Assembly (NCBI GenBank): GCA_015143295.1 | Contig: CM026570.1 | Coordinates: 6,844,047 to 6,908,046 of the forward strand | Direction: 5' to 3' | From: Tetracentron sinense | Taxonomy: Eukaryota > Streptophyta > Magnoliopsida > Trochodendrales > Trochodendraceae | Length of the DNA: 64,000 nucleotides | Part shown: one piece after another, positions 1 to 64,000 of the stretch | Numbering within the stretch: the first letter of the stretch is position 1 | Layout: every line of letters begins with the position of its first letter | Notes under the pieces: generated by a model | What the model was told of the DNA's origin: nothing | The model's input: the letters and a program-made list of their open reading frames with translations, nothing else | Databases searched by the model: none | Translations under genes and position numbers: made by a program

Positions 1-255
1 AAACGCAAAGGGAAACGAGTAGGAAACATGGAGGTAAGTCGGTGGGAAACCGCAAAGAGAAACACGAAAGATACAAATTCCATGAGGAAACACATTTCAC
101 AGGAATTTTCTAAATGTTTACAAGACTTTTCCCACTTGTTTACTCGCATGCTTCCCAAACTATAGGAAACATAGCATCTGTTTCCCAAGCATGTTTCCCA
201 CGAAATGCCAATTCCACTAGGAAATGGCGGAAATGCATTTCTTGGAAACTATTTG
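1..255. mobile_element. hAT-like simple-word element (gaaac/gtttc words), left end outside window
   Basis: Dense in the words ggaaac and gtttcc on both strands. The right end reads GGAAACTATTTG, whose reverse complement CAAATAGTTTCC resembles the CATAGTTACC-type ends of the better-bounded elements in this window. The left end and its target duplication are outside the window, so assignment rests on word composition and one end only. Confidence 0.4.
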
Positions 256-1620
256 TTGGATATTGAGTGTGCGATAGCCGGCCCAGGTCAATCTCCTCCC
301 CACATCAGTGTTTTTCAACTAAAGAGAAACCGAGATCTTTAGAGTCACCACCAATCAAAAATCCGGGTGTGATTGGTCACCCATAATGAAAACCCTTGAT
401 TCAAGAACAGAGATTGGGTCTGGGGATTCTCTTATGAGTTGGGGAAGGTGTTAGGCACCCCACCTCATCCGTCGAAAGACGGTTACCTCTTAATTTTCTC
501 CATTAATTTAATTTTAAATTATTTTTTCTTTTTTATTATTTCGAGATTGAAAACTCACCCCTCCTCGACCAAGTTAGGATGATTTTCTCTCTACTTGCGC
601 GGCAAAATCCATTTTCCCTAAATCGGCGAACGGTCACGCTCTCTCCTCGACCGAGTTAAGAGGGGCCCCGCCTATGTTTGGGTGGAAAATGGACAAAAAA
701 CTACTAATAATAAAAAAAAAACTGAAATAAAGAAATCAAAGATCTAGTCTTTCAGCCATTTCCTTCATCCGGATTTCCTCTTCCCCACGACCGTGTAGAG
801 GGAAATCACCGAGCTACTAAGAGAAAGTGAGGGAAGAAAAGACTTGGATAAGTAGAAGTAGAAGATGGGGGATGTAGCATACCTTTTCCCTTTTATTTGG
901 CTTTCCAAGCATTCAAAAACGTCCTTCCACGATGATAAGATCCGGACTCCAATGAACTAGGCCCCTTTTTCCCTAAAGTAGATGTTGAAGAAGATCTAAA
1001 GGAAGCCTAAATCAACGAACTTGAAGAAACTCTTTGAACACCCTAAAGCTTCGAAGAAATCTGGATTTTCTGGACTCAGGGAATTCTAAGCTTGCTCTCT
1101 CAGTCTAAGGATCTCCAAAGGCTAAGGATTCCCCAAGTTTTCTAAGATTTTCAGAGATGATTCAAGGTTTTTCCAGATTTTCCAAGATTCAAAGTTGAGG
1201 AATGGGTTGGGATGAGGCTCCTTTTATAAGGTGAAAAATAAAGCTTTCACGCTTTCTGGCTGATGTGGGACTAAAAAAATCTCATAACCAAAAAAACGAA
1301 GTGGCACGCAAACCGAAGATAAAATTAGGGTTTCCGTACTGCGCCTTTTAAAAAGCCGCGGCGTGGATTTTAGGCAAAACAGGGAACCACGCCCTTTTAA
1401 AGGGCGCTGGAGTTTTTCAAGTGGAAAAACGGGCCTGTCCCCTTGGGCTCTAATTGGTTCGGGCTCGGCTTGGGTTCGGCTTCACTTTTTGGCTTTAACC
1501 TTGGATATACTGGAGTCCGGATCTCATCTTTGATTTCTTTTGAATGCTCGGAACCAAATGACTTTTTAGGTCTACGAAATCATGCAAAATAGGGTGTCTA
1601 TATTGAGATTGGGTGACTAC
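256..1620 (-). mobile_element. gypsy-like LTR remnant
   Basis: On the minus strand this reads like a long plant gypsy LTR followed by leader: a TATA box (cacCTTATAAAAGG near 1225), then a GGTGTTAGGCACC-type motif (about 446-460 forward), then TGGTGACTCTAAAGATCTC near 335-355 resembling the TGGCGACTC primer-binding region of Tat-type gypsy elements. The same TAGGCACCTT/GGGTGCCTAAC motif recurs at about 7795 and 48690 in the window. No coding domain or matching second LTR is present. Confidence 0.35.
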
Positions 1621-1793
1621 AATCCCTCGATCGTATGCTATGATTGATGAATAAAATCCTCAAGTGAATCTCCTCATGCACATCACTACACATGTTTTAT
1701 CATGATTTCAAATGTATTATATGATATCTATTTATTTTAATCTTGATGCATTCATATGTGTATGAGATCATGTTAATATTGTGAGATATGGAG

Positions 1794-2332
1794 TGTTGGA
1801 TCATCTCTAAGCTAGATTGGGTATCTTGGTGAAGGGTGACCGTTGGATCTTAGTCAAAGGCTTAACAGCTAGTTTGACCAAGCCATTAAGACTCCAAAAA
1901 GCCGTTAAAGTCGTTACTAGATCTAAGGGAACTATGGTAAATGTGGTTGAATCTAGACCATCAATCTAGATTCCAATTGCTTGATATAAGGAAACATTTA
2001 TGGAGGAGTCTAACAACTCTCTCTTTGATGGTGTATAAATCCCCTTTGCTAAGGAGGAAAGAATGCAACCAAGAGAACAAAAAGTGGAGACTTTCCATTC
2101 GTGTGAAACAAGAGAACTTTGTCTCTGTTGTGTTCCCTATTTTGTGAAACTTGAGGTTTGCTCAAGTGTGATCAACCACACACCCAACTTGTGCAGGAAA
2201 TCCCATTATGGATAAGATCCTAGCTCAACTTAGACCATATTCTTCTGAAATGTTGTAGCTCTACCTCTATATCTCCTTTTATTAACCGGATCCAAGGGAT
2301 TGATTTTACCGCTGCGATCACAAATCCCAACA
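1794..2332 (+). mobile_element. Probable solo LTR (copia-type)
   Basis: 539 bp bounded by TGTTGGA and CCCAACA, a typical plant copia LTR end pair (TGTTGG/CCAACA). A TATA-like tgtataaatcc lies about 240 bp inside. There is no primer-binding site or polypurine tract next to it and no coding domain, so a solo LTR is the simplest reading. The flanking 5 bp (tggag and ctttg) do not match, so the insertion is old or one boundary is misplaced. Confidence 0.4.
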
Positions 2333-2481
2333 CTTTGATTCACAATACAAGCCTTGAACATTCAAAGACTAACTTTGCTTTTGTTCTCTATGTATCCAGC
2401 TTTTACAGATAGAGTATATCTGAAGTTTCTCTAATTTTAGGCTGATGAGAAATGATGAACGTATGAAACAATTGAGTTATA

Positions 2482-2545
2482 TAATAATAATAATAATTAT
2501 TATTATTATTATTATTATTCATAATAATTATTAATATATATATTT
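2482..2545. repeat. AT-rich (TAA)n/(ATT)n low-complexity tract
   Basis: Alternating ataata and attatt triplet runs followed by tatata. It lies between the solo LTR and the last visible RING-CH exon. The surrounding 2333-2727 shows no coding signal on the minus strand that would continue the RING-CH protein. Confidence 0.6.
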
Positions 2546-2727
2546 TATCTCTTCTTCTTTTCGATTGAAATCTTGCTTAGTGGAAGATTAAGCACCAAGA
2601 GGCATTCTGTTCCATATTTTTAAAACCACAATCCCGGCTTTATTTTTGAAATAAGATACAAGTCCAAGCTTCACCTAAAGTTCCCAACTGATGTTTATTC
2701 TAGAGTTTCATAAAAAGGTTGGCATAC

Positions 2728-5700
2728 CAGTAGCTGCTCAATGAAGAAGAAATAGCAAATTGTGCTAATCAAGACGAGCACCACGAAGTCCTGCCAGGCA
2801 CTGTGAGAACCAAGTATCAAAAATGCATCAAAATTAGCAGAAAATTTCATGGAAAGAAAGGAAAAGAGCATAGATCCACGAGCAATTAATTGGTTGATAT
2901 TAATCCTGTCAATCCACAGTGTTGGGTTTGAGTTTTTACTCAAGTTGCTCGAGGCACTGTGTTCAGGACTGCCTTTGACTTGACTCCTGATTATGTGAGT
3001 TCAGAAATTTGGACTTGGACTGACTAGCTGATATAAAGGTCGACTCAGGCTCATTTGGCTGGCACACAGTCGACTAGGATGACTCAGCTAGTATGAAGCT
3101 CAACTTGGGTTGACTTCACCGAGTAATGAGATTTAAGCTAATCAGTAACATGACTCATAAAGGCCGCATCACGTCAAAGTCATTTCAGACAAATTTTTAA
3201 ACTCTGATAAGAAAAGCAAGGTCATGAGATCTATGATGTTAATCCTCAGATTCAATCACCTTATACGCTGTGACTGAGAGCTCTGTCTGTTGTGCACCTG
3301 TCTGTTATCCCTTTGAGCAGAACTCTGAACCCGAAACAAAGTTACGGGTAAATTGAGAACCTCTTGCCCACAGACATCACACTTCTTGTTTCCTTTACTT
3401 CTGAACCACTTCACCGCACATTCTTCATGTATTAGTCTGAGATCACCTTTGCAACTGCATTCCATCTTGAGTGTATTTCCTTCTTCGCACACATCATAAC
3501 AGATTCTGCAAATTGATTCCTCTTCAGGAATCTCTTCATCACCATCTTCCAGTTGAACAGGAGTTATCTGACCTGGCTTGGCAAAAAAACAGAGTTGCCG
3601 GAGGAAAAAAAATGAAAAGAATGATATATTCAAGATGATTAGACAAACAGTTCAACTATCTCTCATAGATTTTCTGCCACTTTTCTGATTACATTTCTTT
3701 TGTCTTTATAATCTAAATTTAGCCTGACCCAAAAGGCAACTGAATTAGGGTACTATGTTAATATAATGCTGGATAACTTTTGGGTTGCAACTGACGGTTA
3801 GTTTGGATGGTTATAAAACCTTGACTCAGCAAGTCGACTCGGTGACACATAAAAAGTTAGCCAAGTTTATCTGAAATATTCAACCAAAGTATTTTAAAAA
3901 ACAGTTATTCCCTTGCAAAGTATATAAGATAATTTTGGTTTATGTAATCTAACAAAAATGTCAAACAAGTAACTTAGTCATGAAACCCTTCCACACACTC
4001 ACCCCAGTCTGCGCATTTTTATCCTACCCAAATCACTAAACACTTTTGACTCAATAGGCTGAAAGATCGCCTAACTTTGACCATGTAAGTAGCTGTTCAT
4101 GGACTTATTCGTCTAGGATTTAAAAGAGCAACATGGATTAAAAATTAAATAAAAGTGTACAAGTACATACCATCAGTAGAATCTGTTTGTACATGCTCCC
4201 TACGGTTAGGAAAGGATCCAGATCTTACAATTACAACATTACTCCCTGGTACAGACAGGGACCTTGAAACCATAGCAGGAACTGCCCCTTTCTGCATAGA
4301 TTGACCATACACTAATTCACTTCTCTATTTCTATACTATCATCAAGAAACCAATTAATAATAGAAAACACGTTCGGGAAATATTAAAGATGTAATATGAG
4401 CATCCAATTTTAAACCCTTGTAAGGTCTAGGTGACTTCTTGTGACTTACCAGAGAATTCTCAAAGAATCCCTCAAAAGTTACGTAAATGGCGATGACTTT
4501 TGAAAATTTTCAAAAATATCCTTGATTACAAAACTACCAAAATGTCCCTAACAGGTCAAAATGATTTTCCGCGGCTTTCTTTTATAAAAAAAAATTATAT
4601 ACTACCAAAACTCAACTTTTCCTGGGCTTAAAAAAACAATACTATAATTTGAAGTATTGAGACATGTCCAACGTGGAGGCATTCAGATTACCTCCACTTC
4701 GATTTTAGCCAGTTTTCAGAGTGGATGCATCTCAATTACCTCAACATTGTTTTTACGCTATTTTCAGAATGTTGGCAATCCAATTATCGCCAATATAAGT
4801 TTTTAGCAATAAATCAATTTTTTGAAGTTCCCAAAGCATGAAATCACACGGATTTGGAAACACCTAGAGTTGGAGGTAAGCTAACTACTGCCAAAAACAT
4901 TTAAGCTATATACTCAGGAGTGGATTATGTTTCGTCCCACTGTATCCATTAGGAAGCGTGAACCAACGTTTGTATACTAACTAAACCCTAGTTTATCCTT
5001 ATTCAATTTTATTTTATATTTCTTCTCTTCTTTTTTTTAATTGGAGGATTCGGATCATTTGCGAAGTATGGGTTTATAGAATGCATAAATTCTGATTTTG
5101 GAGTACTATGGTGTGTTTAATCATGGACTTTAGGATTAAATTTAACCACAGGCCTAATTTAATAATCCTGTAAAATTTGATTTGGATATGCAAACTAGGT
5201 CAGAATTGCCTCAAATTTGGTCTATGAGCCTAATTTTAGGCAGAGATCAAGTTTGGCCACGGTGACTTCTGATCGGGTATGTCTTCACAAATGATCGTGC
5301 CTCGCGTTGCATTCTGAACTTGATGTTGTGCGATCGCCCCCAATGGATGAATCACCCCCTGATTTTATCTTTGAGATCAACCATGGCCTCTGATTTTATC
5401 TTTGAGATTGATTTAGAGGACCTGTAGTTATAGGCTAAAACCTATTTTGGACCCTACAATCAGATCCTTTTATTCTGACCCCCATATTTTTACAGTAGAT
5501 TCCATATTAAATTTAGAGTAAGTAGCAAAAAATTGAGACCTCATGGACTGGGTTTCTCAGGAGGATTCCTCGTGAGGTTAGAGGTCCTCATGGACTGGGT
5601 TTCTGGAAGGGGATTATGGCTACTGCCAATTTGGTTGTGCCTTTCTTTAGTTTCCGGGCGAGGAGAGGGTCAGAGATCAGATTTTGGAAGGATTTATGGT

Positions 5701-8480
5701 CTGGGTCTACCCGACTAACGGATGATTTTGGTAATCTCTTTGTTCTAGCATCCAACGAGGATGCTCTAGTGGAGGATTCTTATAAGAGGAGTTCTTAGGG
5801 AGTGGTTTGGTGTCCGAGGATGCGGAGGGACCTAAACGATTGGAAAAACAGTGATATGTCTCGTCTTCTGGAGCGCATTACCTCGTCTGCCCTTTGTCCA
5901 GAGATTAGGGATTGTAGGATGTGGTATAGAAGCAACCAAGGTCGATTCTCAGTAAGATTTTTGCTACAATCATTATCCCCTATTTTGGGTGAATTGTTTC
6001 CTCATAGGGGTTGTGTGGAATCCGGGAATTCCTTCTAAGGTATCTTTCTTCCTATGGTTGCAACTTTGAATAAAATTCTAACATGTGATCATTGCAGCAT
6101 AGAGAATGGTGTTTGGCTAACCGATGTTTTATGTGCCTCAAAGCGGAAGAGTCGGTGGATCATCTCTTGTTGCACTGACCTGTAATGCAGGAGGTGTGAG
6201 GTTTTTTCTTCTCCCGCATGGGGGTTGCCTGGGTCTTTCCCTCAACCTTTCACAACTTCTTATCTTGTTGGTATTGGGTTAGTGGGGAGGGTGCTTTTGA
6301 GGTGATTTGGGGAGTCCTCCCTGGGGCTATTATTTGGGTGTTTTGGAAAGAGAAAAATCTTAGAGTTTTTGAGGATGTTATCTCTACCTTTCCCCAGATT
6401 TGTGATCGCATCTGGTAGGTTGTCTTGGAGTGGGCAGGGACCTAGTGTAGAGGGCAGGATCTTCGGGATCTTAAGTTCTAATTTGTTCATCCTAGGGGGA
6501 TAGGTTTCGTGTTGCATTTTCTCAGTGTTGAGTTTATACGCCCATAAACTCTGTGGCTGAGTTGTCTCCCTATACTTCTTTCTTCCTCTTAATACATTTA
6601 TCGATCAAAAAAAAAAATTTGAGACCAATTTGGAGTGTGCTGAGATGCACATTAACAGGAGACTATAGTTGACAGCACAACCTTTACCAATAACTATTGT
6701 TCTAGACCTGATTGATTGCATGCTAGCAGCAGTAAGACTACCGTCACCATCTGCTTTAGCTGGGGATGTAAGCAGGTCAGATTTGGAGGAGATCTAGCTA
6801 TGTTCAATCTGAGATCCGTCGGATTCTAAATTTTCCAATTAGAATTCTGATCCGGTTATTTAGTCAAAATCCAAATCAGATCTGCTTAATATTAATATAT
6901 TTAGAATATTTTAATTAAAAAGTGAAATGTTTTATGGGTAGCATTGTAATATATTTACAAAGTTATATTATTATTTTTATTATATATAACGTAATCGAAT
7001 CAAATTTTAATCTAACTGGATCGCTATAGATCCGAATCCGATCCGATTATAATCGAATTCAAGATCTCATATCCGTTTCCGATGCGACGGATCTATAATA
7101 GGATCAAGATCCGGATCTTGATCCAATCCTTTGACACCCTAGTTTTAGCCTATTTTGCACACTGGCAACAGTAATATCGTCTATGACATGCAGTTTACCT
7201 TTTCAAGCATACCGATCTTTCGAATTTTGGGGCAAAATCCCTTTGTACTAGTATTTTGCTATAGTATTCTAATTTCCAGAATTCTGTCAATCTCTTGAGC
7301 ACTAATTATACCTTAGATGATCGAATAAGCTTGCTTTCATGCTCCATATCCGCATGAGCCTAAACTAATTCAGGTCATCCATAAAATACCAAAAAAAATC
7401 TTAGCTAGATCTGTTTGGAACTACATGTGACTTGATTCCACTTTAGTGGATACGTAGGCAACCTTGCTCAGGTTCATGCCCTAGATAGAAAAATTAAGTC
7501 AGTTTTCTTTTTCCTAATTTATTGTTATTTTGTGATAATTGCCATTTTCAGATAGTTTCTATTTCTAGTTTTAGCATATTTCCGTGCTTGTTAGCATGTT
7601 ACTATTCTGGATGAATGATGCTAAAAATCGCCTTAGCATGTTTCCAACTTGATTTGATCTTAGAATTAGCATGTTTCCATTTTAATGCATGATTCTACAA
7701 TAGCATATTATCTAATTTAGTAATCATAATTAGGTTTCTAAAAGTTTAAAGTGGGTTTAGGGAGTAGGTAACCGCCTTTGACAGGTGTCTAAGGGTGCCT
7801 AATACCTTTCCTTATTTCAACCAAATCTCTTATCCAAATCTGTGTCTTAGACCACTTGCCTTAATTATTAATAGATTAGAATTCATATTTTCCCCTAAAT
7901 TAGAATATGTGGCAATTCCATATTTAGTGATTTTCCATTATTCGTTATTCGGATTTCCCAATTTGAAATAGTGCAAAATCTAATGTCCACAAGTTAGATA
8001 CAAGTATTCCATCTTTTCGACTCAAGGTGAGAACATCACTGCAGTGGTTAATAAAACTGGGCAGAGTACAAGAGAACTTACATGTAACTTGTAATGTTCA
8101 CTGCTCGTCCTTGCCGTAGCAGGCGTGGAAACTGAAGGGGACAAGTTTGACGCGGGTGTAACCGGAAGAGAAGTACATCTTTTCCAAGAGAATTCTGACA
8201 GGAAATTGGCAAGGACAGGACTCTCAGGAATGGCCCTGGGGCCTGGACTGAGGAGGGAGCTTCTCTCGCAATCAGGTACAGCCACCTTGTTCTTGAGGCT
8301 TAGACCCCGCCAAAAGCCTTCCAGAGAAGAACCAACTTTTGAGGAATCTTGAAAGTGGGGTAGACCCTTCCCACTACGGCTACTGCCAAAACCTACAGGT
8401 CTAGAAGGTATTTGAAGTGAGAGATCTACTCGCTTCCCATTGGACCCGGAAGGTGTAACTTCTTCACTTGTGGGCTCCAT
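2728..8480 (-). CDS. RING-CH (RINGv) membrane E3 ubiquitin ligase, 3' part missing
   Basis: Four coding exons: 8480-8082, 4291-4171, 3572-3260 and 2800-2728, with introns of phase 0, 1 and 2, all GT-AG and frame-closing (302 residues so far). Residues 1-133 are Ser/Pro-rich. The C4HC3 RING-CH finger has Cys195, Cys198, Cys212, Cys214, His222, Cys225, Cys238 and Cys241, the plant MARCH-like arrangement. A Gln/Ser/Arg linker leads to a hydrophobic segment at about 283-301. Such proteins transfer ubiquitin from an E2 and are usually anchored by several C-terminal membrane segments; here the message ends at a donor (ctg/GTATGC) after the first one. No continuation is seen to position 1, so the rest is either across a larger intron or lost. 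Start chosen at ATG 8480; an in-frame ATG at 8591 is open but precedes a likely intron acceptor (gtgtgcag) at 8495. Intron 1 (3.8 kb) carries a LINE and a hAT-like element. Confidence 0.85.
5533..6626 (+). mobile_element. 5'-truncated LINE (L1-type) with target duplication
   Basis: The body is 5541-6618, flanked by the 8-bp duplication TTGAGACC (5533-5540 and 6619-6626), with an A-tail at 6607-6617 after the family end tttatcgatc. Translated fragments show the C-terminal LINE region: [23 protein letters not shown] and a plant zf-RVT zinc region (about 6120-6180, [15 protein letters not shown] with frameshifts), then [14 protein letters not shown]. Several stops and frameshifts make it dead. 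It sits in intron 1 of the RING-CH gene in antisense orientation. The 17-bp 5' end tcatggactgggtttct is repeated 48 bp downstream. Confidence 0.8.
6753..7149. mobile_element. hAT-like simple-word element (ggatccgat words)
   Basis: The element is 6761-7141, between GCTTTAGC (6753-6760) and GTTTTAGC (7142-7149), an 8-bp target duplication with one mismatch. Ends are TGGGGATGTAAGC and, reversed, TAGGGTGTCAAAGG. The interior is a permuted set of gatccg/cggatc/aatccg words around an AT-rich core. No coding capacity. Lies in RING-CH intron 1. Confidence 0.6.
7737..7990 (+). mobile_element. gypsy-like LTR fragment
   Basis: Contains gggagtaggtaac followed by AAGGGTGCCTAATACC and tttccttattt, matching the order of the copy at 48650-48730 and, in reverse, that at about 430-460. 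Boundaries were not found. It lies in RING-CH intron 1. Confidence 0.35.
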
Positions 8481-9375
8481 AATTTCGTTACTAGCCTGCA
8501 CACAGCAAACACTTTTAGATTTTGTCCAATCATTTGGTATCTCAACTTCAAGAAACAAATAGCAAACAGGAAGATGCACCTTAAACGCCATGACTCTTTA
8601 CCTGATTTAGCATTATATAAGCAAGTTCATTTCCAAAACTTAGCATTCCAGTAGTGCTCATTGAAGTTATAGCTAATAGCATGTATGGGTGGCTTTTTCT
8701 TTTCTCTACTTGAGAGTGTTGGTGTGAGTTCTAGAGTCAAGAGTGTTAGTTGATGCTGAATGAATGTCCACTAACCTAAGCCAATCAATTACTGGGAAAT
8801 CTGCTCCGCCAGATGCAGAGGATGCATATGTCCTACTGGTGCTTGTACAAAGTCCATTATCATGGGTTATTTTGATACTTCCCCACTCATTCGGCCTCAG
8901 TTTCTTCTCGGCAGAATTTCATGTAGTTTGCAGCAGAGCAACACAGAAGAGGATATAAAACAATTGTTATGTACCTTGCTAATCTAAATTCCAGGGGGCT
9001 ATATCCCCAAAGAATCAGCAAAAAGAAACACAAATTACCAAATGAGTGCTCGATATGTAACTCAAGTTGAGAACATCTACTAAAGTTCATCACAGGGCAT
9101 TATTCCATTAATTTGATTTTGTATCTTTTTATCACACTTTCCACTATTTTTTCTCAAGGAAAGTTCCATCATAAAATCTCAGGTATCTAAGTTTGATAGC
9201 TTATCACAAACAAAACCAAATAAAAAAGAAATGCAAAATTACTGAATTGGAATTTGAGATCTCACTCCAATTTCTCATAGATTCCATTAAAATAGAATCG
9301 TAAAGCTTTATTTCTAAAAAAAATTGTACAGTTCAGACTGTTCAATGACTTCTTTCAAAGAAAAATATCAACTAA

Positions 9376-9552
9376 CCCACCAGGGGTTGGTGCAGTTGGC
9401 TAAGCATCTCGGCTTTGCTCCCTGTGGTTGTGTGTTCAACTCCCACTCCTCAACTTACCCAGGTGTCCATATGGAAAATTCTGAGTGGGTTGGTGCAGAC
9501 ACCCAAAGGGACTAGTCCTTGCCTCAAAAGTGTTTGGGACATCCTCTATTAC

Positions 9553-9556
<4 letters not shown>
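9376..9556 (+). mobile_element. tRNA-derived SINE with (AT)n tail
   Basis: Begins ggggttggtgcagttggc, an A-box-like TGGTGCAGTTGG, followed about 40 bp later by a B-box-like GTGTTCAACTCC. The tRNA-unrelated part runs to an (AT)n(CA)n tail. It does not fold into a tRNA cloverleaf, and the head-body-tail layout is that of a plant SINE. Sits in the putative RING-CH leader intron. Confidence 0.5.
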
Positions 9557-9625
<69 letters not shown>

Positions 9626-9634
9626 ACACACACA
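9557..9634. repeat. (AT)33(CA)6 microsatellite
   Basis: Uninterrupted AT dinucleotides to 9622, then CACACACACACA. Open frames reading through it (Tyr-Ile repeats) are artefacts of the repeat. Confidence 0.95.
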
Positions 9635-10560
9635 CATATATATCAACTCAAAAGCTCAGTGATCTCAACTCAATCCCAGAATTCACCAAAACCCTCAAAA
9701 TATTTGCAATAAGTACCAAATGGGTACTCAAGAAATTATTCAATTGAGCATTAAATCAACTAAGATGACACTCCATGGGCATTATTCTTTTAAAAAAAAT
9801 ACCAATTAGCTAAAATAGAAAATAACCCACCAAAAAACTGCAGAAAATGAGATGGGTGCTCCAGAGATAACTTCAATTGATCATAAACGCCACTAAATTG
9901 AAAACCCAGGACATTATTTTTCGTCAAATAGCTCAATATCTATATTTAAAATAAGAACAATCAGAAAAACCAAATGGGTACTCAAAATGTAGCTCCAGTT
10001 CAGCGTAACACCGATTGAAGTATCAATTCAAAGACACAATTCTTCCAAAAAATATAAAACAAGAAAACAAATTAACTTTCTTACTGATTCTCTTTTACTT
10101 CTTCCTGTCAATGGAAACTTTAGAAACCAAGTTCTGGAAACAACTTCTCGAGAATCCTCTACAACTCCATTAGAGACAGCTTCGATTTTGCAATGAATTC
10201 CAAGAGATGAAGGGATTCAAAAGATGTAAAAAATAAAACAACGAGATCTCATATACCTGGGATTGAATTCGAAGACCCCCCCTGCATCTAGTACTAATAT
10301 GGGAGACGACACTGGTCCATTGTAAGACGACGAGAAATTTGTCACGGTGATCTGACGTAGTTGTCGTATTATTATAACTTGCAATAACTTTTTTAGCCTC
10401 ATGGTGGGGCCCTTTTGTAGTTATGAACGGTCTAAACTCGATCAAAAGAAGCCGAACGCGGTAGATATTAATGAGTTCCCAGATCCAACGCGTTGCTTTA
10501 TAATGAAGAAGCTTGAGACAGAGCACTGATGACAAAGATAGGGAAGCAGAAACTTTGGAT

Positions 10561-11291
10561 GGTTCCCCTAACTTGATTTAGAGGAACTTCCATGAGCATG
10601 TCTCACTTTCTTAGAATTTTTTTTTTCTAACACTACGACTCTCTAGGAGGGCACCCATTTGGGTAGTCGAATATGGTTAGCAGCTTAGAAGTCCAGCGTC
10701 TAACATAGAAACATGCTAAAACATGGTGGACTTGTCAACTATCACACTGTAAGTCGAGAGAATGAAATCCTAAATACCCCCTCCATGAGCACTGACACCA
10801 ATCTTATGATGCCTTAGTGCTATTATAAACACCACCACATGAGTACTGACACCAATCTTATGTCTTGGTGCTGTTATGGTGGCAACAATCCCAAAATAGT
10901 TTTTTTTTAGTTGAAGTATCCAAAGAAGAGAAATGGTTCTCCCATCAATAATAATGCGTCAAGAGGTATCTTGTATGCAGAGTATTTTAAGAAAATTGCA
11001 CCAACAAGAAGGGCATTTTCACACACAATAGATTTTTCTTGCAACACCACTTTACTTGGGTCCCACGTGCGGTGTGATTGGCATGGGTGGATCTATACAG
11101 AAGTTTTTGTTGGGTTTCCAACAGAATATTTGATCTTGGAAGCTACTAAGTTCTTCCACGTGCCATTTCTGTGGGCCATGGCGTTGATCATGGGCCATCC
11201 TATCAATTCTTGGATAGAGTGTGTGGTGCATCGAGATCTAGCAAAGGTTGGGAAAAAAAAAACTTTTGTGCTTTTTTTTTTTTGACGAAAC
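10561..11291. other. Intergenic, no gene seen
   Basis: AT-rich sequence upstream of the RING-CH leader. A 25-bp phrase (containing gcactgacaccaatctta) is repeated at about 10788 and 10842. No conserved protein, RNA gene or clear transposon ends recognised. Confidence 0.5.
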
Positions 11292-11458
11292 GTCTGGATG
11301 GGGCAACAGCGCTTGCTGTTGGGCATCTTGAAAACATGGGCCCCACATTCAACAAAGGCAGACCCACATCAATATTAGGTGGCCCCCCACAATTTTCAGG
11401 ACACTGACGGGCAACAACGGGCAACAACGCAACAGCTAAAGTTGTTGCCCATCCAAAC
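11292..11458. mobile_element. Small foldback element (MITE-like)
   Basis: Ends GTCTGGATGGGGCAACA and, reversed, GTTTGGATGGGCAACAA, with interior gggcaacaac words. About 167 bp. No convincing target duplication, so class is open. Confidence 0.35.
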
Positions 11459-13662
11459 TTAAACTTCATACAAATGTGGCAGCACCTTGGCCGAGAGTGG
11501 CTAAGTAGATTCAATTGAGATTGGATGAACCAGCTTTTGATAAAGGGGAAGTCTCACAGCAGAACCTTTAAAAAAATGTATGCAATCCTTGTTTCGCAGA
11601 GAAATATATTGATCTGCAATGTGCCAAAGGTTGGTGGAGCCTCCATGCTTGCTGTTCATGCGACCACAATATGGTTCAGATTAGGCCATTCAGTTGATGG
11701 GTTACCCTGTAATGGGCTTTTGACCCTGAGAACCACTAAAATGATGCTAAATTGGGGATAGTCTAGCTCTCGGCAGAACTGGGCAAGAGTCGCCCGAACT
11801 CGTGCCACTTTTCCTGCTCTGGATTCAGCTTAATTCTAAAGCTTGACTGGGGCACAAAGGAAATGCTGCCAAACCCAACACAAAGATGGGCAGATCACAA
11901 CTACAAACAAATAAAATGAGTTTTTCCTCACTTTTTTCAGGTGTATGTCAAAAGAGGGTTCAACCAAGTCTCAGAAATAGCAATTAAATCCTGCTAACTT
12001 CCTGTAGACCAAACTTCCCTACTCATTGCACATAAAACAATTTCTATATGTATGTTTGAGAAAGGAGTCAATTCATTCAGATCTGAAATCAAAACAAGGA
12101 AATCCAAGCATAGGGAAAACTACATTGTTCTCATGATGTTCAATGTCTACAAAAATTCTGTCCCCGCGACAAAATTATCCACTATCCCCGTCAGTCAGTA
12201 CCATTTCACAAGCTCTAAACACACTTCACATACTATTTAACTCTAACCATGCACTAAAAATGAAGAATCACAGGATGGAGTTGCTTGGAGTTGCCTAATG
12301 AGTGATATTTTTGGTCTACTCGCCTGGCTGTACCCTGTGGCAAAGCATTATCAGTAATATCACAGATGAATACTTCCCTAACACTCGTCAAAGAAGAGCA
12401 TCGTGTGGGTTATCCATGAAATAAATGCACAAGAAAAAAGAATCACTTGTTGAGTAGGATCCATTACAAACAACAATTACCAAATGAGCTGTGTTGGCTT
12501 TCTGAGGGGTATGTACTTATTAGGTCTGCATAATTGGATAGTCCTCAGGATACACACCACAGGGATCCCAAACACCATCCAATGGTAGGGACCCTTAGAA
12601 GTACTGACTCCTCATCAATAGGACTAAAAAAGTCACCACAAAAAAAAAAAGGAAGAACAGAATAACATAAAACGAAAAACATTCGCAATACGCAGGGGTG
12701 CAGAGGCATCAATGGGTCTTACCCAGGATGACATCTGTGGAGGCAAAAAATCATAGGTAAGCCTGATTTTACGCAGTGGGGGGTAGCTATGTTCACATTT
12801 TCGTGAAAATTAAAGGGCAAACAGTCAAAATATAGGAAAATCTAAAATGGCTGTCAGCTGATCAGTTGATTTTGCACTAGAGGTTTCCTAACATGGGAAA
12901 TCGAATGGTCCAATCTCCAATATATCTCACTCCCTACCATCAACCCTTCTACAGTAGCATACTAACACCCACGTGTAGTTGGGCCACTTATAAGTTATAT
13001 GCTGTCCTACCCATAGCTGCTAAAATCTTACGCTTTACAATTTGAACACTGTGATTTAAATCAAATCTGAATCCTATGTCTGAATCTCCTTAGAGTGGAG
13101 CCCTACGATAAATTTGGATATTACAATTTACAACTGGAAAATTAAATCCTATCAAATCCAAAAAATTTCCTTAAAAACAAGTGTACTAATTCAAGCAAGG
13201 CCATGAACCCTAATATCTTGGGAATTTGTGAATCTTTTTTTTTAAATGGAGAAGAAAATGGATTTATTTGGAGGCTTTGCACCTAGGAACATATGAATAG
13301 TAAAGCGTATCTACCAAGCTGTTAACTCTGGAATTTCTACATTACTAGTATTTTTGGCATGAAAAAAAAAATCTTGTTAGACAATTAAAAATGGGGTGCT
13401 TTACATTCATGCATGAACAATGTGATAAAATTCAAAAAGTTTAGTGAACAATAGGAAATAGACTTAAAATAAGAAAATGTCTACATATGCAAAAGAAGAT
13501 TGAATCAAAGATATTTGAATGACCAAAATGACAAAAGGGACTAGTACATGAAGGTTCACCGATAGGTGAAACTATGAAGAAAAAAAAATAGGAAAGAAAA
13601 GAAAAGGGAAAAAAAAATATCCATGAGCAAAGAAGGAAGAAGACCCAAGCTCGTCACTATTA
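11459..13662. other. Intergenic, no gene seen
   Basis: 2.2 kb without a recognisable coding domain, RNA gene or well-bounded repeat. Short open frames show no family resemblance. A stretch at 13020-13160 is rich in aatttgaatcc-type words and may be a decayed simple-word element, but no ends were found. Confidence 0.5.
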
Positions 13663-14017
13663 CTTTTGACCAGGGTTACCTAGTTCGCTACCTACTAGTG
13701 CAAACTGCGATTCTACGAACCGGTTTGAAGCGAACCAGTTCGCGGTTCGGTTCGTTTGGGATCGTGAAATTGAGCGAACCCGCTATCCGAACCCAATAGC
13801 TTTGGTTCGGCGAACTTTTTGTTCGGGTTCGGCAAACTTTTGTTTGGGTTCAGCGAATTTGTTCTTTAAGTTCGGCGAACTTATACTTTGAGTTCAGCGA
13901 ATTTGTTTTCTGGGTTCGCAAACCTACCATAAAACCTATTTTTTAATATTTTTTTAAAATAACTTATTTTTTAATGCTTTTTTATAAATAAGTAATTATA
14001 ATATATTTATTGACACG

Positions 14018-14048
<31 letters not shown>

Positions 14049-14193
14049 AGCGAACCAAAGTAAAGAACTAAGCGAACCAAGAAACAAACTATCTCATCCT
14101 ACCCCTGGCGAACCGGGTTCACTCTAGAGTGGCGAATTGCGAACCCGAATTCGAACCGAGCGAACCGACGAACCAGGTAACATTGTTTTTGAC
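13663..14193. mobile_element. hAT-like simple-word element (cgaacc/ggttcg words)
   Basis: Element 13671-14185, with ends CAGGGTTACCTAGTTCG and, reversed, CAATGTTACCTGGTTCG, flanked by CTTTTGAC (13663-13670) and TTTTTGAC (14186-14193), an 8-bp duplication with one mismatch. The interior repeats gcgaacc and gttcggcgaac around an AT-rich core with an (TA)n run at 14027-14047. Non-coding. Confidence 0.65.
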
Positions 14194-14230
14194 CAAGCAC
14201 CATGAGGATAACAAGTTGGAGATATCAAAA

Positions 14231-14322
14231 CAATAGTTGCATAAAAGCTATGTACAAGGTAGGATGTTCGCTTCCCATGTTGGCTTCCTAGGAAACTCGC
14301 TTATATCACGTCCCATCTAAAA
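14231..14322 (-). mobile_element. Partial copy of the gaagcg hAT-like family
   Basis: Starts CAATAGTTGC and continues AAGCTATGTACAAGGT and GCTTCCCATG, which reverse-complements to the right end of the better-preserved copies at 20973-21345 and 52158-52588. Only about 90 bp is left, directly beside the LINE that follows. Confidence 0.5.
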
Positions 14323-15892
14323 CGTTGACATTAGAAGGGAATACCCATAGAACACCCAAGTGGGAGAGGATAGTGGATAAACAAGTGATCAACAAACCCC
14401 TTGTCAACCATACACATAAAGTGCCTATTAGCCAATCTCCAACCCCTACTCTTCGAGTAATTCAATATGAGAATTTTGTCTAAAATGTTATCCAAAGGAA
14501 AAATGCAATCTTGGATGGAATACCGGGATTCCACATTACTCTTTAAAAAAATTATAAAAAAAGATCTAACTATAACATCCATAAGTCATAGTCGAATAGA
14601 ATGATCCATAGTAAACCCGCCATTGCTATGCCTACACTAAATCCGCCCATCATTGGCCAGAAGGTTAGGTTAAATCGGATATACTAGTCTTAAAAGTCAA
14701 AAAAAATCCTCCAACTCTATATTGTTCAAACCCCTCCTCAACTTAGGGGTAAACATGACCATACCACTCCTACTTAGCACGAAGAAAAGGTGCAATGATT
14801 ATCAAAAGCCATGAAGTAAATGCTTCCAAATTCATTTTTAAGTGATCTATCGTCATGCCAAAGATTCTCCCATAATTAAATACCCATGCCATAACCGATT
14901 CTATAGCTAATGAACTCCGCCTTTACCCCTCACGATCGCTTTCCATAAGCCAAACCCAATGAGGCCTCCTAACCCAATCCGATTCCTTCCCATGAGTGGC
15001 CACAATGACTTCACACCATAGGCTCACCCCTTTTCCTCAAACCTCCATAGCCACTTACCTAGAAGAGCAAGATTCAATTGATGATTGGTTTCAATCCTGA
15101 GGCCCTTTCACTAATGGGACGACACACCTTCCACTCCAACATATGATGTTTCTTAGTTTCCACTTGAATGTTCCAAAAAGAAATCCCTATGAAATCTCTT
15201 CCAGAGAGTAAGCCCGAGAAATTTGAATGGTCAATAGGGACATAAAGTAAGTTGGTATGCTTACTAGGGTACTCTTGATGAGGGTGAGCTTCCCACTTTT
15301 GGAGAGGTATTGGATTTGCCAAGCGACCAGCCTACTATTCACTCCCCCCGCAACTGGATCACGAACCAATTTGGCTTTGAAACCTGCTTCAAGAGGCATT
15401 CCAATAAGAAGAAGAAAAAAATTAATAATTTTACACTCCAAAGCTCCCGCTAATTCCTAGGTTGGGGAATGGGGAACTCCCCAACTTCAAACATCCCACT
15501 CTTGTTGTGAAAACTTACTATAAAATCAATGACAGCGTTAAAACATCTAATGCGGCATCTAAGATAGCCAATTTGATGACTTGACGCATTAAAAAGAATA
15601 AGGGTGTCATTTGCAAATTGGAGGTGGGAAATCATCAATCCAACCCTACCCAACAAAAAATTTTCATAATTCCCTATTTAGCCTTATTGATCATATGAAT
15701 CAAAGCCTCTATAACCATGATAAAGAGAGAGAGAGAGGAGATCACCTAGTCTCAACGCATGAAAATTTTCTAAAATAGCCCACTGGACTCCTGTTTACCA
15801 AAATCGAGACCGAAACCAATTCATAATAAACACTCATCCAGCCCATCCATTAAACCCACAGCCCATCCAAATCTTATAGAATGAGTGTATGG

Positions 15893-17085
15893 TTACCAAG
15901 AAGTTTCACTTGGTGATATGGAGTCGGGTATGCTTCCCAATGGAAGAAAGGGGTCTAAACATTCCCCCCCTCATGAAGGTCAATAAAGCCCTCCTTGGCA
16001 AATGGTTATGGCGTTCGAGTCGGAGATAGGTAGTTTGTAGAGGAAAGTGATTAGGGTTAAGTGTGGGGAACTCATTGTATAGGAACATAAGAAAGTCCAA
16101 GGTCCCCACTGGTGTAATCTTTAGAAAAGTATCGTGTCAGGATGGTCGGAGTTTTCGAATCACACATCATTTAGAATCGGTGGGGAAGACGAGGTCAATA
16201 TTTTGGAGAGGGTTGAGTTTCCTACTCTGTGGTCCTTAGCAGTGATAGACAAGCTTTAGTTCGAGACTGCTATGAGTGGGTAGCTAACTCAACACTGTGG
16301 TGTCCTAGGTTTAGACGTTACCTACAAGACTGAGAGTCAAATAGTGTTTCCCTCCTTTTGGAGCGTCTAAGCCCAGTTGTGATTTCCCCTCTCGAGGGAC
16401 ATCTGATTATGGTTCCAAGACCCCAAAGGTCAGTTCTCGGTGAGATCCCTTTATCAGGTTTTGAGGACCAACTATGGTCATCCCTTTTCTCATAGGTTAG
16501 TATGGAACTTCTTTATGCCTTTCAAAGTATCATTTTTGTGATTGGTAATGTTGGACAAGATCCTCACATGCGATCATCTGATGCATAGAGGTTGAAGTAT
16601 TGCCAATAGTTGTTTTATGTACGTAAATGGAAAGGAAACAGCGGACCATCTTCTAATGCATTACCCTTATGCTTTTGAGATCTAGGGTTTCTTTCTTTTT
16701 TGATTGGAGATCAGTTGGGTCTTCCCTCGTACCTTCTCGGACTTCCAAATTTGTTGGTCTATGGTAAGGGTTTGTCCTGATGCTTGAGCTTTTCGCTCTC
16801 TTCTTCTAGAGTTGTGATATGGTGCCTTTGAAAGTAACGAAATCATAGGGTTTTTTAGGGGATTAGTCCTCCTATGGATTCAATCTGTTCAATGATTACG
16901 TAGATGCTTATCCAGTGGACATCGTGCAAAGCGGAGTTCAGCGACACAAGTTGGCTTAGCATATTTTGATCTCTATGGTCTTGTTGTCACACCTGTTCAT
17001 GTTGTTTTTCTTTTGTCTTTCTCTTTTTGAGTTCACTATCTTGTGACCCCTTTTTGCTATTTTTGTTTTTATCATTTCCCTTCAT

Positions 17086-17141
<56 letters not shown>

Positions 17142-17180
17142 ATTACATCTTGCTTTATCGATCAAAAATTACCCAAGGAA
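15893..17180 (+). mobile_element. 5'-truncated LINE nested in the opposite-strand LINE
   Basis: Body about 15904-17168. Fragments PLMKVNKALLGKWLWR (15965-16015), a region like QFSVRSLYQVL (16430-16460), DKILTCDHL (16555-16580) and SCFMYVNGKETADHLLMH (16610-16665) match the C-terminal half and zf-RVT of the same family as 5541-6618. It ends in (TA)26 then tttatcgatcaaaaa, the family 3' end. Flanks ttaccaagaa (15893) and ttacccaaggaa (17169) look like a diverged target duplication. Confidence 0.7.
17088..17139. repeat. (TA)26 microsatellite in LINE 3' region
   Basis: Pure TA dinucleotides just upstream of the LINE end tttatcgatcaaaaa. Confidence 0.95.
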
Positions 17181-17650
17181 TTCCCATTTCACATAATCAT
17201 AAGCTTTTTTCAAATCCAACTTGCAAATATTTCCACCTCTTCTTTTCTTTAAATCTCGCGTTCGGGGACATTCATTAGCAATCAAAATACCACATAAGAT
17301 GTGCCTCCCTTTAATGAAAGGCTTTTGTGATGGCAAAAAATCGAATCCATCACCCCTTTTTGCCAACACTTTGGATATGATCTTCTTGACACTTCCTGTA
17401 AGGCTAATTGAGAGAAAAAAAATTAAGCTCTTAGGCTCCTCCAAATTTAGGAATTAAAACAATGAATGTCTTGTTCAACGAATGATCGTAAGTACCTACC
17501 CTAAAAGAATCTCTGGGACAATCTCTTGACCAAATTTGACTATCGCAAAAAAGAAGGTTAGGCTTAATAGTAGAGAGGAGCCTCAATAATCTTACAAAAT
17601 CTTCTTAGCTCCCAATCATTTAAGCTCCTTCTCAACATAGAGACCCAAAT

Positions 17651-18368
17651 CACCACATCATTCCTTATCCCAAAGCAATTATTAACCAAACAAGTTTGTC
17701 ACAGACTAAAGAACAAATATTCCCAAAGGCATTTTTAAGCTCACCCTAGCCTTTGTCTCCAACAAATCTCCTTGCTTATCACTAGATCCAGGTACTCCGA
17801 TTTCATATCCGCTCTCCTCTTTCCATTTTCCAAGCAAGTAACAAATAGGTTTAGATTCTTCAAGTTTATCTATCTCTACCAATTCCTCAAGAATCTTCGT
17901 TTTTCAAACTGCCAAATTCCCAAACATCTTGCTATTTTAGTCAAGAAAATGTTCGAGTCGATTCTTCTTAAATTAATTGCAGCATACAAAATAAAACTAA
18001 TTTTATAGCAATGATATGTTAATATTTGATTGAAATGGGCAAAATGTAAGACGTTATGTGATGGAAGACTTAGGAAAATTTATTACTCATAGATAACTAG
18101 TTTCTCTCTCAACCTCAAAAAAAAAATGCTATGATGTGTCATTCAAATCAAATTTATATCTTACGCTTCATTTTGACTTTGACAACATTGGTCCTACTCC
18201 TAAGTCCTACCCACCCAAAAAAAATTCATAATTTTAGTTGAAATTTTGAAATTCAACCACATTGAAAACAAATGTTTCAGGTTACATATCCACTAAAATA
18301 ATGCAATATTGAAATTTAGACCTAAACATGGCAGCAAAATAAGTGAAAGACATACCAGCTTGATCAGA
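17651..18368. other. 3' flank of U1-C gene, no gene seen
   Basis: AT-rich sequence between LINE debris and the U1-C stop codon; the right part would hold the U1-C 3' UTR on the minus strand. No polyadenylation site could be fixed with confidence. Confidence 0.4.
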
Positions 18369-21300
18369 CTAATGATTGGCCTCAGGAGCTTGAGCATATG
18401 TAAATCCATCCTGTGAAGCTGAAGGAGCAGTAGTTCCACCTGCAGTTGCCCTCTGTAAACTTGAGCCAGAATTAATATTAAAATTATCAAAGCCTCCGCT
18501 TGTTGGTGTTGCTGGGTTGGCTTGATACATTGCTGGTGTAATCATAGAGGGAGCACCATTAGAAGTGGGGGCTGCAGCACCCCCAGGAACTGTTGGTGGG
18601 GTGTTCATTGTAGGAGGCCTTGGCAGATCATTTACGTGCATGGATAAGTAAGGGGCACCTGGTGGCCCCATCATTGGTGGCATTGTTGGAGCAGCCCCAT
18701 AACCTGCCAAAGCAAATAGAAAGAGATAATGTAATCTATCATTAGTGAAACAGGAAAGACCACAGGTAGTAACATGGTGAGGAACATATTCAAAGTGTTA
18801 GAACTTGGAGTGAGTACAAACATCAAAGCACAGTAACTGCGGAGGAGAATCTGAGTCAGTGGTAGAGAAGAAGCATAATCCTACTTATGGCGTACACAGA
18901 TTACACATGGATGGGGGGCAGAAATGGTGAGCCACCGTTGCAAGGTCGCACCCAGGAGACTTAGGCTGGAACAGCAACCATATTGGATGACCAAATACAA
19001 AACAAACAAACAAAAAAACTTATCTATCGTAGTCTTTGAACCTAGAAGATGTAAGTGATGGGACTCAGTCGAATGATGGATCTTACTACATGCATGCTAC
19101 ATGTACAGCACATTCAAGAAAGTTCTTCCAGTTTTCCCATTCAGGCACAAATTTATCACAATAGCTAAATATCCATTCAAGCAGCAGCTTGATTTTAAAT
19201 ATTTCAATGGCCCACAATATGAGTTCAGTTATATATATATATAGACACGGATATTTTACCCGAGGGATCTCTTCTCTTTTGCTGTTGTATGGATCTGACT
19301 TTGATTAATTATATATATATATATATAGACACGGATATTTTACCCGAGGGATCTCTTCTCTTTTGCTGTTGTATGGATCTGACTTTGATTAATTTATATA
19401 TATATATATACACACACACAATTTTGTGAAACCCTTCCTCTAGCAGCGTATATTTATATCTCCAACAAAATATTTGATCCACCACCTCTAGTTGGGACTT
19501 TAATGTTCATGAAGAAGGAAATGCTAAGTACCGTGAAGCATAGTTAGAAAAATCGGCGAGTCACATGAGTAACTCGGTCAAGTTACTCAACTCGACTGAA
19601 TTTCAAGTCGAGTCGCCTCAAACTCGGAGACACTATTTGTCGAGTTACTCGGGTGACTCAGTCGAGTCGAGTCGAGTCGAGTAGAGTTCTTCAACTCACT
19701 AGACTAGGTCGAGTCACAGAAGGGTATCTTTATCATTTTTTAAAACCTAAACTCGAACGTCATACTATTTTTGCATCATATTTTTTTGGGTTTACAAAGA
19801 CAACCTAATATGTGTTCTGTTAAACCTTTTTTTAGGTTTGAGGTTGTAAAACTAGCATTTTTCGAGTTCCTTTAACCCGGGTTTTTCAAGTTATTACATA
19901 TATATTCCGAGTTGGACTGAGTCGAGGTTTTTTCGAGATTTCCGGGTTTTTGAACCATGACATGAAGAACAATTTGTTTCTTCAGCTTGTTTTGTTTTGT
20001 TACTTTTTTATCAGCACTGGCTGTATTGATGTACCCAAAAACAAAGTAGATTGACTTGCCCACTTTGCACTGTTAGAGATGTCCTCAAGATCAAAACCCG
20101 CAGATTTCAAGTAAAACCATTTTGCTGTTGCTTGGCATATTGGAGCTAGAGCTTTAATGTTTCCGTTTCTGACCCTCCCCTTTAAAACGCCAGAAAGCCT
20201 TTTCTAGGTGGAGTGGTGTACTCCTTGTCTCTCGAGACCATATGTAAATCATCCAAAAAAATATTCATAATAGTTAATACCAAGTTCAGATTAGATCATG
20301 TGAATGCGCTAAGGTTAGAAAACTAGTCTAAAGTTCTTTCTGTGGCTATGGGGCTATAAGTCAGGGAAAACTATCCACTGAACTGATCACAAGGGAACTT
20401 GCATGAAATCCTGTTCATTTGATCCTTCCAAGGCCATTAATGGTGTAATTCACCCGGAAAGCCGAAAATTCATTGGATCTAAACAATCACAAGAGATCCA
20501 TAAACCTCAAGCAAGTCCCCTCATGCAAATCATAAGACCTAACAAAGGTTTCTTTCGTTTCATTTTTTTTATCAGTTAGACCTCAATCAGGATTCATGTT
20601 GCCGATGATAACTGATAAGCCCCAACCATTGCTGCCTACTAGCATAGCTACCAAACCCCGTATTTTTTTTTTAATTGATAGACCAAGCAACTATATACAT
20701 AAATAGAGTATCACACGTACAAAAGAGCATAGAGCGCATGGTTCATGATGTTGTGAACCAATGCAAGATGCAAAAAGTAAACAAAACACACCATGCTAAG
20801 CCCCAAATAGAAACCCCACTGACAATACATATCAGGCAAACATCATGCCTAAGCTCACCCCTTCCTGTCTTACTGAAACCCACTCCACTTCCAACGACAT
20901 GGTTCTATTACAAATACGGGGAAGAGAGGAGGGAGAGTTCTCGAAAACTCTCCTATCCCTCTCCTTCCAGATCATAGTTACCAAGTCATGAAGCGAAGCG
21001 AAAGCGGGAAGCGAAGCTCAAAAAATCCTTAGGAAACTGGAAGCGAGAAATAGATATAGGTGCATCATTCTCATTATGTTAGGATGACCAATTATACCTT
21101 AAATTTTATTTTATATGAGATATTTGTGAAGAAGTAGGTGCTTTAGATTCTTAGGTTTCAATTCAACGATACTTGCCTAGGATATATGTCATAGGCTTTA
21201 GACTCAGGTCTATCCCATTATTTCCTAAATAGGAAATTCATGACTCCCTTGACCACTAAATGAGAAGCGAGTGGAAGCGATTCTGGGAAACGAGCTTCCT

Positions 21301-24300
21301 GGGAAGCGAGCTTCCCACCTTGTACATAGCTTCCCGGCAACTATGTTCCAGATAGACCAAGTTATGGCACCCGGTAGTATCTTCCACAACGCCAACATCG
21401 ATCCTTCCCCACTTACCAAATCCCAGCAGGATAAGAAGTTGTAAAAGGATGAGGGAAAGACCCAGGTCATGCCCATGCGGGAAAGAAAAAAGCTCTAGAT
21501 CTCACGAGCTAAAGGGCAATGCAAGAAAATGTGATCTACCAACTCTTCCACTTTGAGGCACATAAAACAACGATTAGTCATCCTCCACCCTCGGCTTTTC
21601 AAATGATCACATGTGAGAATTTTATTCAAAACCGCATTTCATAGAAAAAAAGATATTTTAGATGGAATATTTGGGTTCCACACAGCTCTATGTGGAAAGA
21701 GGGCAGAAGGACCAGCTTCAAGTAGCTGAACTAAAGATCTCACTGAAAAAAGACCCTTGTTGTCTCTAGACCAAACTCTACAATCCCAGCCCTGAGAAAC
21801 CGAAGGGAGAGCCCCCAGATGCTCTAGCAGCCTGCCAAACTCAGCTATTTCCCTGTCATTTAACCCTCTTCTCATATTGGGACACCACACTACCCCTCCG
21901 CTGCCTCTTTCGATATAATCCCCGACTGTCGCCTTCTTGTTCGAAGCTAACCCCATATTATACCCGTATAATAAATTTAGAAGGGGTCGCAGTTTAAAAC
22001 GACGTACTTTTGCCATTTATGTATTATATATTTATATGTGTATTGTCGTATAACGGTATAATACGCAAATTTTGAATTAAACGTGTACAGGACGCATATT
22101 TTTGCCACACTTTTACCATGTTAAACACACATTCATTATTCCGTATTTTTGCCATGCTTTTACCATGTTAAACACACATTCATTATTATGTATTAAATGG
22201 TCGTTATTAGTTAATATTATGATTCTTTATTTATTTATAATTATTAATTATCTTTTGATTTTCCTGTACTTTTCCGAGTATTTGCCGTATAACACCCATA
22301 CTTCCCAAACAGATCATTGACGTATCATACATGCACCCGTACCCATACTTGGTAATTATGCCTACTAGGATAAGCAGCAATGGTTATCAAGGCACCAAAG
22401 CAGACTATTCTGAAGGTAACATGTAGTCTCCCAGTACCATCCATCAATTTCAAAGTGCTTAAACTTTTTAGCAGTTCTTTGTTCCACAATGGTTGACAGC
22501 CAAATGTAGCAGTGAATTAGTTAATAAGAGTTGTACATGTCTGTCATGGAACCAATGTCCCAATGTGAACTACTGAAAGAAGCTGAATTTGACGTAGCAC
22601 AGTAGGATGATTCATGCCCCATGTCAGCCTGCCCTCTGTGGCATATATACAAGTAATCAACCAATCAATCAAGAACATCTCTTGTTCCAAAACCAGCCAT
22701 GGTGAGTTTAAATATCTGATGAATGGGCCTTCATTAGGACTGTTGATCCATGACCAAAAATTGAATGTTGTGGTGCCAGCTACATGCCTGTCACACATAT
22801 TGAGGAAAGAAAGAGGCAGAAGCACCAAATATTATGCTGAACTTCAATTAAATACAGCCTCAACTACAGTAGCAATAAGTAAACATTGGGCAAGAACGTG
22901 AGATCGTGAGCATCAAAGAACTGGTAAAGTGAATCATGCATCAGTTTACTGAATGGACTATACAGCTTGCAGAGAAGTTGTCATCAAAAATGAGTACCTA
23001 TAAAGAAGCAATAAAGATCTCTATATGTTTCGATTTACCTGGAGCACCAAGAATAGGTCTTGGCAAAACAGGAGGCCTCATCCCGGGGACTAATGGTGAA
23101 TTCATTGGTAACACAGGTGTTGGTAGAATAGGCATACGGGGTCTTTGAGGATTGCCTTGCAAAGAAGCAAGATGTTGGTTGTAAGCTGCACCAACTTGCT
23201 GGAATGCTGCGGTTTGCCCAAGATGCTCCTTGATCCTCTGGTCAATTAAACTTTGTGTTTGTTGCTCCTCAAATTGCTGATAATAGGACCGTACATTTGC
23301 CTGAGGTGATGTATAGACTCAGAATTCAAGTCACAGCAAGATGGGGTTTATGTACACCTAAAAGGCTAAAAGAGTGTTCGTTTTTTAATTTTATACGTAA
23401 TACCTTGTGTTTGTAGCCTGCATTGTGCTGCTTTCTAACAGAAGGCTGCAATCCAAGAAGAGATGGATAGAAATAAAAAAAATAGTTATTTTTAATTCAG
23501 TCGTAAGGAGAATTTAAACATACGGCTGCCTCAGAAAATGAATATTCTAAGGACTTACACAAACAACAGCCATAACACTACAGCATTAAAATCATAGTGT
23601 TTTTTGACAGAAAGGCAAGGCAATGCAATGCAAGGATTAAGAAATGAAAAGGAGACAAAGATCCTTGAAAACCAGATAATGGAAAGAAATTGAACATGAG
23701 CAATAAAATCAGTGTTTTTTGACAGAAAAATAAGGCAAGGCAATGCGAGGATTAAGAAATGAGAAGGAAACAAATAGATTTGTGAGAACCAGATAATGGA
23801 AAGAAATTGAAGATGGCCAACTTTTGTAGACCACAAGAAGTTCTATATTTGGGCCAACTTTTGTAGACCAAAAGAAGTTCTATATTTGGGTTTCAATATC
23901 AAGATAAGTAATTAAATATATCAGGTTATAATCAGTCAAGTGCAGGAATTACAACAAGAACAATTTCTTTACTTACATAGACTACAGCTTTCTTTTTATT
24001 GGTAACTACATAGGCTACAGTTACGAGACAGAGTTGGATTAAGACTACATGTCATGATACTTGAGACTGCATTTCACAATCTTTGGTCAAGATTCACAGC
24101 TTAACTAATGGTGAAGATGGGAATAATAACAACAATTACAACAGAAAAAAGGACGCTAATAAAGGTTTTTTTTATTGATAAGAATGCTGATAAAGTTAAC
24201 AGCATTAACCAAGTCCTTCACCATAATATGCAATAATTCTATCTCGATAGAGATATCCGAGGCCCTTTTAATTGCTTTCTTAGGTTCCATTTCCTTGTTA

Positions 24301-26124
24301 AAACAGTATTAATGTACTGGCTTGGCTATGTGTGATGCTGATGATGCCTCCCTCTTAACCAATGAATTATTTGTTCAACTTAATCCACATGTCATTAGGT
24401 TATTCTAGTTCACCATTTTCCTCAAACTGGATCCTTTATTGGTGCATCCCAATTCCCGTGATTTGAAGCATTTGAGGGGTGTCATTCTGCTCAATGTCTG
24501 TGCTCATAACTGGTTAATATATATGACAGTATTCCTCGAGAACATTGTTGTTATGGAGATTGGAATAAAACCCTTGGCCCCTTCCTTTTCACACAACCAA
24601 AAAAAAAATCCGGTAGTTTTCTATTGTGGACTCCAGCTTGTTGGAAGTATCAAATTCAAGCACAGAGAAACAATTAAGAGAGTTTTTTACTTTTAAATTC
24701 TTTTGTTGATACCTCATCAAGAGCATTGATAGTGTCAGCAACAAAAAAAGATAACCTTCATAAATAAAAATAGAATAGCAAGGAAAACAAAAGTTCTCCG
24801 GTGGTACCAAGTACAAACCACATTATTCCCAAAAAACTTTGAAAATAACCTTCAATGGTTTCTCACAATTAATTTAATATTTATTAACATTAACTTTAGC
24901 AAGTTGAAAGCAAAAATCCATTGCAGCAAGGGAACAATATAAGAAAAAGTTCTGAAGCCTTTTGTAGCCACCCCAGGAAAGAAATTGCTTAGGTCATTGA
25001 TCAGGTTGGTGAAAAAGGATTGCAACGTAACAGAAGTTCACTAGTAGCATCAATTATTGAGTACATTATTCTTATAAAAAATATACAATACCCATTACCC
25101 CTATTCCGCAGTTCAGTTGAATGCTATTAAACTTAACTTTAGTAAGTAGATAGCAACAAATTCAAGCAGTAGACAGAGAGTATAAAAAAAAATCTCAAGT
25201 TTTTTTTTTATCCCTCCCAACAAAGAATACATTTTGTTTCATTGACAGTGTGTCAATATTGAGAGAGAGAGAGAGGAAGAAGAATAACCGCAGTAAACAA
25301 TTAAATGGAATTGTAATATATACATCCAGTCAGGAAAAGGGTAATCAACTGAAGGAGCAACTCTTTATATCCATCGGAGTAAGCACGAGACTTGTATCGG
25401 GTAATCTTGAAATGTAGAATACAAAAGGCAAGATTTGAATGCAACCAGAATGGCTGATTTATGTTATTTCTTCAAACTGTTTGAAAAATGCTCCATTAAA
25501 GGGATTTTAAGCTTAGAGACTTTTAAAAGAGCCACTGATAAATGCTCTCCGAAGTAAATTTATAATGAGACTTAGCATTGCTATTATACAGAGCTCCAGA
25601 ACTCAATGAATTATAAAGTAAACAGAATCTATAAGATGAAATTCACCATATTTACAGTTCCAAGCAGCAATCCCATGAGGGTTAGATTCATATGACTGAG
25701 TTACAAGTTTCCCAGTAAGATAAAATAAATAATAAAAATACGGAACATGCGACTTTGAATCAACTGAAAATGAAATCAGTAAATATTTGTATAGAGGATA
25801 AATAGTAGAACAGGTTCACCACATTCTATGACTGAAACAATGGAATTGTGACTTGTGAGGTGTAAGTTCAAGACAATTATGCAAATTGAAAGAAATTATG
25901 ATTGAATGTGGCAAATGGCATTGTAAAAATTTAAAATGTAAGCGGAATAAAAGACCAATGACTCACAGAATCGTGTGTCAAGTAAGTGTCACAATAATCA
26001 CAATAATACCTGACAATTGAGGAAATGGAGGGAAAGGGTTAGCACACAATAACTTCTACAAGGAATTAAGATTTTGGTTTAAGAATCAAATACAGAGCAA
26101 GACAATATCGCTTTACCGGGGCAT
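18369..26124 (-). CDS. U1-C: U1 small nuclear ribonucleoprotein C (U1-C), complete
   Basis: Five coding exons: 26124-26117, 26009-25967, 23445-23404, 23300-23039 and 18703-18369; 690 nt, 229 aa, all GT-AG and in phase. Exon 1 codes only ATG CCC CG. Residues 1-31 form the U1-type C2H2 zinc finger with Cys6, Cys9, His24 and His30, followed by the conserved YYQQFEEQQTQSLIDQRI helix (about 37-54). The rest is Pro/Met/Gly-rich (PGMRPPVLPRP, about 103-113), as in other plant U1-C proteins of about 200 aa. U1-C is a core U1 snRNP component; its finger contacts the U1 snRNA-5' splice site duplex and stabilises recognition in the nucleus. Introns 2 and 4 are about 2.5 and 4.3 kb. Intron 4 holds nested transposons. 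A 5' UTR intron is likely (donor CCCG/GTGAGT at 26397, acceptor GCTGCAAG near 26146). Confidence 0.95.
19230..19397. repeat. Perfect 84-bp tandem duplication flanked by (TA)n
   Basis: The unit beginning gacacggatattttacc occurs at 19244 and again at 19328, with the following 60-odd bases identical and TA runs between and around the units. Ends with (TA)n(CA)n near 19395-19421. Lies in U1-C intron 4. Confidence 0.9.
19531..19967. mobile_element. hAT-like simple-word element (gagtcg words)
   Basis: Element 19539-19959, ends CATAGTTAGAAAAATCGG and, reversed, CATGGTTCAAAAACCCGG. Flanks CCGTGAAG and ACATGAAG match at 6 of 8 positions. The interior repeats gactcgagtcgagtcg and aactcgg. Non-coding; in U1-C intron 4. 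Confidence 0.55.
20652..21966 (-). mobile_element. 5'-truncated LINE inside the hAT-like element
   Basis: The minus strand runs from about 21960 down to a tail of A residues (forward T-run 20661-20672). Flanking CCCCGTAT at the tail side and ACCCGTAT at the 5' side look like the target duplication. Translated: ASNKKATVGDYIERGSG, VVWCPNMRRGLNDREI, WSRDNKGLFSVRSLVQLL, zf-RVT region near 21560, then MTWVFPSSFYNFLSCWDL and PGAITWSIW. After an internal hAT-like insertion the frame resumes as ERDRRVFENSPSSLPRIC (about 20960-20910). Better preserved than other LINE copies here, yet truncated. Confidence 0.75.
20965..21353. mobile_element. hAT-like simple-word element (gaagcg words), nested in LINE
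   Basis: Element 20973-21345, ends CATAGTTACC and, reversed, CATAGTTGCC, flanked by a perfect 8-bp duplication TTCCAGAT (20965-20972 and 21346-21353). Removing element plus one duplication restores the LINE reading frame across PGAITWSIW/ERDRRVFEN. The interior repeats gaagcgaagcg and ggaagcgagcttcc around an AT-rich core that is shared with the copy at 52158-52588. Confidence 0.85.
22091..22190. repeat. 50-bp tandem duplication
   Basis: A unit containing tttttgcca and cttttaccatgttaaacac occurs twice in succession with few differences, inside the cgtat-word element. Confidence 0.8.
23595..23890. repeat. Two local tandem duplications in U1-C intron 3
   Basis: A unit of about 114 bp starting gtgttttttgacagaaa occurs at about 23599 and 23712, with diverged copies. 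Immediately after, a 36-bp unit with ccaacttttgtagacca and gttctatatttggg is repeated at 23816 and 23852. Confidence 0.8.
24160..25960. other. U1-C intron 2 sequence, no gene seen
   Basis: AT-rich intronic sequence with short (GA)n near 25260 and a poly-T at 24168. A few longer open frames on both strands show no family resemblance. Confidence 0.4.
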
Positions 26125-27019
26125 GATGAAATCCAATTTCAAGGACTTGCAGCAAAAAATAAGAGATCACTAAGACCTACACATTTCAACCCTCCTACAA
26201 ATTAGTATGAAACAGAGTAGCTCGAAACAGCTTTAATGGAAAATCAACACAGTACATAAACGGATTTTGCTTGGAGAGAACAGAAATATAAAAGTACTGT
26301 TTAAACAAAGTGATTAAGCACTCCTCCATTAAAGAAACCAACACTGAAACAATTCCAACGTTAATTTGCCGATTACAAAAATATTTCAGAACTCACCGGG
26401 AAGGAGAAAAACACACACTCACACACATTAGGACATATTAATTTGAAGGGAATTTTCTGAAACGCGATGAGATCGAAGTTGGGCCTGATGCTAACCAGTA
26501 CAAGATCCTAGCTCCAGTAATCATAAACCCTAAATGCAGTTTTGAAGCCTCATACAGACATATATTCATATATTAAAGACATATATATATATATATATAG
26601 ATATATAGAGAGAGAGAGAGAAGGACCTTCAAGGGTTCAAGCAGACATTTTTACTGCAAGAAGCAATGTTGCCGCCGACTAGGTGGTGACGCGAGTTGTA
26701 AGTGACCGCCGAGATATTCTGATTCAGTATTAAGCTAGCTCATGGGCTCGGATCTTATGGACTTGACTCGGTACCCGTTGATGTAATTAGCCTTTTAATA
26801 AGTAAAAAAAAATTATAAGTATTTCAGGCTTAAATGAACGAGCCAATCTTTTGGGTTGGGCTTGAATGCTTAAATAAATGGAACTTTTTGAGGTGGTGAA
26901 TTCTATGATTAGGTCTGGCTGTGTGTGTGTGTTTTTATGGAGTGTGTGGTACTAGCAAGATATCATTTCAACTAAAATAAATAAATAATTAGTCTATACT
27001 TCATAGAGAAGTCTCCCGC
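26125..27019. other. U1-C 5' leader and upstream region
   Basis: Contains the likely 5' UTR exon and promoter of the U1-C gene on the minus strand. A composite (AT)n(AG)n microsatellite lies at 26579-26621. No second gene recognised. Confidence 0.4.
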
Positions 27020-27604
27020 ACGTGCGTGGAGACTGTGGGTGGGCATTCTTCGATTCAAGATGCAGCTTGCATTAAGAGATGGATTCCCCTTTCTGTTGGA
27101 TAGGTTAAAGTAAATGTTGATGGGGCAGAGGTAAATGAAGGTAGGTATTTAGGTGTGGGTGGTATTGCTCGTGATCATCGAGGTCGCATTTTTGGCAGGA
27201 TTTGTTAAATCGCTTCGTGGGGATTGCCACATGTTGTTGAGGCAGTTGCTCTGTTTGATGCTGCCAACTTGGCAAAGGCAAGTGGGTGTGTCTCAAGTCC
27301 CTTGTCAAGCAATGCGAGATGGTGTTGGTGCGATTCATTGAGAAATCCAAGCAATTGTGAATGATATAAAGGTAGATCTTGCAGTCGTACAGGGATTCAG
27401 GTTAGTCTTCTCTCCTAGATTAGCATACCCTTTTGCTCATCGTTTGGCTTCCCATGGTTTGATGTTGAGCCACCGGGACTATTTCCATTTGAGGGTTGTA
27501 GCCGTATGTTGCCCTCTAGGGAGCATCGCCCCCCCCCCCCCCTACCCCTAATTTTTTTTCCTAGGTGCAGTTTTAATTATATTTTATAACCCAACTAAAA
27601 AAAA
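27020..27604 (+). mobile_element. LINE 3' fragment with RNase H domain
   Basis: Frameshifted translation gives WIPLSVG then VKVNVDGA, GVGGIARDHRGRIFG, HVVEAVALFDAANLAKA and, further on, a partly conserved IQAIVNDIK, which is the order of a plant type-I RNase H (RVT_3) domain: the first catalytic Asp in NVDGA, the Glu in VEAVAL. Stops and frameshifts make it non-functional. A 14-bp C run lies at 27529-27542, and an A-rich end (27595-27604) may be the element tail. It could also derive from a genomic RVT_3 gene, but the decay and A tail favour a LINE. Confidence 0.55.
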
Positions 27605-27892
27605 GGTATGACCCTGTTTGGTCCAATTCGGCTATGAGCCCAACTTATTTAGGGTTTTCCTTGGTTTCACCATTATAAGTATGTTACGAATTTTAAGTTG
27701 TTGAATATCCTTATGGAAAATAATCACATCCTCGCGGGTGGATCGAAGGAAGGCATCTCGTCTTCCTTTTCTCTTCACATGTTCTCTTTTAACTCCCTTT
27801 AAATGTGGTTAAAATTCACTATAACCCTTAGGGTTAAGAGCATCTAATATTGACATTTAGAAGAAGAAAGAAATGACAAGGGTTAAAACTTA

Positions 27893-28196
27893 GGTGGTGT
27901 TTGGTAACACTAGTCTAAAAAAAGTGCTTATTTGAAAATTATGCTTCGTTAGACTTTAGATTGTTAAGTCGAAGGTTAAGTGCATGTCTACATTTTAGAG
28001 ATTTTAAGGGTAAAAACTTTTACTTAAAAAAGTAGCTATGGGGTAAAAACATCAACTTTAAAAAGTAGAGGTTTCTACCCCTAAAATCTCTAAAATGTAG
28101 ATATGCACTTAACCTTCAACTTAACAATCTAAAGTCTAACTAAGCATAATTTTCAAATAAGCACTTCTTTTTAGACCAATGTTACCAAACGTCACC
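27893..28196. mobile_element. Foldback MITE with about 120-bp inverted arms
   Basis: Ends GGTGGTGTTTGGTAACA and, reversed, GGTGACGTTTGGTAACA. The arms (about 27893-28014 and 28075-28196) are near-perfect inverted repeats, for example ttagactttagattgttaag facing cttaacaatctaaagtctaa, with a short centre that is itself partly palindromic. GGTGNNGTTTGGTAACA resembles hAT/Harbinger-type MITE ends; no clear target duplication. Confidence 0.75.
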
Positions 28197-28360
28197 TTTA
28201 ATCAGTGTTCAAGGGCAATTAAAGGGGCTCTGCAATCCTCTTATCGCACCTTTAATCAGAGTTCAATGGCAATTAAAGGGGCTCAATAAGCTCCTCACCC
28301 CGGGAGAGGATTGCAAAGCCTCTTTAATTGCCCTTGAACTTTGATTGCAAAGCCACTACC
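28197..28360. repeat. Second foldback repeat
   Basis: The phrase ctttaatcagtgttcaagg with ggcaattaaaggggctc occurs twice in direct order (28197 and 28251) and once inverted (about 28309-28356: gaggattgcaaagcctc, ttaattgcccttgaa). It can form a hairpin immediately next to the MITE at 27893-28196. Confidence 0.6.
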
Positions 28361-30149
28361 TAGGGTGGCATTCTCTACCTATAGACATGGGGCTTTCTTG
28401 ACCTACAAAAGAGCGTGGCGTGGATAGAATAGTCATTTTCTCAATCTTGGGGGCTACTAAATATATAGTGGAAAAGGACAGAATTACCCATTACTACCCT
28501 TATAGGAAGAAATTAGATAAACTATGATTTGAATCATAATGTTAGGGTCATTTAGCATCAATTTTAGTGATTCTCTCATTATGGGAAATAATTAATTTTG
28601 ATATTTGTTACTCAAAATTAATTATGTATAAAAGAAACAACAACATTAGTTTGGATAAAAAAAGATTGTTGTAGCCATTAAACATGGATATGTTTATCCA
28701 CATAATTGTAAGTGTCATAAAATATTCAAAATTATATTATGACATTTGTCCGTTTCTATGCTTACCTCATTTGTTTTAAGCACGTTTCTCATATTTACTT
28801 TTTAAAAGTTGTTTATTTTCATTAAAATTGTGTCAAAAATAAAGCAATACTTAAAATTGTTCCCTATAACAATGAGTTGTCAAATGCATTTACGCCGTTT
28901 CTATTCTCATTATAAGAAAATTTGTTCTCAATGAACGATGTCAAATGATTCTTTATACAACCAAGAAGTAATATAGTCATAGAATGAGTATAGTTAATGT
29001 GAATGCTTAAATGAATGAATGAGAGAACTGAAAATGATAATTTTAGAATTTAGTACTGAATTCAAGAGGACTTAGGAGATAATCTAATTAGTGATAAAAA
29101 CAATAAAGAATCGATTAAAATAGATTAGACTCGCCCAATAACGATTATTGTGAATAGTTAGATAGTGAGGACTGCAAGTTGAAGGCTCTTAAAGGATGAT
29201 AGCAGAGTGAAAAGGTACATGAATGAATTTAGTGAGATGTTTTGATGTCACATGCTCTAACTAAAAATATAACTAATGATAGACTAGAATAGCGGAACAT
29301 GAATTGTATTTTGAACTTTAAAATAATTGGAACGAGACACTAATAAAAGAGTATATTATCACAACATTGATTACATCATCACCAACACCCTTTATGTAAC
29401 TGTCATGTGTTGATTCATCTAAATTACTATACCTATATTAAATAAATCTTCATTTTCCACCTCAAGGTAATGGGGTGATGTGGCAACACTTGTTGCTACC
29501 ACCTTGAGACTTTCGAAGTTTGAGGCCGATGCTAGCATTTCTCCTTAGTGTGTTATAATAAGTATTAAATTTTAATTGTTGTAACTTCACACAGTATCAC
29601 AATGAAATTTTGTTCTTGGCCAAAAGGCCAAGATTGTAGCCTTGTTTGAGACGAATTTAGTTTTGTTTGTTTTTACCTTTTTCTTATATTTATGTATAAG
29701 AAACCATTTTACAGGATTGCCTTGATTGAATGGCAGGGAGGGAAATATCCCACGGTTGTAGCACGTAGGAGACACTCACATTTACAAACAGACTAGATAA
29801 ATGATGTCTTTTAAAAAAAGAAAAGTTTGCTCCACAAATTAAATGTGATATGGACCCAATATACCCCAATCATGGACTAGCCATGCGTATAGTGCCAAGG
29901 TTATTGGTTTGACTTTTAAGGTGTTTTTTCTTTAGTAAGGTCATGGTTAGCTAGTCAGTAGTTGGTCAATTTAGTGCCACTTTGGACTACGACACTCGGA
30001 TGGGGGCAACATTGGGTGGAGAGTTCCCTTTTCTCAAGTCATATAATCTGCTCGAGGGGTGGGGAGGGTTGGAGAACTGCATGCCAATTAATTTTAAAAA
30101 AAAATTGGTTCAACAAATTGGTTCGCACAAGTAGACTTGTCCAAAAAAA
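28361..30149. other. Intergenic, no gene seen
   Basis: AT-rich sequence with no recognisable domain, RNA gene or bounded transposon. Confidence 0.5.
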
Positions 30150-30710
30150 CCTGTAACAAGAGTACCTTGCTCTACCCTACCCTTCAAGGCAGAGTTAGGG
30201 CCTAGTCACTTCATGCCTTTGAACGGCTTGGACAGGGTTAGAGTTTTGCCTTATAAGTAAGAGTAAGGTTAGGGTTAACTTATATCCTACCCGGCCCTTC
30301 TTTTTGACAGTCCTACCTTTAACCCACCCCTTAAATTCTAATAATAATCCTAATCCTAATCCATTGTAACCCTAACCCTAAACCCTTGATTGAATGACTC
30401 CCAAACCTTAATACTATGATTATCCCAAACATTTTGATTACAGTCTTAGTTTGTTGTCAAGATATGTTCAATTTTATTATTATGTTCGTATTTTATTTTT
30501 ATATTTATTTTAACTAATTTCAATTGACCTATATGTTGAATTGGCATTCAGTGCTGAAAAAATATTGTTTTTCTTTCTCATCTTGTGACATGTCTTCCCC
30601 TAATAATTGAGGATAGGGTTATGGTCTAGTTAATCCAGGCCCTTGAAGAGCTAGGATTGGCTAAGAGCAGAGTTAAGTCCCACCTTTGCCTTGTTTTGCC
30701 CTACATACAA
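30150..30710. repeat. Decayed simple-word block (agggtta/taaccct words)
   Basis: Dense in aggcagagttaggg, taagggttaggg, cctaatcctaatcc and accctaaccctaaaccc. Composition fits a decayed simple-word element or satellite-like tract; no inverted ends or target duplication were found. Confidence 0.35.
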
Positions 30711-30847
30711 GTCTAGAGATTGATATCTTGATTTGGGACCGGAAAGGGGATTTCTCTGCATGGGCCCACAAAACAAATCACATCTCAACACATGTCACCT
30801 TTTTGAAGGTTAATACTTTAATGATCAAACGGTTAGTAGCTGATCTG

Positions 30848-30945
30848 AATGGAGTCAACAACCACGCACACCCTTTTCTCGGGATTGAACTGGGAACCTC
30901 CATCCTAATAAGAGAATGCACAACCACTGGGCTATTCCCATAGTG
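30848..30945 (-). mobile_element. tRNA-derived SINE head
   Basis: On the minus strand: ATAGCCCAGTGGTTGTG (A-box-like) followed by GGTTCCCAGTTCAATCCCG (B-box-like). It cannot form a full tRNA acceptor stem, so a SINE head is the better reading. The body probably continues to about 30700. Confidence 0.45.
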
Positions 30946-30949
30946 TGTA

Positions 30950-32045
30950 ATACTCTAATGAGTTAAATCAGAATAGTTCTAACCTCTACTGAAAAAATGG
31001 GATTGGATTTGATCCGGCTCTCATGAGACCAAAATCATTCGACTTCCACTTGTCCCACATATGGTGATAAAAAGGGGAGAATATATCAAATGGAGAAAAG
31101 TAAAAAAATAGGAGAGCAAATGAAATGACTTCTCCATTTTTTATCGCCACATGTCGCACAGCGTCCTTAGGCCGGATGATTTTGGTGCTAAAATCCCATC
31201 CCCAAAAAATGAGACAAGTGTTAGAGATGGGATTGGCTATATGGGCCCACAAAAAAAAAACCCTCAATACGGGTTGGGAGGATTTGCGGCTTGGGCTCCT
31301 AGTTCTGGTGGGCCTAACCCACTTTATACGCCAGGTGGCAAGATGTTATGTAAGCACGATCATTACTGGCCAACATTATAGATCACCCACCCCGTTAGTG
31401 TATTTTACGTTCGCAAATCGCGACTATTGGTAAATTGGATGGCATTTGTGTTTTAACTTTTAAGTTTTAACTCTATGTTAGGCCACTTGGACCTTGGTAC
31501 AAATAACAGTAATGAGACTGGGCGGGACAGTCTGGCCTACTCATCTTTCTGCCTCCATTTCCACACAAAACTACGAGAATACCCTCATCTGTGTAAGTTT
31601 ACGGTCGTACCCTTGTTTCGGCGCAAAGGGTTATCCGCAATCTACATTTTCTCAGCCATTTCCAACCAATCTAAGGGGATTTTCTCCTAAAGTTTCGGAG
31701 TAGGACCGTCCTCCTGATAGGGGCACTCTTCGTCGTCACCACCCTCGGCTTGTAAGAGCCGAGAAAGTAAATGGGTCAGAGCAAAAGTTTAAGAGATTAA
31801 CTATAAACTGGAGTAATCCAAAAAAATGTTTTGCAAATAGATATTTATATATGAAAAAAAATTAGTGTTAAAAAATAACATTATTTGTTTTCATAATTAC
31901 CAAACTGCCACTTTTCAAGGCATTTTTTTTTTGTCGCTCCAATTTGAGTGTTCAATAGAAATTCCAGTCCATAGTTATTCTCAAAGTTTAAAAATAATTA
32001 TATATACATGTTCCTTCTTTTAAAATTGTGGTTAAGATTTATCCA
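30950..32045. other. Intergenic, no gene seen
   Basis: No conserved coding domain. Open frames at 31125-31703 lack family resemblance. Confidence 0.45.
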
Positions 32046-32049
32046 CCAC

Positions 32050-32131
32050 AAGGGTTCACCCACCTATCTTTGGTTTTTAGCAAAAAAAGTTATATATTTT
32101 TCGAAAAAACAAGGATAGGTGGGTGAACCCT
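32050..32131. repeat. Short inverted repeat (hairpin)
   Basis: Arms agggttcacccacctatctt (32050-32069) and aggataggtgggtgaaccct (32112-32131), with an AT-rich loop. Probably a small MITE core. Confidence 0.7.
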
Positions 32132-32629
32132 AGAAGGGGTGTCAAAAGGGACACATGGCGATCTTAGGGGCGTAATTGGACTCCCCTAGACTAATTATAA
32201 CAAAATATACAAGAAATTAATGTTAAGTAAACTCTCAGAAATCAAAAAGTTTTCACTCTTCTACTTTATATATATATATATATATATTTTGTATAAGCCA
32301 AGCCTCATACAAAAATTAGTTTTTTATTATTTAAAAAACATTAACGTTATAATAAAAATGTTGGTATGCTTAGCTTTCATACATAGAAATGAGGATTTTC
32401 ATGTAAGGGAGCGAGTGATAATTGATTCAAAACATTAGTAATTGGTGATAGATTTATGGTGAATGATTAGACGGGTACAAAATATTTTATGTCCGAGGGG
32501 TGGGTGTTCAAGGCGTAGCTCTTGAATTTCCGTACATATCTTATAGGTATTGTTTCTCCATCTTTATGGGTCAGTTGCCTCCTTCCCATAGATATGCCTT
32601 GTTAAATAATACATTATAACAATTTTTTT

Positions 32630-32745
32630 ATTTTTAAAAAAATTCAGTGGGAACTATCCCATGGTAGTCCGGTTAAATAATTAAATAACATAGTATTTTT
32701 TTTTTAAAATTCAGGGGGCGGCTGTCCCCTTGTCATTGGCTCCAC
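32630..32745 (-). repeat. ggcggagcc-type dispersed repeat
   Basis: Minus strand begins GAGTGGAGCCAATGACAAGG then GACAGCCGCCCCCTGAATTT, the layout of a common plant dispersed repeat; a second copy lies at 62746-62830 on the plus strand (GGCGGAGCCACATGGGGC). Confidence 0.45.
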
Positions 32746-33134
32746 TCATATATATATATATATATATTGGTATTACAAATACAATTAGACTTCAATCCCA
32801 ATTAGCTGTAATTGGACCAAATGGTGTGCATATCAACAACCATAACACAATTTATGGGAAGGGCCATAATTTATGGGAATGGTCGTGCTAGCCTTACTCT
32901 TAGACATTCCCTAGTCTCTCCGCCAAACATTAACACACATCCTTACTTCCACTTGAAAACTAATTTATATAATTGTTTTAACATGTGTTGGTTTTTTGTT
33001 GAGTAAAGAATGTTTGAGAATAGAGATAGCATTCTTCTTTACATAAGCAGATTGTAGACCACCCTTTCACGGCCACAATCATAAGGGGACAAGTATTTTC
33101 TCCTCCTTAGGGGTTGATAATTATTGTCTTATGG

Positions 33135-33240
33135 GGCATTTGGATTGGATTTTATTAGCCAAAATTAATTGTGATAAGAATTGATTGTATAGAAGTTAAT
33201 TGTCAAATAATCACTACTAATAAAATCCGATCCAAAAGCC
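33135..33240. mobile_element. Short MITE with long inverted ends
   Basis: Ends GGGCATTTGGATTGGATT and, reversed, GGCTTTTGGATCGGATT, continuing TTATTAG in both, in a 106-bp unit. Typical of tiny hAT or Harbinger MITEs. No target duplication could be fixed. Confidence 0.6.
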
Positions 33241-33522
33241 ATCTATGATAATAGGTCTCATATAAACAAATTTATCGGTTACAAGTCAAATTTTTCTAAA
33301 GTCCTTTAACCATTAAAGTGATTTATATAAAGTCAGAAAAAATTACACACTACAGCTTGCCAATGACACACTATAATTGTCTAAGACAAATAAAGTAAAT
33401 TTTATGAGATTAACTATAAGAGGAGCACCGTGAGATACAAATATATGCCTTAAAAGAGATAGGATCACAACCAATTGAGATTGAACTCGACAGAGTTCAA
33501 TTGCACCTGCAGGTCAACACGT

Positions 33523-34059
33523 GTCCCGTACAAGGTTTGAAATTTAGAAATCTCAATGATTTCGGTTCTCCAACCCAAACCGAAATTTCGGAAATTTTGG
33601 ATTTATCGACGAAATTTTAGAAATCCTGGTTTTTTTAAAAATATTTCATTAAATTAAATATATTCATAATATTTCATATAATTGCGGCCAAAATTTTGGA
33701 ATATTTTGTAAAAAATAATATTTTATTAAAATTTAAAATATTTATATAATATTACAATTTTAGTATTTGAATTCTTTTTTTTGAAATTTCACGAAAAAAT
33801 TGATGAAAGTTTTGGCATATTTTGGAATATAATCAAAATAATAATAATAATAATAATAAACTGTTTAAAAATAAAATTTTGAGATTATACCGATATTCTG
33901 AAATTTCAGAATTTCAAAATTTCACATGAGATTTCCGATATCTCGATCAAAATTTGTATTTCCAAAATAACAAGTAAATCAATATTGGGGGTGGGAATGA
34001 AATTGGGATTTCATGAAATTTCACAAAATCCCAATGAGATTTCAAACATTGATCCCTTC
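33523..34059. mobile_element. hAT-like simple-word element (gaaattt words)
   Basis: Element 33531-34051, ends CAAGGTTTGAAAT and, reversed, CAATGTTTGAAAT. Flanks GTCCCGTA and ATCCCTTC match at only 5 of 8 positions. The interior is tiled with gaaatttcgg, aaatttt and gagatttc words and an (AAT)n run at 33838-33860. Confidence 0.5.
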
Positions 34060-34987
34060 TAACCCCTATTAACAGTGGTTAAAGCTTACTAACCTTTAGT
34101 GTTCAACAACCGAATATTGGTTTAAAAGAAATAAAAATCCTAGGCCAAAAATTTGTTGTCTTAGGGTTATTTTTGTTCCATATTAATCAAGCTTAGAATG
34201 TTGAACCCTAAGGGTCAGTGAGCCTTAACCACCATCAATAAGGGTTAAAAGTTACACGTGTTGACCGATGGGTGTGATTGAACTCTCATCTAATTCAATC
34301 GCAATTGGTTGTGATACAATCTTGTCTTGAAAATGGGTACTTTGAATATTAAAAAAAAAAATTTAATCGAAATAAATACCGTTATTTTATTTTTGTAATT
34401 TCTAAACTATTCCTACTACACAAGACAGATTTTGGATGCCTGGTTATAGCGACAAGTTTAAAGTTAATTTCTAATTTTATTACAATCCATATTTTAGCTC
34501 TAGATTTGATGGTTTACTTCTAACGGATCAATTTGAATTACATGTGCATCGCCATACTCAAATTAAAGCCTATCATTTGCCACATGTTAGATCCCAAGCA
34601 GCATACCCACCTAATTTTTTTTTTCTTATATATTGTCATTTTCCTAAGCAGTTCAAAAACACTTCAACGTCACGTTAGCAAGTCACGCCGTACATCAAGC
34701 AAAAGAATATAAGGGCATTTAAGTCATTTAATTTTACAAATCCTTTAAGCCTGCAATCCAAATTGTCATTATCTGTCTGTTGTCCTCTGGTCATTTCGTA
34801 TTTAATTTTGATATCCGGGGCATTTATGAACTTCAAATTATAATATTGTTACAAATTCCCAACTTTACCCTTCAAAAAGGATTCATTTCCTTAAAATTCC
34901 AACCAGCGAAGACTAGGAGTTGGAAGAACCAGAGAAGATCGATCAAAACGAGTTGCAGAGCTCGAAACGGAGAGAGGTTCGGCATTA
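34060..34987. other. Upstream region of the BRN-like gene
   Basis: AT-rich promoter and leader region. An open frame (34780-35115) overlaps the true start in another frame and has no family resemblance. Confidence 0.4.
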
Positions 34988-37900
34988 ATGGCGGAAGGGG
35001 AAAAAACCCTAAAGTCCAGTGGAGAGAGCGTAAAGCTCTTCGTCGGTCAGGTTCCCAAGCATATGACCGAAGCTCAGCTTCTCTCCATGTTCAAAGAGGT
35101 CGCTTTGGTAGATGAGGTCAATATCATTAAAGACAAGACCACTCGGGCTTCACGAGGTTCGGAAAATTCAATCTCGAGCTCATATTTTTTGTTTTATATC
35201 TGCATTTTGTTATTCTGTTCTGTGTTTTCGGCGGATCGGGAATGTGTGATCTGAGCGATTTCTTCTACCTGGTCGCAGAAATTTTGATTGAGAACGTCTC
35301 TCTGAATGTTTTGAAACCCTAATTTCCTTATTTTCTCATTTGGTTTTACAGGATGTTGCTTTCTGATCTGTCCGTCGAGGCAGGAAGCAGATAATGCAGT
35401 CAATGCGTGTCATAACAAGCGAACGCTTCCCGGGGTGAGTTGGATTTCGATCTTCTCTCTCTCTTAATAGATTCCACTGGTCCAAATTTGCGTTGTGATG
35501 TGATCAATTAGGGGTACTTAGCGTGGAATGTTGATTTCTTGGATGTACTAGTGTTTTTTGTATGGTCAGAGAAGAAATTGAGCTCTGGTTGTTGATCTAG
35601 TACTGTTTGGGGTTGTTCTTATGGTTTGAAACCGGGGTTGTCTGTTGTATCTATTGCACATTGACATTATGTTTCCGTGACTGATTGGATAATACTAAGA
35701 GAAACAATAAAATGGCAATGAAGATAACAATAGCCCAGTTTGGGAATCATAAGCAAAGAGGCATAATCAAAACTAGCGAACTGTGTCCCAATTGGCATCA
35801 TGGTTTAAAATTCCGGTACGTATCAGCCATTACGTATCCTGTTTGGAGTTACCCGGTACACTGATACGCTGGAAAAAAAACTCCTCCGTATTGGGTGTAT
35901 TGGGCCGGTACATGACCGCTATGCCTGATACGGGGGATTTCTCAGGTTAATTTTTTTTCCTTCTATTTGCCATAGGATCCACAACACCGACCCGATACAC
36001 ACAACTTATTTACCTAAAAAAATTATTTAAGTAAATGATTTTAAATTAATTTTATTTTCATTTACTTAAGATATTTATATGTAAATAAGGTTATACCCCT
36101 ATTTGAGTTCAATAAAAATTACCGTTGAGCAGAGGCGTTGAGTAGAATGCTCTCGTGAGCAAGATGAACAATTTTTGAGGGATTTTCAGTGGGTCAGGAG
36201 CAACTCCAAATCTCGCATCTACAGCTCGCAGATGATACCCTCATATTCTGTACAGCCTCATGTTGGCAAATAACTTACCTCAGATGCATCATGCGATGTT
36301 ATGAGGCGGTGTTTGGGCTGAAAGTCAACCTTGGGAAGATTGAAGAGTGAGATGATCAGTGTAGGGGAAAATCCAAATCTAGGTGATTTAGCAGCTTGTT
36401 TAGGGTGCCAAGTCGGTTCTCTTCCCTCGACCTATCCGGGGCTCTCCTTAGGAGCCAAATTCAAGTCAAAGGATGCCTGGTTGCTAGTGGTTGAACGTTT
36501 CGTGTCTAGGTTAGCTGGGTGGAAAGCTCAGGTCCTCTCGAAAGGGGGTAAGTTGACGCTGATTAAAAGCACCCTTAGAAACCTTCCCACATATTTTCTT
36601 TCCACTTTCACCATCCCACGCAGTTTAGCAAAATTTTTGGAACGAATTAAGAGGGAGTTCTTGTGGAATGGAAAAAGGGTGGACACCTCGTTACTATCTA
36701 GTGGCTTGGGACCAGGTGTGTAGCCCCCAGCGAAGGGGTGGGCTTAACCTTAAACCATTGGTAGCAATAAACAAGGCTATTCTAGGAAAATGGGTATGGC
36801 GGTTTGGGGAGGAAAGGGAGAGTTTTTGGCTCAAAGTGATCATTGCTAGACAATGTTTTAAAACCTAGACTGGACACTAACCCAGTCAAGGGGTCGGGTT
36901 TGTCCAAACCGGTCAGACCGTCGGGTCAATCCGGGTTGACCCAATGACACTAAGTAATGTCATAAAATATTTAATATTAATAATTTTTCCTATATTAATA
37001 GATTTGATTCGTGAGTTAGTGGGTTTATATAAGGGGTTTTATCTTTTCCGTACTGGTACCCTTGAGAAAATTTGAGAAACACCATACTAAATGGGTACGC
37101 TATAACAAGGAGGAATTTGAGAAACACCATACTAAGGGGTTTTATCTTTTCCGTACTGCAAGCATCATACATTATGCAGGGAGGAATTTGAGAAACACAA
37201 CACATGAGAAAATTTATAAACCATATACGAACCCTTCACAATAATCGGCCTGGTGGAAATTTTAAACTATCTGAACTGTAGACCAATGACTTTTGGGTGG
37301 TCGGCTTCTTTCCGTGTGAGGGTTCCAATTTAAAATTTATAAAGCATAATACTTTCTCGTTTATAAGAGAGAACTCTTATCTTGTTAAGAGTTATCCTCC
37401 ACGCTAAATGGGTATGCTATCACAGACAAACCTTCAAAGAGGAAGCACGTCTTGAAACCAATGAAAAATCCCGATTATGAACTAATTAAAAAAAAGAGAT
37501 TATTATACAAAATTAAGTAAAAAAAAACATATATGAACCCTTCAAATTAATAGAAAAAAAAAAGTTTGATCTCACCTCACATTGGATTGAGTTCTCTCTA
37601 TCTCCAATCTCCTCTCTTTCCTACGTAGTATTTTCTTCTTCTCTAGGGTTTTGTTTTAACCCTTTCTTTTATTTAATATATTGTGTTTTAGAATAAATAA
37701 GTCAAAAAGGACCTTTTTCTATGACCCAAGGTCCCAAACGGTTCAACAAAAATCGCCCGGGTCGACTGGGTCATGCCGGTTTGGGCGGTTTTCATTGGGT
37801 CATCCCGGTTTTGGTATTCAACCTACCAAAGGATCAACCCAACCCACTAAGGTTACAGGGTCTCGGGTTAACCGGTTCAACCCACCGGTTCGGTCCAAGT

Positions 37901-40398
37901 TTTAAAACACTATTGCTAGGCATGGCCAATCATTGAGTGGGAACCCTATGCCAGTTAGGGGTCCTTGTGGGTTGGGTTTGTGGAAAGGGATAATGGTGGT
38001 GGCCAGTATGCTACCATTTATCACTTTTAGAGTGGGTAATGGTTTGGAAGTTCAATTCTAGCAGGACGTATGGTGTGGTGAGGGGAGTCTCTGGTCTAGG
38101 TTTGTCAACATCTTTCGTCTGTCGTTAGACAAGTCAGCATCAGTAGCGGATTGTTTGGAATGGTCCAATAATGAGTATGTTTGGTGCCCACACTTGAAGC
38201 GCCCGCTGAATGATTGAGAAATGACAGAGTTTTGTTTTTTCTTCAAGCCCTAGAATCCTGCCCAATGTATAGAGACTCACAGATTTGGATTAGAGATAAC
38301 AATGGTCGGTTTTCAGTGAGATCATTGCTACAATCTTTTGAGTTGCCCTCACCTTGCTCTTTTCCTATTGCTTGCTTTGTTTTTTGGGGATTCACAATTT
38401 GTGAATCTTCCTCTCTATTTAATGAAATTGCTATTACCGATCTAAAAAAAAAAAGTCGCTTTCTTCCTGTGGACTGTAGTCCTGGATAAAATTCTCACAT
38501 GTGACAATCTGAAAAAAGAGATTGGATGATGGCTAACCAATGGTACTTGTGCCTGCTCGCGGAAGAGTTGATGGATCACTTATTGTTGCACTGTCCCACT
38601 GCTTATGAGATATAGGGTTACTTTATTGATCGGGTAGGGGTGCCCTGGGTCTTTCCTAAATCTTTCCGGGATTTTTTATCTTGCTGGCCTCGAGCAAGTG
38701 CGGGTGACAACCAAGCGGCAGTTTGGTTTGTGCTGCCAGGGGCCATAGCTTGGGCGCTATGGAAGGAGAGGAATTATAGAGCATTTGAGAATTCCCCTTC
38801 TTTGATCCCACGCATTTGCGCATGCATAAGGCACTCCATTTCGGAATGGCTATCCATTAGTTGCACATCTACAATTCTGGGCGAAAATGTCATCTATAAT
38901 GGCGCATAGTATAGCTTAGGTTCATGACTTCATCTATTTCCTTGCCTTGTTGTAGTGTAATAGTTATATGCTTAGCTCGGGAGGTTACTTCTCGGTAACC
39001 TCTAAGTTTTAGGACGTATCTTATCTTTTTCTGATTATATATATCTTGATTACCGATAAAAAAAAATTTAAAAGTTAACTTTCCAGTTCAAGAACAAAAT
39101 CATCTTTTTAGCACCTTTTATTGATTAGGTCAAAATTTCAACTTGACAACTTCAAATGATAAGGTATTTCTCAAATATTAAAATTTCATAAATTCTACTG
39201 ATCAAAAGTTATTCAAAACATTACCGAAACCCAAAAATTTGGCAAACAAAGTCTCATATATTAGCCTTCAAAATATTTTCATCTACGGGGTCAAAAAGTC
39301 AACCAACAATGTAACAATTCAGCATGAAAAGACTTACATTCAAGCTTATAATTTTTGTTGTAATTCAATATATTCTTATTTAACTCATTGAATGTAAGGT
39401 TTTAACATCTAGATTGTATTATCTATACTTGGCTAAGTAATTATGGTTTGTAATTTTCATACCTGTTTATCAACTCTCATATGAATGGTTAGAACATAGT
39501 TGGAGGCCTTCATTTAGTTTGATTTTAGCTTATATCTGTTTTAAAAGAACTTTTATTCAAGATATCCAAGTTTTTCCTTGCGTATCAAAGCATTTCTTAG
39601 CGTCTCTTAATTTTTTCCGCCGTATCCATCAAATACGGTCTGATACTCCAATACATATCATGTTTTGGACTTACTAATACGGCACCCCATACGATATTTT
39701 GAACCATGATTGACATACCAACTACCAAACGTATGGATGAACCATGTGTGTATGGTTTAATAATTTTTTTTTGATTTGTAAGTAGCAGATGTATTTATAA
39801 GTCAAAAAGTATAACAACAATCTACAGAGATGTAAACAGATAGTGTCTAGCAAGCATGAAAATAGGACAAACAAGAAAGATATACGACTAGTACAGAGGC
39901 TGACTCCTCACAATAATAAAATATCCCTCACTTCCTGACCCAACTGACTTGTGGAACTCCATTTTTGGTTTAATAATTACATTTGGAACAATATTGTGCT
40001 TGCTTTATGTCAGCTTCTTTCCAAATAGAAGTTCTGAATTGAAGGTGACTCTTATGAGAGTTATCTGTACTTGAAGAAGGCTGTTCTCACATGCCACTTT
40101 CTTGTTCTCTCTGTTGATCTTATCTTTTGTCTTCTTTTGAGATAGGCTGAATCTCTACCATTCACAAGGAAACCGATTTTAGAGCGTAAGTGTTAAAAAT
40201 GTTGGTGTAGCGTCAATATATTTAGTCGTGAAACCATATACTAGTTTCTAGCTCTTCCTCTTTGGATATTGCATCCTCCCCATCAATGATTAAACTTTCC
40301 CACTAACATGGTATAAGAATGTGCATCCCTCGTCTCAATGGAGCCATGAACTACTTCTTGAGTTTTCTACAGTTTCGTGCCAATCATCAAAGGAGAAC

Positions 40399-40447
<49 letters not shown>

Positions 40448-43400
40448 GGCTAATGTATTTTTTTTTTGCAGATGACTTTAAAATGTGTTCTTTGTATTTT
40501 TTCAGTTGGCATATTTGTAGTTACATTTGACATTATTGTGTTTTTGTCTGGTAAGACACGGATGAAAAGAGAAAGGAGAAATATTTTTTCTTCTTCTGTC
40601 CAGTACTTATGTTCTGTACTTCATTTTATGATCAAGTGATGCATCTGTTCTCAGCTCTGATTAATTTCCGTTCTGCTCTTTCTGTTTAATTCAGGCTTCT
40701 AGTCCTTTGCAAGTGAAGTATGCAGATGGCGAGTTGGAAAGACTAGGTATGAGATATTTTCAGTGTTTCATTACATACATTTCCTTACGATGGATTCTGT
40801 TTATTGTAATGGTGCCAGTTGTTCTTTATTGTATACTGATGTTTCCTTTTACTTCCTAATGTGCTAGGAATAGTTTCATGTACTCTGGTAATGAGTTTTT
40901 GATTCCCTTAATGTACTAATCTCCAGAGCACAAGCTTTTTGTTGGTATGCTTCCAAAGAACGTTTCTGATGCAGAACTTTCTGCTTTATTTTCTAAATAT
41001 GGAACTATCAAAGATTTACAAATTCTGAGAGGTACTCAGCAAACGAGCAAAGGTACACATTGCCCTTTTCCAGCTGTTTTTTTTTCAAACATCGCATTAT
41101 AGTCCCTCTTGTTTGTTGCTTGATTTTTTTTTGCAAACTATGCAATTGTGAACAGTATTTGTTATTGGTAATTGTTTTTCGTTTCATTTATTGCAGGCTG
41201 TGCTTTTCTGAAGTATGAGACAAAAGAACACGCTCTTGCAGCCCTGGAGGCCATCAATGGAAAACATAAGATGGAGGTTTGTGTTTATTATTTCTGCAGT
41301 CATCAAATTTCTCAGCCTGGAAAATCTGTCGGGAGCTTTAACTCACTGCAGCATTTCTTCCTTATTTGTCCTGAAGTACTTTACCTGTTGTTTACATGAG
41401 GCAAGAGACAATATAACAGTTACATGTTCAATGTCTTGGGAGATATTGTTCATCACTTGCTAAATCAATCTTATTCTAGATCCATTTTGATCTAAAACCA
41501 AACTATAATTATAATATCACGAGTGAAAATTTTCCAAGTTTAGAAACATTGGCATGCAAAAGCTGGGTCACATGGAATATCACTACATGATTGTAGTCGT
41601 TCATGTCCATATGTTTCATTATATTACATACAATTATGCGTGGTGAGCTTTGAAATTGAATATCCATGATTTATGTTGTACCCTAACATTGAATATCTTT
41701 GAGCTAGTTTGTGTTCTTGAATATTCCTTTATCTTTCCTAGAATCCATAAGCATATTCGTCCATCTAGGGTTCACTTGCTATTGGTTCATGGATCTGTGA
41801 GTTGAGAGTTGGAGAGTGGTTGATTTCTGATTCGCCCTTGGGTGTTCATGCTCTTGATTTACTGACATGGAGACTTAAATCATATAATTTGTCCTTTGAT
41901 AAGTAACAATAACAACAAGTACAATTCTATGTTGACTAATCTTTGTTACATACCAGATACCACTGGATTCAGTTGGACGTTAGAGATCTCTATCTGTTCT
42001 TTCATACCCTATATGTATTTGGGCAGGACCTTTTCTCTATTCCTTTAGTAGTTTTTTGCCAATTGAGTCATGGTGAAACATACTATACGTAAACCATTTT
42101 TGCACCCCCGTGAGCCTAGAGGAACCCCTGAGTTTGAGAGAGAGACCTCCCAAAAAATCCCATTCCTCCTTCAAAAGGACCAAAATACCCTTTAGATTTT
42201 ACTAAAATACCTATTTTTAAATAATCAAAATACTTTTAAAAATACCCTAAACTATTTGGCCTAAACAACCTCTCCACAAACCATGGTTGACCCATGACCC
42301 ATTTACTAACAACCCATGAGCCCAAAAGCCTAACCACACACCCATATCCACTCAACTCATGGCCAAACCCATAGACCCAAGTCCACTTTTCCCATTCATG
42401 CTAAAGGCTCCTTACTTTTTCTTCAAGTCTCAAATAACCCCACTATTGTGTAAGAGTGCCAAGCCCCATACCTTCTCTTCTTAAAAAAGAAGGGAACCAA
42501 GGGGTTCCTCTAGTGTCTACACGCCCTCTTTAGCTCACTCCTACCTAGCTTACCCTATTTCAATTTTCTTTCTTAAGTAAAAGAAAAAGCGACCTTGGAA
42601 AGGAGTATAGACTACACCTTCTTTGGCTCACCCCTCCAGCCCTACCTAGCCTACCCTATTTCAATTTCCTCTCTTAAGTAAAAGAAAAAGCTACACTGGA
42701 AAGGAGGATAATACCCCTTGTGTCCCTAATTACCTAAACTACCCCAAACCCCTTCCTTTCTCCTATAAATAACCCCATAGCCCAAGCCTTGTCTCCCTAA
42801 GCTTTGAACTTGGAATTTTGGTTCTTCTTTTTCCCCCCACTCTTGAGAATTAGAGCTCTCAACCTAGGAACGTTTGGAGGAAGTCTAAGGCTTGTTAGAT
42901 AAGTCCTTTAAGGGGTGAAAGCCTTTGGCTAGACCCCCTGGACTAGTCCCTCCTAATTTCATTCCCTTTCCCTTAGAAGTTTGGAAAAGAGAGAAGGAGG
43001 AGGAAGAAGCCAAAGTCTAGAGTTTGCATTGAGTTCTTGGAGTCCTTCATAAAAGAGGGGAACCTAGAGCTCTTGGTAAGCTCTTTCCTTTGGTGGACTC
43101 TTCCAAGCCACCCAAGCTTTAGAGAAGATATATAGGGAAGGAACCATAGTATCCAACCATACTCAAGGTTGGATCCCTCTTCAACCTTAGTCTTTATTTT
43201 CATTTTAAGTTTTTTAGTATTTCTTACTTGTTCTAGTTCTCTATTTTGCTTTCTAGTTAGTTTATTTTCCATTTGTTTCTTTTAGCATAGTTTCATTATT
43301 TTTACTAGTTTGCTCTTGAACTTTAGTTTATCTCATTTGCATCTGCTTCTACTCTATTTTTCTAAAAGTAGGGTAGAGGTCCTATCTTATTCAAGGCAGT

Positions 43401-46400
43401 AGGGTTCCTCGTACACCATCTTGAATGAGGGATAGGAGCTTCCATCCCATCCGTTTCCCCTTTATGTATTTTCTTCTTCTTTTTAATTGTGGGTATTAAC
43501 AAACCAAAGGGTGAGCCAAACGCCCTCAAACTAGGATAGTGCTTAAGGTAATGCACCTCCCTATCTTATTTTGGGAGCTCTTAGACCACTATTGGTTTGC
43601 TCACCCCATTGGGTTTTCTTCATGCCCTTGGTTGTTCTAGACCTTGAACCATATCTAGGTTAGTTTCTAACCCTAGTTAAGCTTGCTCATTCCCACATGC
43701 TCCATGCATGAGCCTAAACTGCTATAATAAACTCAAAGTACCAAAAACATTCATATAATTCACAAAAACCCTAAGTTACCATGCTTGAAGCCTTGATCCC
43801 ATTAACTTAAGCTTTGATCCCATTATCTTGGGTATGTAGTGTTAAGTGATGGAGACTAATGGGACAAGGGGTTTTTAGCCCAAGCGTTCGAATGGTCCTT
43901 TAGGGTGTTCGAGCGCCCATTCAGTAACATAGGCATTCAAACGCTTTAAGTTGTTCGAACGCCCCCCCCCCCCTTTGGTCTCCTAATTCCGTTTCTTAGG
44001 CCTGTTTTTGTCCTAGTATTAAAGGTACTTTGGTATTAGGGTTTGGTATTCATTTACTCATTCGTAGCCACCAAGAGAGGTTTTCCTTGAGAGAGTGAGA
44101 GAACTTTGTATTGCTTTTGTTTGGTTTTGCCTTTAAGCATAGTGAAGTGGTGTGGATCTGTGGATGTCGGCATCACAAGCCGAACGGCCCGAACCACGTA
44201 AATCTTGTGTTGTGTATTCTTGTTTGCTTTTCTCTATTCTTATTATTCCGGTTATCGTGTTGTGAGTTTGTTGCGCGATTCCCAACAACTAGTATCAAAA
44301 CATCTAGGTTTGAATGGGAGCGTTGATGGAAGAAGTAGGAAATGTGAGAATCGACAAGTTCAATGGCTTGAACTTTGGATTTTGGAAGATGCAGATAGAT
44401 GATTACCTTTTCAAAAGGATCTCTATCTTCCTTTGAAAGGCAAAAAGAAGAAGCCGGAAAAGATGACGGACGAGGAGTGGGATGTATTAGACAAGAAAGC
44501 CGTGTACACGATATGACTCTCACTTGTTGCATCTGTCGCTTTCAACATCTCGAAAGAGAAGACAACGGTAGGGGTAGTGGATGCCCTAACAAGTATGTAT
44601 GAAAAACCCTCTGCTTCAAATAAAGTTTTTCTGATTAAAAAAAAAATTATTCAATACGAAGATGATTGAAGGTGGGTTTGTGGCTGAACATCTAAACAAT
44701 TTCAACACAGTCACCAATCAATTAAGTTCGGTAGAAATTAATTTTGATGATGAAGTCTGAGCTCGTGCTATTTTATCTTCCTTACCAGAAAGCTGGACTG
44801 CATTGTCTACGGCTGTGAGTAATTCTGTAGGGACAAATCCTTTGAAGTATGATAATGCTGTGGGGGTTGTTCTGAGCGAAGAAGTTCGCAGAAAATCCTC
44901 GGGTGAAACAACAGAGAATGCCCTAAATGTTGAAAATAGGGGGCAGTCATCAAAGAGCCTTTCAGAAGTAATAGTAGATCCAAGTCCATAAGGGGCAGAT
45001 CTAAAGGAAAATAATCTGGCTATTGGAATTGTGGCAAGCCAAGCCACTTCATTAGGGATTGCACTTCTGCAAAGAAACATGCAGAGAATAGTAATCACTA
45101 ATCAGGGAGGAAAAGACTGCACAAATATTTCTAAAGAGATGAGGATGCCTTGATTTTCTCCTGTGATGCATGAGGAGAATCTTGGGTAGTAGATTCTGAT
45201 GCATCCTTTTATGCCACACCTCGCGGGGATACTCTCCATAATTACGTACAAGGAAACTTCGGGAAGGTCTACTTATGTGAGGACAAACCTTGTAGTATTA
45301 TTGGCAAAGGTGATGTGATAAACTTGTCCAATGGGTCAATTCTGAAACTGAGAGATGTGATACATGTTCCTTCACTGAAGAAGAATTTGATTTATGTGGG
45401 AAAGCTAGCAGAAACTGAGCTTCTGACAACCTTCACGAATGATTCGTGGAAGATCACCAACGGTTCTTTGGTGGTAGCTTGTGGTAAGAGAGAGGACAGA
45501 CATCCGAAACTAATGGCTCGATTGCAGTTGCAGTTGCAAGTGTAGATGCCAACACATGACATTGCAGATTGGGGCACATGAGTGAGAAAAGGATGAGAAG
45601 CATGCGAAGGAGAAACTGCCAGGTTTGAAATTCGTAGATTTGGATTTCTGTGAAGATTGCATCTATGGGAAGCAGAAGAAAGTCAGCTTCTCAAAAGGTG
45701 GAAGGACTCCAATAGCCGAGAGGCTAGATTTGGTACATACAGATGAAAGGGGACCAACACAGGTACCTTCTTTTGGAGGTTCAATTTATTTCGTAACTTT
45801 TATTGATGATGCTAGTAGAATTTTTTGAAGCATAAATCTGGGGTATTTGATGTGTTCAAGAAATGAAAAGCTTTGGTAGAGACTGAAACAAGTCAAAAGC
45901 TGAAATGGCTGAGATCAGACAATGGGGGGGGGGGGGGGGGGGGGAATACTGCTCAGTCAATGGAATCAAAAGACGGAAAACGATTCAAAGGACGCCACAG
46001 TAGAACGGTGTTGCAGAACGCATGAACAAAACCATCATGGAGCATGCTAGGAGCATGAGGATCCATGCAGGGTTGCCTAAGCAGTTTTGGGTAGATGCTG
46101 GGAGCACTACAGTCTATTTAATCAATAGAGGACCATCGGTCGCATTGGATCATGGATTGCCAGGGGAAGCATGGATTGGAAAGGAGGTAAACCTATCCCA
46201 TCTCAGAATATTTGGGTGTACTTCCTATGTCTACATAGATTCTGAGAATAGGACCAAGTTGGATCCTAAGTCCAAAAAGCTCACATTCTGAGCTGAATGA
46301 ATTCGGTTACAAATTTTGGGATGCTGAAAATCAGAAAGTAATCAGGAGTAAAAGTCATATTCAAGGAGACCGAGAAGAGATCATCTAGAACGATTATACC

Positions 46401-49400
46401 TCCTGCTCGTTACTCACTTTCTCTACATTATCTACTGTTGATTGATAATGGTGAACCAAAAAGCTATCAGGAACCACTACAAGCGGAAACTAAGGTTAAG
46501 TGAGAGCTTGCTATGGATGATGAGATAGACTCCTTCTCATCCAACCAGACATGGGATTTGGTGAAGCTACCTGAAAGGAAGAAGACTTTGCAAAACAAGT
46601 GGGTTTACAGGTTGAAGGAAGAACATGACGGTTCTAAGAGGTACAAGGCCAGATGGGTGGTGAAAGGTTTTCAGCAGAAAGCAGGGATAGACTTCACTGA
46701 AATTTTCTCACCAGTTGTGAAGTTGTCAAGAATCAGAGTAGTTTTGAGTATAGTGGCTATAGAAGATTTACACCTGGAGCAGTTAGATGTAAAAACTGCT
46801 TTTCTTCATGGTGACCTGGAAGAAGAAATCTACATGCAGCAACTATAGGGATATGTAGATGCCGGGAAGGACAATTTGGTATGTAAGCTCAAGAAGAGCT
46901 TATATGGCTTGAAACAAGCTCTTAGGCAGTGGTATATCAAGTTCGATACCTTCATGAATGACAAATGATACAGGAGTTGTCATTTAAATCATTGTTGTTA
47001 CTTCAAGAGATTTGAGTCATCTTATATAATTCTTCTGTTATATGTTGATGATATGTTTGTAGCAGGATCAAGCATGAAAGAAATTTCAAACTTGAAGAAG
47101 CAACTTTTGGAGGCATTTGATATGAAGGACTTGGGTCCCTCAATGCAAATACTTGACATAAGGATCAGTAGGGATAGGCCTAACAGGAGTTTGAAGCTTT
47201 CTCGAGCAGATTATGTGGCCAAGGTATTGAAGAGATTCAACATGGAAGGTGCTAAGCCAGTTAGCACTCCTTTGGCAAGTCACTTTAAACTTTGAGTAAA
47301 ACAGGGCGCTGAAACTCGGGAAGTATTGGAGTACATGTCCAAGATACCATATGCATATGCAGTTGGTAGTCTGATATACACAATGGTCTGCACAAGACCA
47401 GACATTGGTCAAGTAGTGGAAGTATTAAGTAGATTCACGAGCAACCTAGGAAAGGAGCATTGGGCAGTTGTGTAGTGGATTCTAAGGTACTTAAAGGGTA
47501 CTACAGAAAAGACTCTGTACTATGGAGGTTCAAAAATTAGTTTGCAAGGATTTTTTTGATTTAAATATGGCAGGGGATATGGATAACAAGAAGAGCACCA
47601 CAGGGTATGTGTTCACCCTGGGCAGTGTAGTAGTCAGTTTAGTCTCAAGGTTGCAGAAGATAGTCTCCCTTTCGACAACTGAAGCAGAATATGTTGCAGC
47701 AATGGAAGCTTGCAAGGAGATGGTACAACTTTAGAGTTTCCTAAATGAATTGGACATGAAGCAGTAGAATTGCAAATTGCACAGTGACAGTCAAAGTGCA
47801 ATTCACCTTGCGAAGAATTTAGTCTTTCATGCGAGGACAAAGCATATCGACATTCAATACCATTTCATCCGATCACTCTTGGAGGAGGGATTGATATTTC
47901 TGGAGAAGATCCACACAAGCCTAAATCCTGCAGACATTTTGACCAAGGCGGTTACCACAGAGAAGTTGAAGACATGTTCAGTTTCTGTTGGTCTTCAAAC
48001 TTGAAAATAAGAAGGTGATTCACGCCAACTTTCTATGGGAGAGCGGCACTATAGATGAAGCAAGTACGACGGAGCTCTTGGAGGTTAGTTTCAAAGTGGG
48101 AGATTGTTAAGTGATGGAGACTGATGGGACAAGTGGTTTTTAGCCTTGGCGTCCGAACGGTCCTTTAGGGAATTCGAAGGCCCTCCCCGGATCCCGCGTA
48201 TTTTGGTCTCCTAACTCAGTTTCTTAGGCCCATTTTTGCCCTAGTATTTAAGGTACTTCGGGATTAGGGTTTGGCATTCATTCATTCATAGCCACCAGGA
48301 GAGGTACTCTGCATTGCTTTTGTTTGGTTTTACCTTTGAGCATAGTGAAGTGGTGTGGATCTGTGGACGTAGGCATCATTAGCCTAACCACTTAAATCTA
48401 ATGTTGTGTATTCTTGTTTGCTTTACTCTGTTCTGATTATCCCGGTTATCGTGTTGTGGGTTTGTTGCGCAATTCCCAACATGTGGGCAGCCCTAAGGGG
48501 TCCAACCCACCTAGATTAGATTTTTCTTTATTTGTCATGTTTCTCCTCTTTAATGAATGTTTCCTTGTTTAATCATGATTTATGTTTGCATAACATGATT
48601 AACAACATATTAAATTCTCCATATAATTTTCTTTAATTTGGCTTGCACTTAGGGAGTAGGTTATGATCTTCGGATGGGGGTTTAGGGGTGCCTAACACCT
48701 TCCCATAAATTTAAAGGAATCTCTTACCCTAAAATCTCAACTTGACCATTGACCTTATCCACCATACAAATGGGATTCTATTTTCCCTAAAATAAATAGG
48801 GGGCGCCTCCTCAAAGGCATTTAGCGTCATTCCTCTTGATGGATTGCCTCAAGATGGAAAGACGGTAAATTTCCGTGCTCACACGTGCATGTAGATTGAA
48901 TTGGTTATGCAGGCATAAGGTTGAGTCCAAATCCTGTTGTCTCTGCTATATAGCAAATTACACTTCCACTTGAGATTTTTGTTCTTATTTTGTGTGTGTA
49001 TTACATATATTTCCTTTCATATCTCCATACATAGCTTTTTCATTTAATTCAAGCATTTACATCATAACCAAAAGTCAACGAAACTAGAGGCCTTTCACAC
49101 TCAATATCTCAAGCATTTCAATATCTTTGTGTTTTATTCTGAAATTGTTAGCTGTTCATTATAATTCTATCAGAGATTATTATGTAGCCTATGATACCAC
49201 ACTTTATCTAAAACAAAATATTTGATACCAAATACTGATTTTAGTAGTATTGTATTTATTTGATACTTGGATTTACAATATTGCTATAAAATTTGGCTGT
49301 TATAGGGTTCAAGTGTCCCTTTAGTTGTCAAGTGGGCAGATACTGAAAAGGAAAGGCAAGCACGGAGGGCTCAGAAAGTTCAATTCCAGACTTCTAATTT

Positions 49401-50576
49401 TCCAAATACTGATTCGACACAGCAACCTTCATTATTTGGGGCCCTGCCAATGGGTTATATTCCTCCATATAGTGGATTTGGTTATCAGGTTTGTTTCATT
49501 ATTGATTTTTAGTTCTGAGTCATGTCAAGTCATGACATGCATAAGCTGATAAGCCTAATTTGTGGATTTGCCTTGTATTTGCACAACGGATCTTGAAACT
49601 TAAAACGTTGTGGCAGAGCTTGAGCCTCACAGTATCCTTTCTCTTTACTTAAAATTCCATTAAAATCCAGCCTTGATGTTTCTTTTATTTACTGCATCAC
49701 TAGGCCTTTGTTGTTTTAACATTGTGGAGCATAATGAAGTCAGGAATCTGGTGATCATCTTGTTTTCTTTGTAGGCACCTGGAACTTATGGACTAATGCA
49801 GTACCGCCTACCACCAATGCAAAATCAACCTGGTTTCCACAATATGATTCCATCAGTAAATCAAGGAAATGCATTGCATGGAATTACACCTGATCTTTCC
49901 GCCGGTATTGCTCCTAGAAATTTTGCAACATTGCCATCTGCGAGTTATATAGGCGCTCCATATCCTATGGTGCCTGGTCCTCAGTATCCTATGGCCTATC
50001 ATGGTGGAATGATGAGTCACAGACCTTTGAGTAGTTCCCCTGGTTCAGTGTCACCTGCAATTGTGAACAGTAACTCAGCAACATCTTCAAATGTAAGCGC
50101 AAGTTCAGGGGTTCAGGTTGAAGGTTGGTAAAAAAAATAATGTGGCATTCTTGTGGTTCTTTTTAAGGTAAAGTCTTGATGCTTGTTGCAATATTAATTA
50201 TTTTTCATCTTCTGTTGAACTTAGGTCCTCCTGGCGCTAATCTATTTATTTATCACATCCCTCAAGAATTTGGTGATCAAGAGCTCGCAAATGCTTTTCA
50301 AGCATTTGGCAGGGTGTTGAGTGCAAAGGTCTTCGTTGACAAAGCCACTGGTGTCAGCAAATGTTTTGGTAAACAGATTATCTATTCTCCTTTGGATCTG
50401 GGATGAGTTCTGTGGAATTCTCTACCTCAAATCAGCCTCTATTTGCAGGATTTGTCAGTTATGACTCTCCAGCAGCAGCTCAATCTGCCATTAATGTGAT
50501 GAATGGATGCCAGTTGGGTGGTAAAAAGTTGAAGGTACAGCTTAAGAGAGACAACAAACAGAATAAACCTTATTGA
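34988..50576 (+). CDS. Bruno/CELF-like RNA-binding protein (BRN1/BRN2 type), complete
   Basis: Nine exons: 34988-35156, 35352-35434, 40695-40746, 40927-41052, 41197-41276, 49306-49488, 49775-50123, 50225-50368 and 50449-50576; 1314 nt, 437 aa, every junction GT-AG and in phase. Three RRMs: RRM1 with RNP2 LFVGQV (17-22) and RNP1 RGCCFLIC (56-63); RRM2 with LFVGML (105-110) and KGCAFLKY (143-150); a Pro/Gly/Met/Ser-rich linker (about 171-348); RRM3 with LFIYHI (354-359) and KCFGFVSY (393-400). This two-plus-one arrangement and the length match Arabidopsis BRN1/BRN2 (about 430-440 aa), which bind the SOC1 3' UTR and restrain flowering. That function is inferred from the family. Start: first ATG in frame with RRM1, preceded by an in-frame open leader. 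Intron 2 (5.3 kb) and intron 5 (8.0 kb) are swollen by transposons. A donor (GGAG/GTAAGT) follows the stop at once, so a 3' UTR intron is possible. Confidence 0.95.
36843..37920. mobile_element. hAT-like simple-word element (gggtcaaccggt words), nested in LINE
   Basis: Element 36851-37912, ends CAATGTTTTAAAAC and, reversed, TAGTGTTTTAAAAC, flanked by TTGCTAGA (36843-36850) and TTGCTAGG (37913-37920). Ends are rich in ccggtt, gggtca and ggttgaccc; the core repeats gaatttgagaaacac and tactaaatgggtac phrases (37060-37200). Removing the element plus one duplication joins LINE fragments WLKVIIAR and HGQSLSGN. Confidence 0.75.
38365..38451 (+). mobile_element. Very short LINE 3' tail nested in the LINE
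   Basis: The frame runs from an S-rich FPIA region into tctctatttaatgaaattgc and taccgatc followed by an A11 run, then resumes with FLPVD. The inserted piece matches the LINE 3' end style (ccgatcaaaa), so it reads as an 85-bp dead-on-arrival LINE copy. Confidence 0.5.
40402..40444. repeat. (TA)n microsatellite
   Basis: Pure TA dinucleotides in BRN-like intron 2, about 250 bp before exon 3. Confidence 0.95.
42090..43839 (+). mobile_element. gypsy-like LTR remnant, left part, split by copia element
   Basis: Non-coding sequence with a TATA-type box (cctataaataacccc, about 42760) and a continuation beyond the copia insertion at 48482-48870, where gggagtaggttatg and GGGGTGCCTAACACCTT match the gypsy-like motif at 7790 and 450. 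Holds a 100-bp tandem duplication (about 42541 and 42641, with ttaagtaaaagaaaaagc). Boundaries and strand are inferred. Confidence 0.35.
43840..44287 (+). repeat. 5' LTR of copia element 1
   Basis: Starts TGTTAAGTGATGG and ends CGATTCCCAACA. It includes a 12-bp C run (43962-43973) that the 3' LTR lacks. Confidence 0.85.
44326..48004 (+). pseudogene. Copia gag-pol polyprotein remnant
   Basis: Gag starts [17 protein letters not shown] (44326) and soon frameshifts. The zinc knuckle near 45025-45065 reads [14 protein letters not shown] and lacks its first Cys. The protease motif reads DSDAS instead of DSGAS (about 45195). Integrase fragments: [25 protein letters not shown], then a 21-G run (45924-45944) at the SDNGGEY position. 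Reverse transcriptase: [36 protein letters not shown], stop at 46848, and YVDDM intact at about 47043. RNase [11 protein letters not shown] and [11 protein letters not shown]. At least six stops or frameshifts, so no functional product. Confidence 0.85.
48105..48481 (+). repeat. 3' LTR of copia element 1
   Basis: Same termini as the 5' LTR; shorter by about 70 bp, with lost segments in the first third. Confidence 0.85.
48482..48870 (+). mobile_element. gypsy-like LTR remnant, right part
   Basis: Continues the sequence interrupted by copia element 1. Includes gggagtaggttatg and GGGGTGCCTAACACCTT, then ttaaaggaatctcttaccc, parallel to the fragment at 7737-7990. Confidence 0.35.
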
Positions 50577-51990
50577 TGCTGGAGGTAAGTTATGGAAGGA
50601 AGCAGAATTCTCTACCATATGTGGTCACATGCAACCTCGATGCTTGGGAGTGGTTGCAATATAAGCCAGAGATTGGGGTGGATTGGAGATATTAATGGTT
50701 ATATATGCTACTCCATTCTACTGATAGTTTCCTTGTGGGATTGGAATCCCTGAAACCTCATTGGTGCATTCTACACCAGTATAATCTGTAATTTATGTAC
50801 CATTGAATTTCATTGACATATTAATTTATTGATTTTTTCCTCGAGCATTCCTTGGTGGTATAATGCTGGGGCAACAGTCATGTAACATGGCTGTTTACTG
50901 TTTTTTAAATTTGGGTTCTCTCAATTTAATGACCAGATTTTTCACTGTTGAAATATGTTTTGGGAAAGTATGATTATCTCATGCAGTGTATCTCTCACAA
51001 GTCTGTTTTTCTCCCGGGTGTGTGAGCTCAGAGTGTTGAGTGTACTCTATCATTGTTCATTCCCTCTTTCTTCCTTTATGTAAACCTTTCTTTCCCAAAT
51101 CCATGTGATGTATCTGTGAAGTTGTTGGACATGTTGAGAAGCCACTACAGGCGTTCTTCCTGTCCAAGCAATGTCCATAAATGGGTTTTCAAAGTCCAAA
51201 GTTATGTGAAGTGATTTGTTTATCATGTTGTTTCTGTTGAAGACACGTTTCGTTTTGCAGTGACTCCTCAGGTATTGTGCATCTTTTGTGTGTTGATGTC
51301 TTGTCATTGTTGTGAGTATATTTTGTACTTCCGTTTCTTGTTTTGGTAACTCAGTCATGCCCTAAGATTCAGTACAGGAGTTCAGGCCATGCATGAATCC
51401 CGGAGAATGTTCTGCGACATGTAATTTGTTATCCTCCGTCCTGTCTCATTGTTAAGGAACCTTACTCTACTTTCGTTGCAATCTGACTGATTTGACATAT
51501 TGGGTGACTTTTTAAATAAATATCCTGCATGCTGATCTTCTCTCTGTTATCCATTTCAGGATATAGGAGAAGCATTGTCTGTAGGGTTCATCTGGTTATG
51601 ATGCAGGTACTGTTGAACGAGTTTTGGCTTGTATTTTTTTTACTTTTATCGAGCGTATTTATCTGTCTGTTGATGTTATATACTTTCATGAACATTGTAA
51701 TTGTTGTTGAGTATTTCTTAGACTCTATATCCAGACATAGTGGAAGATTTTTTTTATTTTTTTATCTCCCATGAATATGGCATGTTCTGAAGTTCGCATT
51801 GAAAATTTGGAAGTGAATTTGTGATCAAGAGACAACTTGGAGTTAGGTATTAATCGATTAAACCTTCATTTTTGTTACTGCATAATGCTTAGATGTAACA
51901 TTTAAGTATTTGGCTTTTGTTAATTCTCCCTAACAAAGCATGTACAATTGAGATACTGTCTGGAACTTTAGGATCACAACTTCACTTGCA
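50577..51990 (+). other. 3' UTR and downstream flank of the BRN-like gene
   Basis: Follows the TGA at 50574-50576. A strong donor GGAG/GTAAGT lies at 50583-50590 and a pyrimidine-rich acceptor-like ttcgttttgcag near 51260, compatible with a 3' UTR intron. No second gene is recognised. Confidence 0.4.
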
Positions 51991-51997
51991 GATCGAA

Positions 51998-52067
51998 GGA
52001 GCTTTGTATCAGCCAACTTACATTTTATATAAGGAGCTTTGTATCAGCCAACTTACATTTTATATAA
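51998..52067. repeat. 35-bp perfect tandem duplication
   Basis: The unit ggagctttgtatcagccaac followed by ttacattttatataa occurs twice in succession. Confidence 0.9.
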
Positions 52068-52149
52068 TAATATGTTCTAATTTTTTTCAGTTCCTCACTT
52101 TTTCTTCTATATACACCCCGCCTCTTGCTCTAATGGTGGGGTGTGGCCT

Positions 52150-52596
52150 CTTTCAAGCATAGTTACCAGAGTGAGAAGCAAAGTGAAAAAGAGAAGCGGG
52201 AAGCTCAACTCAAAAAAACCTAGGAAAGGGGATGTGAGAAATGAGATATAGGCTCCTCATTCCCATTATGTTATTATGGGTAGTAATACCTTTGATTTTA
52301 CCTTACATGAGATTTTTGTGGAATAGTAGGTGTCTTAGGTTCCAAACCGACGATACTTGCTTAGAGTCTACACCCTAAGCTATAGACTGTGGTCTATCCC
52401 ATCACTTCATACATACAACTCCCTTTGACTACTAAATGGGACATGATGGAAGCGAGTTTCCTAAGAAGCGAGTCTGTATGAGGAAACGAGCTTCCTAAGA
52501 AACGAGTCTGTTCGAGGAAACGAGTCTAGGAAACGAGCTTCCGGGGTAGCGAGCTTCCCAACCTATACATAGCTTCCCAACAACTATGCTCTCAAG
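52150..52596. mobile_element. hAT-like simple-word element (gaagcg words), second copy
   Basis: Element 52158-52588, ends CATAGTTACC and, reversed, CATAGTTGTT, flanked by CTTTCAAG (52150-52157) and CTCTCAAG (52589-52596). Colinear with the copy at 20973-21345: aagcgggaagctcaa, the core with catgagatttttgtg and taggttcc, then cgagcttcc arrays and tacatagcttccc. The word arrays have changed in copy number between the two. Confidence 0.8.
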
Positions 52597-52859
52597 TGAG
52601 AGGTCTCGAGATCTAATCCTCCCGGGCAATGAGTCGCAATGGCTCCAATCCCCAAGCTAACCACTGACCGTAGGTAAATGATATCCAAAGCAAAATTTTT
52701 TTTATATATATTCTATATTACTTATTAATTATTGTAAAATTGAATACAAACTACTAATGACACCTAAAGAAGGAGCATCACCCAAAGCTACATTGGTGAT
52801 TTCACATGTATTGTACTAGACCTGCTCTTGGCTTGTATGTGACTGGAATAGGAATAGGT

Positions 52860-53079
52860 AGTTGGATTTATTTGAGAGATTATTAGGGTTTGAAAGAGAA
52901 GAGAGAAGAATATGTTTAGAGAAAATTAGTGAGAGAGATTAATGATCTCTCTCACACACTTAATTATTTATACTCTACTAATGCTATACTATTAGTATAT
53001 AAGAGATACTAATAGTATACCAAAAATGTAGTGTATAAGAGATAACATAAACATAAAGCCCATAAAGCTTTATTCAACA
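52860..53079 (-). repeat. 3' LTR of copia element 2
   Basis: Matches the 5' LTR; same termini, next to the polypurine tract at 53080-53089. Confidence 0.9.
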
Positions 53080-53089
53080 CTCCCCCTCA
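53080..53089 (-). promoter_or_regulatory. Polypurine tract of copia element 2
   Basis: TTGAGGGGGAG on the minus strand immediately precedes the 3' LTR (TGTTGAATAA). It primes plus-strand DNA synthesis in this family. Confidence 0.8.
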
Positions 53090-53360
53090 AGTTGGAGCGT
53101 AGATATCACTCATGCCCAATTTGCCAACAATGTTTCGAAGAGTACTACCAAGACCCTTAGTCAACACATCAGCCAGTTGATCTTCAGACTTCACAAATGG
53201 GGTCAAATATAATATACCCCGCCTTCAACTTCTCCTTGATGAAATGACGATCTATCTCAATATGCTTGGTTCGGTCATTTTGCACCGAATTATGAGCAAT
53301 ACTAATAACGGCTTTATTAATATAAGCTCATGAGACCTTCACTAGGAAGCCCAATCTCAC

Positions 53361-56300
53361 TCAGGAGCAATCAGAGCCAAAACATTTCTCATGACTGTAG
53401 CTTCGCCTTGTGGTATTGTTACCTAAAAAAAAAAATCGGAGCCAAAGCAATTCACACACACTATGTGCCATGGCTCTAAACTCTGCCTCTGCACTGGATC
53501 TAGCAACAACGTTTTGTTTCTTATTTCTCCATGTGACAAGATTACCTCCAACCATGGTGCAATACCCGGAAGTAGAGCGTCTATCAGAAACTGAGCCGGC
53601 CCAATGTGCATCGGTGTAGGCTTCAATCCTTAAGTTCCCATTACAGGTATACAATAAACCCTTCCCAGGAGACGACTTTAAGTAGTAGAGGATCCGATTC
53701 ACTGCATCCAGGTGGCCAATAGTTGGTGAATGCATGAATTGACTGATTGCACTGTAGCATAAGCAATATCTGGCCTAGAAAGAGAGATAAATAAGCTTGC
53801 CAACAAGTCTTTGGTACTTTCTAGCATTTGGTAGACGTTTCCCACTAGCTTCACTGAGTTTATGATCCGGGTCTATAGGTGTTTCACATGGCTTATAACC
53901 CATCATGCATGTCTTCTCAAGTAGGTCAAGTACATACTTGCGTTGAGAAAAAAATATGCTCTTCTTAGATTTGACAACTTCAATCCCAAGGAAATACTTT
54001 AGAAGACCCAAGTCTTTGATCTCAAATTTCTTTGCTAACTTGTCTTTTAGTGATTCTATCTCATCCAGATCATCACCTGTTATAACAATGCTATTCACAT
54101 AAACAATCAAGACAATCACCTTCTGGCACAACCGCTTTAGGAATAATGTGTTGTTTGTAACCATTCTTCACCATAGCACTGCGAAAACGATCAAACCATG
54201 CTTTGTGGGGCTGCATCAGTCCATACAATGCCTTCTTCAGCTTACACATTCCCTTTATTTGAGGGGCATTTGAACCCAAGAGGAGGTAACATATACACCT
54301 CTTCCTCTATATCACCGTGAAGAAATGCATTCTTCACATCAAGCTGAAACAAGGGCAAATTCTGATTGACTGCAAGAGAAATGAGGACTCTTACTGAGTT
54401 CATTTTTGCAACTACGACAAATGCTTCCTGATAGTCTATGCCCGTAAGTTTGAGTATACCCTTTTGCAATCAAGCGAGTTTTGTATTTCTCAACTGAGCC
54501 ATCAGAGCGGTGCTTCACTGTAAACACCCACCTACATCCAACCGACCTCTTTCCTTTTGGTAAATTGATCATATCCCAGGTACTATTTTTTTCAAGTGCA
54601 CACATCTTTTCTTCCTTAGCCTGTTTTCATTCTGGTTGAGACAAAACATCTGCTAAACTGCGAGGGACAGACACAAAAGACAAAGCCAAGACAAAAGAGC
54701 GATATGAAGAAGACAAAGCATGGTAAGAGACAACATTCGAAATAGGATGTCGAGTACATGTTCTAGTACATTTCCTAAGAGCAACAAGAACTTCAAAGTC
54801 AATAATGTCAGGACTAGAATGAACAATGTTACCTGGATCAAAAGAAGTCTCTTGGTGGGGCTCATTATGATCTTTCTATCTTCTCTTGTATACTTGCAAT
54901 TCCTTGATCACAGGTTCACTCCCCCTGTCTATAATCGATGTCTGAAGAGAAAATAGGAATATGAAGAGAATGAGAAATCTCTTCACTAATGCTCTCCCCT
55001 TGAAAAGATGTTTCCTTAGCAGAAAAATAAGGAGTAGACTAAAACAATGTAACATCCATAGAAATGAAATACCGACGAGAAGGGGGATGATAGCATTTAT
55101 ACCCCTTATGATGAGAGCATACCCAAGAAATAGACAGTGAAGAGCCTTATGATCGAGCTTTGTGTGAGCAGAACGAGCATTATGCACAAAGCAAATACAC
55201 CCAAAGATCCGCGGGACCACTGGAAACAAAGGAGTGGAAGAAGATAACAGGGAAACAGGAGATTGGAAATCCAAAATCCGGGAAAGCATTCGATTGATTA
55301 AGAATGCAATAGTCAGTATGGCATCAGACCAGAAAAGTTGAGGCACATTCATTGCAAGCATAAGAGAGCGAGTAACTTCCAACAGATGTCTGATTTTCCG
55401 CTCAACCACACCATTTTGTTGAGGTGTGCCAGCACAAGAAGTTTGATGAATGATACCATGAGAATAAAAAAACGTAGCCAAACTAGTAGACATATACTCT
55501 CCCCCATTATCTGAACGAATGACTTTAATTGAGGTATTAAATTGAGTGACAATCATTGTGCGAAAAGAAGGAAAAACAGCACCTACTTCACCCTTAGATT
55601 TTAACATATACACCCATGTAGTACGAGAAAAATCATCCATAAAAGTAATAAAATACTTAAAGCCATACGATGAAGTAAAAGGGGATGGTCCCCACACATC
55701 AGAATGCACGAGAGAAAATGGTGAATTGCATTTATTACCTCTATAGGGATATGAAGTTCGATAATGTTTTGCAAATTCACAAGTTTCACATTGAAAAGAG
55801 GAAAGCAAACTAGAAACAGATAAATGCGGAAATAAACGCCTAAGAAGAGAAACAGACGGATGGCCAAGACGTCTATGCCACCAGAATAATTCCGCGCTAG
55901 TAATACTCCGAACACCAAGGGGTATATACTGGACTGATGAAGCAATGCGAGGCAAAGGCGAGCAAATACAACCCTCGCTCCTCATGGCCCGTACCGATCG
56001 TCCTCTTTGTTTCCAAGTCTTGAAACACACAGTGAGAAGGGAAGAAAGTGACACTACAGTTCAACAATTTTGTAATATGACTAACAGATAAAAGATTTAA
56101 GGTGAACTTAAGAACATGAAGAACATAGGAAAGGTACAGAGGGTGTGACAACAACACTCCCCTTACCCGCAATGGATGATAATGTACCATCCTTTGCCTA
56201 CCATAATCAATGAAGTAAGATGAAAAAAAGGAGAATATACCAGTAATATGATCAGATGCTCCTGAATCAATAACCAGGAGTGACTATGATCATGCACTAA

Positions 56301-57414
56301 AAGCTGAGGTTGAGGTACCTGAGTAAGGGACTGAGGCGGCACTGGCGATACTTGGTGTCTCAAAAAAGGGACATAAAACGACGGAGGGCATCGATCTCAT
56401 CTCGAGACAGGTTAGGGCTATCGGAAGGAGGTACAGTAATAGATAATGGGGCTATGGATGTAACAGACCGAATACTCGAACCCCCTCCAGATTGTCTGTC
56501 CCTGTCTCCTCGTCCACCGTCAAAAGGACCCCGTGGAGGTGGCCAACAGGTGTCGCTTGTATGATGGATGCACCCACAGTGATCACACTTAAGTTAGTTA
56601 TGATCATCTGTATAAGGTCCAAAAGATCCAAAACGACCACCTTTGCCATGATCACCACTCCTACCTCCCCAGTGGAATGAGGAGGCTAGTACAGATCTAA
56701 CAATAATGGGAGGAGGAAGCATAGCACTCCGACGATGCTCCTCATGATATAAGAATGCATAGACCTCATTAGGAGGTGGGACCGGATCTTTGCCAAGTAT
56801 CTTGACCCTTGTTCATAATCCATATTCAGGCCTGCAAGTAGCTCAAACATCCGATTCTGTTCAACCAATTTTGTATAAGCAGCCGTATCCTCTGGGCACT
56901 TAGCTTTGAAGGTTTGATAGTGATCCAACTTTTCCCATAGACGACGAAGAGTGGAATAGTATGTGGGAATAGACATATCTCCCTCTGCTTTAGTTGCCAA
57001 CTTGCCAAATACTCTAACGCAACTCATAAACACGTGCAATACCTCCAATCTTAAAACAAGTCTATGTTGCGGCATCCCATATATCTCGTGCAGAAGGAAG
57101 AAATAAGTAGGCACTATTGATATCTGGCTACCATGAATGGAGGAGCCATGACATTACAATGGGATTCTCAGCCTCCCACTTGACATAGGCTGGATCTGTG
57201 GACTTGGGTGTGGGAATGGTACCATTCAAATAACCCATCTTACTTTTGCATTTAACAAACAACATAGCGGATTGAGAACATGCTATAAATTATTCTCATC
57301 CAACTTCACTGTAGTAATCAAGAGGCTTGGGGCATCACTTGTAGGGACCCCAATATTCCCTCTTCTATGCACAGGGATACTAGAGAATTGAGTCACCTCA
57401 TATTCATCCGCCAT
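53361..57414 (-). pseudogene. Copia gag-pol polyprotein of element 2, broken
   Basis: Gag begins MADEYEVTQFSSIPVHRR (57414) and meets a stop after NNL; the gag core (about 57050-56750) has PTYYSTLRRLWEKLDHY and FELLAGLNMDYEQ. A CCHC knuckle CDHCGCIHHTSDTC is intact (about 56555-56595). A 392-codon open stretch (56054-54876) carries GAG-pre-integrase WHRRLGHPS and the integrase D-D-E set (HSDVWG, RSDNGGEY, NGVVERK). Reverse transcriptase: CRWVFTVKHRSDGS, QLDVKNAFLHGDIEEEVYM, but the active site is YVNS instead of YVDD (about 54095), so polymerase activity is lost. RNase H: TDAHWAGSVSDRRSTSGY and SSAEAEFRAMAH. Several frameshifts separate the blocks. Confidence 0.9.
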
Positions 57415-57599
57415 AATATTCAAACCAAGAAACAATCACAAATCACACACAAATCTTCAACTTAGGGCTATACCACCCTAGAGGATCTCCCAAAGTAGGG
57501 TTTCACCACTTGTACCCGCTCAATACTCAACCAAAACACACTAAAGTAGGGTTTCACAACCCTATATTCGCTTCCTTGAATTAATGAGAATGATACAAG

Positions 57600-57665
57600 C
57601 CTCCAAATAGTAACCCAACACCACATAGGTTGCTTAGTGCACCACATAGGTTGCTTAGTGCACCA
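57600..57665. repeat. 22-bp tandem duplication in copia element 2 leader
   Basis: The unit caccacataggttgcttag with tg occurs twice head to tail between gag and the primer site. Confidence 0.85.
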
Positions 57666-58129
57666 CATCATTATAACATATTTTTTTTTGGACAAAAAAA
57701 TCTGAGATGAACATTAAAAAAAATGAATAGTATGGGGGAAAATCCTCGCCGAGTCTTTGATCCTTCTCTGATCGCCGTGAAATCAGTGGCAAACACTTAA
57801 AATTTTGATATGGATCAACCAATACCAATTTGAATCACCAAAAAACCTCTAATCAATCATACAATTCATACAAAACAGATTCCCAAATCTGTATTTTTTT
57901 CCAATTTTTTCATAGAATTTCATGAAAAACACCTTTGCAAGCTCCAAAAAATCCCAGAAAAACTACTACAATTCATGAAAAAACATGATCTATCAACTAG
58001 GAAGAAAAACCAGATCCATTGTACTCACTACAATGTCTGTACAGTGTTGATATCAGCATGACATCATGCTGATGTCAGCACTGTTAAAACACTCAACTGC
58101 TCCGCTGCACTCCCTTGGTTCTTTTCCAA

Positions 58130-58141
58130 GCTCTGATACCA
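58130..58141 (-). promoter_or_regulatory. tRNA-Met primer-binding site of copia element 2
   Basis: TGGTATCAGAGC on the minus strand, complementary to the 3' end of initiator tRNA-Met, directly after the 5' LTR as in most plant copia elements. Confidence 0.85.
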
Positions 58142-58387
58142 AGTTGGATTTGTTTGAGAGATTATTAGGGTTTGAAGTTGGGGTTTGAAAGAGAAGAGAG
58201 AAGAATAGGTTTAGGGAAAATTAGTGAGAGAGATTAATGATTTCTCACACACTTTATTATTTATACTGCACTAATGGTATACTACTAGTATAGAAGAGAT
58301 ACTAATAGTATACCCAAAATACAGTGTATAAGAGATAACATAAACATAAAGCCTATATAAATAAAGCCCATAAAGCCTTATTCAACA
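58142..58387 (-). repeat. 5' LTR of copia element 2
   Basis: Matches 52860-53079 over its length with a 15-bp local duplication (gggtttgaagttggggtttga) and an extra tatataaataaagcc. Confidence 0.9.
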
Positions 58388-58744
58388 TAGGTCTGCTCAC
58401 ATCCACTCAAATAGAAAAATTGACTTGCAGCATTGGAGGTAGAGTAGCTTTAAGCATTTAGAAGGACCATAATGTGAGGAAGACAACTGTAAGGGTGGAT
58501 AAATGGCTTAATTCTTGCTGAAGAAAATTCTATGAATGTTTGGGCGGAAAATGTAAGAACCCACCTTACCTAGATGGGCAATAGAAGCCTTCATCTAGTC
58601 ATGTTGTTAAAACGAAGGTGGTACTTATCAAGTAAAAGATGTCTGAGAGGAGGTGTCATCCATGTGCCGACAGGGCGACGAGAGGATAATTTTATTTCTT
58701 GTTCAGGGGGTTGAGGCATCATTTATCTTCATTAATTAGTGTTA

Positions 58745-58850
58745 GCGGGTGTGTGGGCCACTCACATCTCTTTGGGGGCCCCTCTCCAAATTGGGATGTC
58801 CCCCTGGGATCAATCCCAGGATCTCCCTTCTGACTTATGAAGAGCACAAT
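58745..58850 (-). mobile_element. tRNA-related SINE remnant
   Basis: On the minus strand, AGATCCTGGGATTGATCCCA (B-box-like) is followed by GGGGGACATCCC and GGGCCCCC, as in plant SINE families. The A-box part is decayed. Confidence 0.35.
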
Positions 58851-59175
58851 CATGCCACCTTTCTTGAGGGATGGTGTAATGAGAATGATTACAATGTCTA
58901 TTTAAGCAAGTATTATCTCATTCAAGAAGGGTTTGATCTTTATGATGATGATAGAGAATATGGGGACCCAATAGTATGGAAGGTTAAATGATGCTGTAGA
59001 TGGAGATGAGGAGGTGGCTACTACTAGTATGGAGACAGTAGTTCAAGATATGACCACGGCTATGCTGTCTACTCTGTATCCACTCATGATGAAGTTGCTG
59101 CTAGTGGGGGTGGATATCGGCTTGGCAGTAATGACCTGCTCATGATAATATGGAACTACCTTTGATTTTTTCTAA

Positions 59176-59212
<37 letters not shown>

Positions 59213-60970
59213 TGTCATCATATTATATGGACACTATCAAATTTGAGAGGTATTACCACCGTCAGAAGTCCCATTATGATACTCCCCTTGTGGTTACTTT
59301 CCATGCTGACAATCATTTGGTCTTATTCCCGATGTATTCTTTTAGAAGTACATTTATTATATACTTTGGGTATATTGACACATCTTGTTATTCTTATAAT
59401 CCTTGAATCCCATTTTTATTGGCAGTCTTCTATTGATTGCTACTATCTTGGACTATGCTAATAGTTATAGAGATACTTGTTTTTGCAATATATTAGATGT
59501 ATACATTTGCATCACTGATTAGACTTCAGATTCATGATTGCCTAATATAGTAGCAGTTATTGGGTTACCAGTTTCCGCAGTTGCTGATAAATCATTTAGG
59601 GCATCCTGTAGGGAAACTAATAGAGCATATAATTGTTCATAGCCATTTTATTTCTAAATTTCTTTGTTTCCTTCCACATCTATACTAGTAAATTAAAGGT
59701 ATTCACGGGGGTGTGATGACCAAAGTCCATTTTGTCCAACAATGCTTATGCTTGTGTTTAAATGATTATGCAGTCAAAACACTTGATCAGCATCAGATTG
59801 GCTTTCCAGTCTTTATCTTTTAGCAATTGCATTCCTATGTTCCATTAAAAATCTTGAAATAAAGGTTGTAAATTGCTTCTCATAATGTTATTTTCATCCT
59901 AAGCTTCGGCTTTAATCTAAAATGAGGGTCGGTATTGAAATATGATTTTGCTTTTCTCCTTTAAAATATGGGGTAAACTCTTGGTGCTTCAGGCTTGAAA
60001 TGGATTTTACCGAAGCATATAACTCATCTGGAACGCCGTCTGACTTGTCCAGGGATAGAGGAAGAAAACCTTGTGAACACGTGTCAGGAGTTAAACTTGG
60101 AGGACCCCCTTCCTTTCAGTTTTTGTTGGTGTAATTGGAAAGGCAACACTTCAGAACTTCCAGTGAGTTCATTTTTAGTTGATACCTCTTCAATAAGAGA
60201 TACTGTCATTTGGTGGATTTTCTATTCTTAAGGAGATTCTGATGCTTAAGATGTGAGGACATTGCAATGGGTATTGGAAGGTGATACCAGAGGTTGGGAA
60301 ATGCCGAAGCTTCCAGTCCTCATCTCCTTGGAGAAATTCACGCACACTTCAACTTCGGTAAATGCTTGATTTATTCAATTTTGCAGTTTTATCTCATTTT
60401 TCAGCATTTTTTTGATTCATCCGTGATTGTAAGTAGATGTACAGGTAAATTTGAGGTTTTAATTCTTCCACCAGTCTTATCTATAAATGCAATGGGTGTA
60501 GGACATGGAAAATTTCTAAAATGAAGCGTTCTCTGAGTCATTTTATGCTTGTAATAATCATCCTCCTGCCGTGACAAGATTGGAAGATAGGCTCTCTGGA
60601 GATGCGATTACACATGCAGTGAAACCCATGAGAGTTTTCGATCTACTTTTAACAGCATTGTTCGTAAGTTTGCGGTCTCATATTTTTACATCTCAAAACT
60701 TTCTGCATTTGTTTTTTACTTCTCAAAATTTTCCTTGCTTTTGCACTAGGTTTATTTATTTACTATTTTTTTAAATATAAATCTATGCAGGTTATCACTT
60801 ATCAGATCTCAGGCATGGAAATGAAAGTAGCATAAGCAACACAATGTGAGCGGCAGAGATTTTAGATTGGCAAATGCGTGCAGGGGAATGTATTTTGGAA
60901 GTTGAAGAAAGATGACACAGCTTAAGAGAATCTAGAAGCAGCATTTGTAGATATACAATCTCAATTATCA
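58851..60970 (+). pseudogene. Unidentified degraded coding-like tract
   Basis: Several same-strand stretches read like protein but are separated by stops and frameshifts: YGDSSSRYDHGYAVYSVS (about 59023-59080), LERRLTCPGIEEENL (60025-60070), PPAVTRLEDRLSGDAITHAV (60565-60625) and an Asp/Glu-rich segment near 60900-60960 with ENLEAAFVDIQSQLS. I do not recognise the family. It could be a decayed gene, a gene with exons I cannot delimit, or a transcribed non-coding locus. An (AT)n run lies at 59179-59208. Confidence 0.25.
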
Positions 60971-61014
60971 AAACAGTAGGTCAGTCAAAATTCCTTCATG
61001 TACTAACCAATTGG

Positions 61015-61132
61015 TAGGGGTGTCAACGGGCCGGGCTTGTACTTACATTTTATTTATTTTTAGCAGGCCTGGCCAGGGCTGGCCCGTTTACAAGAGGTTT
61101 TTGCTGCCCTGATTCAGCCTGTTGACAACCAG
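61015..61132. mobile_element. hAT-like simple-word element (gggcctggcc words)
   Basis: Starts TAGGGGTGTCAACGGGCC and ends near CAGCCTGTTGACAACC, whose reverse begins GGTTGTCAACAGG. Interior cgggccgggctt, ggcctggccagggctgg. No matching target duplication, so boundaries are tentative. Confidence 0.4.
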
Positions 61133-61200
61133 GGTCTCTAATGTTTATCCTCTATTTAAGATTGTACATGGTTGATTGAAGAAGGAAGAGAATCCCCCAA

Positions 61201-61630
61201 GGGAAATGGAAAACGGACCCCAGAGTCAGCTTACAAGCTGACCCCATGATCTGATTAGTCCACGCCCCCTTTCTAGCATCCATCAACTGTGGTTAGGATT
61301 CACTCACTCCCTAGGGTTAAGCAATCTAACCATGACTTTTAAAAAAACAAAAAAGCAAAATTATGAATTTTAATTTACTTAAACTTAACCATGGTTAAAT
61401 AGGTGTTAAAAGGGACACCGGGACACTGCGGTCATCTTAGAAGAGGACCCTAGGGTCCTCTTCTCAGGACTCATTTGGGAATGAATCCTGAGAAGGGGGG
61501 GGGGGGGGGGGGGGGGTGAGTGAATCATGGTTAGATTGCTTAACCCCTAGGGGGTGAGTGAATCCTAACCACAGTTGATGGGTGGTAAATAGGTCAGCTT
61601 CTAAGCTGACCGTCCGTTTTCTATTTCCCT
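61201..61630. mobile_element. Foldback element with about 120-bp arms
   Basis: Left arm gggaaatggaaaacggac ... gtcagcttacaagctgac ... caactgtggttaggattcac ... agggttaagcaatctaacca; right arm has the same blocks inverted in order (tggttagattgcttaacc, gtgaatcctaaccacagttg, gtcagcttctaagctgac, gtccgttttctatttccc). The centre carries a palindrome gaggaccctagggtcctc (61443-61460) and a 22-G run (61495-61516). Confidence 0.75.
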
Positions 61631-63667
61631 TCTCTTATTACTCCGAATCAATCGCTTTCCATTCCCAGGTAGCATGCTTGGACTGGTTTGAATGATGGAC
61701 CCAGTCCTGTCTTTTCAAGGCTCGTGGACAAGGTATGAGGGCAGTACCCGTTTTAAGACCATAGTATCCGTGAGATACAAGCTGGCTTTTTGAGTAGGTA
61801 AGCTGTATTGGGATCTGCAACACCGTACGATTGAGCCACGTGTGACTATAGCAGCAATCTTAATAGCTTGGTGGACAAGTGGTGGACCCCATTACGAGTA
61901 GCTATCTTGTGGTAGTTATATACATAATACCTAGGTTAGACAAAACACTGGGACTACCCCAATAATCAGCACTGCCAAAAGTCAAGCTTCTAGATATCGT
62001 GGATGTCCCATCTTTCCTTTTCTGGGAGGTGTATGATGTAGCTGACGTCCATCATCTGCCATCCTCATCCTCAATAGCTCCCACACTACCTGTACACGTG
62101 GTACATCCATTGGTGGGCTTTGGGCCCTCTTGATTAGAAGCTACAGACCCTGAAGAGACTGGGAGAACGGATTGGAATTTGTAAGAAGCCGTCTTCGTTG
62201 CCTCTACCATACGCTTGCAGATCTACCAATATGGATTCTACCGGTCTCGTGGCCCTAACCGCTAACCCTTTGGGGGGAAGTGATTAAAAACTCTCCATAG
62301 TATAAGTATGTCCTACCGAGAGTTGAGCCGTCCGATTTCAAATCTTAACGGCACCGAACAAAAAGTGGGGTCCACCATTAAATCTTTCCATAGTATGTAC
62401 TATCGAAGAGTTTTTTTATTAATTTCCTTTGGTAATTTATTTTCTTGCAATGATGTATCTGATGGCTATTATATTATGATCAGACATTTTGATTAGGAGT
62501 TGCAATGGTTGGGCCCACTCATCTGACTCGAGAAATATAGATCTCAACCCAACATCCGCTTATTATAAACGAGCTAAAAAGACAATTCAAACCCAACCCA
62601 GCAAGAAACCCCACAAACCAAACCTGCCCACCTATTTCTTTTAAAGTAATAAATAAATTTTTTGTTTTGTTTTGTTTGGGTACTCTACTATCTGGTTAGT
62701 GGTATTAGTATTTGTTGTTAATGCGTAGAATTAGAAGCTGTACTCATGGGCGGAGCCACATGGGGCTAGGGGGCTGAATCCCCTGGAATTTTGAACAAAA
62801 AAATCCTATAGTATTAATAGGGGTGTAGCATGGGAGACGGGCGGAGTCGGAGAGATGGGGCACTAAACCCCCTCCCCCCAAAAAAAAATTATGAGAAAAA
62901 ATATATTCGATGACCTATGAACTTAGCCCTCAAAATAAAAAATTTGGGGATACGCCTCCAAAACCCCATTGTTAGCTCCCCTGCAAGAGAATCTTGATTA
63001 TGCCCCTAGCTGTACTTGCATGTGGGCAATTCAACCTCCACACCTAACAAGAATGGAACCTAGATCACCCCAACAAGGGATACACACAATGACGACTGTC
63101 ACAACAGGCAGGTGTAAGAATAATAAATATAATATACTATCAGATTTCAAATAATATAGTACATATATCTAAATTAATAGTTGATTCATAAACATATGGT
63201 TATTAATAAATAAATTATTTATTATAATTCGGGGGTAGGGCGACCCAATCCAAACCTAAACCCAAACCCGATTGAGAAAACCTAACAAGAACACAAGCCA
63301 TCGTGTCCAAAACGTCGAAGTGTAGGACAAGGTGGTGGTAGACAAGAACGAGTCCAAAGTATCACTTACTTCTAGAAGAAAGATAGGTAAGTGTCATGGT
63401 CACCATTATTTTCTCTCTCTAGAAAAGGAGATCCGGCATGAGGGGACAAAGACCTACTAGAGGAGGAGGGAAGAGAAGTTGAGCCCCACCACCACCACCT
63501 TAGTGTCCCAACAATACAACTCACCCCTTGTTTTAGACTTAGTTTATATTTATCATCATTCATCATTAGTATCAAAATTGGTATTCACTTGTTCACATGT
63601 TCATATTATATAGATGAATAAGTAGAGAGTTCAAATTCCTGGCTCAAAAACTCTTCTATTTCTTTCT
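61631..63667. other. Intergenic, no complete gene seen
   Basis: Contains one ggcggagcc-type repeat copy (62746-62830) and aacccaaacc-word patches (62530-62640 and 63240-63290). The last 300 bp are probably promoter and leader of the gene starting at 63668. Confidence 0.45.
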
Positions 63668-64000
63668 ATGGATTTGAGGAATAGTGTTGTTGATGTATCT
63701 TCTTTCTTCCTTGTCGAGGCGAGCGGAGACTCCGAGGCTGATTCGGATCCCGTCTTTGCAATTGGTCACGACATTTTAATGGCGTCAGATGATGCGGAGT
63801 CATGTAGCTGTGATTCATCATGTGATGCTCTTCATGAGTTCAATGGTTTTGATGATCAAGAATATGTAGATTGTGGTGATCACGACGCCGACGATAATGA
63901 TGGTGATGATTATGATTGCAGTGATCAAAACTGGGCTTGTGAGAAGATGGGGTTGCTGGATACTGCACTAGCTGAGGGAGACCAGGAATCAGGAGTTGGT
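63668..64000 (+). CDS. Unidentified acidic protein, N-terminal part, continues beyond window
   Basis: ATG at 63668 opens 111 codons with no stop to the window edge. The product starts MDLRNSVVDVSSFFLVEASG and becomes strongly acidic, with Asp/Cys runs such as SCSCDSSCDALHEF (about residues 46-59) and DCGDHDADDNDGDDYDC (about 69-85), and ends ...LAEGDQESGVG. Sustained openness, low hydrophobicity and balanced codon use suggest a real first exon. No domain is recognised; low complexity prevents family assignment. No neighbour gives context. A Cys/Asp-rich chance open frame is possible but less likely. Confidence 0.5.
   Translation, partial: MDLRNSVVDVSSFFLVEASGDSEADSDPVFAIGHDILMASDDAESCSCDSSCDALHEFNGFDDQEYVDCGDHDADDNDGDDYDCSDQNWACEKMGLLDTALAEGDQESGVG

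What the first reader, a model, noticed from the sequence alone, without database searches (positions are those of the whole stretch)
6753..52596. Elements with one terminal grammar but different simple-word interiors
At least eight bounded elements (6761-7141, 13671-14185, 19539-19959, 20643-22360, 20973-21345, 35799-39708, 36851-37912, 52158-52588) share 10-14 bp inverted ends of the form CANNGTTNNN or TAGGGTGTNAA and 8-bp target duplications (two perfect, five with one mismatch, one 6 of 8). Each interior is tiled with its own short word and that word's inverse (gaagcg, gagtcg, cgaacc, cgtat, ggatccgat, gggtcaaccggt). Seen directly: ends, duplications, words. Known: 8-bp duplications and CA-starting ends are typical of hAT transposons, and Arabidopsis has catalogued non-autonomous hATs with simple-sequence interiors. 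Inferred: one transposase family mobilises many lexically different elements, and the words may be transposase-binding arrays that diverged by slippage or conversion.
Basis: partly seen in the sequence, partly recalled or inferred. Interest (0 to 1): 0.75.

Follow-up and report, generated by a model that had tools for sequence, protein, structure and literature searches.

The report
hAT elements with family-specific subterminal words
The window holds at least eight cut-and-paste DNA transposons (hAT type) of a plant that have similar tips but different short repeated words just inside them, and full-length relatives elsewhere in the same genome carry such words together with different transposase genes, as expected if each word is a docking site of its own transposase.

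Summary
The eight elements are real: ends and 8-bp duplications are as stated (two 8/8, five 7/8, one 6/8), and flanks match at length 8 only. Words lie mostly near the ends; they exceed shuffles in 6 of 8 elements, not clearly in E4 and E7. E5 and E8 are one family.

In the window's own 1.16-Gb genome, fetched copies of E5, E2 and E7 have duplications of 7/8 or 8/8 in 20/20, 14/20 and 8/10. An interior-free pattern gives 12 facing pairs among 100 listed places, 0.01 expected.

Five 4.1-4.5-kb hAT elements with 8/8 duplications carry words at both ends: ATCCGA and AGGGCC share a tip but have different transposases; AGGCG has another tip. E1 is related to the ATCCGA element at both ends; E3's word recurs at the 3' end of a hAT gene.

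Verdict: mostly non-autonomous hAT elements; the words behave like transposase-lineage-specific subterminal repeats, as in Ac and Tag1. "One transposase, many words" is not supported. Known mechanism, rich natural series; binding is inferred.

The parts
6761..7141 (.). E1: 381-bp hAT-like element, word ATCCG/GATCC, ends TGGGGATGTAA/TAGGGTGTCAA, duplication GCTTTAGC/GTTTTAGC (7/8)
   Evidence: reverse-orientation relative of the 4.1-kb ATCCGA element at both ends (66% over 271 bp, E=3e-23; 66% over 212 bp, E=1e-17; low-complexity filter off)
13671..14185 (.). E2: 515-bp element, word CGAAC (22 copies), CpG o/e 1.82, duplication CTTTTGAC/TTTTTGAC (7/8)
   Evidence: 40 scored of 2730 candidates; 14 of 20 fetched copies, this one included, with duplications of 7/8 or 8/8
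19539..19959 (.). E3: 421-bp element, word ACTCG (15 copies, mostly in the left half), duplication CCGTGAAG/ACATGAAG (6/8)
   Evidence: 40 scored of 2487 candidates; same word and a related 3' end at a hAT gene, L088
20643..22360 (.). E4: outer element, duplication CCTACTAG (8/8), weak CGTAT-type word; split by a LINE-like insertion (about 20661-21940, minus strand, limits read by eye)
   Evidence: word enrichment not significant (p 0.20)
20973..21345 (.). E5: 373-bp element, word GAAGCG, duplication TTCCAGAT (8/8), nested in the insertion inside E4
   Evidence: a related copy of the insertion at 38459-38818 runs across the site without the element; 20 of 20 fetched copies, this one included, with duplications 7/8 or 8/8
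33531..34051 (.).
   Evidence: word test not significant; the genome search for it did not complete
35799..39708 (.). E6: outer element, word ATACG/CGTAT at both ends, duplication ATTGGCAT/ATTGACAT (7/8), split by a LINE-like insertion (about 36131-39069, limits read by eye)
36851..37912 (.). E7: 1062-bp element nested in the insertion inside E6; TGACCC x5, AAACCC x5, AACCG x8; duplication TTGCTAGA/TTGCTAGG (7/8)
   Evidence: 40 scored of 486 candidates; 8 of 10 fetched copies, this one included, with duplications 7/8 or 8/8
52158..52588 (.). E8: 431-bp second copy of the E5 family with a 67-bp stretch of extra word-bearing repeats, duplication CTTTCAAG/CTCTCAAG (7/8)

Best explanation
These are hAT transposons, the short ones non-autonomous (MITE-like), of several families. 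Each end has two signals: a short tip of one of two grammars (CANNGTTNNNAA or TAGGGNTGTCAA), where cutting and joining occur and an 8-bp duplication is made, and inside it an array of a family-specific 5-6-base word, in both orientations, most likely the binding site of the BED zinc fingers of that family's own transposase. Full-length hAT elements in the same genome carry such words at both ends and encode the transposase; the short elements keep the two ends with little or nothing of the gene. The tip stays alike across families while word and transposase diverge together. Shown: boundaries, duplications, copy families, a related copy of E5's host insertion without E5, full-length elements with words at both ends, same tip with different word and different transposase, sequence links of E1 and E3 to transposase-bearing relatives. 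Inferred: that the words are bound by the transposase, that binding is word-specific, and that these relatives moved the window's copies.
For: Duplications of length 8 only. Copies with tip-only boundaries: duplications of 7/8 or 8/8 in E5 20/20, E2 14/20, E7 8/10, against 4/380, 6/380 and 2/90 with swapped flanks. Interior-free genome test: 12 facing pairs against 0.01 expected. Full-length: ATCCGA on C11 (4119 bp) and C2 (4166 bp), tips 12/12; AGGGCC on C7 (4148 bp, tips 11/12) and C8 (4176 bp, 10/12); AGGCG on C13 (4469 bp, 12/14); duplications 8/8 in all 5 examined. Words in outer 340 bp against middle: 21:3, 24:3, 16:2, 16:2, 11:1. Pfam zf-BED, hAT-like_RNase-H and Dimer_Tnp_hAT in the two TAGGG-type proteins scanned; zf-BED and DUF659 in the AGGCG one. 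Near block-diagonal word matrix. Precedent, seen as passages: Ac AAACGG repeats bind the transposase (PMC3260210); Tag1 TGACCC and AAACCC, and Herves with another motif (PMC3143072); Hermes BED domains bind repeated AAG(T/C) (PMC10368747).
Against: No binding or movement assay. E4 and E7 words are not clearly enriched in the window copies. Partners were seen for two of the window's words only (E1, E3); for E3 only the 3' end, and a pattern search found no exact match to the expected 5' end there. The score linking E3's right end to that 3' end (100.5; shuffle maximum 77) is not unique: E7's left end (75.5 against 59.5) and E2's right end (62.0 against 50.5) also exceed their shuffles. No partner was found for GAAGCG, CGAACC, CGTAT or E7's words; of 150 scored hits each, 30 hAT-dimerisation loci and 3 DUF659 loci were read. 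In E2 copies 63% of words lie in the outer 120 bp against 46% if uniform; E3's words are lopsided. E1's genome matches mostly cover its inner part (about 45-352 of 381) at 72-79% identity. The word matrix has exceptions (E2 holds AACCG x7, which overlaps its own word; E8 holds ACTCG x3). Lower BED identity (35%) than core identity (44%) rests on one pair. In the cited work, mutating some Hermes repeats left about 70% activity and its right-end repeats were not seen bound, and some Ds1 elements without the hexamer still move.
Confidence: 0.83

Rival explanations
1. One hAT transposase recognises only the shared tip and mobilises elements with any interior; the words are incidental.
For: Tips are alike across word families, and maize Ds1 elements share little with Ac beyond the 11-bp tips, some moving without the hexamer (PMC3260210, passages).
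Against: The same tip carries different words on elements with different transposases; words are concentrated at both ends of full-length elements; the genome has 1709 and 1783 first-look candidates for two hAT domains, so a single enzyme need not be assumed.
Confidence: 0.09
2. The words are products of replication slippage or conversion with no binding role.
For: Local tandem arrays in E2 and E8 and a 67-bp repeat expansion in E8 relative to E5.
Against: The same word occurs at both ends, in both orientations, about 4 kb apart in full-length elements, and hardly between; spacing is irregular.
Confidence: 0.05
3. The words are host transcription-factor sites spread by MITEs, as described for E2F sites in Brassicaceae (PMC12595863, passage seen).
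For: MITEs can amplify factor sites.
Against: Each family has its own word, also at both ends of transposase-bearing elements, where subterminal binding sites are expected; no factor motif was tested here.
Confidence: 0.04
4. CpG in the words acts as a methylation switch on transposase binding (an addition to the main explanation, not exclusive with it).
For: CpG o/e 0.62-1.82 in the 8 elements against 0.48 for the window; 1.67-2.03 in 20 E2 copies; 2.1 and 1.5 at the ends of the ATCCGA and AGGCG elements. Ac's word AAACGG holds a CpG.
Against: 24 of 135 control tiles also reach 0.62. AGGGCC holds no CpG and its elements' ends are CpG-poor (o/e 0.38). In E1, E2, E4, E7 and E9 the ends are no richer in CpG o/e than the middle.
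Confidence: 0.2

Closest known systems
Maize Ac/Ds (PMC3260210, passages seen)
   Same: Short tips, repeated hexamer AAACGG in the outer 200 bp that binds the transposase; short Ds forms keep tips and some repeats. E1 and the ATCCGA and AGGGCC elements have Ac-like tips (the Ac tip letters and its 8-bp duplication are recalled).
   Different: Other words; two words behind the same tip in one genome with separate transposases.
Arabidopsis Tag1 (described in PMC3143072, passages seen; the original papers were not held)
   Same: TGACCC and AAACCC words, each 5 times in E7; tip CAATGTTTT recalled as Tag1's.
   Different: No Tag1 protein was compared; the AGGCG element with a similar tip uses another word.
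Herves and Hermes (PMC3143072, PMC10368747, passages seen)
   Same: Transposase binds short repeated subterminal motifs; BED fingers shown for Hermes; the motif differs from one hAT to the next.
   Different: Animal elements, different motifs.
Arabidopsis SIMPLEHAT of Repbase (the name occurs in 12 papers of a search listing; nothing else seen)
   Same: By recall, short hATs with simple-sequence interiors.
   Different: Sequence not available here; not compared.

Membership tests
hAT superfamily | 8-bp target duplication | tested here: met
   Length-8 specificity; genome copies; 5 of 5 full-length elements examined 8/8
hAT superfamily | short inverted tips beginning CA/TA | tested here: met
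   E1's left tip begins TG and matches its right tip in only 6 of 14
hAT superfamily | transposase with BED finger, RNase-H-like core and C-terminal dimerisation region in full-length relatives | tested here: met
   Two lineages; BED and DUF659 for the AGGCG lineage, whose dimerisation part was not scored. Coding in the window's own elements was not tested (one search was turned back)
hAT superfamily | mobilised by a hAT transposase | not testable with these tools
   needs an excision assay
MITE (non-autonomous, short, high copy) | short, repeated in the genome with defined ends | tested here: met
   366-429 bp (20 E5 copies), 486-543 bp (20 E2 copies), 1012-1062 bp (10 E7 copies); 3667, 2730, 2487, 907 and 486 first-look candidates for E5, E2, E3, E1, E7, 40 scored in each
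MITE (non-autonomous, short, high copy) | derived from a full-length element by internal deletion | tested here: inconclusive
   E1 is related at both ends to the ATCCGA element; E3's right end resembles a hAT gene's 3' end; no partner found for the others
Tag1 lineage (for E7) | Tag1 words and Tag1-type transposase | tested here: inconclusive
   Words present; no transposase of this family seen
SIMPLEHAT | sequence similarity to the Repbase entries | not testable with these tools
   Repbase not held

The most novel reading that the evidence does not exclude
The tip is a constant catalytic address and the subterminal word a swappable identity tag: in one plant genome at least eight words (ATCCGA, AGGGCC, AGGCG, ACTCG, each seen next to a transposase; CGAAC, GAAGCG, CGTAT, GACCC/AACCGG, seen on short elements) sit behind two tip types, and BED fingers change faster than the core to keep lineages from mobilising each other's elements. 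The genome would then be a natural set of matched finger-word pairs from which BED-finger recognition could be read.
Probability: 0.45. Interest if true: 0.65.

Novelty: new member of a known kind. Interest (0 to 1): 0.42.

Why it matters
Subterminal repeats are known from a few hATs studied one by one. Here one genome offers several families with the same kind of tip but different words and, for some, long open transposase genes. That makes two questions testable: what DNA a BED finger reads, and what stops related transposons from using each other's enzymes. It also warns that such arrays may be taken for microsatellites or unrelated MITEs.

Tried and rejected
Rejected: the end motif alone as evidence (81 against 83 expected). 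Three extra end-plus-duplication places (2701-4990, 28177-29644, 49614-54200): taken as chance because of their number in shuffles; the second starts at the edge of a fold-back element of another type, the other two were not examined further. 'All words contain CpG': rejected because AGGGCC does not. One pattern in viral contigs: no hit. Paper searches: for end sequences (228 papers, 30 listed, none whose title concerns hATs) and for word diversity or subterminal repeats (the listings of 26, 47 and 106 were capped); by title and start of abstract none describes many words behind one tip in one plant, but subscription papers are mostly not held. L086 (a DUF659 locus) did not reach the element's 3' end. 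Of 30 hAT-dimerisation loci, 6 (L043, L047, L052, L056, L065, L068) showed no TTGACANCC-type end in 1.5 kb downstream and no strong word of their own. The 5' end of the ACTCG copy on C7 was not found by pattern (that pattern had 15 matches elsewhere against 2 for its control).
Full report
Observation. I re-derived every boundary. The flanking 8-mers match 7,7,6,8,8,7,7,7 of 8 for E1-E8. Over lengths 5 to 12, only length 8 matches (0.86 for nine elements; 0.20-0.30 otherwise); the elements were partly chosen for this trait. The end motif alone is not in excess.

Anatomy. In most elements the words lie towards the ends around a word-poor centre; E3's are mostly in its left half. In the outer 120 bp, tips excluded, the commonest 5-mer occurs 4-13 times in the eight elements and at most 5 times in 119 control segments. 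Shuffles (500) never reach the observed count for E1, E2, E3, E5 and E8, rarely for E6 (0.000 and 0.006), in 5-10% for E7, 20% for E4 and 11-59% for the added E9. E5 lies in a LINE-like insertion that split E4, and E7 in one that split E6 (called LINE by eye from poly-A tails, mutual similarity and translations, without a family scan). A related copy at 38459-38818 runs across E5's site (67% identity, 5 gaps in 363 columns): a paralogous empty site. For E7 a gapped alignment to a copy at about 15 kb spans the join (score 73.5, shuffle maximum 31), which is weaker.

Families in the genome. The window is part of a 1.16-Gb assembly. E5, E2, E3, E1 and E7 have 3667, 2730, 2487, 907 and 486 first-look candidates, 40 scored in each. 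With boundaries set by the tips alone, duplications of 7/8 or 8/8 flank 20 of 20 E5 (17 perfect), 14 of 20 E2 (9 perfect) and 8 of 10 E7 copies (6 perfect), the window's own copies included, against 4/380, 6/380 and 2/90 with swapped flanks. Fetched copies were the best-scoring ones, which favours intact elements. E1's matches mostly cover its inner part, few reach the tips. An interior-free pattern, GTTYAAAC followed by CANNGTTNNNAA, has 118 matches against 25 for the reversed pattern; among the 100 listed, 12 are facing pairs bounding 380-1096 bp, with none divergent or parallel and 0.01 expected.

Full-length relatives. A search for the hAT dimerisation domain gave 1709 candidates, 150 scored, 30 fetched with flanks. 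Of the 30, 3 had ATCCGA and 21 AGGGCC-type words downstream, 6 neither; 24 ended in a TTGACANCC-type tip. For two of each word I read the other end: 4119 and 4166 bp with ATCCGA, 4148 and 4176 bp with AGGGCC, all four with 8/8 duplications. The open frames are 670 aa (C11), interrupted on C2, and 717 aa on C7 and C8. A DUF659 search gave 1783 candidates, 150 scored; three loci were read. One is a 4469-bp element with tips CAGTGTTTTAAAA/CAATGTTTTAAAAC, duplication CCCCGGAC 8/8, the word AGGCG and a 582-aa frame. At another, the stretch downstream of the DUF659 hit holds a dimerisation-like exon (recognised by eye) and a 3' end with nine ACTCG words and the tip CAGTGTTCAAAAAC, close to E3's word and right tip. 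The third did not reach the end.

What follows. Words are a property of transposase-bearing elements: 21 of 24, 24 of 27, 16 of 18, 16 of 18 and 11 of 12 lie in the outer 170 bp of the two ends. Two lineages share the tip TAGGGCTGTCAA (one base off in the C8 copy, and TAGGGGTGTCAA at the right end of the AGGGCC elements) but differ in word and transposase (44% identical; BED 35%, core 44%, dimerisation region 65%). Words are nearly mutually exclusive among elements. E1 aligns in reverse to both ends of the ATCCGA element. The simplest mechanism is that of Ac, Tag1, Herves and Hermes: BED fingers of several transposase subunits grip repeated words inside the tip, and the core cuts at the tip (PMC3260210, PMC3143072, PMC10368747; passages seen). 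The same papers warn that not every repeat is needed or bound. Binding in this genome is inferred.

Limits. E4's and E7's word claims rest on weak statistics in the window copies, although genome copies of E7 repeat the words and concentrate them towards the ends (56% and 68% in the outer 120 bp against 23% if uniform). E2 copies are less concentrated (63% against 46%).

Verdict. Real and well seen, and explained by a known mechanism; the claim of a single transposase is not supported. The value lies in the series: same tip, different word, different enzyme.

Noticed in passing
1-270: Array of ggaaac/gtttcc words (8 non-overlapping in the first 400 bp), possibly an E5/E8-like element cut by the window start.
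   Followed up: partly
27895-28198: Fold-back element with 117-bp arms, 91% complementary, ends GGTGTTTGGTAACA-like; not of the type described here.
   Followed up: no
52883-58387: Probable LTR element on the minus strand: repeats 52883-53079 and 58178-58387 (91-93%) enclose Copia-like polyprotein fragments (recognised by eye).
   Followed up: no
43840-48481: Second probable LTR element: repeats 86-90% alike about 4.2 kb apart around a Copia-like reverse-transcriptase fragment at 46513 (by eye).
   Followed up: no
L056, last 1500 bases: Another end of this grammar, CAAGGTTCTAAATGTCGATATCG, followed by a GATATATCGG array: a further word.
   Followed up: no
L015 and G000:C4:34487192-34487638: An E5 copy lies about 1 kb from a DUF659 hAT fragment.
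   Followed up: no
L001-L040 flanks: Target sites lean to GTT..AAC-like sequences: T at position 2 in 11 and 14 of 20, A at position 7 in 15 and 14 of 20 (E5, E2).
   Followed up: partly

Follow-up and report, generated by a model that had tools for sequence, protein, structure and literature searches.

How do related transposons with near-identical tips remain separate within one genome? The elements described here make this question testable. In a 64,000-nucleotide stretch of the genome of Tetracentron sinense (hereafter, the window), eight bounded elements (E1 to E8, Table 1) carry short terminal inverted repeats, with 6-11 matches over the first 12 bases, along with 8-bp target duplications (perfect in two elements, matching at 7 of 8 bases in five and at 6 of 8 in one) and arrays of short words of six types. 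An address whose second part evolves by word turnover would explain such separation, and we consider it likely that each word array is such an address, letting the BED finger of the matching transposase lineage recognise both ends. The first-pass annotation of this DNA is confirmed in what it observed and partly supported in how it interpreted the observation.

Table 1. Elements of the window and a related LINE copy (positions counted from the first base of the window; tip matches are inverted matches over the first 12 bases)
Feature	Positions	Strand	Length	Tips	Tip matches	Words	Target duplication	Remarks
E1	6761..7141		381 bp	TAGGG-type	6	GATCCG	7/8	
E2	13671..14185		515 bp	CANNGTT	9	CGAACC	7/8	
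E3	19539..19959		421 bp	CANNGTT	9	GAGTCG	6/8	
E7	20643..22360			CATAGCTACC/CATAATTACC	10	CGTAT	perfect	Split by LINE sequence carrying E4
E4	20973..21345		373 bp	CATAGTT	9	GAAGCG	perfect	Nested in the LINE sequence of E7
E6	35799..39708			CATGGTT	11	CGTAT, near both ends	7/8	Contains a LINE carrying E5
E5	36851..37912			CAATGTTTTAAAAC/TAGTGTTTTAAAAC	10	GGTCAACC/ACCGGT, within 200 bp of ends	7/8	Nested in the LINE of E6
E8	52158..52588		431 bp	CATAGTT	8	GAAGCG	7/8	82.5% identity to E4
LINE copy without E4	6102..6536	+						Paralogous empty site

Bounded elements or chance pairs

One reading of such a locus is that short inverted repeats pair by chance in repeat-rich DNA and that no mobile elements are present. 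This reading could draw on the imperfect duplications in 6 of the 8 elements, and on a loose, unbiased pair scan of the window that returned 14 other or overlapping pairs, one of them E4 and one enclosing E2, most of them without words. However, the excess over chance expected by the first-pass annotation is borne out by the controls. A strict pattern (CANNGTT pairs spaced at 200-4,500 bp, duplication of at least 7/8, tips matching at 8/12 or more) found four pairs in the window, whereas 60 dinucleotide shuffles averaged 0.05 pairs, with at most 1; E1, E3, E7 and E5 escape this pattern because of tip spelling or the duplication threshold. Among 238 CA-type pairs in 294,318 bases, 4 possessed a duplication of at least 7/8 at the real place, all of them in the window, versus 1, 0 and 0 when displaced by 8, 16 and 30 bp. 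For TA-type pairs, at loci preselected for hAT domains or for kinship to E1, the respective counts were 17 of 37 versus 0 of 37 at each of three displacements. In all eight elements the best tip-plus-duplication boundary falls at the coordinates first annotated. An Rfam search of the window at gathering score gave no matches.

Also arguing against chance are the families to which the elements belong. Five of the six window word types were searched genome-wide (through E1, E2, E3, E4 and the left end of E6), with copy ends independent of the tips and duplications by which the elements had been recognised, and all proved multicopy, the best 40-46 being scored of 908-3,691 candidates each. In the E4 family (best 40 scored of 3,691 candidates, with copies at 89-96% identity), 34 of the 39 other scored copies stop exactly at the right boundary; at the left, the start lies no more than 6 bp away in 18 of 39 and 14-23 bp inside in 21. 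Scored copies of E2 (best 40 of 2,756 candidates) agree with the left end to within 3 bp in 32 of 39 others and with the right end to within 4 bp in 27 of 39, and those of the E6 left end agree to within 2 bp at their start in 33 of 39 others. In the E3 family (best 40 scored of 2,488 candidates), 40 of 40 scored copies start no more than 6 bp from the left end and, at the right, stop 3-29 bp short, with one reaching 1 bp beyond. The boundaries of the E1 family are weak, most alignments falling short of the left end by about 45 bp and of the right by about 30 bp; at seven other loci examined, the copy's own 8-bp duplication was perfect in two, weaker in three and absent in two.

E7 and E6 are long because LINE sequence sits inside them. 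Empty sites, which had been proposed as a check, were found in paralogous form, in related LINEs, for E4 and E5; these show past insertion only. With controls, common end points in families of about 40 scored copies, and empty sites all against it, the chance reading is scarcely credible, being largely refuted by copies for E2, E3, E4 and E6, and least directly for E7. As proposed earlier, the elements are supported as hAT-type, judging by their 8-bp duplications, their tips, and the coding hATs that share the tip types.

Words at the ends

Tiling of the interiors with words, as first described, was rejected: in the window elements most words are no farther than about 150-200 bp from an end, so that the short copies merely appear tiled. 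Words farther away amount to 3 of 13 in E6, with a LINE in its interior, and to 5 of 8 in E7, at 200-400 bp. The pairing of each word with its inverse is uneven, at 11:5 for CGAACC in E2, 7:0 for GAAGCG in E4 and 5:0 for GAGTCG in E3, counted as exact hexamers. In 12 coding elements, with 16-24 word hits each, word density is 32-48 per kb over the terminal 250 bp and 0-0.85 per kb inside. Words are shared between the two ends of an element, the sum observed over 13 elements being reached in none of 5,000 permutations.

Across the genome, eight or more word types occur on two tip types. CG is present in the repeat unit of all eight word types, a feature that would suit regulatory arrays acting in transposase transcription, methylation or small-RNA targeting rather than binding sites. 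We find this improbable, as the arrays occur at the 3' end, distant from the promoter, as well as at the 5' end, and are retained in copies of 373-515 bp that have no gene. A regulatory role and transposase binding are not mutually exclusive.

The suggestion that words change by slippage is supported by near-identical coding copies, in which word units were gained and lost at 4.8 per kb in the ends versus 0.97 inside, with the substitution rate equal in ends and interior. The end arrays thus gain or lose word-sized units at about five times the interior per-base rate, in a slippage-like manner.

Coding relatives

Coding relatives with the same ends, encoding a hAT transposase, are present for both tip types. 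Candidate hAT domains in the genome number 1,709 for PF05699 and 1,783 for DUF659. In 12 of the 20 longer PF05699 regions fetched, a perfect 8-bp duplication flanks an element about 4 kb long that has TAGGG-type tips, with GATCCG words in 2 and GGGCC words in 10; no bounded element of coding size was found in the other 8 regions. An end of the form TTGACANCC[CT]TA lies downstream of the PF05699 domain at 23 of 30 loci and is absent at 7. End-like sequences with neither a matching duplication nor a partner were seen at two loci, L015 (about 2817) and L024 (about 2490). At two loci, L039 and L046, the frames are intact and encode BED, RNase-H-like and dimer domains; the proteins match Hermes chains in PDB. 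The GATCCG words belong to BED/RNase-H/dimer hATs (L039 and L040), the GGGCC words to another lineage, and the GAGTCG and GGCGTACGCC words to DUF659 hATs. Of eight 3' slices of DUF659 loci, four terminate in a CANNGTT-type tip with words, GAGTCG in three of them, and no such bounded element was found in the other four. One of these DUF659 elements, 4,469 bp long with a perfect 8-bp duplication, is bounded by CCCCGGAC on either side. A search with the end of L064 scored 40 places, 9 of which (self included) follow a DUF659 domain in the same orientation, on its 3' side at a distance of 1,657-1,674 bp; none of the E2 and E6 places listed, compared by eye, stands at coding-end spacing from such a domain. 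One E4-family copy, at C4:34485804, has a DUF659 domain 1.0 kb away; as it matches the whole short E4 element, it is not taken as a coding owner.

The two tip types track two hAT clades, TAGGGNTGTCAA the BED/RNase-H/dimer clade and CANNGTT the DUF659 clade. The coding hATs found cover both tip types, but they supply an owner with the same word for only two of the window's six; none was found for GAAGCG, CGAACC, CGTAT or GGTCAACC among the coding hATs examined here. In a word-only comparison, with tips removed, E1 pairs with the ends of L039 (GATCCG; z 5.1-12.0) and E3 with the GAGTCG coding ends of L063, L064 and L067. Off-pattern cells also occur: E5 left with L063 (z 5.2), E2 right with L064 (3.8), E5 left with the right end of L049 (3.5), E2 right with the right end of L039 (3.4), E2 left with the left end of L049 (3.2) and E7 right with L067 (3.1).

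These pairings go against the initial proposal of one transposase family mobilising elements of many words. A related alternative is that one or a few promiscuous transposases read the tips alone and that the words are passive simple sequence grown by slippage. It could accommodate the same tips occurring with different words and arrays that grow and shrink by word units, and another lineage's transposase could mobilise the elements with the four window words that have no coding partner. We judge it unlikely, since every coding lineage found carries its own word, since tip-only recognition does not require the same word at both ends, and since the hAT transposases Hermes and Ac, as described, need their subterminal repeats (PMC10368747, PMC3260210). 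Subterminal concentration, together with these published binding sites, makes arrays bound by BED fingers, as in Ac and Hermes, the most likely identity of the words, in keeping with the earlier suggestion that they may be transposase-binding arrays.

A possible lexicon of addresses

If the word arrays are addresses, the shared tip would be the cutting site of the catalytic core, and tips would be alike across a hAT clade because the core would cut there; the BED finger would bind the word, and words would differ because each would be specific to its lineage. The short copies may be little more than two joined end arrays, and each lineage would mobilise only its own copies. The BED finger would change along with turnover of the array; in a single contrast, L046 and L049 are 64% identical in BED and 85% in the remainder. 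A link between word and BED rests so far on few lineages.

More tentatively, and with the odds somewhat against it, the genome may hold a living lexicon, with one cutting tip per hAT clade, many mutually exclusive words, and fast array turnover racing BED finger drift, in a pursuit like that between PRDM9 and its sites. If so, a new word would found a transposon lineage that its relatives cannot mobilise, and miniature copies would be a natural record of finger-word pairings and a source for a BED recognition code. Since tips, words and BED fingers are all legible from sequence, a hAT-rich plant genome would give many natural finger-word pairs, and the code obtained could extend to domesticated BED fingers acting as transcription factors. 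A narrow literature search returned nothing closely matching a word lexicon of hATs, and we do not claim that none has been published.

Comparison with known hAT systems

A possible precedent in Arabidopsis is SIMPLEHAT, families of non-autonomous hATs whose interiors are simple sequence. A close comparison is Ac/Ds of maize, also an 8-bp-duplicating hAT with a terminal word array, in which the transposase binds AAACGG words in the terminal 200 bp, next to 11-bp tips, and heterogeneous non-autonomous copies share tips and some words (PMC3260210). As described there, Ac/Ds is one word and one family, whereas in T. sinense two tip types carry at least eight word types, in denser arrays. Another example is Hermes, whose BED finger binds subterminal AAGT repeats while the core acts at the tip (PMC10368747). 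It resembles the hATs of L039 and L046 in the matching proteins, but is an insect element, and no Hermes BED chain was recovered with a profile built from three plant BED fingers, so that finger residues and contacts cannot be mapped onto the Hermes BED. Tag1 (AAACCC/TGACCC), Tol2 and Herves (CGATTCAT), from other organisms, likewise have a subterminal motif specific to each hAT; the motifs are reported to differ between the ends of Tag1, Ac and Tol2 (PMC3143072), while the elements here share one word at both ends. A further parallel comes from hAT-derived CGG-binding proteins with BED-Hermes domains, whose motifs are diverse, many with CGG or CGC; for four hAT proteins a motif was derived from arrays, and each of the four has matches in its own subterminal regions (PMC8097297). 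These proteins are mostly animal and domesticated, and plant word arrays do not feature in the part of that source consulted. The principle of subterminal repeats is thus already known in hATs, as AAACGG in Ac and AAGT in Hermes; what stands out in T. sinense is the number of different arrays coexisting in one genome.

Element Boundaries and Empty Sites

The first-pass annotation had proposed at least eight elements with inverted terminal bases (tips) of TAGGG or CANNGTT type, flanked by 8-bp target-site duplications (E1 to E8; Table), and scoring of tips plus duplications returned identical best boundaries for all eight. The expected excess of tip pairs over shuffled sequence was also borne out, with 4 CANNGTT pairs in the window versus a mean of 0.05 in shuffles. 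Boundary evidence free of these criteria comes from copies elsewhere in the 1.16-Gb genome, the family sizes being lower bounds as the best 40 candidates were scored per query. One example is the E4 family (3,691 candidates), in which the 39 other scored copies are 89-96% identical; 34 of them stop exactly at the right end, while on the left 18 start at most 6 bp away and 21 start 14-23 bp inside. In the E2 family (best 40 of 2,756), 32 of 39 copies start within 3 bp of the left end and 27 stop within 4 bp of the right end. All 40 scored members of the E3 family (of 2,488) begin no more than 6 bp from the left end, but on the right all except one are 3-29 bp short. Of 39 alignments to the left end of E6 (best 40 of 1,364), 33 start within 2 bp. 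The alignments of the E1 family (908 candidates) mostly terminate before reaching the element ends; own-site duplications are perfect at two of its loci (L007, L008), weaker at three (L002, L003, L005), and were looked for but not found at L004 and L006.

Both E4 and E5 interrupt LINE sequence. After deletion of each insertion together with one copy of its duplication, the joined flanks were aligned to related LINEs; the empty sites are therefore paralogous ones rather than the orthologous locus of another plant. The E4 flanks are gap-free near the junction against the LINE of E6 and also against the LINE at window 6102-6536; the E5 flanks, aligned to a related LINE in L063, are gap-free at the junction itself, with a 2-base gap three bases beyond.

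Table. Elements and other features in the window and at hAT loci elsewhere in the genome. Window positions refer to G000:C20:6844047-6908046.
Feature	Location	Word	Details
E1	window 6761-7141	GATCCG	
E2	window 13671-14185	CGAACC	
84-bp tandem unit	window 19230-19415		2.2 copies, 98% matches; a short way left of E3
E3	window 19539-19959	GAGTCG	
E7	window 20643-22360	CGTAT	
E4	window 20973-21345	GAAGCG	
Near-perfect hairpin	window 27917-28171		two arms of 117 nt with 91% complementarity, 21-nt spacer
Telomere-like CCCTAA short stretch	window 30345-30388		two 22-bp units
E6	window 35799-39708	CGTAT	holds LINE carrying E5
E5	window 36851-37912	ACCGGT-containing set	
E8	window 52158-52588	GAAGCG	
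Non-coding TAGGG-tip element near hAT locus	L003:2767-3260	GATCCG	duplication 8/8
Non-coding TAGGG-tip element near hAT locus	L042:336-780	CGGATA	duplication 8/8
Non-coding TAGGG-tip element near hAT locus	L051:812-1443	AGCTCA	duplication 7/8
Non-coding TAGGG-tip element near hAT locus	L057:862-1251	GATCCG	duplication 7/8
Two DUF659 elements, opposite orientation, ~5 kb apart	G000:C1:5928186-5937447	GAGTCG-type	

Coding Owners of the Words

A search of the genome for an autonomous hAT with matching ends was successful in part: coding owners exist for four word types, but only two of these are words of the window. For the TAGGG type, the best 150 of 1,709 PF05699 candidates were scored and 20 longer regions then examined, of which 12 hold a ~4-kb element that encloses the domain, has TAGGGNTGTCAA-type tips and is flanked by a perfect duplication, the word being GATCCG in two (L039, L040) and GGGCC in ten. 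The reading frame is intact in both L039 (664 aa) and L046 (698 aa); the two proteins contain BED, RNase-H-like and dimer domains and match Hermes chains in PDB. All organism-named relatives among the 120 listed (of 2,011 found) for the L039 transposase are from plants, one of them a Nelumbo RICESLEEPER-like protein with 56% identity, which points to a plant as the source of the genome. The interiors of coding-size copies differ by 0.4-0.8% within the sets L046/L047/L048, L049/L050/L052, and L039/L040, each copy at its own duplication, and these sequence comparisons suggest recent activity of the three groups.

For the CANNGTT type, the best 150 of 1,783 DUF659 candidates were scored and eight 3' slices examined. 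Four of them (L059, L063, L064, L067) carry such an end with words; none was found in the slices of L060, L061, L065, and L066, whose hAT-like genes are possibly domesticated, decayed or extending past the slice. The L059 element, whose left end falls in L062, measures 4,469 bp and has a perfect CCCCGGAC duplication and GGCGTACGCC-like words; in the other three the word is GAGTCG. A query with the L064 end gave 40 scored places, 9 of which, counting the query itself, are located 1,657-1,674 bp 3' of a same-strand DUF659 domain. Leaving the query aside, 12 of 39 alignments terminate precisely at the tip. This identifies the GAGTCG array as the actual 3' terminus of a coding family present in many copies.

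Placement, Specificity and Turnover of the Words

The interiors had been described as tiled with words. The words are indeed present, but most of those in the window elements sit no more than 150-200 bp from an end (13 of 13 in the 1,062-bp E5 within 200 bp, 10 of 13 in E6 within 150 bp), the exception being E7, where 5 of 8 are 200-400 bp away. In the 12 coding-size hATs, the class word reaches 32-48 copies per kb over the outermost 250 bp versus 0-0.85 per kb inside. In short copies the arrays of the two ends come close to meeting, which gives these copies their tiled look, and we infer that they originated by loss of the coding middle.

Eight word sets tabulated against the eight elements give a near-diagonal pattern, with off-diagonal entries for E6, counted together with its LINE. 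In the comparison of element ends with coding ends (first 16 bases, and so the tips, removed; 176 cells, 40 shuffles per cell), E1 matches GATCCG ends at z 5.1-12.0 and E3 left matches GAGTCG ends at 4.8-7.3, while E3 right reaches 6.5 with L064 but only 1.7-2.3 with L067 and L063. The remaining cells are mostly below 3, with outliers for E5 left (L063, 5.2; L049 right, 3.5), E2 right (L064, 3.8; L039 right, 3.4), E2 left (L049 left, 3.2), and E7 right (L067, 3.1). The left and right ends of an element have their words in common: its own right end ranked first in 9 of 13 cases and second or third in 4, each time outranked by an element that shares its word; the observed sum was reached in 0 of 5,000 permutations.

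Array change was followed in 15 pairs among the 12 coding-size elements, homopolymer and A/T-run indels being left out. Substitutions are equal between ends and interior (11.3 vs. 11.5 per kb), while the outermost 200 bp have five times the indel density of the interior (4.8 per kb from 28 events vs. 0.97 per kb from 53), the pairs sharing history so that independent end events number nearer a dozen. The indels at the ends comprise 8-16 bp each, the size of a word unit. The L046 and L049 groups share 64% identity in the BED finger and 85% over the remainder, and words in L049 are shifted toward CAGGGC; that finger and word may change together is, from this one contrast, a lead rather than a result.

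Comparison with Known hATs

In published work, the BED finger of Hermes binds short subterminal repeats, with the core acting at the tip (PMC10368747), Ac transposase likewise binds short subterminal repeats (PMC3260210), and in further hATs such repeats are bound by a BED finger or N-terminal domain (PMC8097297, PMC3143072). By analogy, in the window elements the tip would serve for cutting and the word for identity. A CG dinucleotide is present in every word unit of all eight word types, and in the AAACGG of Ac; recognition may be sensitive to DNA methylation. This one genome combines two tip types with at least eight word types, an array diversity that, with its four coding owners, found no counterpart in the published hAT work compared. 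The elements represent new families within an already described kind, and the binding-array principle itself is known.
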